The position numbers and the translations under genes were made by a program. Positions 1 to 64,000 of a stretch of 64,000 nt of DNA are shown here, piece by piece; positions within the stretch are counted from its first letter, which is position 1; each line of letters opens with the position of its first letter. Source of the stretch: Mytilus galloprovincialis (lineage: Eukaryota; Mollusca; Bivalvia; Mytilida; Mytilidae); assembly GCF_965363235.1 (NCBI RefSeq), contig NC_134838.1:7197001-7261000 (forward strand), given 5' to 3'. Under the pieces are notes generated by a model. It searched no databases and was not told the DNA's origin. It saw nothing but the letters and a program-made list of their open reading frames with translations.

Positions 1-433
1 GCTATAATTAGTATTTATTGTTTATTATTTGTTTTTGCTATAATGAATTTTTGCTAATCAGAATCCTTTCAGAAAAATAGTGAATCATATAAGCCCTGGT
101 CAAAAAGAAAGAGGCGATTTCAAATGACGACAAATGGCGGATACCATATTATCACAGACGACCTAATTTAAAAAAAAAAATATATGTAGCCACATGCATG
201 TGGAAGGAGTGGAATTCTTAAGTGTATATAACTTGACTTGCATGTATTTCACGTAAAAATATTTCACCATGCAGATGGGTATTGAAAAATAAATAAATTT
301 ATGAATGATTTATTTTCTGTTTTCTTCATTCATTGATAGCTAGATATGTTGAATATTACATCCAAGTAAATTGGTAAAAAAAATCATAGAACAATTATGT
401 TTGGTAGGAATGCAAAATTATAAGTAAAAAAAT

Positions 434-551
434 GTCTACAACACCCGGTATTCCCAGGCGGTCACCCATCCAAGTACTAACCGGGCTCGACGTTGCTTAA
501 CTTCGGTGATCGGACGAGAACCGGTGTTTTCAACGTGATATGGTCGTAGAC
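434..551 (-). rRNA. 5S ribosomal RNA
   Basis: The minus strand reads GTCTACGACCATATCACG at the 5' end and ACCGGGTGTTGTAGAC at the 3' end. It contains the 5S internal control regions, including AGTACTTGGATGGGTGACCG and AAGTTAAGCAACGTCGAGCC. The two ends pair as helix I. A run of seven T on the minus strand (426-432) follows as a Pol III terminator, and a TATATA-like motif lies about 20-28 bp upstream. At 118 bp the gene is normal size, since the ~120-nt mature 5S includes one or two terminal U. Confidence 0.97.
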
Positions 552-691
552 ACAGAAGTGTTAAAATTTTTGATATATAAGGTTAGGTAGTAGCATTTTT
601 GAGAAGAAATTTATATAAAACAGATTTTTTTCTGAAGCAAAACTTCACATTAATTGTTTGGTAGAAATGCAAAATTATAGGTACAAAAAAT

Positions 692-809
692 GTCTACAAC
701 ACCCGGTATTCCCAGGCGGTCACCCATCCAAGTACTAACCGGGCTCGACGTTGCTTAACTTCGGTGATCGGACGAGAACCGGTGTTTTCAACGTGATATG
801 GTCGTAGAC
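692..809 (-). rRNA. 5S ribosomal RNA
   Basis: This copy appears identical to the 5S gene at 434-551. A minus-strand T6 terminator lies at 685-690 and a TATATA motif lies near 829-835, upstream of the transcript start. The 140-bp spacer between the two 5S copies partly repeats the flank of the first copy (for example TTTGGTAGAAATGCAAAATT), so the pair arose by local duplication. Confidence 0.97.
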
Positions 810-896
810 ACAGAAGTGTTAAAATTTTTGATATATAAAGTTAGGAAGTAGCAATTTTGAACAGATCTAGAATTTGTATAAAAAAAATTTTTTCAG

Positions 897-1098
897 GTTT
901 AAGATAGAAGCAAAACTAAACACTTACTGCACGATCCAGAGAGTGGAAGATAGTAAAACTAAGCAAGTACACATGGACTTTATAGTAGAAAAAAATTGCA
1001 GAGAAGAAAAGAGAGATTTAGAATATGGGACAAGCTATATTTTATTTGTGACTAATACCATGCAACAATTTCAGACTCTTTTTGAAAAATTTTGGTAG
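897..1098 (+). other. Exon-like open segment of unknown gene (unit 1)
   Basis: A T-rich tract ending TTTTTTCAG is followed by 66 open codons ending in TAG, with protein text including FKIEAKLNTYCTIQRVE, DFIVEKNC and DLEYGTSYILFVTNT. The acceptor-like start and the Cys and aromatic spacing look like a real terminal exon. The DLEYGTSYILF stretch faintly recalls NTR/C345C domains, but this is weak. It ends at the H1 hairpin and lies antisense to the H1 3' end. It is probably a gene scrap captured in the H1-5S unit. Confidence 0.4.
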
Positions 1099-1112
1099 CC
1101 CTTAAAAGGGCT
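1097..1112 (-). terminator. Histone mRNA 3' stem-loop
   Basis: The minus strand reads AGCCCTTTTAAGGGCT, a 6-bp stem with a four-base TTTA loop, matching the replication-dependent histone hairpin (family form GGCTCTTTTCAGAGCC). ACCAAAA and an A-rich CAAAAAGAG stretch resembling a histone downstream element follow. A second, HindIII-like hairpin (AAGCTTTTAAAGCTT, 1117-1131) sits between the stop codon and this stem-loop. Confidence 0.85.
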
Positions 1113-1148
1113 GTTTAAGCTTTAAAAGCTTCAGGATGCTTCCTTTAT

Positions 1149-1745
1149 TTACTTCTTCTTTGGTGTCTTTGCCTTCTTTGGTTTAGCTGCAGCCTTTGTC
1201 TTCTTGGGAGATTTTGTGGCTTTCTTTGCAGATTTGGCAGCAGGTTTTGCAGCAGGTTTCTTTGCAGCTGGTTTCTTTGCTTTTGGTTTAGCTGCTTTCT
1301 TTTCACCTGCTGGTTTCTTTGCTGCAGGTTTCTTTGCGGCAGTCTTTTTGGTAGGTGTCTTTGCCTTCTTTGGCTTGGCGGCTTTAGGTTTAACTACTTT
1401 CTTTGCTGGTTTCTTAGCTGGTTTAGCCACTTCCCCAATCTTAAAGCTTCCAGAAGCGCCGGTACCCTTCGACTGTTTCAAGCTGTTGCTCTTCACTCCT
1501 GATTTCAGAGCTAACTTCAAGTGAGTGTTTACTGTTTTTGCATCGCTACCAACGCTGAAGTTTGCTAAGATATACTTAAGGATGGCTTGACGGCTGGAGC
1601 CTCCACGCTCTTTCAAAGCAGATATAGCCTTTCCGACCATCTCGCTGTATTTTGGATGAGTAGCTACTTTCTTTGGTTTAGCTGCAGCTTTCTTCTTTGG
1701 TGACTTAGCTGGGGTCTTTACTACTGGTGCTGGTGCGTCTGACAT
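1149..1745 (-). CDS. Histone H1 (linker histone)
   Basis: Linker histone that binds nucleosomes at the DNA entry/exit site and compacts chromatin. The 198-residue protein has the expected layout: a short Ala/Pro/Lys N-terminal tail (1-28), a winged-helix globular domain (about 29-105) with HPKYSEM, GGSSRQAILKYI and GSFKIG, and a Lys/Ala/Pro tail rich in KKPAAKKPA and KAKTPTKK. The length fits mussel H1 proteins. There is no intron. Downstream on the minus strand lie an AATAAA overlapping the stop codon (1144-1149) and a histone 3' hairpin (1097-1112), so both termination styles are possible. The open frame on the opposite strand is a by-product of the biased codons. Confidence 0.97.
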   Translation of the reverse strand: MSDAPAPVVKTPAKSPKKKAAAKPKKVATHPKYSEMVGKAISALKERGGSSRQAILKYILANFSVGSDAKTVNTHLKLALKSGVKSNSLKQSKGTGASGSFKIGEVAKPAKKPAKKVVKPKAAKPKKAKTPTKKTAAKKPAAKKPAGEKKAAKPKAKKPAAKKPAAKPAAKSAKKATKSPKKTKAAAKPKKAKTPKKK

Positions 1746-2199
1746 TTTGCGGTTTTGGTTGTTGAACGATGTGTGCGAATGAACGACAGATTACAATGTT
1801 TTCCAAACCTCACTGACATAGTGTAATTATCTATCTAACGCGGACCTCGACGAGAGCACCCTTAAACTTTCATGACAATCTAATTCAAACAGATCGACAA
1901 GAAAATCTGTGTGCTTGTTCGACAAGTTTTAATCATTTGTTTCAAATAAATTGTACTTTTTGATATATAAATCATACACGAAAATCTTCAGCAGGAATTT
2001 TTCTTTCAGAATATATCATAAGAATTAAACAAAATACCACGAGTGAAGAAATATTTACGATTAATGTACAACTTGTCAATTTCTCTCGTGCGATTCTTCA
2101 TCAGAAAACGTGTTGTATTATTTCACAAAAACTAGATTGTGCCGTAAAAATGATATACATTTGTAGTAAAATCATTTCTTTATATGTTTTTGCTTTCAG

Positions 2200-2355
2200 A
2201 TATACGTAGAAATAAAGAGACTTCCCAGAAATTTAGATTTTGCCTTCGATATGAAAGCACACAAAGATGGCAAACTTCGAAAGCGGGACTTCCTTGACCG
2301 AGATGAAAGACGTTTCAAATATTCGAATTTTTTACTGGAACTTTACAAGCTATAA
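2200..2355 (+). other. Second exon-like open segment across the unit junction
   Basis: After an acceptor-like TTTTTGCTTTCAG there are 51 open codons and a TAA. The text includes IYVEIKRLPRNLDF, MKAHKDGKLRKRDFL and YSNFLLELYKL. Composition is coding-like (charged, few low-complexity residues) but I do not recognise it. The stop lies just inside unit 2. The unit 2 counterpart is absent because that unit is truncated. It could be the last exon of an unknown gene caught when the repeat formed. Confidence 0.35.
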
Positions 2356-2781
2356 TTAGTATTTATTGTTTATTATTTGTTTTTGCTATAATGAATTTTT
2401 GCTAATCAGAATCCTTTCAGAAAAATAGTGAATCATATAAGCCCTGGTCAAAAAGAAAGAGGCGATTTCAAATGACGACAAATGGCGGATACCATATTAT
2501 CACAGACGACCTAATTTAAAAAAAAAAATATATGTAGCCACATGCATGTGGAAGGAGTGGAATTCTTAAGTGTATATAACTTGACTTGCATGTATTTCAC
2601 GTAAAAATATTTCACCATGCAGATGGGTATTGAAAAATAAATAAATTTATGAATGATTTATTTTCTGTTTTCTTCATTCATTGATAGCTAGATATGTTGA
2701 ATATTACATCCAAGTAAATTAGTAAAAAAAATCATAGAACAATTATGTTTGGTAGGAATGCAAAATTATAAGTAAAAAAAT

Positions 2782-2899
2782 GTCTACAACACCCGGTATT
2801 CCCAGGCGGTCACCCATCCAAGTACTAACCGGGCTCGACGTTGCTTAACTTCGGTGATCGGACGAGAACCGGTGTTTTCAACGTGATATGGTCGTAGAC
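2782..2899 (-). rRNA. 5S ribosomal RNA
   Basis: Unit 2 counterpart of the gene at 434-551, displaced by exactly 2348 bp. Sequence, T7 terminator (2774-2780) and upstream TATATA element are unchanged as far as I can see. Confidence 0.97.
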
Positions 2900-3039
2900 A
2901 CAGAAGTGTTAAAATTTTTGATATATAAGGTTAGGTAGTAGCATTTTTGAGAAGAAATTTATATAAAACAGATTTTTTTCTGAAGCAAAACTTCACATTA
3001 ATTGTTTGGTAGAAATGCAAAATTATAGGTACAAAAAAT

Positions 3040-3157
3040 GTCTACAACACCCGGTATTCCCAGGCGGTCACCCATCCAAGTACTAACCGGGCTCGACGTT
3101 GCTTAACTTCGGTGATCGGACGAGAACCGGTGTTTTCAACGTGATATGGTCGTAGAC
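3040..3157 (-). rRNA. 5S ribosomal RNA
   Basis: Unit 2 counterpart of the gene at 692-809. The sequence appears identical and keeps the T6 terminator (3033-3038). It lies about 290 bp beyond the 3' hairpin of the H1 gene on the same strand. Confidence 0.97.
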
Positions 3158-3244
3158 ACAGAAGTGTTAAAATTTTTGATATATAAAGTTAGGAAGTAGC
3201 AATTTTGAACAGATCTAGAATTTGTATAAAAAAAATTTTTTCAG

Positions 3245-3446
3245 GTTTAAGATAGAAGCAAAACTAAACACTTACTGCACGATCCAGAGAGTGGAAGCTA
3301 GTAAAACTAAGCAAGTACACATGGACTTTATAGTAGAAAAAAATTGCAGAGAAGAAAAGAGAGATTTAGAATATGGGACAAGCTATATTTTATTTGTGAC
3401 TAATACCATGCAACAATTTCAGACTCTTTTTGAAAAATTTTGGTAG
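3245..3446 (+). other. Exon-like open segment (unit 2)
   Basis: Copy of the segment at 897-1098, still open, with one replacement (Asp to Ala in RVEDSKT). The single change shows the duplicate has not decayed, but the units are too young for this to prove selection. Confidence 0.4.
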
Positions 3447-3460
3447 CCCTTAAAAGGGCT
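3445..3460 (-). terminator. Histone mRNA 3' stem-loop (unit 2)
   Basis: Same 16-base hairpin as at 1097-1112, displaced by 2348 bp, with the same A-rich downstream stretch and the same extra AAGCTT hairpin between it and the H1 stop codon. Confidence 0.85.
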
Positions 3461-3496
3461 GTTTAAGCTTTAAAAGCTTCAGGATGCTTCCTTTAT

Positions 3497-4093
3497 TTAC
3501 TTCTTCTTTGGTGTCTTTGCCTTCTTTGGTTTAGCTGCAGCCTTTGTCTTCTTGGGAGATTTTGTGGCTTTCTTTGCAGATTTGGCAGCAGGTTTTGCAG
3601 CAGGTTTCTTTGCAGCTGGTTTCTTTGCTTTTGGTTTAGCTGCTTTCTTTTCACCTGCTGGTTTCTTTGCTGCAGGTTTCTTTGCGGCAGTCTTTTTGGT
3701 AGGTGTCTTTGCCTTCTTTGGCTTGGCGGCTTTAGGTTTAACTACTTTCTTTGCTGGTTTCTTAGCTGGTTTAGCCACTTCCCCAATCTTAAAGCTTCCA
3801 GAAGCGCCGGTACCCTTCGACTGTTTCAAGCTGTTGCTCTTCACTCCTGATTTCAGAGCTAACTTCAAGTGAGTGTTTACTGTTTTTGCATCGCTACCAA
3901 CGCTGAAGTTTGCTAAGATATACTTAAGGATGGCTTGACGGCTGGAGCCTCCACGCTCTTTCAAAGCAGATATAGCCTTTCCGACCATCTCGCTGTATTT
4001 TAGATGAGTAGCTACTTTCTTTGGTTTAGCTGCAGCTTTCTTCTTTGGTGACTTAGCTGGGGTCTTTACTACTGGTGCTGGTGCGTCTGACAT
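3497..4093 (-). CDS. Histone H1 (second copy, P31L, promoter interrupted)
   Basis: This 198-residue linker histone is identical to the copy at 1149-1745 except that residue 31, the proline in HPKYSEM at the start of the winged helix, reads leucine. That proline is well conserved in H1, so the change may weaken folding or be neutral. Only about 120 bp of the native 5' flank remains before a 3.7-kb transposon begins at 4214, so distal promoter elements have been moved away. The frame is intact, and I cannot tell whether it is expressed. Confidence 0.94.
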   Translation of the reverse strand: MSDAPAPVVKTPAKSPKKKAAAKPKKVATHLKYSEMVGKAISALKERGGSSRQAILKYILANFSVGSDAKTVNTHLKLALKSGVKSNSLKQSKGTGASGSFKIGEVAKPAKKPAKKVVKPKAAKPKKAKTPTKKTAAKKPAAKKPAGEKKAAKPKAKKPAAKKPAAKPAAKSAKKATKSPKKTKAAAKPKKAKTPKKK

Positions 4094-4213
4094 TTTGCGG
4101 TTTTGGTTGTTGAACGATGTGTGCGAATGAACGACAGATTACAATGTTTTCCAAACCTCACTGACATAGTGTAATTATCTATCTAACGCGGACCTCGACG
4201 AGAGCACCCTTAA

Positions 4214-7200
4214 AGGGAAATTCCGCGATTTTTTACTTATCATATAATTATGTTCATCTTAACATAAAAAACACATTTGCAAAGTTTTAAATTTATATTC
4301 CTTCTAATAACGGAGAAAATCAAGTATTTGTAACTTTTTTGGTTGAATTCTCGAGTGGGTCGTGACGTATTAGCCCGATTTATTGAATTCTGGGAAAAAA
4401 TAAAATCTGTTTAACTCTTATAGCTTATCGACAATATACGTAATTAAAAGCGCACAGCTGACGAATGGTCGAAGTTATAAACCACAATATAAGAATGAAC
4501 GAAAGTGAATATGCATATATATACCGTTTTGTATTGATTGAATTAAACTCCTATAAAATTATCTCTAGTAAATGTTTTTGAATAAATTTAATTAATTATT
4601 GTTGAGATTTTTTTCATAAAATATTTATTGAACATTTTTACTGATATTGAACTGAAAATATTTCAGTTCTATTTACCGTTATTGTTTTGATAATCATTTC
4701 AATGCAACTAATGTGTGAGCAGAGTGTGTATATTATTTTGTAAAGGTCACTGTATATTTCTCGGCTTGAGGTCAATTCGTTTACCTTGTAGCTATTTAGC
4801 CGCAGGTGTGAGTTCAAGCGTACACAGGTATAAATGTTGTTATTTGGAAAGGATAAATAGAAAGGATTAGAGTATATGCTGTCATGATGTTAATACACTA
4901 AGATTAAATACACGATGAGAATAAAGATACAATAATTAAATTGTGTAAATTAATTGAAAATAAAATTCAGATTCGTAATTCCGAAAGTGTATAAAAATAA
5001 AAGGAAACAATTTTTGATTACTTTCTTAGCGGCAATTGGCGTAAAGATTCAAATATGAAGCAAAAAATAGTAGTTTTAATCTTTAATAAAAACTAAATGC
5101 AATATTACCCAATTTGATATACCATTGTACATCTGTTTGATATCATTGACTTTACCGGAATTTCTTAACTTGTATTCAAATCTGGCTGTGTTTAAATGCT
5201 AATAAAACTATTGCATTTTTAAAGTTTTTAATTGACAAAAAAATACAACATACAACATGCATAATTTTTTTTTAGTTTCTTTTTAACATTTTATTCTTAC
5301 ATAATTAAATTCATTTGACAATCATTTACACGAACTTTTTGTGAAAAGAATACTAATTATCTAAGCTAAGGCATTATATCTTTTGAGGATTTTTGAGGAT
5401 TTTTTTTAAAATTCTATGATAATAGTTGTGCAATGTTGAACATGATAGCCGTCATTAATCCAAATAAGTAATACAGTAGTTGTAATAAAAGTTATACTTT
5501 AGTCATGCATTACAGATATTGACGAATTTATAATAGTTCGTTCATACATCGTTGTTCATGAAACAATCATTATTAGTATACATGTAAGTTTCCTGACGTA
5601 TAAGAGCCATTGCGGATGAGCTCCAGAGAAATCAGACTAGTTGCGTTTCGTTCGTTTGTTTGTTGGGAAAGGAGAGGAAATGCAACCGCTTGTACAGATA
5701 AACGACAGAATTACCATACAAGCATTTATAGTCAACACAATCAGAAAGAGTTCCCATCGTTAGACGGGGAATATGAAGGCTTCCAAGAATGAACAAGTGA
5801 CATGTCTAACTCTGAACAGTTAGAGAACAGACTATCGACATCGAACGCTTGTTCTTGATATTTGAAACTGTATGCATATATATACGTATACGTTTATGAT
5901 ATAGTGATGAGTTCTGACAAAAACTAAATTCCTTCATGGTTATATCTTGCCATACGTTTATATTGGTTTGTAAGGTGATTACTCAAAATCGTTATTTGAA
6001 AATCCTGTTTGTGAGATGTAGATTCATTTCAATACAGAAATTTCGTCTATATATTTCACAAGTGTATAACACGGAGAAGCTCTGAAGGTTCATTACTCCC
6101 ATTTTGTTTGGGTGTGAACCATCGATGTTTACAGCAATATCAAGGAATAAGGTGATGATGGTAGAAAGAACTATGGGCGTCATGTGGCAAATATTACATG
6201 CATATCGGACAATGAGTTGTCAATCTGTATGAAAAGTTTTCCAATACAACCATATTATTGAGAAGGAATGTTTACATGCTATACGCTTGTACTAGTATTA
6301 CAGGGTTCTTGTGGCGTTCACCTTAGACACACATCGTTTTAACGATGTTTAAAAAAAGACAGAACCAATTTAATGTCATATTTCCCTATTTTTTAAATAT
6401 AACTAAAATTCTTTTATCTGACAAGAATATCCCTATTTAGCGAACAAGTAATTTATTCTTTTTTCGGTTATTGAATACCAAGAAAGAAAATAAATCCCGA
6501 AATTAATTTGAAACTTTGATACTCAAAAGTTTCCCAGCAAAATATTCACATCCCCTGGGGATAATTAGTGTTCGTCCAGTGGCATATATAACAATTGTGA
6601 TGACGAATTCCTTCCTTTGTTTGAGAACAATCTTATTGAAATATAAATCTGTGATTTTCCTAGGTCCACAGCTTCAATGAACCAAAGCAAAAGTTATACA
6701 TCGACCTGTATTTAAATCAAATTGGTTCTCTTCTTCTTTTGGTATACAACTGTAGTCTATCGACATTCGATGATTACATACTGTTGGCATACGTTGGCTA
6801 GTCTATTTACAACACTTTTACCCCTATTCATTCAAAATATATGTTTTTTTCTTATGTTCAATCAGAGACATATATACACATGTGTATATATGTCTCTGGT
6901 TCAATGTATACACGTATATATTTTAAATTGCGCTATAGTTCCGTAACTTTATATCCAGTCGTATAAACGAATCGTCGGCAAGTGCGTACATTTTTTTAAA
7001 TCAATATTTCTGGTCTGTTCCAATTTGTCCTTCACTATTGACAATGACTATATATTACATTTTCCCAAATTCACCCTTGGAAAAAATATTTAAATAGATT
7101 TTAATTTCATCAAATCTTATTTTTTGGGTATTATTTATATATTATGAATTATATTCTTTACACCAGAAATGTTATTTATAAACAAGCGTATGAGTTTAGT

Positions 7201-7902
7201 AATGACAAGTAAGACAGAGTTGTATATTATACATCTGATAGTTCAAAATGGAAAGTTATAAGTTATAAGTTATCAGCCGTGTACACTGATCAATACCTGC
7301 AGAAGTGAAACGATGCATGAACTTGCAAGCCCGACAGGAAATCGCTTGAATACCTGGACGTGTCACCTCACACCCCTCACAATACCTTTGGAAGTAATAC
7401 CTTTAGCCATGCTGGTGATCAGATAAGGGAAGATCAAAATATATTTGAAAAAAGTTTATTACTTTAAAGAATTATGAACAAATTAGATTTTCGAAAACAA
7501 TTTTCACGGAACACTTATTTATGATTTCAACTTTGACTTTTCACCTAATTCCAATATCAACAGTTTAAAAACAACAGACCATGGTAATTTAAAAAAAGTA
7601 AGAATATTTTCCGTATCAAGTTAGTTAGTCGTATTAAACAACCGTACGATTGACAAGATATCGACACGCAATTACGACTACATCGGTTACTGTAGTTTTG
7701 TTTCTTTGTGGTTTATAGACATATCGTTTTTATTCATCGGGAAAGAAGACAAGATGGCGGATCTCGGAGAATTGATACTCTAAATTTAAAATCGATGGTG
7801 ATCGCTTATCTAGCGGAATAAAACTTTAATATCTATGAATTTGAACATTTTTATACAGAATGAACATAATATCAATTTTTGATTTTTTTGCGAAGTTTCC
7901 CT
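4214..7902. mobile_element. TTAA-flanked non-autonomous DNA transposon, copy 1
   Basis: A 3689-bp insertion flanked by TTAA on both sides (4210-4213, 7903-7906). The intact target is visible in unit 1 at 1862-1865. The ends are inverted repeats: left AGGGAAATTCCGCGATTTTT, right (reversed) AGGGAAACTTCGCAAAAA. TTAA targeting occurs in piggyBac and Kolobok elements; an AG start fits Kolobok slightly better, from memory. No frame longer than about 75 codons exists, so there is no transposase. A related copy lies at 24101-26885. Confidence 0.9.
6863..6898. mobile_element. 36-bp perfect palindrome inserted with 7-bp duplication
   Basis: CAGAGACATATATACACA is followed directly by its exact reverse complement, with no loop. 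GTTCAAT flanks both sides (6856-6862 and 6899-6905). The related transposon copy 2 (near 25900) lacks the palindrome and has a single flank copy, so this is an insertion. Confidence 0.8.
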
Positions 7903-8019
7903 TTAAACTTTCATGACAATCTAATTCAAACAGATCGACAAGAAAATCTGTGTGCTTGTTCGACAAGTTTTAATCATTTGTTTCAAATAAATTGTACTTT
8001 TTGATATATAAATCATACA

Positions 8020-8833
8020 GTATTGAACCCATATTGCTGAAATCAACGAGAGTACACGAAAAGAATCATATTCCTACATTCTTGCGCGAAAAAAAAATTG
8101 TTACAAAAGCTGAGACGATCATGAGTTTGATCTGAAATCACATCTCCATACTATTAAGTTTTGATGTACGGTATCCTCGTTTCCTCTCAGATATAACAAC
8201 TTGTTCAATAAACAATGTTTTGGAGTTAAATTTAAGTTTAGCCGTATCGTTCAGGATGCCGAACCGGAAATAATCCCAAGAGGTTAAATGAAAAAAGTCC
8301 ATTTCATATAATCTCAACCAATCAATTACCGACCGTGCAAGGGCTGTATAGCCAGTCAAGGTCGTTAAAAACTTCCATTTGTTGTCCAGTCACGCCCCAG
8401 TCAGTACAGTTAAACGGATGTGTTTGGTCAGCTCATGATTATCTGCAAACACCAATTATGTCATTGCATTGAAAAGCATAACGAATTAATTATGGACTTC
8501 ATGAGATCACTCAACGCTGTACCGTCCAAGCCTGCTCCAAAACGATGTGGGAGTGTTTGATGTCCCGGCAACGTCTGAGGTCACTGTATTTTCATATTGT
8601 CTTCTTCTTCTTAGATATGGTAGTTAAACTCAATAATGAGTACTCAATACTTGTGCGTTACGTAGGTGTTGGTAATGTATCAGTACCTATAATTAATTAT
8701 ATGTGGTTGTGTTTTTCCTATGGCTGTCTGGAAGATGTCCTTTCTCCTTCTCATTGATTGACAGTTAATTATCATAATTCTATTTTTTTCTGTATCAGAT
8801 GGTAGTGGTCTTCTTTTGTGTTATGTTGTTTTC
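8020..8833. other. Unassigned AT-rich intergenic DNA
   Basis: This sits between the truncated H1-5S unit and a LINE-like fragment. I see only short open frames without family features and no clear repeat ends. Confidence 0.5.
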
Positions 8834-9570
8834 TTAGTTATGGTTGATTTTTGTGAAGATGTCATTCAATTGAGGCGAACCTGGATTACTATAGTTCAAT
8901 GACTCATTACTTTCATCAAATGTGTTATATATACTTAAAATTTCAGGTATTTTAAAACATTGTTTCAAATAAGCTAGTGGCAAAACTTGGTAGTCCACAA
9001 TTTGTACAATACCAGGAGCAATCTGAACCAATTAAGCGATTATAGATGTCATCGCTTATATTTTCACAGTTATTTTGGAACCATGTGTCACACTTATCAC
9101 TCATGACAGCTTGGTCTATAGTTTTGACTGATTGGGGACCGGGGAAAATTTGGTTGATTATTACTGGTGTGTGACTGGTGAGGCCCTCCTTATGTCAGTC
9201 AGCTGAGTCCCTCTGGTTCTCCACGACATGTTTTTGGTGTACCAATAGCTGTATCCCTGGTTTGCGTCTGACAGATGTTTTCTACGCTTGTACTGGTGGT
9301 AGGTTCAGGGGTTGCAGCGGAAGCAACGGCTTTTTTGGAGTCCATCCACTGGGTGAAACGCTCGGCATTTCGTCTCCTGGTAGATGGATGCTTCAGTTTC
9401 CTTTCAAGGGGCGGCTTAGGTTTCCTGGATGTAGTGTACGGGTCCTTAGCCTTGATTCAGGTGAGTTGGACTGTAACATGGACAGTACTGGCAGTAAATT
9501 TCCACTTAGGTTATTTTCCTTCTTACTTCATGGTGGCTAAAAGCGCTTTCAAATCGTTCGGTAATTCCAT
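8834..9570 (-). mobile_element. Degraded non-LTR retrotransposon ORF1-like fragment
   Basis: The minus strand reads from an ATG at 9570 (MELPNDLKALL) through interrupted frames: a basic stretch KLKHPSTRRRNAERFTQW (within 9456-9199), a PHD-like finger with CDTWFQNNC, NISDDIY and WYCTNCGLPSF (about 9120-8952), and a Ser/Asn-rich tail (GSPQLNDIF). A PHD finger followed by CGLPxF is, from memory, typical of ORF1 of several mollusc and cnidarian LINEs. It is broken by several stops and a frame change, so it is a relic. The plus-strand frames over the same DNA are shadows. Confidence 0.55.
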
Positions 9571-10270
9571 AATAATTGTTTACGAGGTTGACGGTTCAGA
9601 ATACGGCTCCGCTCGGCAAAAGATTATATACTACGCCAACCCTGTCCATAATCCTAGATCCGCCCCTGTAATTTATATACTAAAAACAAATATGGCAGGC
9701 TTGACATAATAATATCTGTATAAGTAACGAATTGTCATAAAAAATACACGGGAAATGACAAGTTAACGAAATCTAGTCTGATCAATCATTTTAGTTTACA
9801 TTTAAAAAAAAAAGTGCAAGTAAATGGAGGGGCGGGCGTACGCCCTCTATGCCCCCTTTGGGTTTTCTTCAAGGACCAGTCCACCAGGGAAAAAAAGATT
9901 TCGCGAACACTGAATATCAAATATATATATCACAACAACAGTCTCTGTTTTTTTTTATTATCTGCATATACACTGAAACGTATGTCTTACTCTCGTAAGA
10001 GTTCACAAACAAACCTATAGGAAGAATAGAAAACGAAGGATGGCAATAGCAACGTTTATGAAATCTTAACGTAGAAAAGTATCACTGAGAAGTAAAACAT
10101 TACCTTGGGATTACGGTTCTTCCGGTCAGTTATAAGGATTTTTTTTAGAATACAACTCCGTGATCTTATCGGGGACTTTATTTAAATTCTACGGAACAGG
10201 CTCACGGTAAAGAGGACTTGCTTCTATAGTTTCTTCCTCCACTTTACTGAGTACTCATATTCATTTAGAA
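9571..10270. other. Intergenic, no gene seen
   Basis: This includes what may be the 5' leader of the minus-strand LINE relic (to about 9700) and otherwise AT-rich DNA with short meaningless frames. Confidence 0.4.
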
Positions 10271-10352
10271 TCCACTTTGATCAAACACCAATTTTCAAAG
10301 CACTTAATCATGGGCGCAAAATCTGCAACTGGTTTGAACCATAACATGCAGC

Positions 10353-10622
10353 TTGTATCGAAAACTCTTCCTATCAATCGTTGGAGGTACACCCTGGTTA
10401 TCAATACGACAGCTAAGTATCCGTGTATTCACCTCTATAAACATGATAAAATGGGATGGTCTTACCTCTGAACCATTCCCTATGCAACAAAGAGTTAAAC
10501 AGGGTGGACTTTTAAGTTCCGTTTCATGTGTCTATCTGACCGGTTTATTAAAATATATTGGAGACACTAATTATGGAGCATACACATGTGCTGATGATAT
10601 TGCATTGATAGCAAACTCATAA
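10353..10622 (+). mobile_element. LINE reverse transcriptase fragment
   Basis: The translation contains the LINE RT signatures KWDGLTSEPFPMQQ and VKQGGLLSS, and the catalytic motif as CADDIALIANS (usually YADD or FADD). About 45 codons normally between QGG.LS and the ADD box are shortened. Only this central RT block is present, with no endonuclease or downstream domain, so it is a dead fragment. It is on the opposite strand from the ORF1-like relic at 8834-9570. Confidence 0.7.
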
Positions 10623-10641
10623 ACAGAACGGTAAGTGAGGT

Positions 10642-10760
10642 ACATTAGACGTTAGACATTAGACATTATTTTATTATACCAATCATGGGCCCTTGTCGGG
10701 CAAGATACAAAAACATCATAATACAATGATTATATAAACATTAGTGAAATACACAATAAG
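10642..10760 (-). repeat. Probable LINE 3' tail
   Basis: On the minus strand, GGGCCCATGATTGGTATAAT leads into AATAAAATAATG and a short (TGTCTAA)n run, a common layout at bivalve LINE 3' ends (compare 60610-60752). The assignment rests on layout only. Confidence 0.4.
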
Positions 10761-11309
10761 TAATACACAAATAATAAATTGATAATATGAGCAATGTAGG
10801 ATATAATTATGGTAAGAGGCATTGAGTGTAATGAGGCCGATTTAATATTAAAAGAATATGATATAAAGTTTATTTTAAACGGAAACAAAAAAGTAAAAAA
10901 AGTAAAATTAGAACCGGGTATGTATCAACTATTTATCTTCTGAAAGAAGGAGGGGGACTGAGGTATTGTTTTATTTCGAAGTCAGATTTTTTTTTGCGCG
11001 TGTCCACATGTTTATAAAGTTTTTCGACGCTATCAATCATTTTTTTTTTCAAACTTTAACAGATCTTAACACTATATTAAGGTATCGTATGGCGAAAATC
11101 TTGATTCAGATTATTTGTAGTCATCTGCTTTACCAGAATATTTTATTTTCATCAAATTGGGGATCACTCAGTATATTTTTTTTTGGGGGGGGGGGGGGGA
11201 TATTGGTGTAGGACTATACGACAAACGTTCTTTTTCGTTATACTTGTATTCTCTGTATGACCGATATGCCCCGGCGGCTTGTAGTCCCTTAATTGACAAT
11301 AACATATAT
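10761..11309. other. Intergenic with homopolymer runs
   Basis: AT-rich DNA with a T-run followed by a run of about 15 G near 11176-11200. No gene or repeat ends recognised. Confidence 0.5.
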
Positions 11310-13072
11310 GGGTCATTTTCAAAAAATGTCGAATTTTCAGTACACCCATGCTAATTTTTTTTATTTCTAATGGAAATTTCAGTTGTAATGGTTTAAATGA
11401 AAGCTTGTCGGATTTGTGATTCAGAACATTAATAATAAACACACCTTACATCTATTTTGATAAGATTAAACTGCATTTAAGGCCGATTTTGGGGGTATTT
11501 GTGTGCGTACATTGTCAGAAAAACACATTTCAAATGATTTTTTTCCGATTTTCTGATCGCCTTGATATCTGCAAAAGGGACTTTTTAAGTACGTTAATTA
11601 TAATTCTAACGAAAAATCGTAGCTTCTTTATCATTGTATGTAACAGATTATCTACAAACTAAATTCAATCAGCGTACAGGAGGTTCATGTCTATCCTGTT
11701 ACCGCTACTTAAATCAGTCGTTAAATTATTCTCCCTATGAATATTGAATCAGTCAGTGTTGATTTCAAAAATGCAAAGTAATCTTTACATTTAAAACGCC
11801 TCGTTTCTTGAACGACAGTGTAGAGAAAAGAAATTTCAAGACATTTAGTGAAAAAAATAGAGCGTACTTTTTTTCATGTCTATGCTGTTACCAACCATTT
11901 TGATTAATTACACTAACAGTATGGTTGTAAAAAGTGCAATAACGTGTTGGAAACCAAATTCACAATAGAAAACCATAATCATTTCACCGAAGGGAGTAGT
12001 TATTTCACAACAGCAATCAAAAACGAAGAAATTTGTCTATCCTGTTATGTCTATCCTGTTACTATGGTTGCTATGGTTACAGTAACAGGATAGACAATTA
12101 TAGACAAAAACGTCGTTAATTTTTTTATCTTAACATGTAGGTGGAAAACGAATGAAATATTTCATTGTTTGAACTCATCTTAAGGTAATAACGTCTTAAT
12201 CTTCCCAATTAAGCATTTGCAGGTGCAATACTGATATCGGTAACAGGATAGACAAAAAGGTAACAGGATAGACTTTTATATAGTGATATATCAGAAACGT
12301 ACGTTCCTGTTACCAACGAAATAAAGAGAAAAGTAAATTAACTTATGAGGGATTTACTTGATGTTGGGTTTATTTGAAAGGGTGAAAAAAGGCCGAACAA
12401 TATAAATTGCTATCTTAGACTTGCATTACTGGTGGTAATTTTTACAACCTTTGAAAACCAATTTTTAGAGCCATTTTTCAGTACAACCTAGAAAATTGGC
12501 AAATAATCTATTATTTTACAGAATGAATATATATATAGAAGTTTATTCTCTTGAAAACCATCTAATTGGTAACGTAAAACAAGTTTAACATTTTATCTAA
12601 ACCTGTTCTTAATAACCCAAAATTTCTTTTGAAAATGGTAACAGGATAGACAAAATATTGTACCACCGATCAAAAAATGTTTCAAGATATTCTTGTATGA
12701 CATCATTAAGATTGCATCTTTTAATATGTTGTTCTTAAAGTACTATTTGTTTTGATTTGCTTAGGGACGACATCAAAAGATCGATGTAGGATAAAAAACT
12801 TAAATCAAATAGTTTGGGGGTGGGGGGGTTAAAATTCTGCAAGTTTTGTATATCTAAAATCGATTTTTACATATATCCCTATTATTGGTAAATCAATTTT
12901 TCCAAAATTAAGTTAAGAGGGGGGTGTGGGGATCAGTGAAAAAACTATGTGAATAAAGTTTTTTATCCTACATTGAACTTTTGATGTCGTCCCTTATGTA
13001 GAGGGTTGTTTGAATTAGTAACTTTTAATAAATTTTTCAATTTCAAAATTCGACATTTTTTGAAAATGACCC
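11310..13072. mobile_element. 1.76-kb inverted-repeat element with mirrored 14-bp motif array
   Basis: The ends are a perfect inverted repeat of about 28 bp starting GGGTCATTTTCAAAAAATGT, with ATAT on each side (11306-11309, 13073-13076) as a likely target duplication. There is no coding frame. Inside are eight copies of GTCTATCCTGTTAC (two with one mismatch): forward at 11689, 11878, 12035 and 12049; reversed at 12082, 12240, 12260 and 12638. The superfamily cannot be assigned from the ends. A second MITE is nested at 12764-12993. Confidence 0.8.
12764..12993. mobile_element. Nested 230-bp MITE
   Basis: Inverted ends GGGACGACATCAAAAGATCG (left) and reversed GGGACGACATCAAAAGTTCA (right) extend about 38 bp into ATGTAGGATAAAAAACTT. 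TTA flanks both sides (12761-12763, 12994-12996). It contains G-rich and C-rich stretches. It lies inside the 1.76-kb element and is therefore younger. Confidence 0.8.
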
Positions 13073-13184
13073 ATATCTTATCTTATTTTATTGTTCAACG
13101 GTAAGAAAAGAAACAATACATTCGATAACTGTATACGTCTCTGAACTTGGAAAATTCAGCACTAAATATAGCCATCGGTCATAC

Positions 13185-13249
13185 CAGAGACATATATACA
13201 TAGACTGATAGAGATATCAGAGACAAGTCTCTGAGATATAGTCTCCGTG
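13185..13249. mobile_element. 65-bp CAGAGAC-ended insertion
   Basis: It begins CAGAGACATATATAC and ends GATATAGTCTCCGTG, with an inner palindrome CAGAGACAAGTCTCTG. Flanks are GTCATAC (13178-13184) and GTCTTAC (13250-13256), a 7-bp duplication with one mismatch. It is a longer relative of the palindromes at 6863, 37401 and 60753. Confidence 0.55.
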
Positions 13250-13610
13250 GTCTTACGACAAGGAATGATTAAACAACCGGACATTGTATTGTACGTTTCT
13301 TTCCCCAATACTACAGGGTTCTCTACGGATATCTGGGCTACTTATTATTATAAACTAAAATATCTTTTAACGGATATATCACAGGTAATTGTTTCTTGCG
13401 TATGTAAAACAACTATAATAAATTCAATCTTTACCGAGTATGTTTGGCAATTTTTTCATAAAGGTCATGAAGGAAGTAACAGAGAATGACATGACAGAGT
13501 AACCGGATTATAATATTGACATTCATTCGTTATATTCAGCTTATCTTATTGTAAAAAGGAGAGATCGATAAATTTATGATTTCAGAGAGGGACTGAATTA
13601 ATCATTTGGG

Positions 13611-13735
13611 TTAATAGGGAACATACATTGTAGATGGGTCTCCGGGGGCTGGGGTGGGCCTGCCCTCCTCTGTGTGAACAATTTGGTTAATTATAGTGGG
13701 AATCACTGAAGCATGACTGTAGCGACCCCCACTTA
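13611..13735 (-). mobile_element. Retroelement ORF1-like scrap
   Basis: The minus-strand text SHASVIPTIINQIVHTEEGR parallels the IINQIF stretch just upstream of the PHD-like finger at 8834-9570, so this is a fragment of a related LINE-like ORF1. Nothing more of the element is visible. Confidence 0.4.
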
Positions 13736-13746
13736 TGGTGGTATCA

Positions 13747-14342
13747 GGTTCGTTCGTGCCCAATACACTTTGGCACCCTACAGGTTCGCACCTCGCACGT
13801 TCGCACCCAAGGTCCATTCGCACCCAATTTTATGTAAAATTTCAGTTGAATAATTAGAAAATCAAGATTGTTGTTTTAAATTGATTTGATGTAAAAACTG
13901 CATGTATTTAGCTTGGTATGAGTAAAAACATTGAAGATTTTAAATGAAAAACACAAAAGATTTTGACAGCTTGGCCTGGGCTTTGATCTGAAACAATGAA
14001 ACAAAATATCATAGCAATGCACTAACCAAAACATGATTAAAATTTGTTCAACACAAAAAAATATGTTGTCATAGTCTCACTTTATTTTGAAACAATGAAA
14101 TAAAAGTTAGCAATACACTTAACCAAAACAAGATTAAGATTTATTCAACACAAAAAAACATGTTGTCTAATTTTAATTTAGGACAATAACAACAAATATA
14201 CTTATAGGAATACACTTGCCAAAACTTGATAACAAAGTTATTAAACAAAAAACCAATAGAAATTGGGCTTGAATGTCTAAGGTGCGAAAGTGAAAGGGGG
14301 TGAACGTGATAGGGTGCGAACGTGAATGGGCGCGAACGGACC
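13747..14342. mobile_element. MITE with subterminal TTCGCACC repeats
   Basis: The left end starts GGTTCGTTCGTGCCCAATAC and contains repeated TTCGCACC. The right end, reversed, starts GGTCCGTTCGCGCCCATTCA and carries the same motif. The imperfect inverted ends are about 90 bp each around an AT-rich core with no gene. I could not define a target duplication. The CAAAACA-rich core is itself partly duplicated (14030-14110 and 14095-14170). Confidence 0.7.
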
Positions 14343-15674
14343 CGGATTCCTTATGGCAGTCAGAGGACCCTCTTAAAAAAATAATCTGGATCCACCACTG
14401 ACATGACTGATGGAACTGTCTGTGTGTGTGTTGCCACTGACATGACTGATGGAAGTGGCTGTGTGTGTATTTTGCTGTGTAACAATTAGGGTTATTGGTA
14501 GTCCAAATAATGATGATGCCTTGTAAGGCTATATTATACTTTTTTTCTTTGACGCATTTGGACTAGGTTAATGGTAGAAGTGGTGTCATGATACCAATAT
14601 GAAATTTACTGATCCCATACAGCATGTACAGATCCATTGGAGGCCCCTTGTGGCAGCGTTCTACCAATCAAAACATCACTCATTTACCTAAGGTGCGATA
14701 ATACATGTATTGGTATTTAATATGGAAACTTTTTCACACATCCTTTATCAGTTAGAAACCAGCTTACTGGTCTCATTGTAGCTTGCTTGCCTTGAGTGCT
14801 GGAGGTTGTGATTTTGATACTCAGCCTGGTTGGACACAATAATTTAAAAGTTATATTTGCTTCATATCTGCTTAGCACACTGAATTAATGAATAAGAGGA
14901 AAGCTTGGTTTGCTAGTAATCTGGCAAATTTATTAGGATTCAACATTGAACAAATGTTGAAGGCTGTCCAATTGCTTTACAAGTGAAAAAAAGTCCCAGG
15001 AGAGTCCAAATTGCAGTGTACCTGTCTGATAGGTAAAACAACAAAAAATTGTTATTAAGGAAATAACTGAAATTACCATCACCATACCTGCCAACCTCTG
15101 AAACCTTCAAAGAGTGAGAGCTGAGGGGAAGGTTTTGCGCGAACGATATTTTCAAGTGAAATATATAGCCTGTTTATTTATTCATCTACAAAACACATAT
15201 ATAAGAGTTAATAAATACTTTATTATGACTTAATACATGTATATGGTTATATCCTATTCAAGGTGTGTTGTTTGTTTCTTTCCTTTTTCATCATGTTTAT
15301 ATTTGTATCCCATTTGTACAGCTTTTAATATAAAGATTTATTTATTTTAGATGATCAACCATATTGTCACAAATGATGCATTCCATGCAAGTTCATTCAC
15401 TTTATATTAAAATTGGTTCAATACATTTCTTATAAATTCCAACTCAAACATTGAATAGAGGTATAATTCTTTTAAGTGATTTTTAAAATATAATTATTTT
15501 TTGTCCTAAGGCATACACAATCATTTAATTGTCATCCTGCATGCATGTATAAACAAATAGAAGCCCAACAATGTCAACATAACAAACTTTTCTATTTGAT
15601 GTAGTCTTAAGTCATACAGAATCTCACAGTGGGAGAATATTGATGTGTGTCCGTCATCAATACTATAGGTTTTT
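14343..15674. other. Intergenic, short tandem duplication only
   Basis: A 44-46-bp duplication around CCACTGACATGACTGATGGA occurs at 14394-14475 with adjacent TG runs. The rest is AT-rich with no recognisable gene. Confidence 0.5.
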
Positions 15675-16770
15675 GTCGAGCCTGCAACTTTTGTTGCAGA
15701 AAGCTCGACATAGGGATAGTGATCCGGCGGCGGCGGCGGCGGCGGCGGTGTTAGCTCACTTCTTAAAAGCTTTATATTTTAGAGGGTGGCAGAGCTAGAT
15801 GCTTCATATTTTGTATATAGATGCCTCATGTTACGAAGTTTCCGTCAGTCACATGTCCAATGTCCTTGACCTCATTTTCATGGTTCAGTGACCACTTGAA
15901 AAAAAAGTTCAGATTTTTTGTAATGTTGAATTCTCTCTTTATTATAAGTAATAGGATAACTATATTTGATATGTGTGTACCTTGAAAGGTCCTCATGTCT
16001 GTCAGACAGTTTTCACTTGACCTCGACCTCATTTCATGGATCAGTGAACAAGGTTAAGTTTTGGTGGTCAAGTCCATATCTCAGATACTACAAGCAATAG
16101 GGCTAGTATATTCGGTGTATGGAAGGACTGTAAGGTGTACATGTCCAACTGGCAGGTGTCATCTGACCTTGACCTCATTTTCATGGTTCAGTGGTTATAG
16201 TTAAATTTTTGTGTTTTGGTCTGTTTTTCTCATACTATATGCAATAGGTCTACTATATTTGTTGTATGGAATGATTGTAAGGTGTACCTATCTAGCGGGC
16301 AGATGTCATGTGACCTTGACCTCATTTTCACGGTTCAGTGGTCAAAGTTAAGTTTTTGAGTTTTGGTCTTTTTATCTAATACTATATGCCATAGGTCATC
16401 TATATTTGGTGTATGGAAAAATTTTATGATCTTTATGTCAGTCGCGCAGGTTTTATTTGACCGTGACCTCATTTTCACGGTTCATTGCACAGTGTTAAGT
16501 TTTTGTGTTTTGGTCTATTTTTCTTAAACTATAAGTAATAGGTCAACTATATATGTTGTATAGAAGCATTGTTAGCTGTACATGTCTGCCTGGCATGGTT
16601 CATCTGACCTTGACCTCATTTTTAAGGTTCATTGGTCTTTGTTTAGTTATCTTGGTTAATGTTAAGTTTATGTGACAGTTGTATTAAAGCTTAGCTTTAT
16701 ACTTAGGACTATCAACATAATATCAATGATTAGTATAGAAGGCGAGACATTTCAGCGTGTGCACTCTTGT
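15675..16770 (+). repeat. GTCGAG dispersed repeat, copy A (full length)
   Basis: A 1096-bp dispersed element that starts with the hairpin GTCGAGC CTGCAAC TTTT GTTGCAG AAA GCTCGAC, followed by a (GGC)n run, then about six roughly 147-bp monomers each containing TGACCTTGACCTCA, and ends AAGGCGAGACATTTCAGCGT to CACTCTTGT. No protein is encoded. Other copies: 39741-40833, 41821-42304 (truncated), 42810-43908, all in the same orientation. Confidence 0.9.
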
Positions 16771-16995
16771 TCATTTAAAATCATGCATTAGTTAATACAC
16801 ATGTATCAAACACTTAATTTTTGTCTTAAAGTGTTACTACAAACTATTGCATACACAGTAAATTATTTTACCAGCAAATTACAAAATTCTTCAGAATATA
16901 TACATACTGCATGGTCAAATGATGGTAAATATTTAACAATTATCTGGTACATGAACTGGAAAAAGTAGGGGACATCTGTTATATATGTATAATTA

Positions 16996-17123
16996 AGGCT
17001 TCAAACAGGGTATATAATGTGACATTCCTGGCTTGGGGTTTATACCCCTTTCGCATATAGTATGGATCATGGAATATAAACCATAAGCCAGGAATGACAC
17101 ATGATATACCCTGTTTGAGACCT
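16996..17123. repeat. 128-bp foldback repeat upstream of the GPLD1 leader
   Basis: Arms of about 49 bp (left AGGCTTCAAACAGGGTATAT, right reversed AGGTCTCAAACAGGGTATAT) around a 30-bp spacer. It contains GACATTCCTGGCTT in both arms. It is probably a small foldback MITE and lies about 120 bp before the first visible GPLD1 exon boundary. Confidence 0.65.
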
Positions 17124-17241
17124 GAATAACATCATATTTGCACATATTCATTTATACTGTAAATAAGAAAATATGCTTTTAGAATGACTTCTGTATTCAC
17201 AAATTTTTATTTAAAGTGTCTTTTAATCCTTTTTATTACAG

Positions 17242-17340
17242 GGAAGCAGTGATACCTCCTGCTAGGTATTCTCATTTTTGTAATGAATTCAGGTTTCAGG
17301 AAATGAATTAAGAAGAACTATTGAGGAATTGAGAAACGCC
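17242..17340 (+). other. GPLD1: GPLD1 5' leader within the first visible exon
   Basis: A plausible acceptor (TTTTTATTACAG, ending 17241) precedes a 99-bp stretch leading to the start codon at 17341, so an upstream non-coding exon probably exists but is not identified. The leader has two tiny upstream frames: ATG at 17283 (seven codons plus TGA) and ATG at 17303 (two codons plus TAA). The first stop and the second start overlap as ATGA, which could dampen translation. Confidence 0.5.
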
Positions 17341-17437
17341 ATGTTTACAGTATCAGTTTTATTCACCTGTTTAACATGTTTAATGCAGTTCATCCCATAT
17401 GGCAGTGGATGTGGTACTGTCACTCACATGTTAATCA
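17341..17437 (+). CDS. GPLD1: GPLD1 coding exon 1 (signal peptide)
   Basis: Encodes residues 1-32 (MFTVSVLFTCLTCLMQFIPY to CGTVTHMLI): a hydrophobic signal peptide, then the mature start at Cys24 and His29. Donor GTAAGT, ending after the first base of codon 33. The ATG is chosen because it gives a signal peptide and puts CGxxTH at the human position. Confidence 0.93.
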
Positions 17438-20400
17438 GTAAGTCAAAATAAATACCTTTAAAATTTCTAAATTACTAGTAATAAGTAATCAGTAGGTCAA
17501 GTCAAAATGAATAGCTCTTACCAGTAATTAATAATCAGATTAATTGATAAAATAGAGTATGGGAATGGGGAATATGTCAAGGAAACAGCAACCTGACCCA
17601 AAAGCAGACAACAGCTTAGGCCACCAATGGTTCTTCTACGCAGTGAGAAAAACCCTCACCTGCGTGTGGTCCTCAGCTGGCCCCTAAATAAAAGTGTGTA
17701 CTAGTTCATTGAAAATGGACGCACACAAAACTCCAAAACATATAAATGAACTAAAATTAATAAACATACAAGACTTACAAAGGCCAGACTCTGTCAGAGG
17801 CTCCTGACTTAGGGACAGGCGCAAAAATGTGGCGGGGTTAAAAATGTTTTGTGAGATCTCAACCCCCTTTTTACCTCCAGCCAATGAAGAATTAGAAACT
17901 CATAGTGATACGCACACTAAAAATCAGTATCAAAGAAGTCAGAGTCCCATGTCAGAAAAGGTAAAAAAAGAAACTGAGTAAAATGACAATGATACATAAA
18001 TTAAAACAGGACTACTAGCAGTTACTGACATGCCAACTCCAGACCTCAATTAAACTGATTGAAATATTATGTCTTCATTATATGAAAATCAAGTACAATC
18101 CCTCTAGTAGCATCAAAAAGAAGAAATATATAAGAAGAACATAACCTGTATCATGCTATACTGTATTACAATCTGTGAAAATGAAAGGATACAGTTGTTG
18201 TACACAAGACAATTATACCTCTGTTAATGGGTTACTTAAAACTGAACAAAAAGAGTAAAACACACACATCTTTTAAAGTGAAGAGGGTTGTAAGCGTTCA
18301 GGTCTGAGACAAAATGTTGCTAAATGGTTCTGTGCTGTGAGAGTTTGTTCTTATTGAATATACAAGCCATAAATGCTCCCTGGGAGTCTCAAGTTAAATT
18401 CTATATTCTATGAAGTTGTGTTATTAATTATAGGTGGGAGAGCAAGAGAATTTTATGATGCCAATGATAAATATAATGATTATAGGCAGGTAAGCAAGAA
18501 ATATAATAATTATACTTGTTATAGGCAGACTTGGGGTAATTGTAATTGTAATCGTTAATCAGCTGTAATTGATTACAATTTTTCAAGTAATCACTGTAAT
18601 CATTAATCAGTCAAAAATCTGATTACATGTTATTTAATTTAATCAATTACTTTTCAAAATACCCTGTAATCCTGATTACTTTTTGATTACATTCTGATTA
18701 CAATGAAAAAAATCTAAAATTGTGTTTTTGGTCATTAAAAGAACCTCTTTGTTATTCATATTCAAATTGATAAATATTTAACATGCTAAAATAGTTTGGT
18801 TGACTTTAAGCCTGTCTTCTTCAGTAAAAAAATAAACTGTTACAGTATTGAAAAGTCATCATTAGCCTAAGCAGAGACATATAATAAAATTATATATCTT
18901 GTATATTCATTGTTTTGTAATGATCTTCATATTAATATTTGATAATAACTGTTATATATTCAAGTAATACTTTTCTTTAACACTGAATTATAATCTTTTG
19001 TTAATTTTTGTGATTTTTGTCAACTTTGAATTGACAGGTATGAGACTAATTAAGGTTTGTTTTTATTGCAATTACCAATTGAGTATAGCTGTAGGGAAAT
19101 ATATATGATAAAAGATAAATCAGACATGAAAATTTATCTAATTAGCACTAACAAAATTGGGACAAATATGTTGTTTAAATTTTTTTAAAAATGTATTTGG
19201 ACTGGACATGTAAAATGCAATGATTTTTAGTACTTATATATTGTTTAAAATTTGATTAAACATTTCTATTAAAATTTAACATAGTTTTAACTGGTAACTT
19301 TATTTCATCCATATTTTAACTTCCATAAACTGCACCTTGGAATACATATAAGTATGAAAGAGGTCAGAAAACAAACAAAAAACTCTTTATTAATCTTTAT
19401 TAAATTTAATTCAAAATAATTCAGAGACCATTGGTGATAAAGTGTAATGTATAATAACTAGTGACACAATGTTCATGTATGTATATGTAGGGAAATTTGG
19501 TGTTTATTAAAAAGATGAAGTTTGAAGTTATCATTTTATAATGTATCATATACATTACTTTCTCAAAAATGCTATAGATATATTGAATGTTTATTCATTC
19601 ACATCATTCAAAATGTTTTGTTTTTAAATTCATTGTAATCAGATGTAATCATGATTACTTTGCCAATGTAATCATTAATTTAATCAGATATTTTCAGAAA
19701 TGATGTAATCATTAATTTAATTTAATCGTACAAATGACAAAGTAATTGTAATTTAATCAATTACATTGCAAGTAATCGGACCCATCTCTGTAGGCAGGTA
19801 AGAACACTTCATTGTTTATACATCATGTACATTGGGGAAAAATAGTAAATTTAATTTGTCAAATATAAACTGGAAGAAATGCAACACTAGAAAATGAATC
19901 GATCTTTGTATCCCATCTTTATATCATAAATACCTGAATAAATGATTTGTTAAAACACTCATGTGACTAAAACATACTTTAAAAGAAAAAAAGGAAAATT
20001 AAACCAGAAGTGAGTCTTTTTATGTTGTGATGTTACACGTAAGTCTGACAGGAATCTGATGTTTAGTAGTTGATTTTCCTTATTTGAATGGTTTTACACT
20101 AGTAATTTTTGGGCCCCTTTATAGCTTGCTGTTTGGTGTGAGCCAAGGCTCTGAGTTGAAGACTGTATTTTGATCAATAATGGTTAACTTTTACAAATTA
20201 TGACTTGGATGGAGAGTTGTCTTATTAGCACACATACCACATCTTCTTATCTCTATTTTAAGCAATAGTGTAATTAATGCAGACATTCTGATTAATTTAT
20301 TTTTCAGTTATGTGACAAACAAAGGGATAGTGTAATTAATATAGACATTTTTTTTTCAGTTGTTGGACAAACATAGAGATGCATTACAAGCAGGAAGTGG

Positions 20401-23400
20401 CTACCCAGATTCTTTTTATGGTCCTACTTGTTTTATAGGTATGTTACTGGAATATGTCCCACTTGCTTTGGGGGTTTGTATGTTACTGGAATGAGTTTCG
20501 ATGGTACGTATGTTACCGGTATGCATCCCACTTAATTTTGGGGGTACATATTTTACTGGAATTGGTCCAAATTGTTTCGGTGGTATGTATGATACCAGAA
20601 TAGGTCCAAATTGTTTCGGTGGTATGTATGATACCAGAATATGTCCCACTTGTTTCGGTGGTATGTATGATACCAGAATATGTCCCACTTGTTTCGGTGG
20701 TATGTAATTGTAATAGATGTGCTTTGATGTGCCTGATTAATTCCCCTTAATTTGGACAGATTAATTATTTACTATTTAAATGTTTATTTTAGGTTTGATT
20801 TGATTTAAATAGAGTAGGATAAAAGTAAAGAATGTTAATTTAACTGTTTTAGTATTTAACTTTTGATGTTTTTATAATGTTTTAAGAATATTCATTTATT
20901 TAACTTTTCTTCAGTACCTTTTCTGTTAAAGTTCTCCTGATTAATGACAAGTTTAGGATATCATTTGATATTCAGTCGGAGTCGGCCTTGCACAGGCCTC
21001 CAAATACTCGCCGGAACTAAAATTAGTACTATTCGAGTCTAGAGTTGGCCACCCCTTCGGTGCAGTTCGCCAGAGTTAGTCACCCCTTTTTGGTGCAATT
21101 TTACTAAAAAAATTTACCTTATTTTACTTAATAGACTAACTCTGGGAACACTCTATTTTTCATTTTACATTTGAAATTACTTTATTTTTGAACTCCGTTT
21201 AGAAAGTTTTCTGACTCCTGTTTTATCCGACTTTGTTTAAATTCATGCAATTATTGTACATTTGTAAATAAAATATAGTTTTCATTTGATTAATTGTTTG
21301 TTGTTCAGCCATAATCTGATATCAGGTATCCCGATGGTCGAATAGGGACGAAGTACTGGCCACTACACGTCCCGGGAGGTGTCGTCACCGACCCCCTCTG
21401 TTACATATGATACCAGAATATGTCCCACTTGTTTCGGTGGTATGTATGATACCAGAATAGGTCTCACTTGTTTCGGTGGTATGTAAGTTACTGATATTGA
21501 AGAAATTAGCAGTAAGCATTAATGATTTCCTTTACTCTTTTTATGAACATTTATTATATACTTTTTAAATTTGAAAAGAATTCTTTGATTGATCAGAATA
21601 AAAGACAGTTGTGGCTATGTAATTGTTTAAGATCGCATCTTACATCCATTGCAATGTAAGTTTTGAAAGAGGTTGATAATACATTATTTTTATTAGGTAT
21701 TAGGTAATCAATTGATTGATTGTAGATGTTTTAATGCCACTTTTAAGCACCACTTTTTGGCTATATTCTTGGCAGCCAGTTTTTATTGGTGGAGGAAGCC
21801 AGAGTACCTGGAATCACTGACCTTCGATAGGACAATGATTAGCTAATTGGTCATTGTTTTGCCAAAAACCTTTGTTTTTTCACACCTTTATGATTGAGTA
21901 AGGTTTTGGTTTCCCTTTACCCCCTTGCATAAATCTGAAAAGAGTGAATTGCTTATGCTATACATCAGATGTATTTTTTATGATCTATTTTTAACAATAT
22001 TCTGATTTCAACATACTAAGCTGTTGCTGCTGAAAAAGGCTATGAACATATTTCCCTATTGCAATAAGCAAATTGTAGTAATAGTTTTGATTTTTTTGTA
22101 GATAAATTCCACAATGTGTCAGAAGATACACACTGGACTCCCTTTCTGAATGCATCTGTGAATTACATAAGAAAGACGTATCCACAGCCATGGGACCTGG
22201 TAAGCTTTCAGTCATTATGTAGCATATTTACCTGACGTTATCGGGATATAGGTATTTAGTCGAATCTTAACATGTACTTGTGATTTGTTTACAAACCGGT
22301 ATTGATAAAAATAAACAAACAAATGTCGAAATAGTTCAGGACTTAATTAAATCTGTATTTGGGTAAGATGATGCAAGCATACAATTTTTATTGCGTCTTA
22401 CTCTTTAAGAAGTAAATAATCTTTAACTACTTTATTAAAATATTGTGTAAGAACGTTAATTATGAGCTATAAAAGTCAAGTGGCTCAAGCATTTTTCTGA
22501 GGAAGTTTTTTAAAATTTCAAAGAAATATTTTTTACAGTGGGTTAGCTTTCATTAGTCTTCACTATCCTATAGATTAACAACTTTTGGTAATATTTATAA
22601 TTTAGAATCTTCATTTGAAGGTGGAGCACGAATGCACAGTTAATTAATTATATTGATGTGCCATTTGTATGCAAGAGACATTCCTTTGTATTGTGTGCCG
22701 ATTCAAAAAAAAAGTTATGAGAGTACAAATGTATTGTCTCCCTTTAACAGGTTCATAATTTTATAATTAAGTATAGGTTTCTGATATAATTTTGAATAAT
22801 TATAAAATGTATCAATTCAATATATTTCAGTTTTTGTTATTGGTGTATCAAAAGCAGTGATGTACGAAAATATAATTTCATAAATTTGAAATGTTTAAAA
22901 TGATTACATACCAATATAAAGAACCGTTCATCATTTTTGAAAAAGACTATAAATTAAAATTGAATTAATTATCCCTCCTTCATGATAGATTGATTGGGAA
23001 ATTAACCAGAGTTATCTAATATTAATCACAGAGAGGGACTAGCAAGCAATTTTTAATTGTAGCTTATTTAACATTAAAAAACAATTTCCACTATAAACGA
23101 ATGTTACTTTATACAAATGTAAGGACTTTGTTAGCTAAATCTACAAATTTTATTAGATATTATGAATTTTTATTACAATAGATTAATATGCTACAGCACC
23201 TGTGTTTTATCATCTTTCATTTATTATGACAATACCTACCTTCGTTTTATCAGCTATGATACATACTCAGGTAGTTGTTTTATCAGCTATGATACATACT
23301 CAGGTAGTTGTTTTAGGATATAAGGAACCATGTCAGAATTCTAAATGTACAGTTCCCTTTTTTAGCTCACCTTTCCAAAAGGAAATGTGAGCTTTTGCCA

Positions 23401-26400
23401 TCACTTGGCGTCCGTCGTCTTCCGTCCGTCGTAAACTATTTCAAAGATCTTCTCCTCTGTAACTACTGAACCAATTCAAACCAAACTTCATCTGATTGAT
23501 TCCTAGGGTATCTAGAATAAAGTTTATGTTTTAATTTCAATTTCATCAAAAAACATGGCCGCCATGGCTAAAAATAGAACATAGGGGTAAAATGCAGTTT
23601 TTAGCCTATAACTCAAAAACCAAAGCATTTAGAGCAAATCTGACATGTGTTAAAATTGTTTATCAGGTCAAGATCTATCTGCCCTGAAATTTTCAGATGA
23701 ATCGGACAACCCGTTGTTAGGTTGCTGCCCCTGAATTGGTAATTTTAAGGAAATTTTGCTGTTTTGGGTTATTATCAAGAATATTATTATAGATAGAGAT
23801 AAACTGTAAACAGCAAAAATGTTCAGCAAAGTAAGATTTACTAATAAGTCATCATAGGAGTTATGGCCCTTTATAGTCAATTTTTAACCATTTTGCGTAA
23901 ATCTTAATTATCTTTTACAATCTTCTCCTCTCAAACTACTGGGCCAAATTGAACCAAACTTGGCAACAATCATCATTGGGGTAACTAGTTTAAAAAATGA
24001 GGTTGAATGGTTTATCAGGTCAAGTTCCATCTGCCCTGAAATTTTCATATGAATCAGACAACCGATTGTTAGGTTGCTGCCTCTGAATTGGTTATTTTAA
24101 AGGGATAATTCGCGATTTTTCACTTTTCATCTTATTATGTTCATAATACCATGAAAAACATATTCACCAAGTTTTATTTTGATATGAAATCTAATAAAGA
24201 AGAAAATTGGGAATTATTAATTTTATTTTTTTAAACTTCCTGACTTATGTGACGTAGTTTAAGTCTTTGATGCATGCCGGGAGTGAAAATATCTCATTTA
24301 AGTCTTGTTCGTTAACCATCTACTAACGCGATTTAAAGCGCATCGACGACTTTTGGTGTAGCTATTAACCAACTAAAAATAAGTGATAGCCATGCAACTT
24401 TTAAAATTAGATCATGTTGATTTTTTAAAACGAATTTTAATAATAAAAGTAAATCATACAATAGAACATTTTTATGAATTTTTTTTCTAAAAATACTTTA
24501 AACAAACATATGAAACTGACATGATCGATAGTGTATTAAAAATACATGTTTGTATTCTGACCTTTTTGCTTCATTCCAGCAATCATTTTCACTTGCTTGT
24601 ACGGTGGAAACAATAAAATGTGTATTGTTTTGTGACACCTAAAGAATGTGGAATGCGTAGTTTAACTCAAGGTAATTAAAAGATTAGCATTATGTAATTC
24701 TAATCTTTTGATCCTCATTCAGTGAAATCTAGGCGTCACGGTTCACTGGCATTTCAGGTGTGAAGAACATTTCGTATCAATTGTAAACGGGAGTCAGACA
24801 AAGTTTCAGACACATGAATGTAAAAAAAAATAATTAAAATTAATTAACGGGAATAATAAGATCGCACAATAACTGGATAGCTGTTGTATATTTTTATATT
24901 TTGCATAAGATCACTTTTAATGAATTATGACTTTTGAATACTTTAGTAACGATAAAATACTGAATTATTTTAATTGAAGTATTTATAAATAAAAATAGCC
25001 TTCTAAACACGAGTTTATGAACTAAAAATTGTACTATTTCAAATAAGGATCGGCAGCCTTAAATATTTCAAACAGATCATTAACAATTGCAATTATATAT
25101 TTTAGTCAATCCAAAGTGATCTTTAATTACCTATTTAGGAATTAATGTGCTCATCAAAATATTTTAAATCTCACAACACATGAATACTTCAGATATTTGA
25201 AAAAAGATGTTTTAAAAAAAATGACAGGAAATTAAGGGATCTAATTGGAATGGAATCAACAAATTACGAACAGATATGCTTTTTAAGTGTGAAAAACATC
25301 AACAAAATTTATACATAATCGGGAATGTCCTTCTTAAAATACTCTTCGTCTCACACCGTAACTATATATAATACTTTAGCTATTTGACCAACGATGTATA
25401 AAAAAAAATGAACGAATTAAATGTCATCTTTCCCTATTTTGTAATGTAATTATAAGTCTGTTTCAACTGGCAAGAATACCAGTAAAGCAGACAAGCAGTT
25501 TATTCTGCAAATTGCTGTCACTGAATATCAAGAGCGAAAATAAATTCCGAAATTGATTTGAAACTTTGATACTCTATAGTTTTCCTGGAAAATATTCACA
25601 TCCCTCGGTATTAGTGTACTTCCAGTTGCGTATATATTACATGCATGTCGGAACAATTGTGATGATGGCGAATTTCTTCCTTTTTTCGAGAACAATCTAA
25701 TTGATATATAAATGTCCATAACTTCGATGAGCCAAATAAAGTTATATATCGACCAGTATTTAAATCTCTTCTTCTTCTTCTTCTTTTGGTATACAATAGT
25801 CTATCGACATTTGATGATTACATACTGTTGGCATACGTGAACTTGTCATTTTACAAAACTTTTACCCCAATTTACGCAAAATGTATGTTTCTTTCTTATG
25901 TTCTATGTAAACATGTATATATTTTAATTTGCGCTATAGTTCCGTAACTTATAATCCAGGCGTATATACGAATGGTCGACAAGTGCGTACATTTTTTTAA
26001 ATCAATATTTCTGGCCTTCACCATTGACAACGAGTATATGTTACATTTTACCAAATTTACACTTGGAAAAAATACGTATATAGATTTTTATTTCATCAAA
26101 TCTGTTTTTTTTTTTTTTTTTTTGGTATTATTTATATTTTATGAATAAATTTCTTTTCACCAGAAATGTTATTCATAAACAAGCGTATGAGTTTAGTAAT
26201 ATCACTTTCGGACACGCAAGATAGAGATGTATATTATACACCTAATAGTTCAAAATGGAAAGTTATAAGTTATCGGCCGTGTACACTTATCAATACACTA
26301 AGAAGTGAAACAATGCATGAATTTGCAAACTCGACAGGAAATCGCTTGAATACCTGGACGTGTCACCTCACACCCCCTCCAATACCTTTGGGAGTAATAC

Positions 26401-29400
26401 CTTTAGCCATGCGGGTGATCAGTGGAGCGAAGATCCTAATTTATTTGAATAAAGTTTATTACATAAAAGAATTATGAACTAATTAGATTTCACGGAAGAC
26501 TTATTTATGATTTGAAATTTTGACTTTTTCACTAATTCCTATATTATCAGTCTAATATAACAGATCCTGGTTATTTAAAAAAAAAAGAATAAAATTTTCC
26601 GTATCAAGTTAGTTAACTAGTCGGATAAAACAACCGTACGATTGACGAGATATCGACACGCAATTGGGACTACATCGGGTTACTGTAGTTTTGGTCCTTA
26701 GACATATCTTGACTGCAAATCGGAGAAGGTGACAAAATGGCCGACCGCAGAGAATTGATACTCTAAATTTAAAATCGATGGTGATCTCTTATCTAGCAGA
26801 ATAAAACTTTAATATCTATGAATTTGAGCATTTTTATACAGAATAAACATAATATCAATTTTTGATTTTTTTGCGAAGTTTCCCTTTAAGGAAATTTTGC
26901 TGTTTTTGGTTATTATCATGAATATTATTATGGGTGCTATAAACAGTTTCGTATAAAAAACTAGGGGTTATTCCCCAACTAAAAATAGACATGGAGGGAA
27001 GTCCCTTTTTATCAACATAATTGATGAAAAAGTATCATGTTTTTTGTATTTGGTTGGAAAGATATGTTAATTAACTTCAATTAAAGCAGGTTGAATGATT
27101 AAACTAATTTTAAAAATTAGATTAAAAATACATGTTTTGAGGGGAGACAACACTGTAAACAGTCTGTTTTTTTGGCAGTGAAAATTGAAAACTTATTTGC
27201 AGCCACTGTAGCTCCTTTCGGAGCAGGCGAACGTACCCTGAAGCATGAATTTTTTGAAAGACCAGGTAAAAATCTATGAAATTCATACAATTTTGATTAT
27301 GAAAAATGTGCAGGTATCATGTCTTCAGGGGTGTGCACATGACCTGATTTCAGGTTTTTTAAGCTTAAATTAGGCAATGTTTTTCCCAATTTCTCTGGAT
27401 AAAACTTTTTTATACCATTAAAAGTACACTTTTTTTTTATTCCATAATAAACTAGAGAACATTCTGATTCCAGTTATATCTAGTTTTATACAAGTATCTT
27501 TATTAATCAGTCCACCACTAAGGGTCACTTATACATGGTCCCTCAAAATATGACGTCATAGAAAAAAACTGTTGATTGCACCCTATAGATAAGATAAACT
27601 GTAAACAGCAAAAATGTTCAGCAAAGTAAGATTATCAAATAAGTCAACATGACCGAAATGGTCAGTTGACCCCTTTAGGAGTTATGGCCCTTTATAGTCA
27701 ATTTTTAACCATTTTGTGTAAATCTTAGTTATCTTTTACAAAAATCTTCTCCTCTGAAACTACTGGGCCAAATTTAACCAAACATGGCCAAAATCAATAT
27801 TAGGGTTTCTAGTTTAAAAATTGTGTCCAGTGATATTGTTTGCCTTAAATTACCGGAGAATAAAGGCTTTTTCCCCTGGAGAAAAATACCAATTTGAAAA
27901 AAAAGGCTTAAAATTATTCCCCAAAAGACAACTTTTTTCCCAAACAAGGCAGTCTCAGTAGTAATTGTGCATGAATACAAACTGAAAAACACTCAGTTAA
28001 ACATTTTTCCTGCCTAAAATGACTATATGTGCAGATTTGAGGGTCTATTTATGTATCATCACTGAAAATAAGGGGTCTTATTTCAAATTAGGGTTTACCT
28101 CTTGAAAGGGGGTCTGCAAATTGAATTTCCAGTCAAATTCATGGTTTATTATAAATTTCCCAATTTGATCAAAATGACGCATATTTTCCCAATAAAAAAG
28201 GGTAGAGGTAGTTTTGAAAAAAGCCAACAATATCACTGGTGTCTGGTGACCCAGCTAACCAACCAAGATGGCCGCCATGGCTAAAAATAGAACATAGGGG
28301 TAAAATGCAGTTTTTAGCTTATAACTCAAAAACCAAAGCATTTAGAGCAAATCTGACAGTGGTAAAATTGTTTATCAGGTGAAGATCTATCTGCCCTGAA
28401 ATTTTCAGATGAATCGGACAACCCTATGTTAGGTTGCCGCCCCTGAATTGGTAATTTTAAGGAAATTTTGCTGTTTTTGGTTATTATCTTGAATATTATT
28501 ATAGACGTAGATAAACTGTAAACAGCAATAATGTAATGCTTGGGGTATACAATGTTTTTTTTATACTTTCATCATAAATTATATTATGAACACGAGACAA
28601 ACGAGACATTTCAGTGTGTTCACTCTTAGTTTTGCTTTTGAAGAAGATATGACAGAATCGAAGAACCATTTATATAAATTGAAAACCCAAAATAATCATT
28701 GATGGAAGATTTAAGCAAAAAATTTAAGGTGAGCGATTCAGGCTCTTGAGAGCCTCTTGTATTCAGGTTGTACAAAACAGAGAATTTGGGTGGGGAAAAG
28801 TAGGTACCTAATTTGTGAAATCATCCACTCCTGCAGTTACAACCACAATGCTTGAAAGGTTATGGAAAGATTACATACTGTGATACACATTGAAGTTGTA
28901 CCTCTAGTCTGGAATTGTTTTACACATTTATTTCCCATTTCCCTAGACTGTACCAATATTGCTTTATCTACTTCTACTCATTCTGACCAAGATCCATGAA
29001 ACCTAATGAAAAAGGAGTAGTTTTGTAGATTTTCCCCACATCTTGTATATTTTATATTTACATTTAGTGAACATGATTAAATGGAAATTATATAAAATTA
29101 TATAAAATTTCTCTTTTGGTTAAGAAACATTCTGTGGCTATGGTTAATTAATATTATTTATTGTGTGTATTCTGTTTGTGGTCAGTGTTGACAGGTTTTA
29201 GTTATAATGGAATAGATTATGAGGGATCAATGTGGAAACATTTTTTGGGGTATTTGATGTAGAAAAAATGATCTATTATGTTTGAAATTTTTTTTTGGTA
29301 TTTAGTTATATGTAAGGGAAAATATACCCTTTTTCAACTTTTTGCAGGGATATAGTGCAAAGTTAAATTATGGAATTAATTTGTTTATAATTCTGTATTT

Positions 29401-32400
29401 ATTTTCTTCTTCAGGAAACAGAGAAATTGGTAGTATTTTTGTTTGGAATTGTATCTCATCAGACAGCAGATATTTTATGGCATAGTCTTGGTATATCACA
29501 GGGATTTCTAACCACAATGGGAGATGTAGGTACATTTATGTTAACCGGTCATTTTGCTCAGGAGTGCAATCCCATAAAAATAGTTCCATAAACATTGAGT
29601 TGATAATAATTGCATACTTTCATGGGAGGGAAGAAGACTTTGGTTTTCTAGTTATTCATGTTTAAATGTTTTAATTTCTCCCATTTTTTAGGGCCCATGC
29701 AACAAAGATTTTGGGGCCATATTGTTTTACCCTTGTCCGTCATTCCATCATTCTGTCATGCCAAAACAAACTATTATACACATTTCATTTAAACGCCATC
29801 AGATATTGGGCTGATTTTTGGTATGTGAGAGTATTCAAGTCTTTCAGACACATTTAGTTTTAATGTTATTTTTTGTATTTCATCTTACATGTACATATTT
29901 TCGATCTTACATAATAATAATTTTTACCAGGCCCTAAGGGTCCGATGTGAGCTTATTCCATCACATGACCTCCAACTTTATCAGGTTGCTGCCACTATAT
30001 TGGTAATTTTAAGGAAATTTTTCAGTTTTTGGCTATTATCTTGAATATTATTGAAGATAAAGACAAACTGTAAACAGCAAAAACAAAAAAAAAATTTCAG
30101 AAATGTAAGTTCTACAAAAAAGTTTAATATGACCCAAATTGTCAATTAACCCCTTAATGAGTTATTGCCCTTTTTTCACAATTTGTTCATCTAATTTGCT
30201 TGCCTTACTTTGAAAAAATGATGAATCTTTGGGCTGAACGAGAGTATCAAGTATAAATTTTGTATCTTATTTCCATGTATGTCAAAAAACATGGCCACTA
30301 TGGCTATAATGGAACATATAGGGGTAACATGTATTATTTTGATTTTGAAGAAAATATGACAGATACAAAGAACGTTTAAAAAGCATTATTAGCCACTCAT
30401 TGATATATATTGAAAAAAAAAATGATCATTGATGAATGATTTAAGCCAAAAAATACTGGTGAGTGATTCAGGTGCTTGAGAGCTTTTTGTTTTGTTTGGT
30501 GTAACAGGATTTTTATAGTAGATTTGGTAGAATGCATTGATTAAATTAATTTTAATTGGGGGTTTTGTTTGGGGGGATTGTTTAAAATTTGACAGTGCAG
30601 TGACAATTCAGTCAGTCTTCTACTGGATTTTATTGTTTATTTTATTAAAGTTAAACGTTTACTTCTAACATGAACAGTTCCAAGGATGTAAAAAAAAAAA
30701 CCACTTTCATTATCAAAGATTTGAAGCCAGTTTGCAGATGCTTCTCTCTTCGTTGCTAATTATATAATTCTCTTATATATAGATGAGCAAAGTTGTCTCT
30801 AGGCATTTTACTGGATGCAGGCTTCTGACTACTGTTTAAATTTTATAGACTACCTAATTGTGAACATGTTTGGTTGCAAGTTTGTGAAATATCATTTGCA
30901 TAATTTTATGAAACAATCTCTAGCGTTTGTTCCAACGTTTTAATATTTCCCTTTTATATTTATTGTGTAAAAATATTCAGGCATAAATGACAAAAAAAAA
31001 AAAAAGAGTTTTATATATATGTATTCAGTAATTGTCAGGAATAAAGTGGATAAAGAAATATTATTTGTCAAGGTATATAAAGAGACTTTAGATAAATGTT
31101 CTATGTTGAAATTGTTGTTATGTACATTCCATGGAATAAGAAAAATATTAAATTGATTTAAATTATCTCTTTTTTCAGATAAATTTCCATGGAGATTACG
31201 CGTCTGCTCACCATTTTGGCGACCTTGGTAACACATTTTTACTTTCATTTTATTTTTTCAAAAAAGTTGATTTTAGAAACATTTAGATGAAATGAGTAAA
31301 TTTTCTTCTTAACTTTAATTTATGTGAATGTTTTTAGTTTTAAACTTTGTATTATGGAAATATTTTAAACAAATTAAATTGTTAATAATTTTTTGCAGAT
31401 GGTCGTCAATAAACACAGGTTATCTTTCTTCAAAATAAATTTATTCCGTTATTGACATTTCATACTGTCTGACTGTTTAAAATCAGATTTTTTAAGGACT
31501 TTTTGTTATTACATCAATGCTTATGAAGTTATGAAGCTGATTAAAAATATTTACAATTATTATAAACCTATCTAAGGCTTAATGACTATTCTATGAATAT
31601 TTAATGGTTACAGGTGGTGAATTTGTGAGTCTTATAGACTTAGATGCTGATTTAGTAGTTGACCTTAAGCAGAAATGGTAAGTAGCATACCTTACATATA
31701 GTTTTGAAAAAATACTTAATTTTTTAATTATAAATACTGAAGATATCTTAAAATGTTTTAATAGGTTTAAAGACCAAATTTTAATTTGTTACATTATTGT
31801 TTTCCTCATTTTGATCAGTTATCTTTGAAAATTAATGATACTTTTAATTGTTAATCTAGTACAAATTAGGTTCATATTCATGTCACTTGAACACATCATC
31901 CTAAAATACATGTAATGTTTGCCACTGAATGTTAAACACCAATGCATCAGCGTTATTACTTCATGGTGTTTATTTTGATAACTTCAGTTTACATGTCTAC
32001 AAACATAAATGCACATATTAAACCATATTGTATAAGCATGTAGGATAAAATTTATGTGATGATTAAAAATAGATAGAAAGACGTTTATTTAATACTATCC
32101 GCTTATATTTACAGGTACATACCATCAAAAGATCTATTCAATATTTATAGGGAATTTTATGGAACGACAAAGATAACTATGTCAGATATAGAGACTTGTT
32201 CATCATGGATTCTACTAGAAGGGTATAAATATCTATATCAACTATATTTTAATTTTCAATATGTTCTAGTCTATTGTATGCGTCAAAAAATGTTTGAAAT
32301 ATAATAATCAGTTGTGCAAAATATCTTTTTTAGTAGTTTATGTTTCTGTTTATGAATCAGTGTACTTATATTGACAGATAGATTTTAATACTAAGTGAAC

Positions 32401-35400
32401 AATTTAAGTATTTTTTTCTCATTGTTGAAGGCCATACAGTGGCCTATAGTTAATTTCTGTGTCATTTGGTCTCTTTTGGAGAGTTGTCTCGTTGGCAATC
32501 ATATCACATTTCTTATTTTTAAATTTTCTATTTGTGAACTGTTTTTAAAGTAGATGCATGCATTAATTTGAATGTTGGTACAATTTGTGTACTCACATAT
32601 CAAATGGAGGGTATCTCATACAAAAACAATTATTTTTTTGGGTAAAGACCCTATGGTACTGATTTGATATCTAAGTCTTCCAAGGTTTATTATACCTTGA
32701 ATTAATAGTTCAAACAAAAAAGTGCAGTGAAGTGATATTTTTTTAGATCCTATCTAGTTGAATGCCATGTTATTTATTATTGATATGTTAAAATTAGATA
32801 TATTCAAGTTTCAATATGATGTGTATTTGAATTACCAAATCTTAATTGAAAATTACATATGTGTTATACAAATAGACCCTCTACTACAAATGTACAATTA
32901 TAAACAAAGGAAGATAACTCTAACTTATATTTAAAATTCAATGTTTAAATTCACAAAATTGCAAAATGAAAGCAATTATTACAATTCCATGCACACACAT
33001 TCTGATTCTTGTATCTTTAAATATGCTTTATTGCCAGTAGCTTATATGCTAGAACTTCTAGTCGTGTCAGTATTTTGTATTATCCGGCAAAGAGAGGAAT
33101 ACTTGGGCAGTAAGCTAAGACACTAAGCTGAACTAACTTTGGCTCTCCTATGTATGTACAGTGACAGTGTGTAACAATAGATAGGTATTACATCTCAGGA
33201 ATAAATACTACACACAATATATATTATTGAACTTCCTTTAAATTCTATTACAGTCTACACGTAACAGGGTATTACAGTTGTATGCTATTATAGATTTTAT
33301 AAATTATATATTTTAGTGTAGGAGAAGCACTTGCCAAATCTGAGGTATGTCATATTTTAAAGTTGTCTATGTAAGAAGAAATTAATATAAAATATAACAT
33401 TTGACATAGGGGTAAGGAATTTTAAGATCATGTTATGATTTTCAAAAATATACAACAGGATGAGAAAAAAAATTACAATAAAATCTTATTTTGATATTTT
33501 ATGCCCCACCTACGATAGTAGAGGGGCATTATGTTTTCTGGTCTGTGCGTCCGTTCCTCCGTTCATTGTCTGTCCCGTTTCAGGTTAAATTTTTGGTTTT
33601 TGGTCCAGGTAGTTTTTAATGAAGTTGACGTCCTATCAACTTCAAACTTAGTACACATGTTCCTTATGATATGATCTTTCTAATTTTAATGTCAAATTAG
33701 AGTTTTAACCCTGATTTTATCGTCCAACATCTTCGCTAGCCAAGGGTTACGATCCACCCCGCTCTCTTCACCCTTGGCAGATTGAGCCAACATTTGTGAT
33801 ATCAATGTCGCGCCATCTATCGGAAGATTAAAGTCACGCCCATTCCGAATACATTATTCTTGACCAATGGTAGCACTTGAACTCTTCAATTTGGAGGTAA
33901 AAACACGGTAGTGTCTAGATTCTACCCACTTGGTAAAGCCGGAAACGAAAATATACGTCAACATCTATGCATTTGTGCATGAAACATACACTTCTATTTG
34001 TTGATTAAAAACATTCAAGTTGTCACTAAATATAGTCGTATGTTTAGTGATGTATAGACTTGTTGCACAATAAACACGTGGCAATTGTTTACAAACACTT
34101 TCTACATTTACACGTGATCATGTTATAGGCGCTTTTTGATTGGATGCAGCGAGTTTCTACTGCAACCAATAAAAATCCTTACCTTGTGTCTCCGAAATAT
34201 TATCTCAATACGCCAAGGGTGAAGAGAGCGGGAGTGGATCGTAACCCTTGGCTAGCGAAGATGATCGTCCAATGAACGTAGAAAATAGATGTTGCGAGTT
34301 GGGAATCCCTGTATTATGGACACATTCTTGCTAAAAATCTTTTAAGTTGAAGTAACATAATCTAATGTGTGATGGTATTCTATAAAAAGGAGGGGAAAAA
34401 TGAAAATTGACTGAGACTATAGACTGAAAGGAATAGCAGTTATGTTTGCTTGGTGTGCTTTGTATTAGGTTTGAATTGGCCAATTTACTGATTTCTTTCA
34501 TAAACAGAATTATTTTTAGAAACTTACCCTTATATTTTGTTATTTCTATATGCCTTTACTGGGAATCGAATTTGTCCAGAAATCAACATATTGACGAAAC
34601 CTCTCGGCTACCAATGGATTAAGATTTAAATGTCTTATTTATATATATAAATGAATATATGATATACATTGATACAACACACAGGGATTGTACCTTTATA
34701 TATACATAATAGGCAAAAGTGTAGTATAAATTGGTAGCCTCAAGGTTTCATGGTTAATATCAATGAGTTAAAGGTTAGGTTTTGTCGATTTAGGTTGGAA
34801 TCCCTGTATTCTCTTTGAAGTCCCTATTCTCTAGTTTTCCTGTTTTTTTTTTCTTGTTTTGTAAGTTATTGGGAATATTTTGTTTAATAAAAGCGAGTTT
34901 GATCGTTTTATTATCGAACCATTGTTGGCTGTTCCACATGTTTGAAACGAAAATGATTACATTTTAATTGTTCATTTTTGTTTTTAAATTAATATAGTAA
35001 GATTTCATCTTTTTAACTACATAATTTTACAACTGTTTATTCACAAATTCGTATGCTAGAAAATTGTGATGTGTCTAGAATTTGGCTTCTTTTTTGAATT
35101 TCGGAAACATGCTTTATATATATATACTATATATATATGTTTTTTGTAGGGATGTTGTCCCAGGCTTTGACACATTCCCCATTTCCATTCTCAATTTTAT
35201 TAGAAATAAGATCAAATATGTCTTATTTTGTAAAAACATAATATTCAGATGCCTGATAAATGAACAACTTTATGGGCAGATGTGTTGTGTAATATTTGTA
35301 TTGTTTTAACCATTCAATTGTGATATTTAATTTATTGTAATACATCATTTGACACAATAGCATGGTTTATTAAACTCACTTACAATACCTTCTAATTAAG

Positions 35401-38400
35401 AATAAGCTTTAATTTTGAAAAGACATTAACACAATAGTTTAAGTTATAGATACAATGGATAACTCTGGGCTTATGGTTTCTTTTTCAAGAATCAACGCTT
35501 ATCCATTGTATCTATATCACATACCATATGTTGAGTTGGAATTGAAGTCTTTTGTTTACAGATATATTCAGCTGTTGTTGATAGAAGTCCGTTTCTAGTA
35601 GAAGAAATGGAGAATTATTTTGTTGGTGGAGTAAATGATATGGTTGGGTGGACACAGCGAAGTTGGAACAATGTAGTCACAATGCTTAACAAGGGAACTG
35701 AGTAATTATCATGTGTTATGTAAAAATAAGTCACCTTTAATTGCTTCTATCTTTTATATCCTGAAACCTTACAGTTTGTATGTTTAGGTTTTATGTTTAA
35801 ATATAAGTCTGTTATCTTTTAAATTGATTTATCAGTTAGGTTAATACAACATTGTTTGTTATGTTCATTTTGATTGGATAATGTCACCAATTTTCATGTC
35901 ATTTTCATTAAAAAATCGATATACCAATATTGCATTTTAAGCTCCGACAGCAACATTTGTAGATTTGATGGAAGCAAATATGCTCCGCGAAAGCGTCGCA
36001 AGTAAACTTAATTTGCGACCATCAAATCACTAATTGATTCTGTCGGAGCGATAAATACAATACAGTTATCTCCTAAATAGACTGATGGGATTTTTTTTTC
36101 ATTTACATAATAGCTTGAGGAACCCCCTTGGAGCAACATAGGATACAAAATATTCTGTAACCAAAAGTTGCCACTGATGACATTAAATCCTCAAACACAA
36201 AACCTTTCTGGATCAGATGTGGCGTCCTAAAAAAATTAGTCTAAAAACTAAAAAAATATTGAAAATTTGACAAAAACTGACGTTACTTCATCATTTTTAA
36301 AGTGAATTATGTCAAAAATAGATTATTATGTATTGTAGTATTTTGGCCTGACTAAAAAACCATTCAAAACCATTGGACAATTGTAACCATCATGAACTGA
36401 CTCTTATGTATTGCCATACCAGGTTTTTAGGCAGTTAAGCTGCCTTATGCGAGCACCCTGGATTTGTGTTCTACCCAATAAATGCTGAAATACGTGCCAT
36501 TGTTATCATCTAGCTGGCTACTATGTTATTTATAACTTATTGAACAGTTTTTTCATACTTTTCATTCTGGATTACAAAAAATATGACCAGAAAAACCTTA
36601 AATGATTGTCGATTTCCCCAAAAGTTTTGAAGTTGCACATAGGAAGTAGAGCACAATAGGAATCCTTATGTAGTTTATTATCCCCTGAGCTTTTGGCTAA
36701 GATGTCAAAGAACAAATGTATGAAATATTTAATCGCCGTAAATCTCTAAAGACAAGTAGTTAAGATTTCCCAAATTGCAAAAGTCGTAGGAATATTGTTT
36801 GTCGTCAATACGTAGTCAACTACGTCAGTAGTCTATTAATATAAGTTCAACTGATCATGCTGTTGGCGGCAATTTTGAATTAGAAGACGAAATTTTCGTA
36901 TCTTTTCAATTTGGACGCAGGGGTTCAAATTAGCGGTTGTCCGAGGTCTGCGACATTCCACTTTTGCAGTCGGACTTTCTACTTGGTTACTAGCTACATG
37001 TACGCCCGACATGCCCGACGGACCTTGATAGAAAATAAAAAATAACTTTGCAAACGTTTTTACCAAAGTTTCGATCTAATAAACGATCTCAAACTTATTT
37101 TCCTCATTACTATTTGTGACAGCGATGTTCAATTTGTTCAACCGCTAGCTTTATACAGAAAATCGCCGACATATAATGTGTAAATCCGAGTAAAATCGTA
37201 TCTCACTATCTGTCAAAAACAACATTGAAAACAAAATGGCTGCCGCGAGAAGACAATTACAATATAGGATCCGATTCCGGAAGCGGATAAGGGTAATCCC
37301 GGGTTTTGGCTTTGAACTAAAAAAATCCAGACAGGTGACAAAATACATCTTTGCATGGTAAAGAAATATAAAGACTAGAATTGAAAACCAAAACATATAT
37401 CAGAGACATATAATACATTTTATTATATGTCTCTGCATATATGTAAAAGAAAGAAAAAGCAGAAAATATTTTGTACACCAATTTTAATGTCAAAATCCAA
37501 TACAATGTGACAGCTGGGAACAGTTTATCTGACAATACATGTATATATGTTCCTGGTAACAGTATAAATTTTCTTTATCAGTGATAAATGTTGGTAATGC
37601 ATGTTAGATGCTTTTAAGGGGGCTCCTGGGTATAAATTAATTTTTTTTTCTAATATAGGATTTCGCTATATTTTTTCATAAATGAACTTTATCATATACT
37701 TAAAAGAAAAATGAAATAAAAAAATGGGGTCACCGTTCATTTAAGCTTAAATCTGCCTCTAGAAGAAGCATACATTTTTGTTAATGTCCTTTTTTTCTGT
37801 TGAACTAATAGGAGAAAAAGAGGAAATATCGAAATAAGAAAATAACCTAATATAAGAAATCGCTTAAATTTTACAATTATTTAGTTTATGTACAGCTTAT
37901 TTGAAAACAATAATAAAAAATATAGGTCACCGATGAGTTAAAAAAGATATTTCAAATGTAAGGCCAAAAAATGGCATTTTTGCACCAAAGGGAGATAATT
38001 TGGAGCTTTTTCAATTTTTAAAGTCATCTGGGGCCAAACCAAATATTTTTTTTGGGTTGTTTTTTGGACCATATCATAAAGTAACAACTAATAGTGTAAT
38101 AAATAAAATTCGTAATGAAAAAATAAAGGTTTAATTTTTTGCTAAAATTTTTGTACCCATGAGCCACCTTAAAGTTAAACATATTACTGCAATTTCAAGG
38201 GGTATTTTTTTCTTCTCAATTTTGATAGGTCATTTAAAATAGCTGGAAGTTTCTTATATAAAAAAAAAAAATGTGGTATGATTGCCAATGAGACAACTAT
38301 CCACAAGAGACCAAAATGACACAGACATTAACAACTATAGGTCATCGTACCGCCTTCAACAAGGAGCAAAGCCCATACACTATAGTCAGCTATAAAAGGC

Positions 38401-41400
38401 CCCGATAAGACAATGTAAAACAATTCAAACGAGAAAACTAACGGCCCTATTGATATAAAAAAAATAACAAAAAACAAATATGTAACACATAAACAAACGA
38501 CAACCACTGAATTACAGGCTCCTGACTTGGGACAGGCACAAATAGTGCAACTATATTATATGATACCTGAATGTAAGCAAATCATATGATATACAGGTGG
38601 AGTCCATTGGGCCACTCTACCTCCTCCTGTTTGATAACTTTGAAACGGATGAGATCCCCACCCCTCAACCATATACATGTACATTCATGTATGTCAGAGA
38701 CTAAATAACTAATCAAATGAAATATAGGGGAAGTCCCTAGGATCACCCCACCCCTCCATGTTTTAGAACTTGGAAACAGTCGAGATCCCCACCCCTTAAC
38801 CATATTTATTCATGTATGGGACAATATATATATAATCAAATGAAATATAGGTGGAGTCCCTGGGGGTCACCCCACCCCTCCTGTTTGAGAACTTGGTAAC
38901 GGTCGAGATCCCCACCCCTAAACCATATATCTTCATGTAGGGGACAATTTAACTAATCAAATGAAATATAGGGGGATTCCCTGCGGGTCACCCCACCCCT
39001 CCTATTTGAAAACTTGGAAACGGTCGAGATCCCCACCCCTAAACCATATATATTCATGTATGGAACAATATAACAAATCATATGAAATATAGGTGGAGTT
39101 CATGGGGCCACTCTTCCCCGTCCAGTTTGAGAATTTGAAAATGGTTGAGATCCCCAATCTTAAACCATACATATACATGTATGGGACAATATAACAAATC
39201 AAAGGAATAATAAGGGGCTCCCTAGGGTCACTGTAAACCCTCCTGTTTGAGAACTTGGAAACATTCGAGATCCTCAACCCTAATCCATATTTATTCATGT
39301 ATGGGACAATATAACTAATCAAATGAAATATAGGGGGATTCCCTGGGGTTCATCCCACCCCTCCTGTTTGAGAACTTGGTAACGGTCAAGATCCCCACCC
39401 CTAAACCATATATTCATGTATGGGACAATATAAAAAATCATATGAAATATAGGTGGAGTTCGTGGGGCCACTCTACCCCTTTCTGTTTGAGTATTTATAA
39501 CGGTCGATTCATGTATGAGAACTAATCAAATGAAATATAGGGAGAGTCCTTAGGGTCACCCTACCCACTCCTGTTTGATAACTTAGAAACAGATGAGATC
39601 CCCACTCCTCAACCATATATATTCAAGTATTGGACAATATAACAAATGAAATGAAGTATAGGGGAAGTCACTAGGATCACCCCACCCCACCTGTTTGAAA
39701 ACTTGATAACGGTTGAGATTCCCACCCCAAACCATATATTGTCGAGCCTGCAACTTTTGTTGCAGACAGCTCGACATAGGGATAGTGATCCGAGGGCTGC
39801 GGCTACGGCGGCGGCGGCGTTAGCTAACTTCTTAATAGCTTTATATTTTAGAAGGTAGGAAACCTGGATGCTTCATACTTTGTTTATAGATGCCTCATGT
39901 TACGAACTTTCCGTCAGTCACATGTCCAATGTCCTTGACCTCATTTTCATGGTTCAGTGACCACTTGAAAAAAAAGTTCAGATTTTTTGTAATGTTAAAT
40001 TCTCTCTTATTATAAGTAATTGGATAACTATATTTGGTATGTGCGTACCTTGCAAGGTCCTCATGCCTGTCAGACAGTTTTCACCTGACCTCAACCTCAT
40101 TTCATGGATCAGTGAACAAGGTTAAGTTTTGGTGGTCAAGTCCATATCTCAGATACTATAAGCAATAGGGCTAGTATATTCGGTGTATGGAAGGACTGTA
40201 AGGTGTACATGTCCAACTGGCAGGTGTCATCTGACCTTGACCTCATTTTCATGGTTCAGTGGTTATAGTTAAGTTTTTATGTTTTGGTCTGTTTTCCTTA
40301 TACTATATGCAATAGGTCTACTATATTTGGTGTATGGAATGATTGTAAGGTGTACATGTCTAGCTGACAGGTGTCATCTGACCTTGACCTCATTTTCATG
40401 GTTCAGTGGTCAAAGTTAAGTTTTTGAGATTTGGTCTATTTTTCTAATACGTTATGCATTAGGTCAACTATATTTGGTGTATGGAAATATTTTATGATCT
40501 ATATGTCTGTTACGCAGGTTTTATTTGACCTTGACCTCATTTTCACGGTCCATTGCTAAGTGTTAAGTGTTTATGTTTTACTCTGTTTTTTTTTAATTTA
40601 TAAGCAATAAGTCAACTATATTTGTTGTATTGAAGAATTATTAGCTGTACATGTCTGCCTGGCATGGTTCATCTGACCTTGACATCATTTTCATGGTTTA
40701 TTGATCCATGTTTCGTTTTCTTGTTAATGTTGAGTTTATGTGACAGTTATAATAAAGCTTTATATTTAGGTCTATCAACATAATATCAATGATTAGTAAA
40801 GAAGGCGAGACATTTCAACGTGTGCACTCTTGTATTCATGTATGGGACAAGATAACACATTAAATGAAATATAAGGGTAGTCCCTAGGGTCACCCAACCC
40901 CCTCTTGTGTGTGTTTTGAGAACTTGTATAAGATTGAAATACCAACTCCTAAACTAAACCATATTCATTCTTGTTTGTCATTTCAAAAAGATTGAATGAC
41001 ATACAATGTCAATCTCATGGGCGTCACATATGCATGTCACTTTGCTAGACCTAACCAATGTGTACTAGACCTTGTCCAATTTCAGGCGACCATGGGAATG
41101 AATAATTATGGGAGCTTTGTTTGGAAGACTTCGTAACAGCATTATGTTACAATCATTTTTTTGATAATTAAAAAATTTTATTGATGGAAAATAATTAGTA
41201 GGTTTAAAGAATTTACCTTAATTATAATTTGAATTATTTCTGGTCCTATAAACATTTTCATATGGCTCATTTTAAAGAAAACATATCTTTCAAGCCCAAG
41301 AATGTTTGACCAACTGTTTTTATAATTACCTGTCATGTTATTCCAAACTCAGAAATCATAGACTTGGGGTGCAGGTGGGGGACATTTACATTTACTATGG

Positions 41401-44400
41401 ACAGGTTAGACAGACCTCACCTTTGATCCCTGCAGTAGTAAACATTTGTCTGATTTGTGTCTCATATCTTTTGTACTGTTGAACACAAACTCAGTTTTCT
41501 TTCCAGGGAAGCAAGTCCATTCATACTTTTACAAGCTCGTACTAAAGTCAACTTGAACTACTAACAGTCAACTAATACCAACGTTAACTATCAACTAGAA
41601 GAACTGCAATCATTGCAAACTTGTATCACTGCAGACTCATGACCATGAAAAAAATATACTTGATATATGCGTTGCTTTTAAAATCTTTGACAAAATATGA
41701 ATTATTTGCCTTAATGAATAATTCATTAAATGAACATAAATGTACAATATATGAATGTTTAATGTTTGTTCTTTTTAAAAATCTTTAAAAAAAAATTGAA
41801 GCAACATTGCAACAGTTTTTGTCGAGCCTGCAACTTTTGTTGCAGAAAGCTCGACATAGGGATAGTGATCCGGTGGCGGCGGCGGCGGCGGTGTTAGCTC
41901 ACTTCTTAAAAGCTTTATATTTTAGAAGATGGAAGACCTGGATGCTTCATACTTTGTATATAGATGCCTCATGTTACGAAGTTTCCGTCAGTCACATGTC
42001 CAATGTCCTTGACCTCATTTTCATGGTTCAGTGACCACTTGAAAAAAAAGTTCAGATTTTTTGTAATGTTGAATTCTCTCTTATTATAAGTAATAGGATA
42101 ACTATATTTGGTATGTGCGTACCTTGCAAGGTCCTCATGCCCGTCAGACAGTTTTCACTTGACCTCGACCTCATTTCATGGATCAGTGAACAAGGTTAAG
42201 TTTTGGTGGTCAAGTCCATATCTCAGATACTATAAGCAATAGGGCTAGTATATTTGGTGTATGGAAGGACTGTAAGGTGTACATGTCCAACTGGCAGGTG
42301 TCATAAATAAGAGAAAATGTCTTACCTTTTCATTCAGATAGATGTTTCTCAATTTGAGATGAAAAAGACAACCACAATTCAAAGCTGCATGAATTGAATA
42401 AATATTTATAGAAAGTGAATTCATGTCAATTTCAGTATTTGGTTTCAAAGATTTGAAGTTATTTTTAATTAGCCATAACAATTCTTTAACTAATGTTATA
42501 ATAAAGTTGGTAGACCTTTTATTTATTAAAATATATTTCAGCATTTGCAACCTACCATACAACCCATTATTTGTAACTTGTAACACAAGTCCAACATTAA
42601 AGTATACCCATGAAGAGAAAATCAGAAATGGTTATTATGTGAACCGTGGTAAACATGGACTTACACAGAAAGATTTTAACATCACTAAAACAGCCAGAGG
42701 GATAAATATTGAGTTAGGACAGAAACTGAAGGTACAAATCATGATAAACAATGTTTAATATGAGTATATAACCAGAAAAAAATCACTATATATCTTCAAA
42801 ATGGTTATTGTCGAGCCTGCAACTTTTGTTGCAGAAAGCTTGACATAGGGATAGTGATCCGGCGGCGGCTACGGCGGCTATGGCGGCGGCGGTGTTAGCT
42901 CACTTCTTAAAAGCTATATATTTTAGAAGGTGGAAGACCTGGATGCTTCATATTTTGTATATAGATGCCTCATGTTACGAAGTTTCCGTCAGTCACATGT
43001 CCAATGTCCTTGACCTCATTTTCATGGTTCAGTGACCACTTGAAAAAAAAGTTCAGAATTTTTGTAACGTTGAATTCTCTCTTATTATAAGTAATAGGAT
43101 AACTATATTTGGTATGTGCGTACCTTGCAAGGTCCTCATGCTCGTCAGACAGTTTTCACTTGACCTCGACCTCATTTCATGGATCAGTGAACAAGGTTAA
43201 GTTTTGGTGGTCAAGTCCATATCTCAGATACTATAAGCAATAGGGCTAGTATATTTGGTGTATGGAAGGACGGGAAGGTGTACATGTCCAACTGGCAGGT
43301 GTCATCTGACCTTGACCTCATTTTCATGGTTCAGTGGTTATAGTTAAGTTTTTGTGTTTTGGTCTGTTTTTCTCATACTCTATGCAATAGGTCTACTATA
43401 TTTGTTGTATGGAATGATTGTAAGGTGTACATGTCTAGCGGGCAGATGTCATCTGACCTTGACCTCATTTTCATGGTTCAGTGGTCAAAGTTAAGTTTTT
43501 AAGTTTTGATCTTTTTATCTAATATTATATGCCAAAGGTCAACTATATTTGGTGTATGGAAATATATTATGATCTATATGTCAGTCCCGCAGGTTTTATT
43601 TGACCATGACCTCAATTGCACGGTTCATTGGACAGTGTTAAGTTTTTGTGTTTTGGTCTATTTTTCTTAAACTATAAGTAATAGGTCAACTATATTTGTT
43701 GTATGGAAGCATTGTTAGCTGTACATGTCTGCCTGGCATGGTTCATCTGACCTTGACCTCATTTTCATGGTTCATTGATCTTTGTTTAACTATCTTGTTT
43801 AATGTTAAGTTTATGTGACAGTTGTAATAACGCTTTATACTTAGGACTATCAACATAATATCAATGATTAGTAAAGAAGGCGAGACATTTCAGTGTGTGC
43901 ACTCTTGTTATATATATTGATTTATAATACAGATGTTTATACATGTAGTCTAATATGAACACAAGAAATACATCTCATTTTCTTTAAAAGTGTTACCATA
44001 CCAAGGCTATGGGAAAAACTTCTGATACCATTTACCATACCAAGGCTATGTGAAAAACTTCTGATACCCTTTACCATAACAAGGCTATGGGAAAAACTTC
44101 TGATACCCTTTACCATACCAAGGCTATGGGAAAAACTTCTGATATCCTTTACCATACCAAGGCTATGGGAAAAACTTCTGATACCATTTACCATACCAAG
44201 GCTATGGGGAAAACTTCTGATACCATTTACCATACCAAGGCTATGGGGAAAACTTCTGATACCATTTACCATACCAAGGCTATGGGAAAAACTTCTGATA
44301 CCATTTACCATATCAAGGCTATGGGGAAAACTTCTGATACCATTTACCATACCAAGGCTATGGGGAAAACTTCTGATACCATTTACCATACCAAGGCTAT

Positions 44401-47400
44401 GGGAAAAACTTCTTATACCGTTTACCATACCAAGGCTATTGGGAAAACTTCTTATACCATTTACCATACCAAGGCTATGGGAAAAACTTCTGATACCATT
44501 TACCATACCAAGGCTATGGGGAAAACTTCTTATACCATTTTCATATTTTGTATTTAACAGAATGAAATACAGTGGAAATATAAAGAAATCGGCAAACTTA
44601 AAAGAAAGTTGTTCAGGGAAAGAAAAATTGAGTCAGAAAAAAAGAAATCGAATATACCAACTACAAAATTGATGGTAAATGGATCTTATGCCAGATTTGG
44701 ATGGTATGTACAGTATTAACTACATGTATTAACAAAGAGATAACAAATGTCATAGGGACAATGCATACTATAAGTCAAAAAGAGACATACAAAACTAGGG
44801 CAAAAAATAACAGACAACTCAAACAAGAGTTTATAAATCTAGGAACAGAAAGCTAAAGACTGAGAAACTGAAAACAGGAGTGATAACCTGATCCTGTTCC
44901 ACATGTGGCACCTGTTGTGTTATTTATAAGACATTTAGTGATATGTCTTGTTCAGTAATGTCATCATCATGGAAGAGACGATCTGACTGTGGCTACTATA
45001 ATTTTAACATAGCTGTGGTTAACTATGTCAAAGATATTTTATTGTGGTCAGCCAACTCATTATTCCATCTGGAAACATTTCAAAGGGATGCTTTGAACTT
45101 ATTTGTACTAAACTTTGACTATAACTTAACATTAAACATCTTAGGTCACCCTATCATATCACCATTTTTCACAAGAGAGTACTTTTTATCAAAACATGTA
45201 AATGTTAAGGAAATTTCATTTTTATGATTTTTCAAATAGGCTTTACCTCATACACTTAGTAGTAAATACAGGTAAATTGTATGTGTACTACAATCAATGG
45301 CAATTGTGCTGCATAAATATCAGTCAAGCTTGCAAAGGATTTCTTAAACCCCTTCATATGTGTTACATCATATCTCATGAAAAACAACTAAATTAGTTGC
45401 ACTTGAGGTACATAATAAGCATAAATGATATAATCCCTCAAGTAGAGCTCTTGAATGTTGTATATATGTTTAGATTAGATTGTTTGTTGTTTCCAAATAT
45501 TTGTCTTTCTATACAATATAATTTCATCTTTTTTATATGTATCTCTTATTGTTATCATAGTAAAAATCTTTAAGTACATGTTTCTTTTGGTTTCAATCAT
45601 TCATCTTGTACAGATATCAGATAGACTGAAGTATGATTTGATCAAGATATTTATTTAATAATAGCCATGTTAACATGTGATTTATTTACAGGTCAATTTC
45701 CTCTGGAGATGTCAACAAAGATGGATGTAAGGATGTTGTTATAGGATCTCCTGGTTACAGCCATGTTAACAACTGGCAGACAGGAAGAATATATATTGTT
45801 TATGGCAGTGGTAAAGATTAATTTTGTGGACTTTTTCTCATCTTCAGGGATGTAAAATCTATTACCATCAACCACTTGGCCTCTATCCTCCAATTTGCAT
45901 TATCTGTTGTCAATGGCAATCATTGATTCCTTACAGGGTCAATGCCCTTCTAAGTCTTTTTTTCACCAAATGTTAGGGAGTTGGTCTATTATCTGAAAAA
46001 AATGAAGTTATTGCTTTCACTTTTTTTTTTGGTCAAAAGAAATGTTTTTTAGGAGATGGTGAACTTTTTGACTTAATTCTGCCTAGTCATCCCAACCACT
46101 CTATCTTGTGATCACATATATTTGTAAAATGGTTATCAGTAAAAATCATTACTTAGTAATAACATATTTCATTTGCATATATAGAAAATAAGACATTTCT
46201 AAGATATTTAGCATTGTTGGAGTTAATATTAATTCAATAACAGAGACATGGTCGACAATTGTTGCACAACAACCAAATAACATAAAAGTCATAGGTATTT
46301 CACTTCTTGAGACATTTTTTGAAACTGAGAAGTTTTAGCTATTCCCTGTAATGTATGATATTTTCTATTTATAGAGCCCAGAACAGATGTGTTTAATACT
46401 GAAGCTATCAATTTGGATGCTCATAAGCTGGAACAGCTAAATGTCACCTTTATAGAAGGTGCTGACAAGGTTAGTAAGTAATGATTTGAGCTGCGCCTGA
46501 TAGAAATCGACCGTATGCAAGTTAACGTATACTTGTACATGAAAAAGACTTTGATTGATTGTGTGGCATTAAAATACGAAATAAATGATGAATGTTGGTC
46601 TATTTAGTAGGGTCATGAAGTTAACCCATATTTCAAACTGTTACATATTAAGACAATGACTGGGTATAGAGTTTTTTTTCAACCTGAAATTAACAGATGT
46701 ATTGATGTTCATTTGCAAATGGTCAATTTCTATCGGACAAAGCTCATTTGATATGTTATAGTTAAAACAAGAAAAGTGGGTGATCTCAGTTGCGCTATAA
46801 GGATGAACAGTTCCTGATAAATTGATAAAAAATATAATTTAAAAAATTATTATTTTTACAGAATTACCAGCATTTGACCCTATCTGGGTCAATTTTAATA
46901 TTTCAAGCTAAAATTTTGGAACATAGATCATATTTGTTGTTATAGGTTGTTAAATTTGAGAGAAAGGTGAAACGTTTATATATTCACACAGTGTTTTCCA
47001 TGTTGAATTATAATTGTAGAAACAGTCCAGATTTGGCACCAGTGTAACTGTTTTAGATATTGATTTGGATGGAGTTGAAGATGTTGTTGTAAGCAGTCCA
47101 TCTTATTGGAATGACAGTCCCCTAGATTATAATGTAAGTTTTAGCAGAAAGTTCAGAAGTCTTTTCAGTGTGGAGTTTTTAGGTCACATGCCGTGAGACC
47201 AAAAAAGTAGTGTGTGTTCATGCCATATGGTAATTTGTCTTATTATTTCAACTTTGAATTATTTTTAATTATGGAATTTGCATAATTTCTTGTGCTTGAA
47301 ATTGTAAATAAATTCCATTCTTATTTGGTATTATAATGTTTTGAGCGCTTCATAAAACTTTCCATACAATGTTTTTTTTAATAGTTTTGTGCATGGCACA

Positions 47401-50400
47401 GTGCATTCTATTGAAAATGTACTATCTTATTTGAAATAGAAAGTCTTGTGCGCTGAACAGAACATTAAAATACAGAATAAAAATGGAATTTATTAAATAT
47501 TTCAAGCACAAGAAATTATTTTCAAATTCCATAATTAAAAATAATTCCAAGTTGAAATAATAGCTTGTTCTAATTATTATGATGTCTGTTTTCAATCATA
47601 TTGTCAAAATGTCTTCTCAGCTGAAACCACTGGCAAATTTTGACCTTAGATTTGGCGATATACCCTTATATTTATGTTGACTTAATCTGTCTTTATTGTT
47701 GCCAACATTTCTGAAATCGTAAAATTAGCAATATTCACAGCACCGACCATAGAGAGAAAGGAATGTTTACTTTTCATTGACTTTAAATGAGGAAGAACAA
47801 GAAAATCCAGTATTAGTCTGGCTAACTCTTTCCTAACTGTAGACTTTAATCTTAGTTTAAAAGGGTTCCCTCTTATTTATTTTTGTCTTTTATACTTATG
47901 TTTGCTAGACCTTATTAAAATATTGATACATTATCTCATTTACAGTTAACTTTATAACTTTCCAGCTACATATTTTTTAATTGTTTTGGCAGGGCTTGGT
48001 ATCAGTTTATCTGGGTCAGTTGAACAAGAGAGAGTACAGTAAACCAGATATTGTCATTACTTGCAAGGTAGCGTCACATGTTTTCAGTTATTTAACAGTT
48101 ATTACATTGAGCTGCTTTTGAATAAAATCTCATACAGTTAATATTCACACTTTTTAAAATATGTTGGTTATTTGAAAAGTAAAAAAAAACAAATTGTTTA
48201 AAGTTTTTATTCCACTTTTTTGTTAAAAGAAAGGCAGGAAGGTCTGCAAAATCTGGTGCAGACTTAATAAAAAGAATGATTCCTTTTTCATAGATTCTGG
48301 TACTGAGAAACAAAGCTTTAAGATCCTTCAGTGTATGAATAATAAGTAAATATTATTTTTAGGTAAAATATTGTAACCTAGGTTATAATTTAAACAAAGT
48401 TGATGTGAACAATGATGGTTTCCCTGACCTACTTATTGGTTCACCATATTATTCAGCTGGATATGAACAAAGTGGAATTGTTGCTGTACTAATGGCTTCC
48501 AAAAACATCAAAGGTGTGGTGTCTTTTATGTTACAGGTTATCTTAGTCTGCATGAAAAGGTTTTCGATGTAGGCATTCCTGGATAATTATTTGAATTTTT
48601 TACTTGACTTTCGGTCTGTGGCTGTCAACATTTTAAAAAGAAACCTTTGAATGGAATATGTCCAAAATTGAACACAATTATCATTGGTATTTTTTCCAAA
48701 TTATGTAGATTATGTTCTTCTAACAGCAAACATTTCCCCTGTTGCAATAGGTTAAAAGTAGCAGTAACACAGCATTTGTTTCCTCATATCTCAAAAAACT
48801 AAGGCAATTAAAGCAAAACTAATATAAGATTTAATGATCAGCCAGATCATGACAACTTATTTTGGGTTATATAAACTTATTGCACCTGAAACGACCAATT
48901 ACTTAAATCAACAATTAAGTTTTTAAAGGAGTAAATGACCTTGAATGATAAATGCCTCTGCTCGATAGAATTTTCCAGCAGTGTTGTAAAGAATATTCTG
49001 GTTTAGTTATCTCTGAAAATTATTTTGATTGAGGTTTCAGGCCCATAGCCAGGAATTCCCAAGGGGGGGGGGGGGGGTATTTGGACTCATGAACTCGACT
49101 TTAACAATCACAATTTGAACAGAACATTGACTTTAACAGTGCTTATTTGGTTTCATCCGAACCCCCCTGGCTACGGGTATGGGTTTTCTACGAAAATATT
49201 TCAAATATGTTGTCAGTGAATTTTGCATTGCAGTTTCTTTTTTCTGATAGCAGGAGCCAAATTACCAAAAATAGCCTTTTGTATAAGTATATTATAAAAT
49301 ATTATCAGTATAATGTTTAACTAAACTTCAAATTAATTCTGGTAATTATATTACTTTGTAGCCAAAAGTGTCTTTGAATTTGAAAAACTACAGACAAAAC
49401 TGTTACCAGAAAAGCAGGTATGTATTGATGTCTCCTCAATTTATTAAAGAGGGGAGGCTAGACATATAGATACTTGGTTAATAGTTGCATCATCAACCTT
49501 GCTTCTTAATAACTGTTATAGGTGCAGTATATTAGGCTATGCTCCTATTCTTGCTTCAATTGAATTTTAAGTTTTCTTATAAGGTGCAATTTAAAACAAG
49601 TACTTATGTTGTACTAATGCCCCCTTAATCATTTTAGTGAATTTGTTAGTATTAAGCTGTGTCAAATGCTATGCTTTACTCATACAGTCTGGAACATATC
49701 TACCATAGTCATTCCAATACACCATTTGTTTTGGATTTGTTTTGTTTGTTAGAATCACCAAAGATATTGTAGAATTCACTACTGTTAATTTAAGAGAATA
49801 GGTCATACATTACAAAATAACTAAAACATTATTTAGGGACACTTTTTAAAGACTTTAGGATCTTTTCATTGCTTTTTTCAATAGATATCTGCTAGATCAG
49901 TCAGCTTACTTTATTTATGGCAAATGTTATGCTATGAAAAAGACATTTAACTACCCTGTAAATAAGTTGCTTTGACTTGTCTTTGTTTTTTAGCAACCTT
50001 ATGCCTGGTTTGGACATAGCATCACATCTAAAGGAAATATGGTAATGGTCAGTTCACCCAATTACAGAAAGTGTTTCTTGTAAGTTATAAGACCTGGTTG
50101 AAATATTATTATAAGGAGAATATGTTTTATATGAAGAAGAGATATGAGAAATAATAAAACATTTTAAAAAGAGTTAAAATGAACACCATAACTAAATACT
50201 ATTACACAGTGTGTTAGTTTTATTGAACGATATACAATGCATTATAGGTGTTGGATATACCTGAATGAGACAGCAACAGAACAACACAAAAATCACAATA
50301 CATCTTAGTTTACAGATTTACCTTTAAAGGGATCTGTTCATCAGAATGAAAGAAAAAAAAAAGTGAAGCAAATAGATTGAAAGATACAATATGTTCATAA

Positions 50401-53400
50401 GATCACTAAATTTTAATTTGACACCATATCATGAATATAGGATAAAGAACTTTATTAAAAGATACTGAAACTGTCTGATCAGTAAGGTTTATTATTCAAA
50501 ACACCCCTAAGTAATGTAGGTTTCTTATACATTTTTGTATTTTAAGTCTTCTATTTCAGATCAAATTGTTCCTACTCTCAGAATGATATACAAGTAATAG
50601 GACAATCTCATATCTTTAGTTTTGACAAGAAACAACCAAATTTAACCCTAACAGGAAGCTCACTATACCAGTCAACAGGTTTCAGCGTAGATATAGGATT
50701 TCCATATGATAAAGAGAACTTAGTTATTGCCTACAGTATACCTGGCAATGATGTTGATGGTAGATTTAACTATTTTACTGAGGACATCTATAGAGCAGGC
50801 AGTGTTGTATTAGTTAATTACACAAGTAAAGATGGAAATATTTTAGCTCAGTTTGATGGCAACAGGAGATATGCCAGATTTGGACATGTTGTTAAGGTTT
50901 GTAGTCATTATGATAGAAATACTGTGAATTCATTAATTATCATAGAATACTGATTTTCATGGATTCCTTGGATATCAGTGAACCAAAAATTTAAATGTTC
51001 AATGAATTTAATATTTTCTATAGGCAAACTTTGACAACCCCAGGAAATCAAATATCCAGGAAAAGATTATTTTTTTGATGAATTTGTGGAATCCTAAAGA
51101 CATGAAAGAGGATTGTCAAAAGCTTTGTATTCTAATTAATATTCTTTGTTAAATTTCATTGCAATTTCCAATTTTCACCAACAAATTAGGTTATTGAGTA
51201 TGAATTCAGTAATGGAATATTCTGTAAAATTTGGTTTCATCATCTTTCATTACTAGTATTTCAGTATTTGGTAAATCTTAACTAATTTCATTTAGTTAAG
51301 TGTTGATCATAGTTTGTATGAAGTCATCAGTTATGAATACCATAGTTTCACATAAAACACTTTTTGAAATAACTAAAATTTTTGATTTAGTGCTGTTTTT
51401 ATCCAAGTTTATCAATTCTAGATTTCTCCTGATTATACCAAACTTGTTCACATTAAGCCACTGTTTTATTTTTGTATCATTGTATTTGAGAGCAGAATCT
51501 AATTAAGGAGCACACATACTACCTATTGTGTAAACTTATTTAATGATTTTCTAATCTTTTCCTTCAGTTTGTTGATTTGAACGGTGATGGTTTTGATGAT
51601 TTGATAATAAGTGAGCCAAATCGAATAAAAGAAAGAAGTGAATGGCAGTACATCAGTAAGTTCTATCAATAATAAAAGATAGATCTGAATGGCAGTACAT
51701 CAGTAAGTTCTATCAATAATAAAAGATAGATCTGAATGGCAGTACATCAGTAAGTTCTATCAATAATAAAAGACAGATCTGAATGGCAGTACATCAGTAA
51801 GTTCTATCAATAATAAAAGATAGAAGTGAATGGCAGTACATCAGTAAGTTCTATCAATAATAAAAGATAGATCTGAATGGCAGTATATCAGTAAGTTCTA
51901 TCAATAATAAAAGATAGATCTGAATGGCAGTACATCAGTAAGTTCTATCAATAATAAAAGATAGAAGTGAATGGCAGTACATCAGTAAGTTCCATCAATT
52001 ATCTTCAAAAGTTTCAGTGAAGAAAAGATATTACCGTATATGAAAATAAGAATGCATATATAGAAAGGACAACTAACACTTTGTTTAAAGAAAAAGACAA
52101 GTACCAGTATATTTAAAACTTAAGAGCAACATAAACTTATATGTACAATCATTTGCTTCTTTTGGGGCACCTGTTTTGTTTCTCATGACAAGAATATCCA
52201 ATGATAATTGCTATTTGGTGACCAGTCATGAACAAGGAAATTCAATATTGTTGCCAAGATAAATGAAGTGCCACTTAAGTGGTGCTTGCATGTCTAAAGC
52301 TTTTGTTGAGATAACAGTGATAAAAAACTCTTGGTCATTTAGAGTATAAACTTGTTTCAATAACAGCAAATTTGACCATTAACCCAGAACTGATCAAGGT
52401 ATGTAATTTTCTTTTAGAAAATGGGAGAATTTATGTGTTTTATGGAGGTAGCCAGATGCCATCAGGAAAAGCCACATTTTCCACAGCCTGTGACCTAGAA
52501 CAGCCATGCCCATCAAATGTGGTAAGGAGACTTACTTGATATGATGTGTTTAATATATATGATAGATGTTGATATAATATGTAAATTTCTATTTGAAAGA
52601 TGAACCAAGCACATTTTATTGAATTGACATCACAAAAACAATTCTGAAGCTCTGTGGGAGGTACAGGTATGGACTATATTTTTCAAGTACCTAAGTACAG
52701 AGTTATATATTCCATGCCTTGTCTTCTATACTATTAAACGAGAAGACCTCATTCTGTGTGTCGCTTCTCTTCCTTCCACGATAAATTAATCATCATGCCT
52801 CTGTGTTCTATAGGTAACATGCATAGTCGCATTTGTCATCCATTCTTATGATTATTCAGATTGAGTTATTTTTGGAGAAAAACGACAAAAAGGAGTCCAG
52901 ATATTGATTCCGTAATCAGACTGACTTTTAGTCATAGATAAGATTTCCGGTTTGAAACCTGCACAAGAACAACCAATCGTATGATAGATAACAAAAATGA
53001 AAAATAAATGAGCCAATCAGAGCGTTCTCCATATCATGGTGTTTAGATTGCAAGAACCATAATTATACCTCCTTAGAACAGGACAATTTTTTTTCGCGTT
53101 TATCTACATGTAAACTACGATTATACTACTTTTATATATAGAGACTCTCTGTATTCTGTCTACTGTTTTCTTTGAAATGTTTACTATTTAAGGGGTCATA
53201 CCAGTTGCATATATGTTAAAATAATTTAAACACCTGGAAACATGAATGTGTCCAAAGTACACGGGTGCCACATCGGCTCTATATTTACTAAGTTTTGAGT
53301 TGATTGGACTTCAACTTCATCAAAAACCACCTCGACCAAAAACTTTAACCTGAAGCGGGACAGACAGACAGACAGACAGACGGACGGACGGACAGACGGA

Positions 53401-56400
53401 CGAACGAACGCACACACGGATTCACAGACTAGAAAACATAATGCCCATAAATGGGACATAAAAATTTATTGTTGAAAATGAAAGTATTGATATGGCATAA
53501 ATGAAGGTAGGGTAGAGATTAGAGGGAGGCAAGACCTTTTTCGGAATGTCGGGATCGGGTGTTTTTAAGCTCGAGCTTTGGGGATTGATCCTTACAGGAT
53601 CCGGGAATGGTTTTTTTTGGAAAAAAAAGTTTGTTTCCAGTTTTTGGAGAAAAAAATAATTTGTTTTTGATTCTGAGAAAAAAAAATTGTTTGTTTCACC
53701 CTCAGCTGCCACTATATGTAATGCTAAAATTGAAAGAAAAAAATTGTTTTCGACTTGTCGCGAAAAAAATATATTGTTTTTCGCCGCAGGCGAAAAAAAA
53801 AATTTGTCCAGAAAAAAAAACCATAGCCCCCCCAGAAAATCAAATGGTTGCTGCCTAAGCAGTTACATTTATTTCATGTTTGAAGCGGTGCCAATTTTTA
53901 ATTTGATTTGCCTTTTACCAAAAGATTCATTGTAGCAAAGGAGAAGAATAATTGTGGTCTGAGGCCAGAAACATGAAAATAATTTAATTTAACGGAAAGG
54001 AAACAAATATCGGACTTTGGATAAAGGGAGAGTGCTTTTTATACCTTTTATGAAATTCTCCATACATAATATCTTTTACAAAAAATCATCCAACAACAGT
54101 TTACCTGCTGTATATATGCCCGCGATTTCGTGGGTGTGTTCTAGTAGTATTTAATGGAATGACACACTGTATACAGGGGCGGATGCAGGAATTTTCGAAA
54201 GGGGGGTGCTAACCCAGGGCAAAGGGGGGGTGCATGGGGGGTGCAAAACATATGTCCCGATACAAATGCATTGATCGGCAAAAATAAAGGGGGGGGTGCG
54301 CACCCCCGGAACCCCCCCCCTGGATCCGCCACTGGTATATATTTCAACAGACACACATTTTCATTTTACACTAAAGTTAAATGCCAATATACTTAATTTA
54401 AATGAAATTAAAAACCAATTGTTCAGAGAACAATTGAAGGTCTTTCCACTAGTAAAGATCTATTTTGATATTGAAATATGAAAAATCAGTTTAAAATGTT
54501 AATTCCTATGGCTTTATGATGTATTAATGTGAATTTAAAGCAAAGGTGAAAATTTAGAACGTCCTATTAACCTATGACCTTGACCTCAATTTCAAGGTCA
54601 CAAACCAAGGACCTTAAATCAAAAGACCCTAGGTCTTTAATATGTTTGGTTAATGAGTAATATCACTTTACGCATAATTCTAAATGTAAGATGGGCAAAA
54701 ACTCCCATTTATTGTCTGCGCACCCTTTCAACCAAAATATACAAGTAAGGACATGTCGCAACTAACAATTTATGAAAAATTATTTGTCGATATGTCATAC
54801 GGTTTTTGGAAATAAGTGAAAATAAGCCAAAATCAAAATTTAGAATATGACCTTGACCTTTGACCTTGACCTCATTTTCATTTTTTTGGACCAAGGACCT
54901 CAAATCTGAAGACCCTAGGTCTCTATCACTTATGGTTTACCATTTAGAAATGCATTTCACTTAATTCAATGGAAAAGGGGGAATAACTCTCATATGGAGT
55001 CTCCGTAAAGCTTCGGTCCAAATGAATATCCTAATCCTTAAGATATAATAAGCAATTTGGTAAAATAAATTTGTCGTAATCTTTTACGGTTGCGAAGGAG
55101 TAGTGGCCACAAGAAAAACAGTGTTTGGGGAGATAACTCTTACAATGTAAAGTATTTTGTTACGCAGTTGTAAATTTTAAAGCGTATAAACTATACGATG
55201 CCATATTCCAAATATCTAAGCGACATCTTTTGAAACATCAATACTACGCAAGAAAAAAAATTAGGCGGAAGAAAAAAAAAAAAAATAATAATAATAATAA
55301 TCAGAACAAATTCAATAGGTCTTTCCACGGAAAGGTGGAAAGACCTAAATATGTGCTTCACAAATGAAGATCTTTTGTTTCATTTCATCAGTCTTTTCAA
55401 TAACAATATTCTCTAAGGATTATGTACCCTTGTGTTTATTCAATGCTAAACATATGGAAAATTTATAGAAAATCTACAGCCGTTCCCATTGTATTCTCAT
55501 ATTTGGCAATTCGACACTTGTTAGATAGAGGATAATTGCATGCAGTGCTAGCAATGATTTCCTTAAAACAAGTTTATTAATTTAGTTATCGGTGAAAACA
55601 AATATAAATATGGATCAAATCAAGTACACCTTTAATGGTGCACTCGACTTTAGTGACTCAGCTCAAGGTTGCAATGAAACAGTAAATAATAATGCTTTGC
55701 AGGAAGTTTCCCCTTGGTATATATACAAAATGGTCTGTCTTTATTATTCATTATGTTTGTTGTTTTGACACTATTGCAGTTTGAAAAGTTCGTAATAAAC
55801 TGGCTACAGAAGGGGTCATGAACCTTAAGATTTTATATAGTATTACATGGATATGTTGGGGCCTTGGTGGCCGAGTGGTCTTAGTAGTTACTACTGTAAT
55901 CACTAGCCAGTCAACACTGGGGTTGTGAGTTTGCTCATGCGGGTGCACTGGACTCCAATCTTAATTGACTAGGATTGTCAGTTTTCCTATTAAAGGTCGG
56001 TGGTTTTCTCTGGGCACTCCAGCTTCCTCCACCAATAAAAACTTGCTGCCACGAAATAGCCTAAATGTGGTGCTAAAAAATTGCGTTAAAACACCAAAAA
56101 TCAAATCAAATCATTACTACACGCACATGTTTTATTTTGAGGATAACATGTATATATTTGATTTAACATTTATTCATGTATGTATTTGATTAAAGATAAC
56201 ATGTATGTTTTATATCTATTTTAGGCAAACTTCACATCAGACTCTTTAAATGAGCAAAGTAATAATGGACATTTTGTTTATAATGTGTCTGACAAACAAG
56301 GGGTATGTATTTTTATGCCCCAACCACTATAGTAGAGGGGCGATATGTTTTTCTGGTCTTGTGGGTCCATTCTTCTGTTTTTCTGTCTGTTTGTCCGTCT

Positions 56401-57254
56401 GTCTGATATAAGCAGTACTCCGTGGTGTAGTGGTTAGTGCATTGGACTACCAACACAAAGGTACCTGGTTCGATTCCCGTCTGGGATGAAAATTTCAGGG
56501 ACTGAATTTTCGGCGCTCACTTGACACCATTTGCGAGTATGGTCTTGAGGAAACGATGATAGTCCGTCGGAAGGGGACGATAAATGGCTGACCCGTGTTA
56601 AGAGAGAGCCATATCTCTTGCACGTTAAAGACACCCTTGTAGATTTCGAAAAAGAGCAGGCTAATGCCGCTACAAGGCAGCACTCGCACCCGCAAAGTGG
56701 AAAGGGATTAATATAAGTTGCAAAACTTGTTTCCCAATCTACTATAATTAAATATGTTTAAACTAAGCAGTACTTGTCATGAATATTTCTTTATTGAATA
56801 TTACATAAGTTAGGTATGTCATATGAATCTGTTAAAAAAATAGGCCCAACTACAAATGTACAACCATGAACAAAGAAAGATAACTCCAACTCAAAATTAT
56901 ATAGCCTAGCTAATAATCAAATTGAATGTTTTATTTTTAATTCACAAAATTGTAAATGAAAGCAATCTTTCAGTGCTCACAAGCATTTTGATTTAATGAA
57001 TATTTATACATGATATTTTACTTCTGGAAGTATAAATCATTTAGAATGCCTCATGTACATTCTTTACTTTACTTCAGTTTATTTATTTTGATTTATCTGT
57101 AAGCTTAATTTTACGGATATATGTGCATCTCTGTATATTTATCTTCCAGGTATATTTATATTCAGCTGATGTAGCTTCTGATGCAGGATTTTATCATTAT
57201 GGAGTAGGAAGAAGATCTGGTGTGGTTTGGAGATATTATTTCAAACATTTATAA
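17341..57254 (+). CDS. GPLD1: GPI-specific phospholipase D, complete gene, 24 coding exons
   Basis: Secreted enzyme that hydrolyses the inositol-phosphate bond of GPI anchors and releases GPI-anchored proteins. The coding exons listed separately total 2571 bp: 856 residues plus stop, against about 840 in human. All introns are GT-AG and all phases agree. Residues 1-23 are a signal peptide ending YGSG before CGTVTH. The zinc-dependent phospholipase domain follows (about 24-330). His29, His125, His133 and His158 align at the same numbers with the catalytic histidines I recall for the human enzyme. FG-GAP repeats carry calcium loops DVNKDG (394), DIDLDG (472), DVNNDG (536) and DLNGDG (735). GPTCF, NLPYNPLF, YARFGW and IGSPGYS match the family. 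One difference is GRAREF where human has GHRALEF. The introns are full of transposons, up to about 6.8 kb long. Confidence 0.95.
17553..18170. repeat. Dispersed mussel repeat in intron 1
   Basis: Begins GGGAATGGGGAATATGTCAA and runs through AGCAGACAACAGCTTAGGCC, GGCTCCTGACTTAGGGACAG and CTACTAGCAGTTACTGACAT. I recognise this from memory as a very common mussel dispersed repeat. It has no intact coding frame, and its class is unknown to me. Confidence 0.6.
18434..18489 (+). CDS. GPLD1: GPLD1 coding exon 2
   Basis: 56 bp, residues 33-51 (SGRAREFYDANDKYNDYRQ). Donor GTAAGC. The exon end and donor are partly duplicated just downstream (AAATATAATAATTATA to TAGGCAG), and the second copy is split by the element at 18529-19790. 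Confidence 0.9.
18529..19790. mobile_element. hAT-like element rich in TAATTACA (intron 2)
   Basis: A 1262-bp AT-rich insertion flanked by TAGGCAG (18522-18528 and 19791-19797). The ends resemble hAT termini: left (C)AGACTTGGGG, right reversed CAGAGATGGG. The sub-ends are rich in GTAATTGTAATT and GATTAC in inverted orientation. There is no transposase frame, so it is non-autonomous. Confidence 0.65.
20199..20260 (-). repeat. Fragment of a dispersed mussel repeat
   Basis: GGAGAGTTGTCTTATTAGCA is the reverse of the GCCAATGAGACAACTATCCA core of the repeat at 38268-38580. Fragments of the same family lie at 32428-32517 and 61733-61801. Confidence 0.5.
20360..20438 (+). CDS. GPLD1: GPLD1 coding exon 3
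   Basis: 79 bp, residues 52-77 (LLDKHRDALQAGSGYPDSFY, then GPTCFI). Acceptor TTTTTTCAG, donor GTATGT. The end of the exon is the seed of the 39-bp minisatellite that follows. Confidence 0.93.
20439..20702. repeat. 39-bp minisatellite grown from the exon 3 boundary
   Basis: Tandem monomers such as GGTCCAAATTGTTTCGGTGG + TATGTATGATACCAGAATA have a strict 39-bp spacing (TTTCGG at 20575, 20614, 20653, 20692), with diverged monomers back to exon 3. The exon end (GGTCCTACTTGTTTTATAGG) reads as one more diverged monomer in the same frame (GPTCFIGM versus GPNCFGGM). The open frames on both strands exist only because 39 is a multiple of three. Confidence 0.9.
20703..21405. mobile_element. Probable solo LTR within the minisatellite
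   Basis: A 703-bp insertion separating minisatellite monomers. It starts TGTAATTGTAATAG, ends CCCTCTGTTACA (TGTAA and TTACA inverted ends), and has an AATAAA near its 3' side (about 21269). No internal coding region is present, so it looks like a lone LTR of an unassigned LTR retrotransposon family. No clear target duplication is visible inside the repetitive target. Confidence 0.5.
21406..21487. repeat. 39-bp minisatellite, part after the insertion
   Basis: Two further monomers (TATGATACCAGAATATGTCC with CACTTGTTTCGGTGG) continue the array interrupted at 20703-21405. Confidence 0.85.
21713..21835 (-). mobile_element. 3' half of a tRNA-derived SINE
   Basis: TTTTTATTGGTGGAGGAAGC and AAGCACCACTTTTTGGCTAT match, in reverse, the 3' part of the SINE at 55859-56112. 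The tRNA-like head is missing. The GATTGATTGATT end is the counterpart of the AAATC-type tail. Confidence 0.65.
22102..22199 (+). CDS. GPLD1: GPLD1 coding exon 4
   Basis: 98 bp, residues 78-110 (DKFHNVSEDTHWTPFLNASV, then NYIRKTYPQPWDL). Acceptor TTTTTTTGTAG, donor GTAAGC. The DTHWTPFLNAS motif is nearly identical to vertebrate GPLD1. Confidence 0.95.
22200..23354. other. Intron 4, 5' part without recognised elements
   Basis: AT-rich intronic DNA. A small direct repeat (TTTTATCAGCTATGATACAT with ACTCAGGTAGTTG, twice) lies at 23246-23314. Confidence 0.5.
24101..26885. mobile_element. TTAA-flanked DNA transposon, copy 2 (GPLD1 intron 4)
   Basis: A 2785-bp relative of the element at 4214-7902, with left end AGGGATAATTCGCGATTTTT and the same right end, flanked by TTAA (24097-24100, 26886-26889). 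The empty site is seen in repeats of the host element (AATTTTAAGGAAATTTTGCT near 23739 and 28450). Internal stretches match copy 1, for example GACAAGTGCGTACATTTTTT near 25979. There is no transposase frame. The size difference from copy 1 implies internal deletions or insertions. Confidence 0.9.
26932..27583. mobile_element. 652-bp GGGTGC-ended MITE
   Basis: Left GGGTGCTATAAACAGTTTCG, right reversed GGGTGCAATCAACAGTTTTT, flanked by TAT. The uninterrupted host sequence (GAATATTATTATAGATAGAG near 23779) gives the empty site. There is no coding frame. Confidence 0.75.
27827..28239. mobile_element. 413-bp CCAGTG-ended MITE
   Basis: Left CCAGTGATATTGTTTGCC, right reversed CCAGTGATATTGTTGGCT, flanked by TGT on both sides. 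The empty site appears near 63830 (AAAATGTGTCTGGTGACC). A 3-bp duplication with a CAGTG end could suggest CACTA-like elements, but this is not certain. Confidence 0.75.
29415..29525 (+). CDS. GPLD1: GPLD1 coding exon 5 (catalytic His125, His133)
   Basis: 111 bp, residues 111-147: ETEKLVVFLFGIVSH, then QTADILWHSLGISQGF, then LTTMGD. It carries the HxxxDxxxH zinc site (His125, Asp129, His133). Acceptor CTTCTTCAG, donor GTAGGT. It falls shortly after the dense transposon block of intron 4. Confidence 0.95.
29920..30490. repeat. Degenerate TTAGCTCACC-family repeat (intron 5)
   Basis: Contains TTGGTAATTTTAAGGAAATT, AAACTGTAAACAGCAAAAAC and a GGTGAGTGATTCAGGTGCTT end, matching the family at 23359-28760 but older. 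The preceding 29690-29920 looks like another decayed mollusc repeat. Confidence 0.6.
31179..31227 (+). CDS. GPLD1: GPLD1 coding exon 6 (His158)
   Basis: 49 bp, residues 148-163 (INFHGDYASAHHFGDL) plus one base of Gly164. It aligns with human IDFHGSYSEAHSAGDF. Acceptor TTTTTTCAG, donor GTAACA. Confidence 0.94.
31614..31677 (+). CDS. GPLD1: GPLD1 coding exon 7
   Basis: 64 bp, residues 164-185 (GGEFVSLIDLDADLVVDLKQ, then K), ending inside Trp186. Acceptor TTACAG, donor GTAAGT. Confidence 0.9.
32115..32222 (+). CDS. GPLD1: GPLD1 coding exon 8
   Basis: 108 bp. It completes the Trp and encodes YIPSKDLFNIYREFYG, TTKITMSDIETCSSWILLE, ending in a split Gly codon. It parallels human WYVPVKDLLGIYEKLYG. 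Acceptor TTTACAG, donor GTATAA. Confidence 0.92.
32428..32517 (-). repeat. Fragment of a dispersed mussel repeat
   Basis: TTTGGTCTCTTTTGGAGAGT and TCGTTGGCAATCATATCACA are the reverse of the start of the repeat at 38268-38580. Confidence 0.6.
33317..33344 (+). CDS. GPLD1: GPLD1 coding exon 9 (28-bp micro-exon)
   Basis: Encodes the end of a split Gly plus VGEALAKSE. Only this exon keeps the frame between exons 8 and 10 and supplies the human YGEMLAVSK equivalent. Acceptor TATATTTTAG, donor GTATGT. Confidence 0.85.
33503..34345 (+). repeat. TATGCCCC bivalve repeat, interrupted by a MITE
   Basis: Starts TATGCCCCACCTACGATAGT and includes GTCTGTCCCGTTTCAGGTTA and GATATGATCTTTCTAATTTT. After the insertion at 33728-34263 it continues AATGAACGTAGAAAATAGAT to TATGGACACATTCTTGC. 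The same family lies at 53200-53461 (minus) and 56313-56408. Confidence 0.75.
33728..34263. mobile_element. 536-bp MITE with about 52-bp inverted ends and 9-bp duplication
   Basis: Both ends read CATCTTCGCTAGCCAAGGGT inward and stay nearly identical for about 52 bp. ATCGTCCAA flanks both sides (33719-33727, 34264-34272). Long inverted ends with a 9-bp duplication are typical of Mutator-like elements. There is no transposase frame. Confidence 0.88.
34346..35561. other. Intron 9, 3' part
   Basis: AT-rich. A small inverted repeat (ATAGATACAATGGATAA at 35446-35463, reversed at about 35497-35513) forms a 70-bp foldback just before exon 10. Nothing else recognised. Confidence 0.5.
35562..35701 (+). 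CDS. GPLD1: GPLD1 coding exon 10
   Basis: 140 bp encoding IYSAVVDRSPFLVEEMENYF, VGGVNDMVGWTQRSW, NNVVTMLNKGT and two bases of Asp. It aligns with human SPFLVEQFQEYFLGGLDDM. The donor is GTAATT, two bases before an in-frame TAA, so intron retention would end the protein at once. Confidence 0.95.
35702..38267. other. Intron 10, 5' part; includes a CpG-richer segment
   Basis: Mostly AT-rich. About 36890-37280 is richer in CG and contains ACAAAATGGCTGCCGCGAG (37233-37251), which looks like a start-site context, but I see no convincing gene. A 35-bp palindromic insertion lies at 37401-37435. Confidence 0.4.
37401..37435. mobile_element. 35-bp palindromic insertion with 7-bp duplication
   Basis: Arms CAGAGACATATAATA (15 bp, perfect) around CATTT. 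CATATAT flanks both sides (37394-37400, 37436-37442). Same family as 6863-6898 and 60753-60792. Confidence 0.75.
38268..38580. repeat. Dispersed mussel repeat (GATTGCCAATGAGACAAC family)
   Basis: Starts after an A-run with GTGGTATGATTGCCAATGAG and passes through AGGTCATCGTACCGCCTTCA and GGCTCCTGACTTGGGACAGG. I recognise it from memory as one of the commonest mussel repeats. Fragments lie at 20199, 32428 and 61733. Confidence 0.65.
38590..39740. repeat. About 121-bp satellite-like tandem array (intron 10)
   Basis: Roughly nine copies of a monomer containing CACCCCACCCCTCCTGTTTG, GGTCGAGATCCCCACCCCTA and CATGTATGGGACAATATAAC. Spacing of CGAGATC is 123 and 121 bp for successive copies (38781, 38904, 39025). 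It is interrupted at 39741 by a GTCGAG repeat and resumes at 40834. Confidence 0.88.
39741..40833 (+). repeat. GTCGAG dispersed repeat, copy B, inserted in the array
   Basis: 1093-bp full-length copy of the element at 15675-16770. The array monomer reads ACCATATATT before it and ATTCATGTATGGGACAAG after it, so it inserted into an existing monomer. Confidence 0.9.
40834..40985. repeat. 121-bp array, remainder after the insertion
   Basis: ATTCATGTATGGGACAAGAT and GGGTAGTCCCTAGGGTCACC continue the array monomers, more diverged. The following 40986-41820 shows no recognisable feature. Confidence 0.7.
41821..42304 (+). repeat. GTCGAG dispersed repeat, copy C (3'-truncated)
   Basis: The first 484 bp of the element, including the hairpin and the GGC run, stop abruptly at GGCAGGTGTCAT. 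The next 505 bp hold GPLD1 exon 11, then copy D follows. Confidence 0.9.
42542..42731 (+). CDS. GPLD1: GPLD1 coding exon 11
   Basis: 190 bp encoding ICNLPYNPLFVTCNTSPTLK, YTHEEKIRNGYYVNRGKHG, LTQKDFNITKTARGINIELG, QKLK. It aligns with human CNLPENPLFIAC. Acceptor ATATTTCAG, donor GTACAA. It sits only 237 bp after copy C and 78 bp before copy D of the GTCGAG repeat. Confidence 0.93.
42810..43908 (+). repeat. GTCGAG dispersed repeat, copy D (full length)
   Basis: 1099 bp. TGACC of successive monomers lies at 43161, 43308, 43454, 43601 and 43748, a 146-147-bp period. Ends CACTCTTGT. Same strand as copies A-C. Confidence 0.9.
43990..44545. repeat. 39-bp minisatellite (about 14 copies) before exon 12
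   Basis: Monomer CCATACCAAGGCTATGGGAA + AAACTTCTGATACCATTTA, 39 bp. It ends about 15 bp before the exon 12 acceptor. Long frames on both strands (13-residue periods such as MGKTSDTIYHTKA) are artefacts of a period divisible by three. Confidence 0.93.
44561..44703 (+). CDS. GPLD1: GPLD1 coding exon 12
   Basis: 143 bp encoding NEIQWKYKEIGKLKRKLF, REKRKIESEKKKS-like Lys-rich linker residues, then TTKLMVNGSYARFGW. YARFGW matches human YARLGW at the start of FG-GAP repeat 1. Acceptor TATTTAACAG, donor GTATGT. The linker is more basic than in vertebrates. Confidence 0.9.
44735..44930. repeat. Fragment of a dispersed mussel repeat (intron 12)
   Basis: AACCTGATCCTGTTCCACAT with GTGGCACCTGTTGTGTTAT matches a common mussel repeat from memory. 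The remainder of intron 12 to 45691 has no recognised feature. Confidence 0.5.
45692..45810 (+). CDS. GPLD1: GPLD1 coding exon 13 (FG-GAP repeat 1)
   Basis: 119 bp encoding SISSGDVNKDGCKDVVIG, SPGYSHVNNWQTGRIYIVYG. It contains a calcium-binding loop (DVNKDG) and closely matches human TSADLNQDGHGDLVVGAPGY. Donor GTAAAG. Confidence 0.96.
46375..46469 (+). CDS. GPLD1: GPLD1 coding exon 14
   Basis: 95 bp encoding EPRTDVFNTEAINLDAHKLE, QLNVTFIEGADK, the strand region between FG-GAP repeats 1 and 2. Acceptor ATTTATAG, donor GTTAGT. Confidence 0.9.
46488..46745. mobile_element. 258-bp MITE just after the exon 14 donor
   Basis: Left GAGCTGCGCCTGATAGAAAT, right reversed GAGCTTTGTCCGATAGAAAT, flanked by ATTT. 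It begins 19 bp into intron 14. Confidence 0.7.
47020..47133 (+). CDS. GPLD1: GPLD1 coding exon 15 (FG-GAP repeat 2)
   Basis: 114 bp encoding KQSRFGTSVTVLDIDLDG, VEDVVVSSPSYWNDSPLDYN. Calcium loop DIDLDG. It aligns with human RFGSALAVLDFNVDGVPDL. Donor GTAAGT. Confidence 0.96.
47240..47562. mobile_element. 323-bp foldback element with about 100-bp arms (intron 15)
   Basis: Left TTATTATTTCAACTTTGAAT, right reversed CTATTATTTCAACTTGGAAT, with similarity continuing through TTCTTGTGCTTGAAAT and AATAAATTCCATT. No coding content. The transcript would fold into a long hairpin. Confidence 0.75.
47993..48067 (+). CDS. GPLD1: GPLD1 coding exon 16
   Basis: 75 bp encoding GLVSVYLGQLNKREYSKPDI, VITCK. 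It aligns with human KGAVYVYFG to ITISC. Acceptor TTTTGGCAG, donor GTAGCG. Confidence 0.92.
48363..48513 (+). CDS. GPLD1: GPLD1 coding exon 17 (FG-GAP repeat 3)
   Basis: 151 bp encoding VKYCNLGYNLNKVDVNNDG, FPDLLIGSPYYSAGYEQSG, IVAVLMASKNIK. Calcium loop DVNNDG. YCNLG is identical to human. Donor GTGTGG. Confidence 0.96.
49034..49178. mobile_element. Small C/G-tract MITE (intron 17)
   Basis: Left GGCCCATAGCCAGGAATTCC then a long G-run. Right CCCCCCTGGCTACGGGTATG, inverted. About 145 bp. It resembles the short element at 54174-54334. Confidence 0.55.
49362..49417 (+). CDS. GPLD1: GPLD1 coding exon 18
   Basis: 56 bp encoding AKSVFEFEKLQTKLLPEKQ. It is a weakly conserved linker, accepted because splice sites and phase fit both neighbours. 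Acceptor ACTTTGTAG, donor GTATGT. Confidence 0.85.
49994..50079 (+). CDS. GPLD1: GPLD1 coding exon 19 (degenerate FG-GAP repeat)
   Basis: 86 bp encoding QPYAWFGHSITSKGNMVM, VSSPNYRKCF. FG and SSP blades are present but there is no calcium loop, as in the human repeat (SWFGYSLHG to VGSP). Donor GTAAGT. Confidence 0.92.
50560..50896 (+). CDS. GPLD1: GPLD1 coding exon 20
   Basis: The longest exon (337 bp), residues about 620-732: SNCSYSQNDIQVIGQSHIF, SFDKKQPNLTLTGSSLYQS, TGFSVDIGFPYDKENLVIAY, then RAGSVVLVNYTSKDGNILA and RRYARFGHVVK leading into the next FG-GAP loop. Donor GTTTGT. Confidence 0.95.
51568..51655 (+). CDS. GPLD1: GPLD1 coding exon 21 (FG-GAP repeat, DLNGDG)
   Basis: 88 bp encoding FVDLNGDGFDDLIISEPNR, IKERSEWQYI plus one base. 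Calcium loop DLNGDG. The last 16 bp and the donor (ATCA/GTAAGT) are the first copy of a 47-bp tandem repeat. Confidence 0.95.
51640..52009. repeat. 47-bp minisatellite of eight copies spanning the exon 21 donor
   Basis: GAATGGCAGTACATCAGTAA starts at 51640, 51687, 51734, 51781, 51828, 51875, 51922 and 51969, an exact 47-bp period. The first copy is the exon 21 end; each later copy repeats the 16 exon bases and the GTAAGT donor. One copy has a C/T change in the exon part (AGTATATCA). Confidence 0.95.
52418..52521 (+). CDS. GPLD1: GPLD1 coding exon 22
   Basis: 104 bp encoding KNGRIYVFYGGSQMPSGK, ATFSTACDLEQPCPSNV. It aligns with human GRVYVYNGKETT to KCKSWITPCPEE. Acceptor TTTTAG, donor GTAAGG. 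Confidence 0.94.
52720..53150. repeat. Probable dispersed repeat (intron 22)
   Basis: TCTATACTATTAAACGAGAA, CCACGATAAATTAATCATCA and GAGAAAAACGACAAAAAGGA are familiar to me as a mussel dispersed repeat. Ends are not defined. Confidence 0.4.
53200..53461 (-). repeat. TATGCCCC bivalve repeat, minus strand
   Basis: Reversed, it reads TATGTCCCATTTATGGGCAT, a (GTCC/GTCT)n run and CGCTTCAGGTTAAAGTTTTT, matching the family at 33503-34345. The adjacent 53490-53860 is A-run-rich low-complexity repeat with no gene; its frames are artefacts. Confidence 0.7.
54174..54334. mobile_element. 161-bp hAT-like MITE
   Basis: Left CAGGGGCGGATGCAGGAATT, right reversed CAGTGGCGGATCCAGGGGGG, with GTATA on both sides. 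CAG-start ends with GGCGGATCCAG are common in small non-autonomous hAT elements. Confidence 0.7.
54433..55344. repeat. AGGTCTTTCCAC-ended dispersed repeat
   Basis: Starts AGGTCTTTCCAC and ends GTGGAAAGACCT inside a palindrome (AGGTCTTTCCAC GGAAAG GTGGAAAGACCT). It contains ACCTTGACCTCA-type monomers like the GTCGAG repeat and an A-run with (AAT)n near 55275. Confidence 0.6.
55859..56112 (+). mobile_element. tRNA-derived SINE
   Basis: The head GGGCCTTGGTGGCCGAGTGG has a Pol III A box (TGGCCGAGTGG, 55868-55878) and a B-box-like GGTTGTGAGTTTG (55921-55933), as in Leu/Ser tRNA-type SINEs. A body with TTCCTCCACCAATAAAAAC follows, then an AAATC-repeat tail. A reverse 3' half is at 21713-21835. Confidence 0.8.
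56225..56302 (+). CDS. GPLD1: GPLD1 coding exon 23
   Basis: 78 bp encoding ANFTSDSLNEQSNNGHFVYN, VSDKQG, the position of the last degenerate FG-GAP strand. Acceptor TATTTTAG, donor GTATGT. Confidence 0.9.
56313..56408 (+). repeat. TATGCCCC repeat fragment holding a SINE
   Basis: TATGCCCCAACCACTATAGT to GTCTGTCTGATA matches the start of the family at 33503. The SINE at 56420-56763 lies directly after it. Confidence 0.6.
56420..56763 (+). mobile_element. tRNA-derived SINE with Meta-like body and 11-bp duplication
   Basis: The head contains TGGTGTAGTGGTTAG (A box) and GGTTCGATTCC (B box, 56467-56477). The body has GACCCGTGTTAAGAGAGAGC and CTTGCACGTTAAAGACACCC, resembling the conserved Meta-type domain of metazoan SINEs, from memory. 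TAAGCAGTACT flanks exactly (56409-56419, 56764-56774). Confidence 0.85.
57150..57254 (+). CDS. GPLD1: GPLD1 coding exon 24 (C terminus)
   Basis: 105 bp encoding VYLYSADVASDAGFYHYGVG, RRSGVVWRYYFKHL and TAA. A final beta-propeller strand motif (GRRSGVVWRY, compare human ARLSGALHVY). Acceptor TATCTTCCAG. Confidence 0.93.
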   Translation, partial: VYLYSADVASDAGFYHYGVGRRSGVVWRYYFKHL

Positions 57255-57562
57255 TTGTATAGTAGTAATACAAAATACAAGGATAAAGGTGATAATCAGA
57301 GTAAACACTAACATGTAAAAGATGCAAAAGATGTCACCTCTGACTTGAAGATTGATTTACATTGAAATTACTGCTGTTAGATACTGCTAAACTTCTGTCA
57401 TAATAGAGACATTGTAGCTCTCGATCATAAACTGTACTCAGAACTCAGTTCAATATTTGTACTTAAAACATCAAGTCCAGTATTCTGGTTGGCTGAGTAG
57501 GATAATAGTACTCCAAATGTTATATCCACAAAGCCTGGATACAAGTTTAACTCTATCTTAGA

Positions 57563-58021
57563 AGAGGGTGGTAAAGGGGGGTGCTTGCACGGAAAAAACA
57601 TGAAATAAGACATAATTTCACGTTGAACTTAAAATAATTTCTGTCATGCACGTTGCACGAAAAATAAATACTTTGATGTGAACCTTTTGTGACTGAGTCA
57701 CTGTCTTCTTGTATATATTAACTCTATGTTTTACTTGATATTCCCAATTTAGTATACATATTTATGATATAATTGGTTCATGGCTTTTAAAAAAGTATTT
57801 CTTGACGATCCTTGCCAAGTCTTTGAATTTTATTTGAAAAATTCCGAGCGCGCAAAGTAAGCATTTGGAAATCATGATGCAATTAAAATTAAATAAGCAA
57901 ACACATTGAACGAGGCACCTGTCTTGCACGACTGAACGTCAAATAAAAAAGTAAAAACATGTTGAACGCGTAATAAAAAACGGCGATCACGTTGCACAAA
58001 AATAACCCTTTACCACCCTCT
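57563..58021. mobile_element. 459-bp MITE in the GPLD1 3' flank
   Basis: Inverted ends AGAGGGTGGTAAAGGG on both sides, flanked by TAGA (57559-57562, 58022-58025). CACGTTGCAC-like motifs recur inside. It lies 300 bp after the GPLD1 stop, so it may be in the 3' UTR; its AATAAA at 57663-57668 could serve as a poly(A) signal. Confidence 0.8.
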
Positions 58022-58025
58022 TAGA

Positions 58026-60304
58026 ATCAAGCCTATCTGTTCTACATCATGGGTTTGTAATGGGCAATGGAACAAATTCTTCATCAGTTGAGATTTTTCC
58101 AGGTAAAACAAGAGATACTCAGGACTTCTCCCACAAGAGTTGTCTTTCTTTGAGATTTATTTCATAGTTTACTTAGCATCCTTATGAAACATAATCATGC
58201 TGCTCAGTATATACTATAGTATACATATTGATAAATTGATATTTTTTTTTAAATACCGGTACATTCCATTAAATATACTTTATTTGACCAATATTTCAAG
58301 CTCTTCCCTTTTGAGAAAGCAAATTGGTATAATGTTATTTGTATAATTTAGAGTATATTATATTCAAGATATAATCTCCATCAATAGAAAATAGAGTGAG
58401 TGGTGTGTTCTCTCTATATATTACTTTTGACGTTAACAACCGTTTAACATCTCCAACATTGGACCTTCACCTGATGACGTCCTTGACTACATTACACTTT
58501 CTGTTTACTGTCCAGTTTGGCTGAAAGCTCCTTTATTTGTGATGTTTATCAGGCTAGTTATAAAAGCAAGAGCAGCCTGAAGTGACACTTTAACTTGCAC
58601 AGCCAACAAACCATTGAATTGTGCAGGTACACCGGAGATATTCACTTACTTTTATTAATGATAGGGTTGCCTGACCTACCCATGGAGATTAACTGGAAAG
58701 CCCATACACCACCATGCAAACAATGTATTAGTAAAAAAAAAGAGGACATCATTGGCCGCATGTAGGCAGCCATCTATGTTTGCAGATAAATATGCAAGCA
58801 ACACGTTACTTTTAACTATGATTTATTTTTATATGTTATTTTGATATTAATAAATATTATTTATTTTGATCTGTTTTTGGTTGTTACTAATACCCACTCA
58901 CTTTTATTACCTCTTAGAGACTGTAATTAAGTTCAGAATTATTTAATTATATACAATGTAATACTTCTGTCTGGTCTATTCTTTCACTGGACTAACTCAT
59001 CCACCAGAAAAATTATCCTTTGGAAAACTCATCCTCATGGAAATTTTAACTGCTGGATAACACATTCGCCATTATCTCATCCACAGGTTAACCACACAAC
59101 TGAGAGGTGACACCACTTGGTTGATATCACAGGCGGTTAATACAACTACCGGTAAACATAACAACCGGTTAACATAACCACCAGTTTTACCTACCACTGG
59201 TTATACACAGGGTACCCTTGGATTATGAAGAAAATTATCTATCTGAACAGCTTGTCGTCAACTATCAACAGATCACTGAAGAAGGTCCATTATAGGACAG
59301 AAACTTGTTAGGCTTTATCATCAGGCCCTGTTATTAAGTTGAACTGGTATATATTTTCCTATATTTTATTCACAATCTCCACCGTTAAAAACTGTCTGCC
59401 ATGATTAAGAGTACTGAAAGTGGCATTTAATACCAAATAATCAATTAATTATGCTGTGTTTGGGTAGATTTGGAAACATTACAATTTTTAGAGGAGTTAT
59501 ATTTATAACCAAAGGAATTTAAAATATAAGAAAGGGTAATTTATCATTGTAGGTCAAAATGCCTTATAAATAAATATGTTTGTAAATTTTTGTTTCAACT
59601 ATTTTTATGAAGATATTTATACAGTGTTTTAATCTATTTATTTGATATGAACATAATTTGTAACCAATACAAAAAATTGAAGTTCTTTCTGTCTTTCTTA
59701 AATTTTGTATCCTTGTTGCCAATAATATCTTCAGTTGGGTTAGGTAAACCTGAGACTATTATAACTATAGTAGTCTCAGGGTAAACATGGTCAATGCTAA
59801 AATCTATAATTCCTTTCATGCAGTTTTGTCCAATGCAGATCCGAACATTTTAAATGTATATAAATATAATAAAAATCATGCACAACCTATAAGTGTGCAG
59901 ACAGTGCACTCTTGGGATAATTCAAAGTCATGGCTCTTCTATTGTTTGTAAGTGTTTTACATTGTCAATTTTTGCAATCAGGTAGACAATCTGGGTTTCT
60001 ATACATAAATATGATATACAGTAACAAACGACAACTGACTCCTGACTTGGGACAGACACATAAGCTAGAATGTGACAGGGGTTAAACAAAAATTTTCTAT
60101 ATTTATAATACATATCCATCACTTCTGTGTGTGTTTCACCTAGTTTTGAGTGATTTAAACGACTCAGAGAAAATACCAAATTTTACTATCCATACAAATT
60201 TTTTGAGTAAAAAAATCATTCGAAATATGATCAAATATGCTTAGCTCATCAGATTGATATAAAGCAGAAAAAACATCTAACTAAAAAAAACAAATCTGAG
60301 AGTT
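58026..60304. other. GPLD1 3' flank, no gene seen
   Basis: AT-rich, possibly including the end of the 3' UTR. A short run of AACCGGTTAACATAACCACC-like repeats lies near 59140-59200. No clear element ends or coding frame. Confidence 0.45.
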
Positions 60305-60609
60305 AACTGGAAGGCACTGGCTGCGGTCACATGGAAATGTAACAATGATAAAATAATTATTGTTACATTGGAGACTATTTGCCGGAATGCAGGGTTGGGA
60401 AAGGATCTGATTACCAATGTAACAATAATATTTGTGTCTACGGTTGCATTGCGTTATTGTAAAATTAATGCACTTCAAAGTATGCTAGATTTATTAAACT
60501 TAAACCTTCTATAGTTTTGTTGCTTTTTTTTCACCAATAAGAAAGAAATTACGATCCCAAAATATCTGGACTCTAAAAATGTAAACACTGATTCCAGCAT
60601 GTCGGCAAA

Positions 60610-60752
60610 TGTCAACATTTTCAATTCAATTCAATTCAAAATATTTTATTGTTCAAATATCAAATGTACATTTAAACAAAGGGATTGGACAAAAGGCAGT
60701 GCCTATACAAATCCTTTCACATACAAGATGGATTGAATAACATGCATGATAG
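60610..60752 (-). mobile_element. LINE 3' tail nested in the long-TIR element
   Basis: On the minus strand, GGCACTGCCTTTTGTCCAAT leads to AATAAAATATTTTGAATTGA and a (TTGAA)n tail, a typical 3' end of a bivalve LINE truncated at its 5' side. Assignment from layout and memory. Confidence 0.5.
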
Positions 60753-60792
60753 CAGAGACATATAATACAATTTATTGTATTATATGTCTCTG
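60753..60792. mobile_element. 40-bp palindromic insertion with 7-bp duplication
   Basis: Arms CAGAGACATATAATACAA (18 bp, perfect) around TTTA. ATGATAG flanks both sides (60746-60752, 60793-60799). Confidence 0.8.
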
Positions 60793-61511
60793 ATGATAGT
60801 ATATAATTTTCTGATAAGTTAATAGATCATACGTTGTTGCAGTGAGTCAGGGGAGGCAATTTCCCCACTTCTTGAAGTATTTTATTGTGTATACGTATAT
60901 AAATAACTATGTTAACAAAGTCAAAGCAAGACCTACTGAAGGTGGTGTCGAATTTTATACCACATTAATAAGTTTTGGTTAGGAATCAAGTAGATCATTA
61001 AGTGATTTTTTACTCAATTCACAAACTCACTGCAACACAGTTGTTCTATTTCTATGAATAACAAGAATTGATAGACCCTTTTTTGCAATACATAAGTAAT
61101 TTAGTGTACCATCTTATTACAAGACTATTGGTTTCTTGATTTTTGAAAATATAATTACTAATACAAAAAATGAAATAAAATATATATAAATTTATTTGCA
61201 AAAAGATGCTAAACACAATTGGTTGTATTTTTGTGTTAAAAGTAAAGTTTGTCTTTAATTAAGACTAAAGAGTGGTACACTGTGGTTATAAGCTGATTTC
61301 TAAACAGTATAGTATCACATCAAATGTCAACATCAAATAACAATAACGCTATGTAACCGTAGACTCAATTATTATTGTTACATTCGTATTTAATCGGTTC
61401 CTTACTCAACCATTTACCCAACCCTGCATTCCAGCAATTAGTCTCCAATGTAACAATAATTATGTTATTGTTGTTACATTTCCATGTAACCGTAGCCAGC
61501 GCCTAACTGAA

Positions 61512-62428
61512 AACTATTTCAAAGCCAATAACAACTAATAAAAATTCGTGGAGAGGTTTTTCGTTACGTCGTTGTCTTCGAATTTTAATTGTATACTACT
61601 ATTTACAGTAAGCACTAAGGAAACAATCCTGCGATAAGAAGGTCAAAATCAGTAACAGTCGGAATTCCAATTACTTGGCGATATACATAGTACTTTATCT
61701 TTATATTGCGTTGTGACCTCGATTGTTGTTTATTTCCTTGTCCTTTGGTCTTTGGTAGGCAGTTGTTTCATTGGCAATCATACGATATCTCCTAGTTTTT
61801 ATTTCGTATACACATGCAAAAAAAAAAGACTTTAATGTAGACTATATGGTTAAATCGTGTAATATGTATGTGTATGACTAGGAGTCCATTACTAGATGAA
61901 GTGTGCAAGCTGTACTTTATAGCTGGCAATACCACTGTCGCCAATATCAGTGGAAAGCGCTATAGGTGGTCCTTCAAATAATGGACTTCTGGTATTTTTT
62001 GTATATATAGAATGTTTCCACAACAACAGTGTATTCACAACTCGGAGGGGAGGCAGGTTAAACAATAATTCATACTATCATGAATGATTTTTTAAACTCG
62101 AGGAATCTAGCTGAAATAGCTTTAGTCTAATAAATAAGAATATTTTTTCTGAATAAATAATCGGTTGCACACGAATCTGTTGATTTGTTGAGGTTTACTT
62201 TGCCGTGTCCAGTTACTAGAACTACATCATGATAATGTTAGATGTTGATCCAACGGCTGGTGTTTAAATTTCAGGTTTTTTTATTTTTATTTTTTTTATA
62301 GAATTTCGACATGTGGATTTATTTGTGTTTTAAGCAGGATAACGTGTATCTGCCAAGAATGACTTTATTTTTCATAAACATTCATACAGTTTAAAACACC
62401 TCACTAAAATTTTCCTAATAAACATATA
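61512..62428. other. Intergenic, one dispersed-repeat fragment
   Basis: TTTGGTCTTTGGTAGGCAGT with TTCATTGGCAATCATACGAT (61733-61801) is a reversed fragment of the repeat at 38268-38580. Nothing else recognised. Confidence 0.5.
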
Positions 62429-62439
62429 TTGTTTGTGTC

Positions 62440-63410
62440 AGCGAAGAGAATTATTTTCATTGGTAACCACATGCAAATTTTATTGGTAAGCACATGCATG
62501 GTATTAAAGCACAAGATCATGTTTTATGGTAAGCACATGGACATGTTTATTGGTAAGCACAGGACGATGTTTATTGGTAAGCACCGGAACATGCTTATTG
62601 GTCAGCACATGACCATGTTTATTGGTAAGCACCGGAATATGTTTATTGGTAAGCAGAGGAACATGTTTATTGGTCAGCAAAGGACCATGTATATTGGTAA
62701 GCACCGGACCATGTTTATTGGTAAGCAGAGGAACATGTTTATTGGTAAGCAGAGGAACATGTTTATTGGTAAGCAGAGGGAAATGTTTATTGGTAAGCAG
62801 AGGAACATGTTTATTGGTAAACACAGGAACATGTTTATTGGTAAGCACATGACCATGTTTATTGGTAAGCACATGAACATGTGTATTAATAAGCAGAGTC
62901 ACATGTTTTATGGTAAGCACAGGATCATGTTTATTGGTAAACACCGGAACATGTTTATTGGTAAGCATAGGAACAGATTTATTGGTAAGCATCGGAACAT
63001 GTTTATTGGTAAGCACATGACCAAGTTTATTGGTAAGCACAGGAACATATTTATTGGTAAGCAGAGGAACGTGTTTATTGGTAAGCAGAGGAACGTGTTT
63101 ATTGGTAAGCAAATGAACATGTTTATTGGTAAGCATAGGAACATGTTTATTGGTAAACAGAGGAACATGTTTTTTGGTAAGCAGAGGAACATGTTTATTG
63201 GTAAGCATATGAGCATGTTTATTGGTGAGCACAGGAACATGGTTTATGGTAAGCACAGGAACATGTTTATTGGTAAGCACAGGAATATGTTTATTGGTAA
63301 GCACAGAAACATGTTTTATGGTAAGCACCGAAATATGTTTAATGGTAAGCACATGAACATGTTTATTGGTAAGCACCGGAACATGTTTTATGGTAAGCAC
63401 AGGAATATGA
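62440..63410. repeat. 24-bp minisatellite, about 40 copies
   Basis: Monomer ATGTTTATTGGTAAGCACAG + GAAC, 24 bp, with variants (AGAGG, ACCGG, ACATG). It keeps frames open on both strands: plus 62429-63436 as an eight-residue period MFIGKHRN, minus 62504-63439. No splice, domain or flanking gene context supports translation. Confidence 0.95.
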
Positions 63411-63777
63411 GGGAAGTTGTGTTGCTTACTTATTGACATCTGTATATCATGATTGCCATTATCATCAATAGATAACAGTTTCTACTTAAATTATCCTTGA
63501 ACTTTTCAACTAACTCTAAGTTCCTTAAAATGTTTCGATGTGTTACTTTATATATACATATTTCAACTCATGCATGCTATTGGTTTCATACCTTTCACAA
63601 TCTAAAACGTCGTCTTTTGTTTCCTTTGTCAGGATTATTTAGTTTGTCAATTTCAATCTGATTCATCTACTAAAATGGAATATAAGGAAGATCCGAAGTC
63701 GAGGAGGTATCAAAAATCGAATAAATTTATATAAATTAACTTGATAAAAACCGTGACTGTTTAAGTAAACTTCACTT

Positions 63778-64000
63778 TTTAGCTCACCTGGCCACAATCA
63801 TCATTGGGGTATCTAGTTTAAAAAAATGTGTCTGGTGACCCGGCCAACTAACCAAGATGGCCGTCGTGGCTAAAAATAGAACATAGGGGTAAAATGCAGT
63901 TTGTGGCTTATATCTCAAAAACCAAAGCATTAAGAGCAAATCTGACACGGAGTTAAATTGTTTATCAGGTCAAGATCTATCTGCCCTGAAATTTTCAGAT
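63778..64000 (+). repeat. TTAGCTCACC mollusc repeat, runs off the window
   Basis: TTTTTAGCTCACCTGGCCAC to CTGCCCTGAAATTTTCAGAT matches the family at 23359-28760 and gives the empty site for the MITE at 27827-28239. Confidence 0.8.

Follow-up and report, generated by a model that had tools for sequence, protein, structure and literature searches.

Short hairpins dispersed in the mussel genome are very probably end-joined excision scars of P-superfamily transposons

Introduction

Four loci in a 64,000-nucleotide stretch of the Mytilus galloprovincialis genome (NC_134838.1, positions 7,197,001 to 7,261,000; hereafter the window) carry almost nothing but two short inverted arms, and the question they raise is whether such hairpins are mobile elements in their own right or what is left of something else. 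A sequence-only reading had taken them for extreme internal-deletion derivatives of a DNA transposon, moved in trans. We consider it very probable that they are instead end-joined excision scars of P-superfamily cut-and-paste transposons, and not miniature elements.

Results

Hairpins with 7-bp flanking duplications in the window

The features of the window are listed below, flanking duplications being included in the spans of the first four.

6856..6905, no strand assigned: probable excision scar (6863-6898), 18 + 18 nt of two ends, TACACA subfamily
13178..13256, no strand assigned: decayed or composite copy (13185-13249), left arm good, right end degraded
37394..37442, no strand assigned: probable excision scar (37401-37435), ATACAA subfamily
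60746..60799, no strand assigned: probable excision scar (60753-60792), 18 + TTTA + 18 nt, ATACAA subfamily
25900..25906, no strand assigned: unoccupied target site, GTTCTAT, within the sister of the repeat carrying the 6863 scar
18872..18883, plus strand: single CAGAGACATATA with no evident partner, perhaps a decayed scar

Three of the four hairpins described earlier are clean, carrying CAGAGACATATA at both ends and exact duplications: GTTCAAT (6856-6862 and 6899-6905) around a 36-bp perfect palindrome at 6863-6898, CATATAT (37394-37400 and 37436-37442) and ATGATAG (60746-60752 and 60793-60799). The fourth, at 13185-13249, is less regular than had been described, since its left arm is CAGAGACATATATACA and its right end only a degraded ATATAGTCTCCGTG, with additional inner sequence that includes CAGAGACAAGTCTCTG, and its flanks, GTCATAC (13178-13184) versus GTCTTAC (13250-13256), differ by one mismatch. 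In agreement with the earlier suggestion of an empty site near 25900, the insert is missing from the sister copy (25411-26398 of the window, 75.8% identity) of the repeat surrounding 6863, and this sister has GTTCTAT only once, as expected of an empty site. Allowing up to two mismatches, CAGAGACATATA has 21 matches in the window versus 7.48 expected, and none of 100 shuffles reached 21.

A dispersed family with a defined target

Genome-wide, a strict arm pair was found at 1185 places and the pattern CAGAGACATA-N0-30-TATGTCTCTG, with slightly shorter arms, at 1635, the reversed-pattern control giving 0 in both searches; as some scars have been multiplied within other repeats, independent events are fewer than these counts. 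Tabulating the flanks confirmed that the hairpins lie between true 7-bp duplications, which were exact in 65 of 95 sampled copies when random re-pairing of flanks gave an expectation of 0.19. Seventy-five copies had at most one mismatch and 83 at most two; the 30 without an exact duplication comprised 10 with one mismatch, 8 with two and 12 with three or more. At other lengths, exact matches were absent (6, 8, 9 and 10 bp) or few (one at 5 bp, three at 4 bp). The target consensus is R-T-N-N-N-A-Y.

These numbers bear on the view that the hairpins are not insertions but constant components of larger repeats, or palindromes arisen by chance in AT-rich sequence. Some copies do share one position within a repeat family, with recurring flanks such as GTGTAAT and CCCGTAT, and a tandem arrangement was seen for one group, so that the view holds for a minority copied within repeats. 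As a general account it is refuted by the excess of exact flanks, by 63 distinct target sites among the 65 exact copies, by the empty control and by the empty sister site of the 6863 insertion, and we give it practically no chance of being right. Besides the main family, we noticed a second family of hairpins, CAAGGATTTGTATA, for which full-length copies were looked for and not found, and further hairpins with CATGGAAGTATTATA.

The arms are the outer parts of the terminal repeats of far larger elements

Far larger elements end in inverted repeats of 31-32 nt, and the hairpin arms correspond to the outermost 18 (or 19) nt of these. Among 188 arms of the sampled copies, 54 were exactly 18 nt long, 24 were 17 nt and 2 exceeded 18 nt. 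In the genome as a whole, 1111 arms agree with the repeat up to nucleotide 18; seven run on with AGAGA, of which five are the start of a second CAGAGACAT and two are real run-ons. As the arms end at nucleotide 18 or 19, the conserved inner half of the repeat, AGAGATTGGCAACT, is missing. Junctions between the arms differ among copies, 18 of 94 being perfect palindromes, and in 52 of 57 copies with both arms of at least 14 nt the two arms belong to the same subfamily.

Ends that include the inner half are present 81 + 87 times. Sixteen large end pairs were examined, of which 14 have a 7-bp duplication, one an 8-bp duplication and one (C7) no match; by set, 7-bp duplications were seen in 4/4 pairs of one and 9/10 of another, the tenth having 8 bp. 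One group of pairs, 3.5-4.35 kb in length (L050-L053), has identical terminal inverted repeats of 31-32 bp and comprises two subfamilies with only their ends in common. We rejected these as the autonomous element, since they contain no long open frame, and they look non-autonomous.

An element with the same ends encodes a P-type transposase

The longer element predicted to share the hairpin ends and to encode a transposase was found at C5:8628387-8639655. It spans 11,269 bp, has CTACTGT on both flanks and contains a 917-aa open frame with three Pfam domains, all above the curated cut-offs: PF21787 (1.1e-24), PF21788 (1.1e-19) and PF21789 (1.8e-8). The closest solved structure is the Drosophila P transposase (6p5a, E 2.5e-14). 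FDE, the D of TCDGASPN and the E of NQDPLEQHFG, which we take to be the catalytic D-D-E residues, align with the Drosophila P chain, the first D in a weak separate stretch. With the P-type RNase H halves and GTP-binding insertion of its transposase, terminal repeats of about 31 bp and 7- or 8-bp duplications, the source transposon belongs to the P superfamily, and is no longer of unknown kind as had been supposed. No THAP match was found in six open frames, nor a C2CH pattern in the open frames of at least 30 aa of L054, L055, L136 and L137, although a small exon could escape both searches.

Two other candidates were rejected. The ends of the hairpin family resemble those of hobo/Hermes; a hAT origin was discarded, as 0 of 95 copies have an exact 8-bp duplication and matching ends enclose a P-type transposase. 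Nor can the outer ends around L137 and L055 be combined into a single clean element, their flanks being mismatched (ACTGCAT versus CTAATAA), probably because of a tandem duplication.

Probable scars of the unlike-ended element carry one arm of each end

The two ends of the 11,269-bp element are unlike each other, and its scars are therefore predicted to be mixed, with one arm per end. In line with this prediction, we found 44 left+right places genome-wide (control, 0) and 0 left+left places. Of 40 mixed scars read, 28 have exact 7-bp duplications and 4 more exact 8-bp ones, the 8-bp cases being one repeat; the right arm is 19 nt in 22 of the 40 and never longer.

Hairpins with two like arms could also form by self-templating, when a single broken end folds onto itself and serves as its own template, without the joining of both ends. 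The perfect palindromes and the predominance of arms of the same subfamily speak for this account; for elements with two identical ends, such as L050-L053, like arms would be expected in any case, and there the scars fit either reading. For the unlike-ended element, however, self-templating predicts the left+left palindromes, and is contradicted by finding none against 44 left+right; the duplication is moreover kept on both flanks. We regard self-templating as extremely unlikely.

The mixed scars also bear on the idea that the hairpins are micro-MITEs of 20-50 bp, internal-deletion derivatives moved in trans by a P-type transposase. Such elements would explain the use of the outermost 12-18 nt of the element, the 7-bp duplications and the many copies, and real derivatives with an internal deletion and full terminal repeats do exist here at 55-85 bp (some of 40 places). 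An element moved in trans should keep its full terminal repeat, whereas only 2 of the 1111 arms continue into the inner half. Random internal deletions would be expected to stop at many depths, not at 18/19, and the junctions vary among copies. In addition, copies of 20-24 bp, which have exact duplications in 4/5 cases, seem too short for two binding sites, and the mixed-arm scars correspond to the two ends of one large element. The internal-deletion origin proposed before is not supported, and we judge micro-MITEs very unlikely.

Discussion

An excision model

The stop of the arms at 18/19 nt and the presence of one arm of each end fit excision followed by end joining, and the hairpins have the make-up of excision footprints: the duplications are kept, the stubs lie within the inner cut distance, and each end contributes one stub. 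In the mechanism that we propose, an element (up to about 11 kb here) would insert at R-T-N-N-N-A-Y and duplicate 7 bp. On excision, the transposase would make widely staggered cuts, on one strand at the tip of the element and on the other at 18-19 nt within each 31-32-nt repeat, a single base past the start of the conserved AGAGAT core; each chromosome end would thereby retain, as a long 3' tail, the outer portion of a terminal repeat. The tails would then be fused by end joining, either bluntly, by way of a short overlap once they have been trimmed, or with the addition of some filler bases, and the two target duplications would stay in place together with the two terminal stubs. The predicted product consists of the first duplication, at most 18 nt of one end, at most 18/19 nt of the opposite end in inverted orientation, and the second duplication; its hairpin appearance stems from the element ends being inverted repeats of each other. 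Without the inner half of the repeat, a scar would presumably be immobile. From the arm limit of the scars, we infer that cleavage of the mussel element may be GTP-dependent with a long staggered cut. The data further suggest that the stagger is measured from the inner core motif rather than from the tip.

Comparison with known systems

Footprints of the fly P element consist of joined tails, with stubs of both ends between target duplications, as proposed here for the hairpins. In Drosophila, the P transposase cleaves at 17 nt within its 31-bp repeats, leaving long 3' tails (PMC7776569). The mussel element resembles P in its three Pfam domains and sequence match to 6p5a, in its terminal repeats of about 31 bp and, as far as the scars indicate, in a putative cut within the repeat that leaves a long 3' tail. 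It differs in its 7-bp duplications (8 bp in P), in a probable stagger of 18/19 nt versus 17 nt, in having a convergent partner gene and no THAP found, and in the very large number of its dispersed scars.

Galileo, a Drosophila member of the P superfamily, has 7-bp and occasional 8-bp duplications and a palindromic target, GTANTAC/GTATTAC (PMC4168063, PMC2775673). The mussel target R-T-N-N-N-A-Y is similar, and 8 bp occurred here in one of 10 end pairs and in one mixed-scar repeat. In contrast to the very long, repetitive terminal repeats and the THAP domain described for Galileo in the same papers, the mussel repeats are 31-32 bp and no THAP was found.

With MITEs, the hairpins share shortness, the lack of coding sequence, inverted ends, target duplications and many copies. 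Unlike MITEs, they have no common body or inner repeat half, their arms end at one fixed point while the junctions differ from copy to copy, and they are probably immobile.

Probable scars as a record of excision and repair

Short palindromes with target duplications are readily mistaken for MITEs or missed. Those described here can be taken as fossil traces of transposons that have left, allowing excisions, besides insertions, to be counted. They would also show where the cuts fell and how repair ended (blunt, short overlap or filler) at many natural germline breaks, in an animal without an excision assay.

On balance, we lean slightly towards a two-gene P-superfamily lineage, composed of a transposase without a detected THAP domain and a convergent partner, with cleavage at a fixed point of the AGAGAT core, 18 or 19 nt in from the tips, and with end-joined excision so frequent that more than 1000 scar places would record germline break repair. 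In the titles and abstract openings of the literature matches listed, neither dispersed palindromic P-type scars nor a two-gene P element is reported.

The convergent partner gene lies near 14 of 51 transposase matches. It would encode a C2H2 finger and a protein of about 330-380 aa, and is perhaps an end-binding part or, by analogy, an accessory as RAG2 is to RAG1. The structure model of its product is poor, with a mean pLDDT of 46.4.

Hairpin loci in the window

A sequence-only reading had listed four palindromic insertions in the window. This held for three of them, whereas the fourth, at 13185-13249, has a degraded right end and one mismatch between its flanks.

6863-6898: hairpin, starts CAGAGACATATA and ends with the complement; identical 7-mers on both sides
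37401-37435: hairpin, starts CAGAGACATATA and ends with the complement; identical 7-mers on both sides
60753-60792: hairpin, starts CAGAGACATATA and ends with the complement; identical 7-mers on both sides
13185-13249: degraded copy, left arm good, right end decayed, additional inner sequence; flanks differ at one base

The repeat holding the hairpin at 6863 has a sister copy (25411-26398, 75.8% identical) that lacks the insert and carries a single GTTCTAT at 25900-25906, consistent with the empty site that had been proposed. Within the degraded copy, the outer 7 nt recur as an inverted pair spanning 16 bp (CAGAGACAAGTCTCTG) and flanked on each side by AGATAT, perhaps a second tiny scar (our term for a probable excision remnant of a P-superfamily transposon) or a chance occurrence.

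Hairpins are abundant and flanked by 7-bp duplications

In the window's own 1.38-Gb assembly, the strict hairpin pattern was found at 1185 places and CAGAGACATA-N0-30-TATGTCTCTG at 1635, while a reversed-pattern control gave 0. Flanks were compared in 95 distinct copies taken from the window and from fetched loci up to L135; this sample consists mostly of the first places on contig C1 among the matches listed, and part of it was required to have A at the eighth base downstream, which biases the sample slightly. Flanking repeats of 7 bp were exact in 65/95 copies, against 0.19 expected from random re-pairing of flanks, which confirms both the duplication length and the excess of identical flanks. 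At most one mismatch was seen in 75 (1.3 expected), at most two in 83 and at least three in 12; 30 copies had no exact duplication. Exact repeats of 6, 8, 9 or 10 bp occurred in none of the 95, with 5 bp in one and 4 bp in three. Even among hairpins of 20-24 bp, 4/5 carried exact 7-bp duplications. A scan for inverted 10-mers with exact direct-repeat flanks (window and L001-L055) returned 35 at 7 bp, 1 at 6, 0 at 8 and 2 at 9; since these loci had largely been chosen for the hairpin family, the informative result is the preference for one length and not the tally, which is as expected. The target is palindromic: among 63 distinct sites, both strands counted, 79% have T second and A sixth, and 75% begin with A or G. 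Because several scars have been copied within other repeats, the counts exceed the number of independent events. One scar is nested in another of the same family (L011:1501-1570, C1:80201578-80201647), 27 bp being inserted at ATAATAC, a target that falls within the terminal repeat itself.

Longer elements, one with a P-type transposase, share the ends

Longer elements with hairpin ends had been anticipated, and they exist. A search at wider spacing (55-85 bp in total) gave 40 places, where some arms extend into AGAGATTGGCAACT, and the longer end with AGAGATTGGCAACT is present in 81 + 87 copies by strand. The 100 longer ends listed form 20 convergent pairs less than 10 kb apart. Reading four pairs from end to end (L050-L053, 3.5-4.35 kb) showed identical 31-32-bp terminal repeats and exact 7-bp duplications in each; among ten further pairs the 7-bp duplication was exact in nine and the tenth had 8 bp, ATGAAAAC. 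No long open frame was found in the mid-size elements read (L050-L053, 3.5-4.35 kb; contigs C4, C5 and C1), and their two subfamilies have only the ends in common, which makes these elements probably non-autonomous. Internal tandem repeats of ~200 bp are present in L052.

The P-transposase domain PF21787 has 51 matches in the assembly and none in 14 control genomes. Four of these matches have one of the 100 listed ends within 12 kb, against a rough uniform expectation of 0.09; these ends span C1-C7 and the start of C8, home to 31 of the matches, and two of the four are copies within one apparent tandem duplication. One element could be traced over its whole length:

C5:8628387-8639655: 11,269 bp, both flanks CTACTGT

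This supplies the predicted transposase-bearing element. Its 917-aa open frame contains PF21787, PF21788 and PF21789, and among solved structures it comes closest to the Drosophila P transposase (6p5a, E 2.5e-14). A related transposase gene in L055 is broken into two open frames, with protein identities of 51% and 69%, and is accompanied by an ATACAA-type end, and the outer ends around it share no common duplication. No THAP domain was found in the open frames of the transposase-bearing loci examined.

Arms stop at a sharp limit and come from both ends

We measured 188 arms of 94 copies against the terminal repeats of three subfamilies, leaving out the nested 43-bp match in L011. The match ended at 18 nt for 54 arms and at 17 nt for 24; single arms reached 19 and 20 nt. 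The 36-bp class corresponds to two 18-nt ends placed end to end, exactly so in 7/94. Across the genome, the first 18 nt are matched by 1111 arms (537 + 574 by strand; degenerate pattern), versus 7 that continue with AGAGA, or 2 once five that represent another CAGAGACAT start are discounted. Since so many arms reach 18 nt and so few truly continue, the hairpins contain the outer part of the terminal repeat and almost never its conserved inner part. Joints were blunt in 24 of the 94 hairpins, overlapped by 1-6 nt in 27 and held 2-18 unmatched letters in 43.

The ends of the 11.3-kb element are unlike: the left reads CAGAGACATATAAATACA then GAGATTGG and the right, read inward, CAGAGACATGTATACTAAA then GAGATGCG, so a scar of both ends should pair one arm of each. 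The left+right pattern was found at 44 places (21 + 23 by strand; control 0), whereas the genome search for left+left gave 0. Two other explanations, that the hairpins are elements moved in trans, or that they arose by fold-back copying of one end, are hard to reconcile with this result. The view of the hairpins as a new mobile unit moved in trans, put forward from the sequence alone, is thus disfavoured by the arm limit of 18/19 nt and by the origin of one arm from each end.

Of the 44 mixed-arm scars, 40 were read. Their 7-bp duplications were exact in 28/40 and within one mismatch in 34/40 (26/34 and 31/34 after setting aside 6 duplicate loci), and four belonging to one repeat (L140, L171, L174, L175) had an exact 8-bp duplication, GTCTTATC. 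Right arms matched 19 nt in 22/40 and never more; left arms matched 18 nt in 17 and 19 in 5, never 20. The commonest form, 18 nt left plus 19 nt right, was seen in 6/44, two being duplicates of a neighbour. Both lengths would put the inner cut at one point, one base into the AGAGAT core.

Hairpins as probable products of P-type excision

Excisions of the fly P element leave stubs of the terminal repeats. According to PMC7776569, the two strands are cut at different points by Drosophila P transposase, one at the element's tip and the other 17 bp into the 31-bp repeats. This gives 17-nt 3' tails (also in PMC10983969), and homologous or end-joining repair then acts on the donor break (PMC7776569). 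By analogy, a stagger of 18/19 nt may be made at the element ends here, compared with 17 nt in Drosophila P; end joining of the two 3' tails would then yield a hairpin with both duplications kept, a sharp arm limit and varied junctions. In the best reading, which is well supported, the hairpins archive P-type excisions and do not form a new mobile unit. Their target resembles that of Galileo, for which PMC4168063 and PMC2775673 give a 7-bp palindromic target, occasionally of 8 bp.

Other hairpin families and a partner gene

Pairs of a second family, CAAGGATTTGTATA...TATACAAATCCTTG, occur at 811 places genome-wide. Among the fetched loci, all five complete cases, variants included (L005, L007 twice, L011, L019), have exact 7-bp duplications; three further loci (L017, L049, L060) have one end only, and some second-family hairpins sit inside CAGAGACATATA copies.

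L005:1529-1562: second-family hairpin
L007:1517-1548: second-family hairpin
L007:1932-1964: second-family hairpin
L006:1047-1083: third type, CATGGAAGTATTATA and its inverse; ATACACC on both sides

Both transposase-bearing loci also contain a gene on the opposite strand:

L054:9027-9998 (-): partner gene of P-like elements
L136:552-944 (-): partner gene of P-like elements
L055:6062-7216 (-): partner gene of P-like elements
L055:8748-9080 (-): partner gene of P-like elements

Its C2H2 finger exon, matched weakly by finger models (below curated cut-offs), is 57% identical between the two loci, and its long exon (324-385 aa) 41%. The long exon had no Pfam match at either locus and no PDB sequence match for the L055 copy searched, and the structure model of the product was poor. 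The long exon has 58 matches in the genome, and one of these lies within 12 kb for 14/51 transposase matches, convergent with the transposase in 14/14. In an apparent 12.3-kb tandem duplication (G000:C7:68045490-68074900, same assembly), each copy includes the P transposase together with the partner gene and a terminal repeat.
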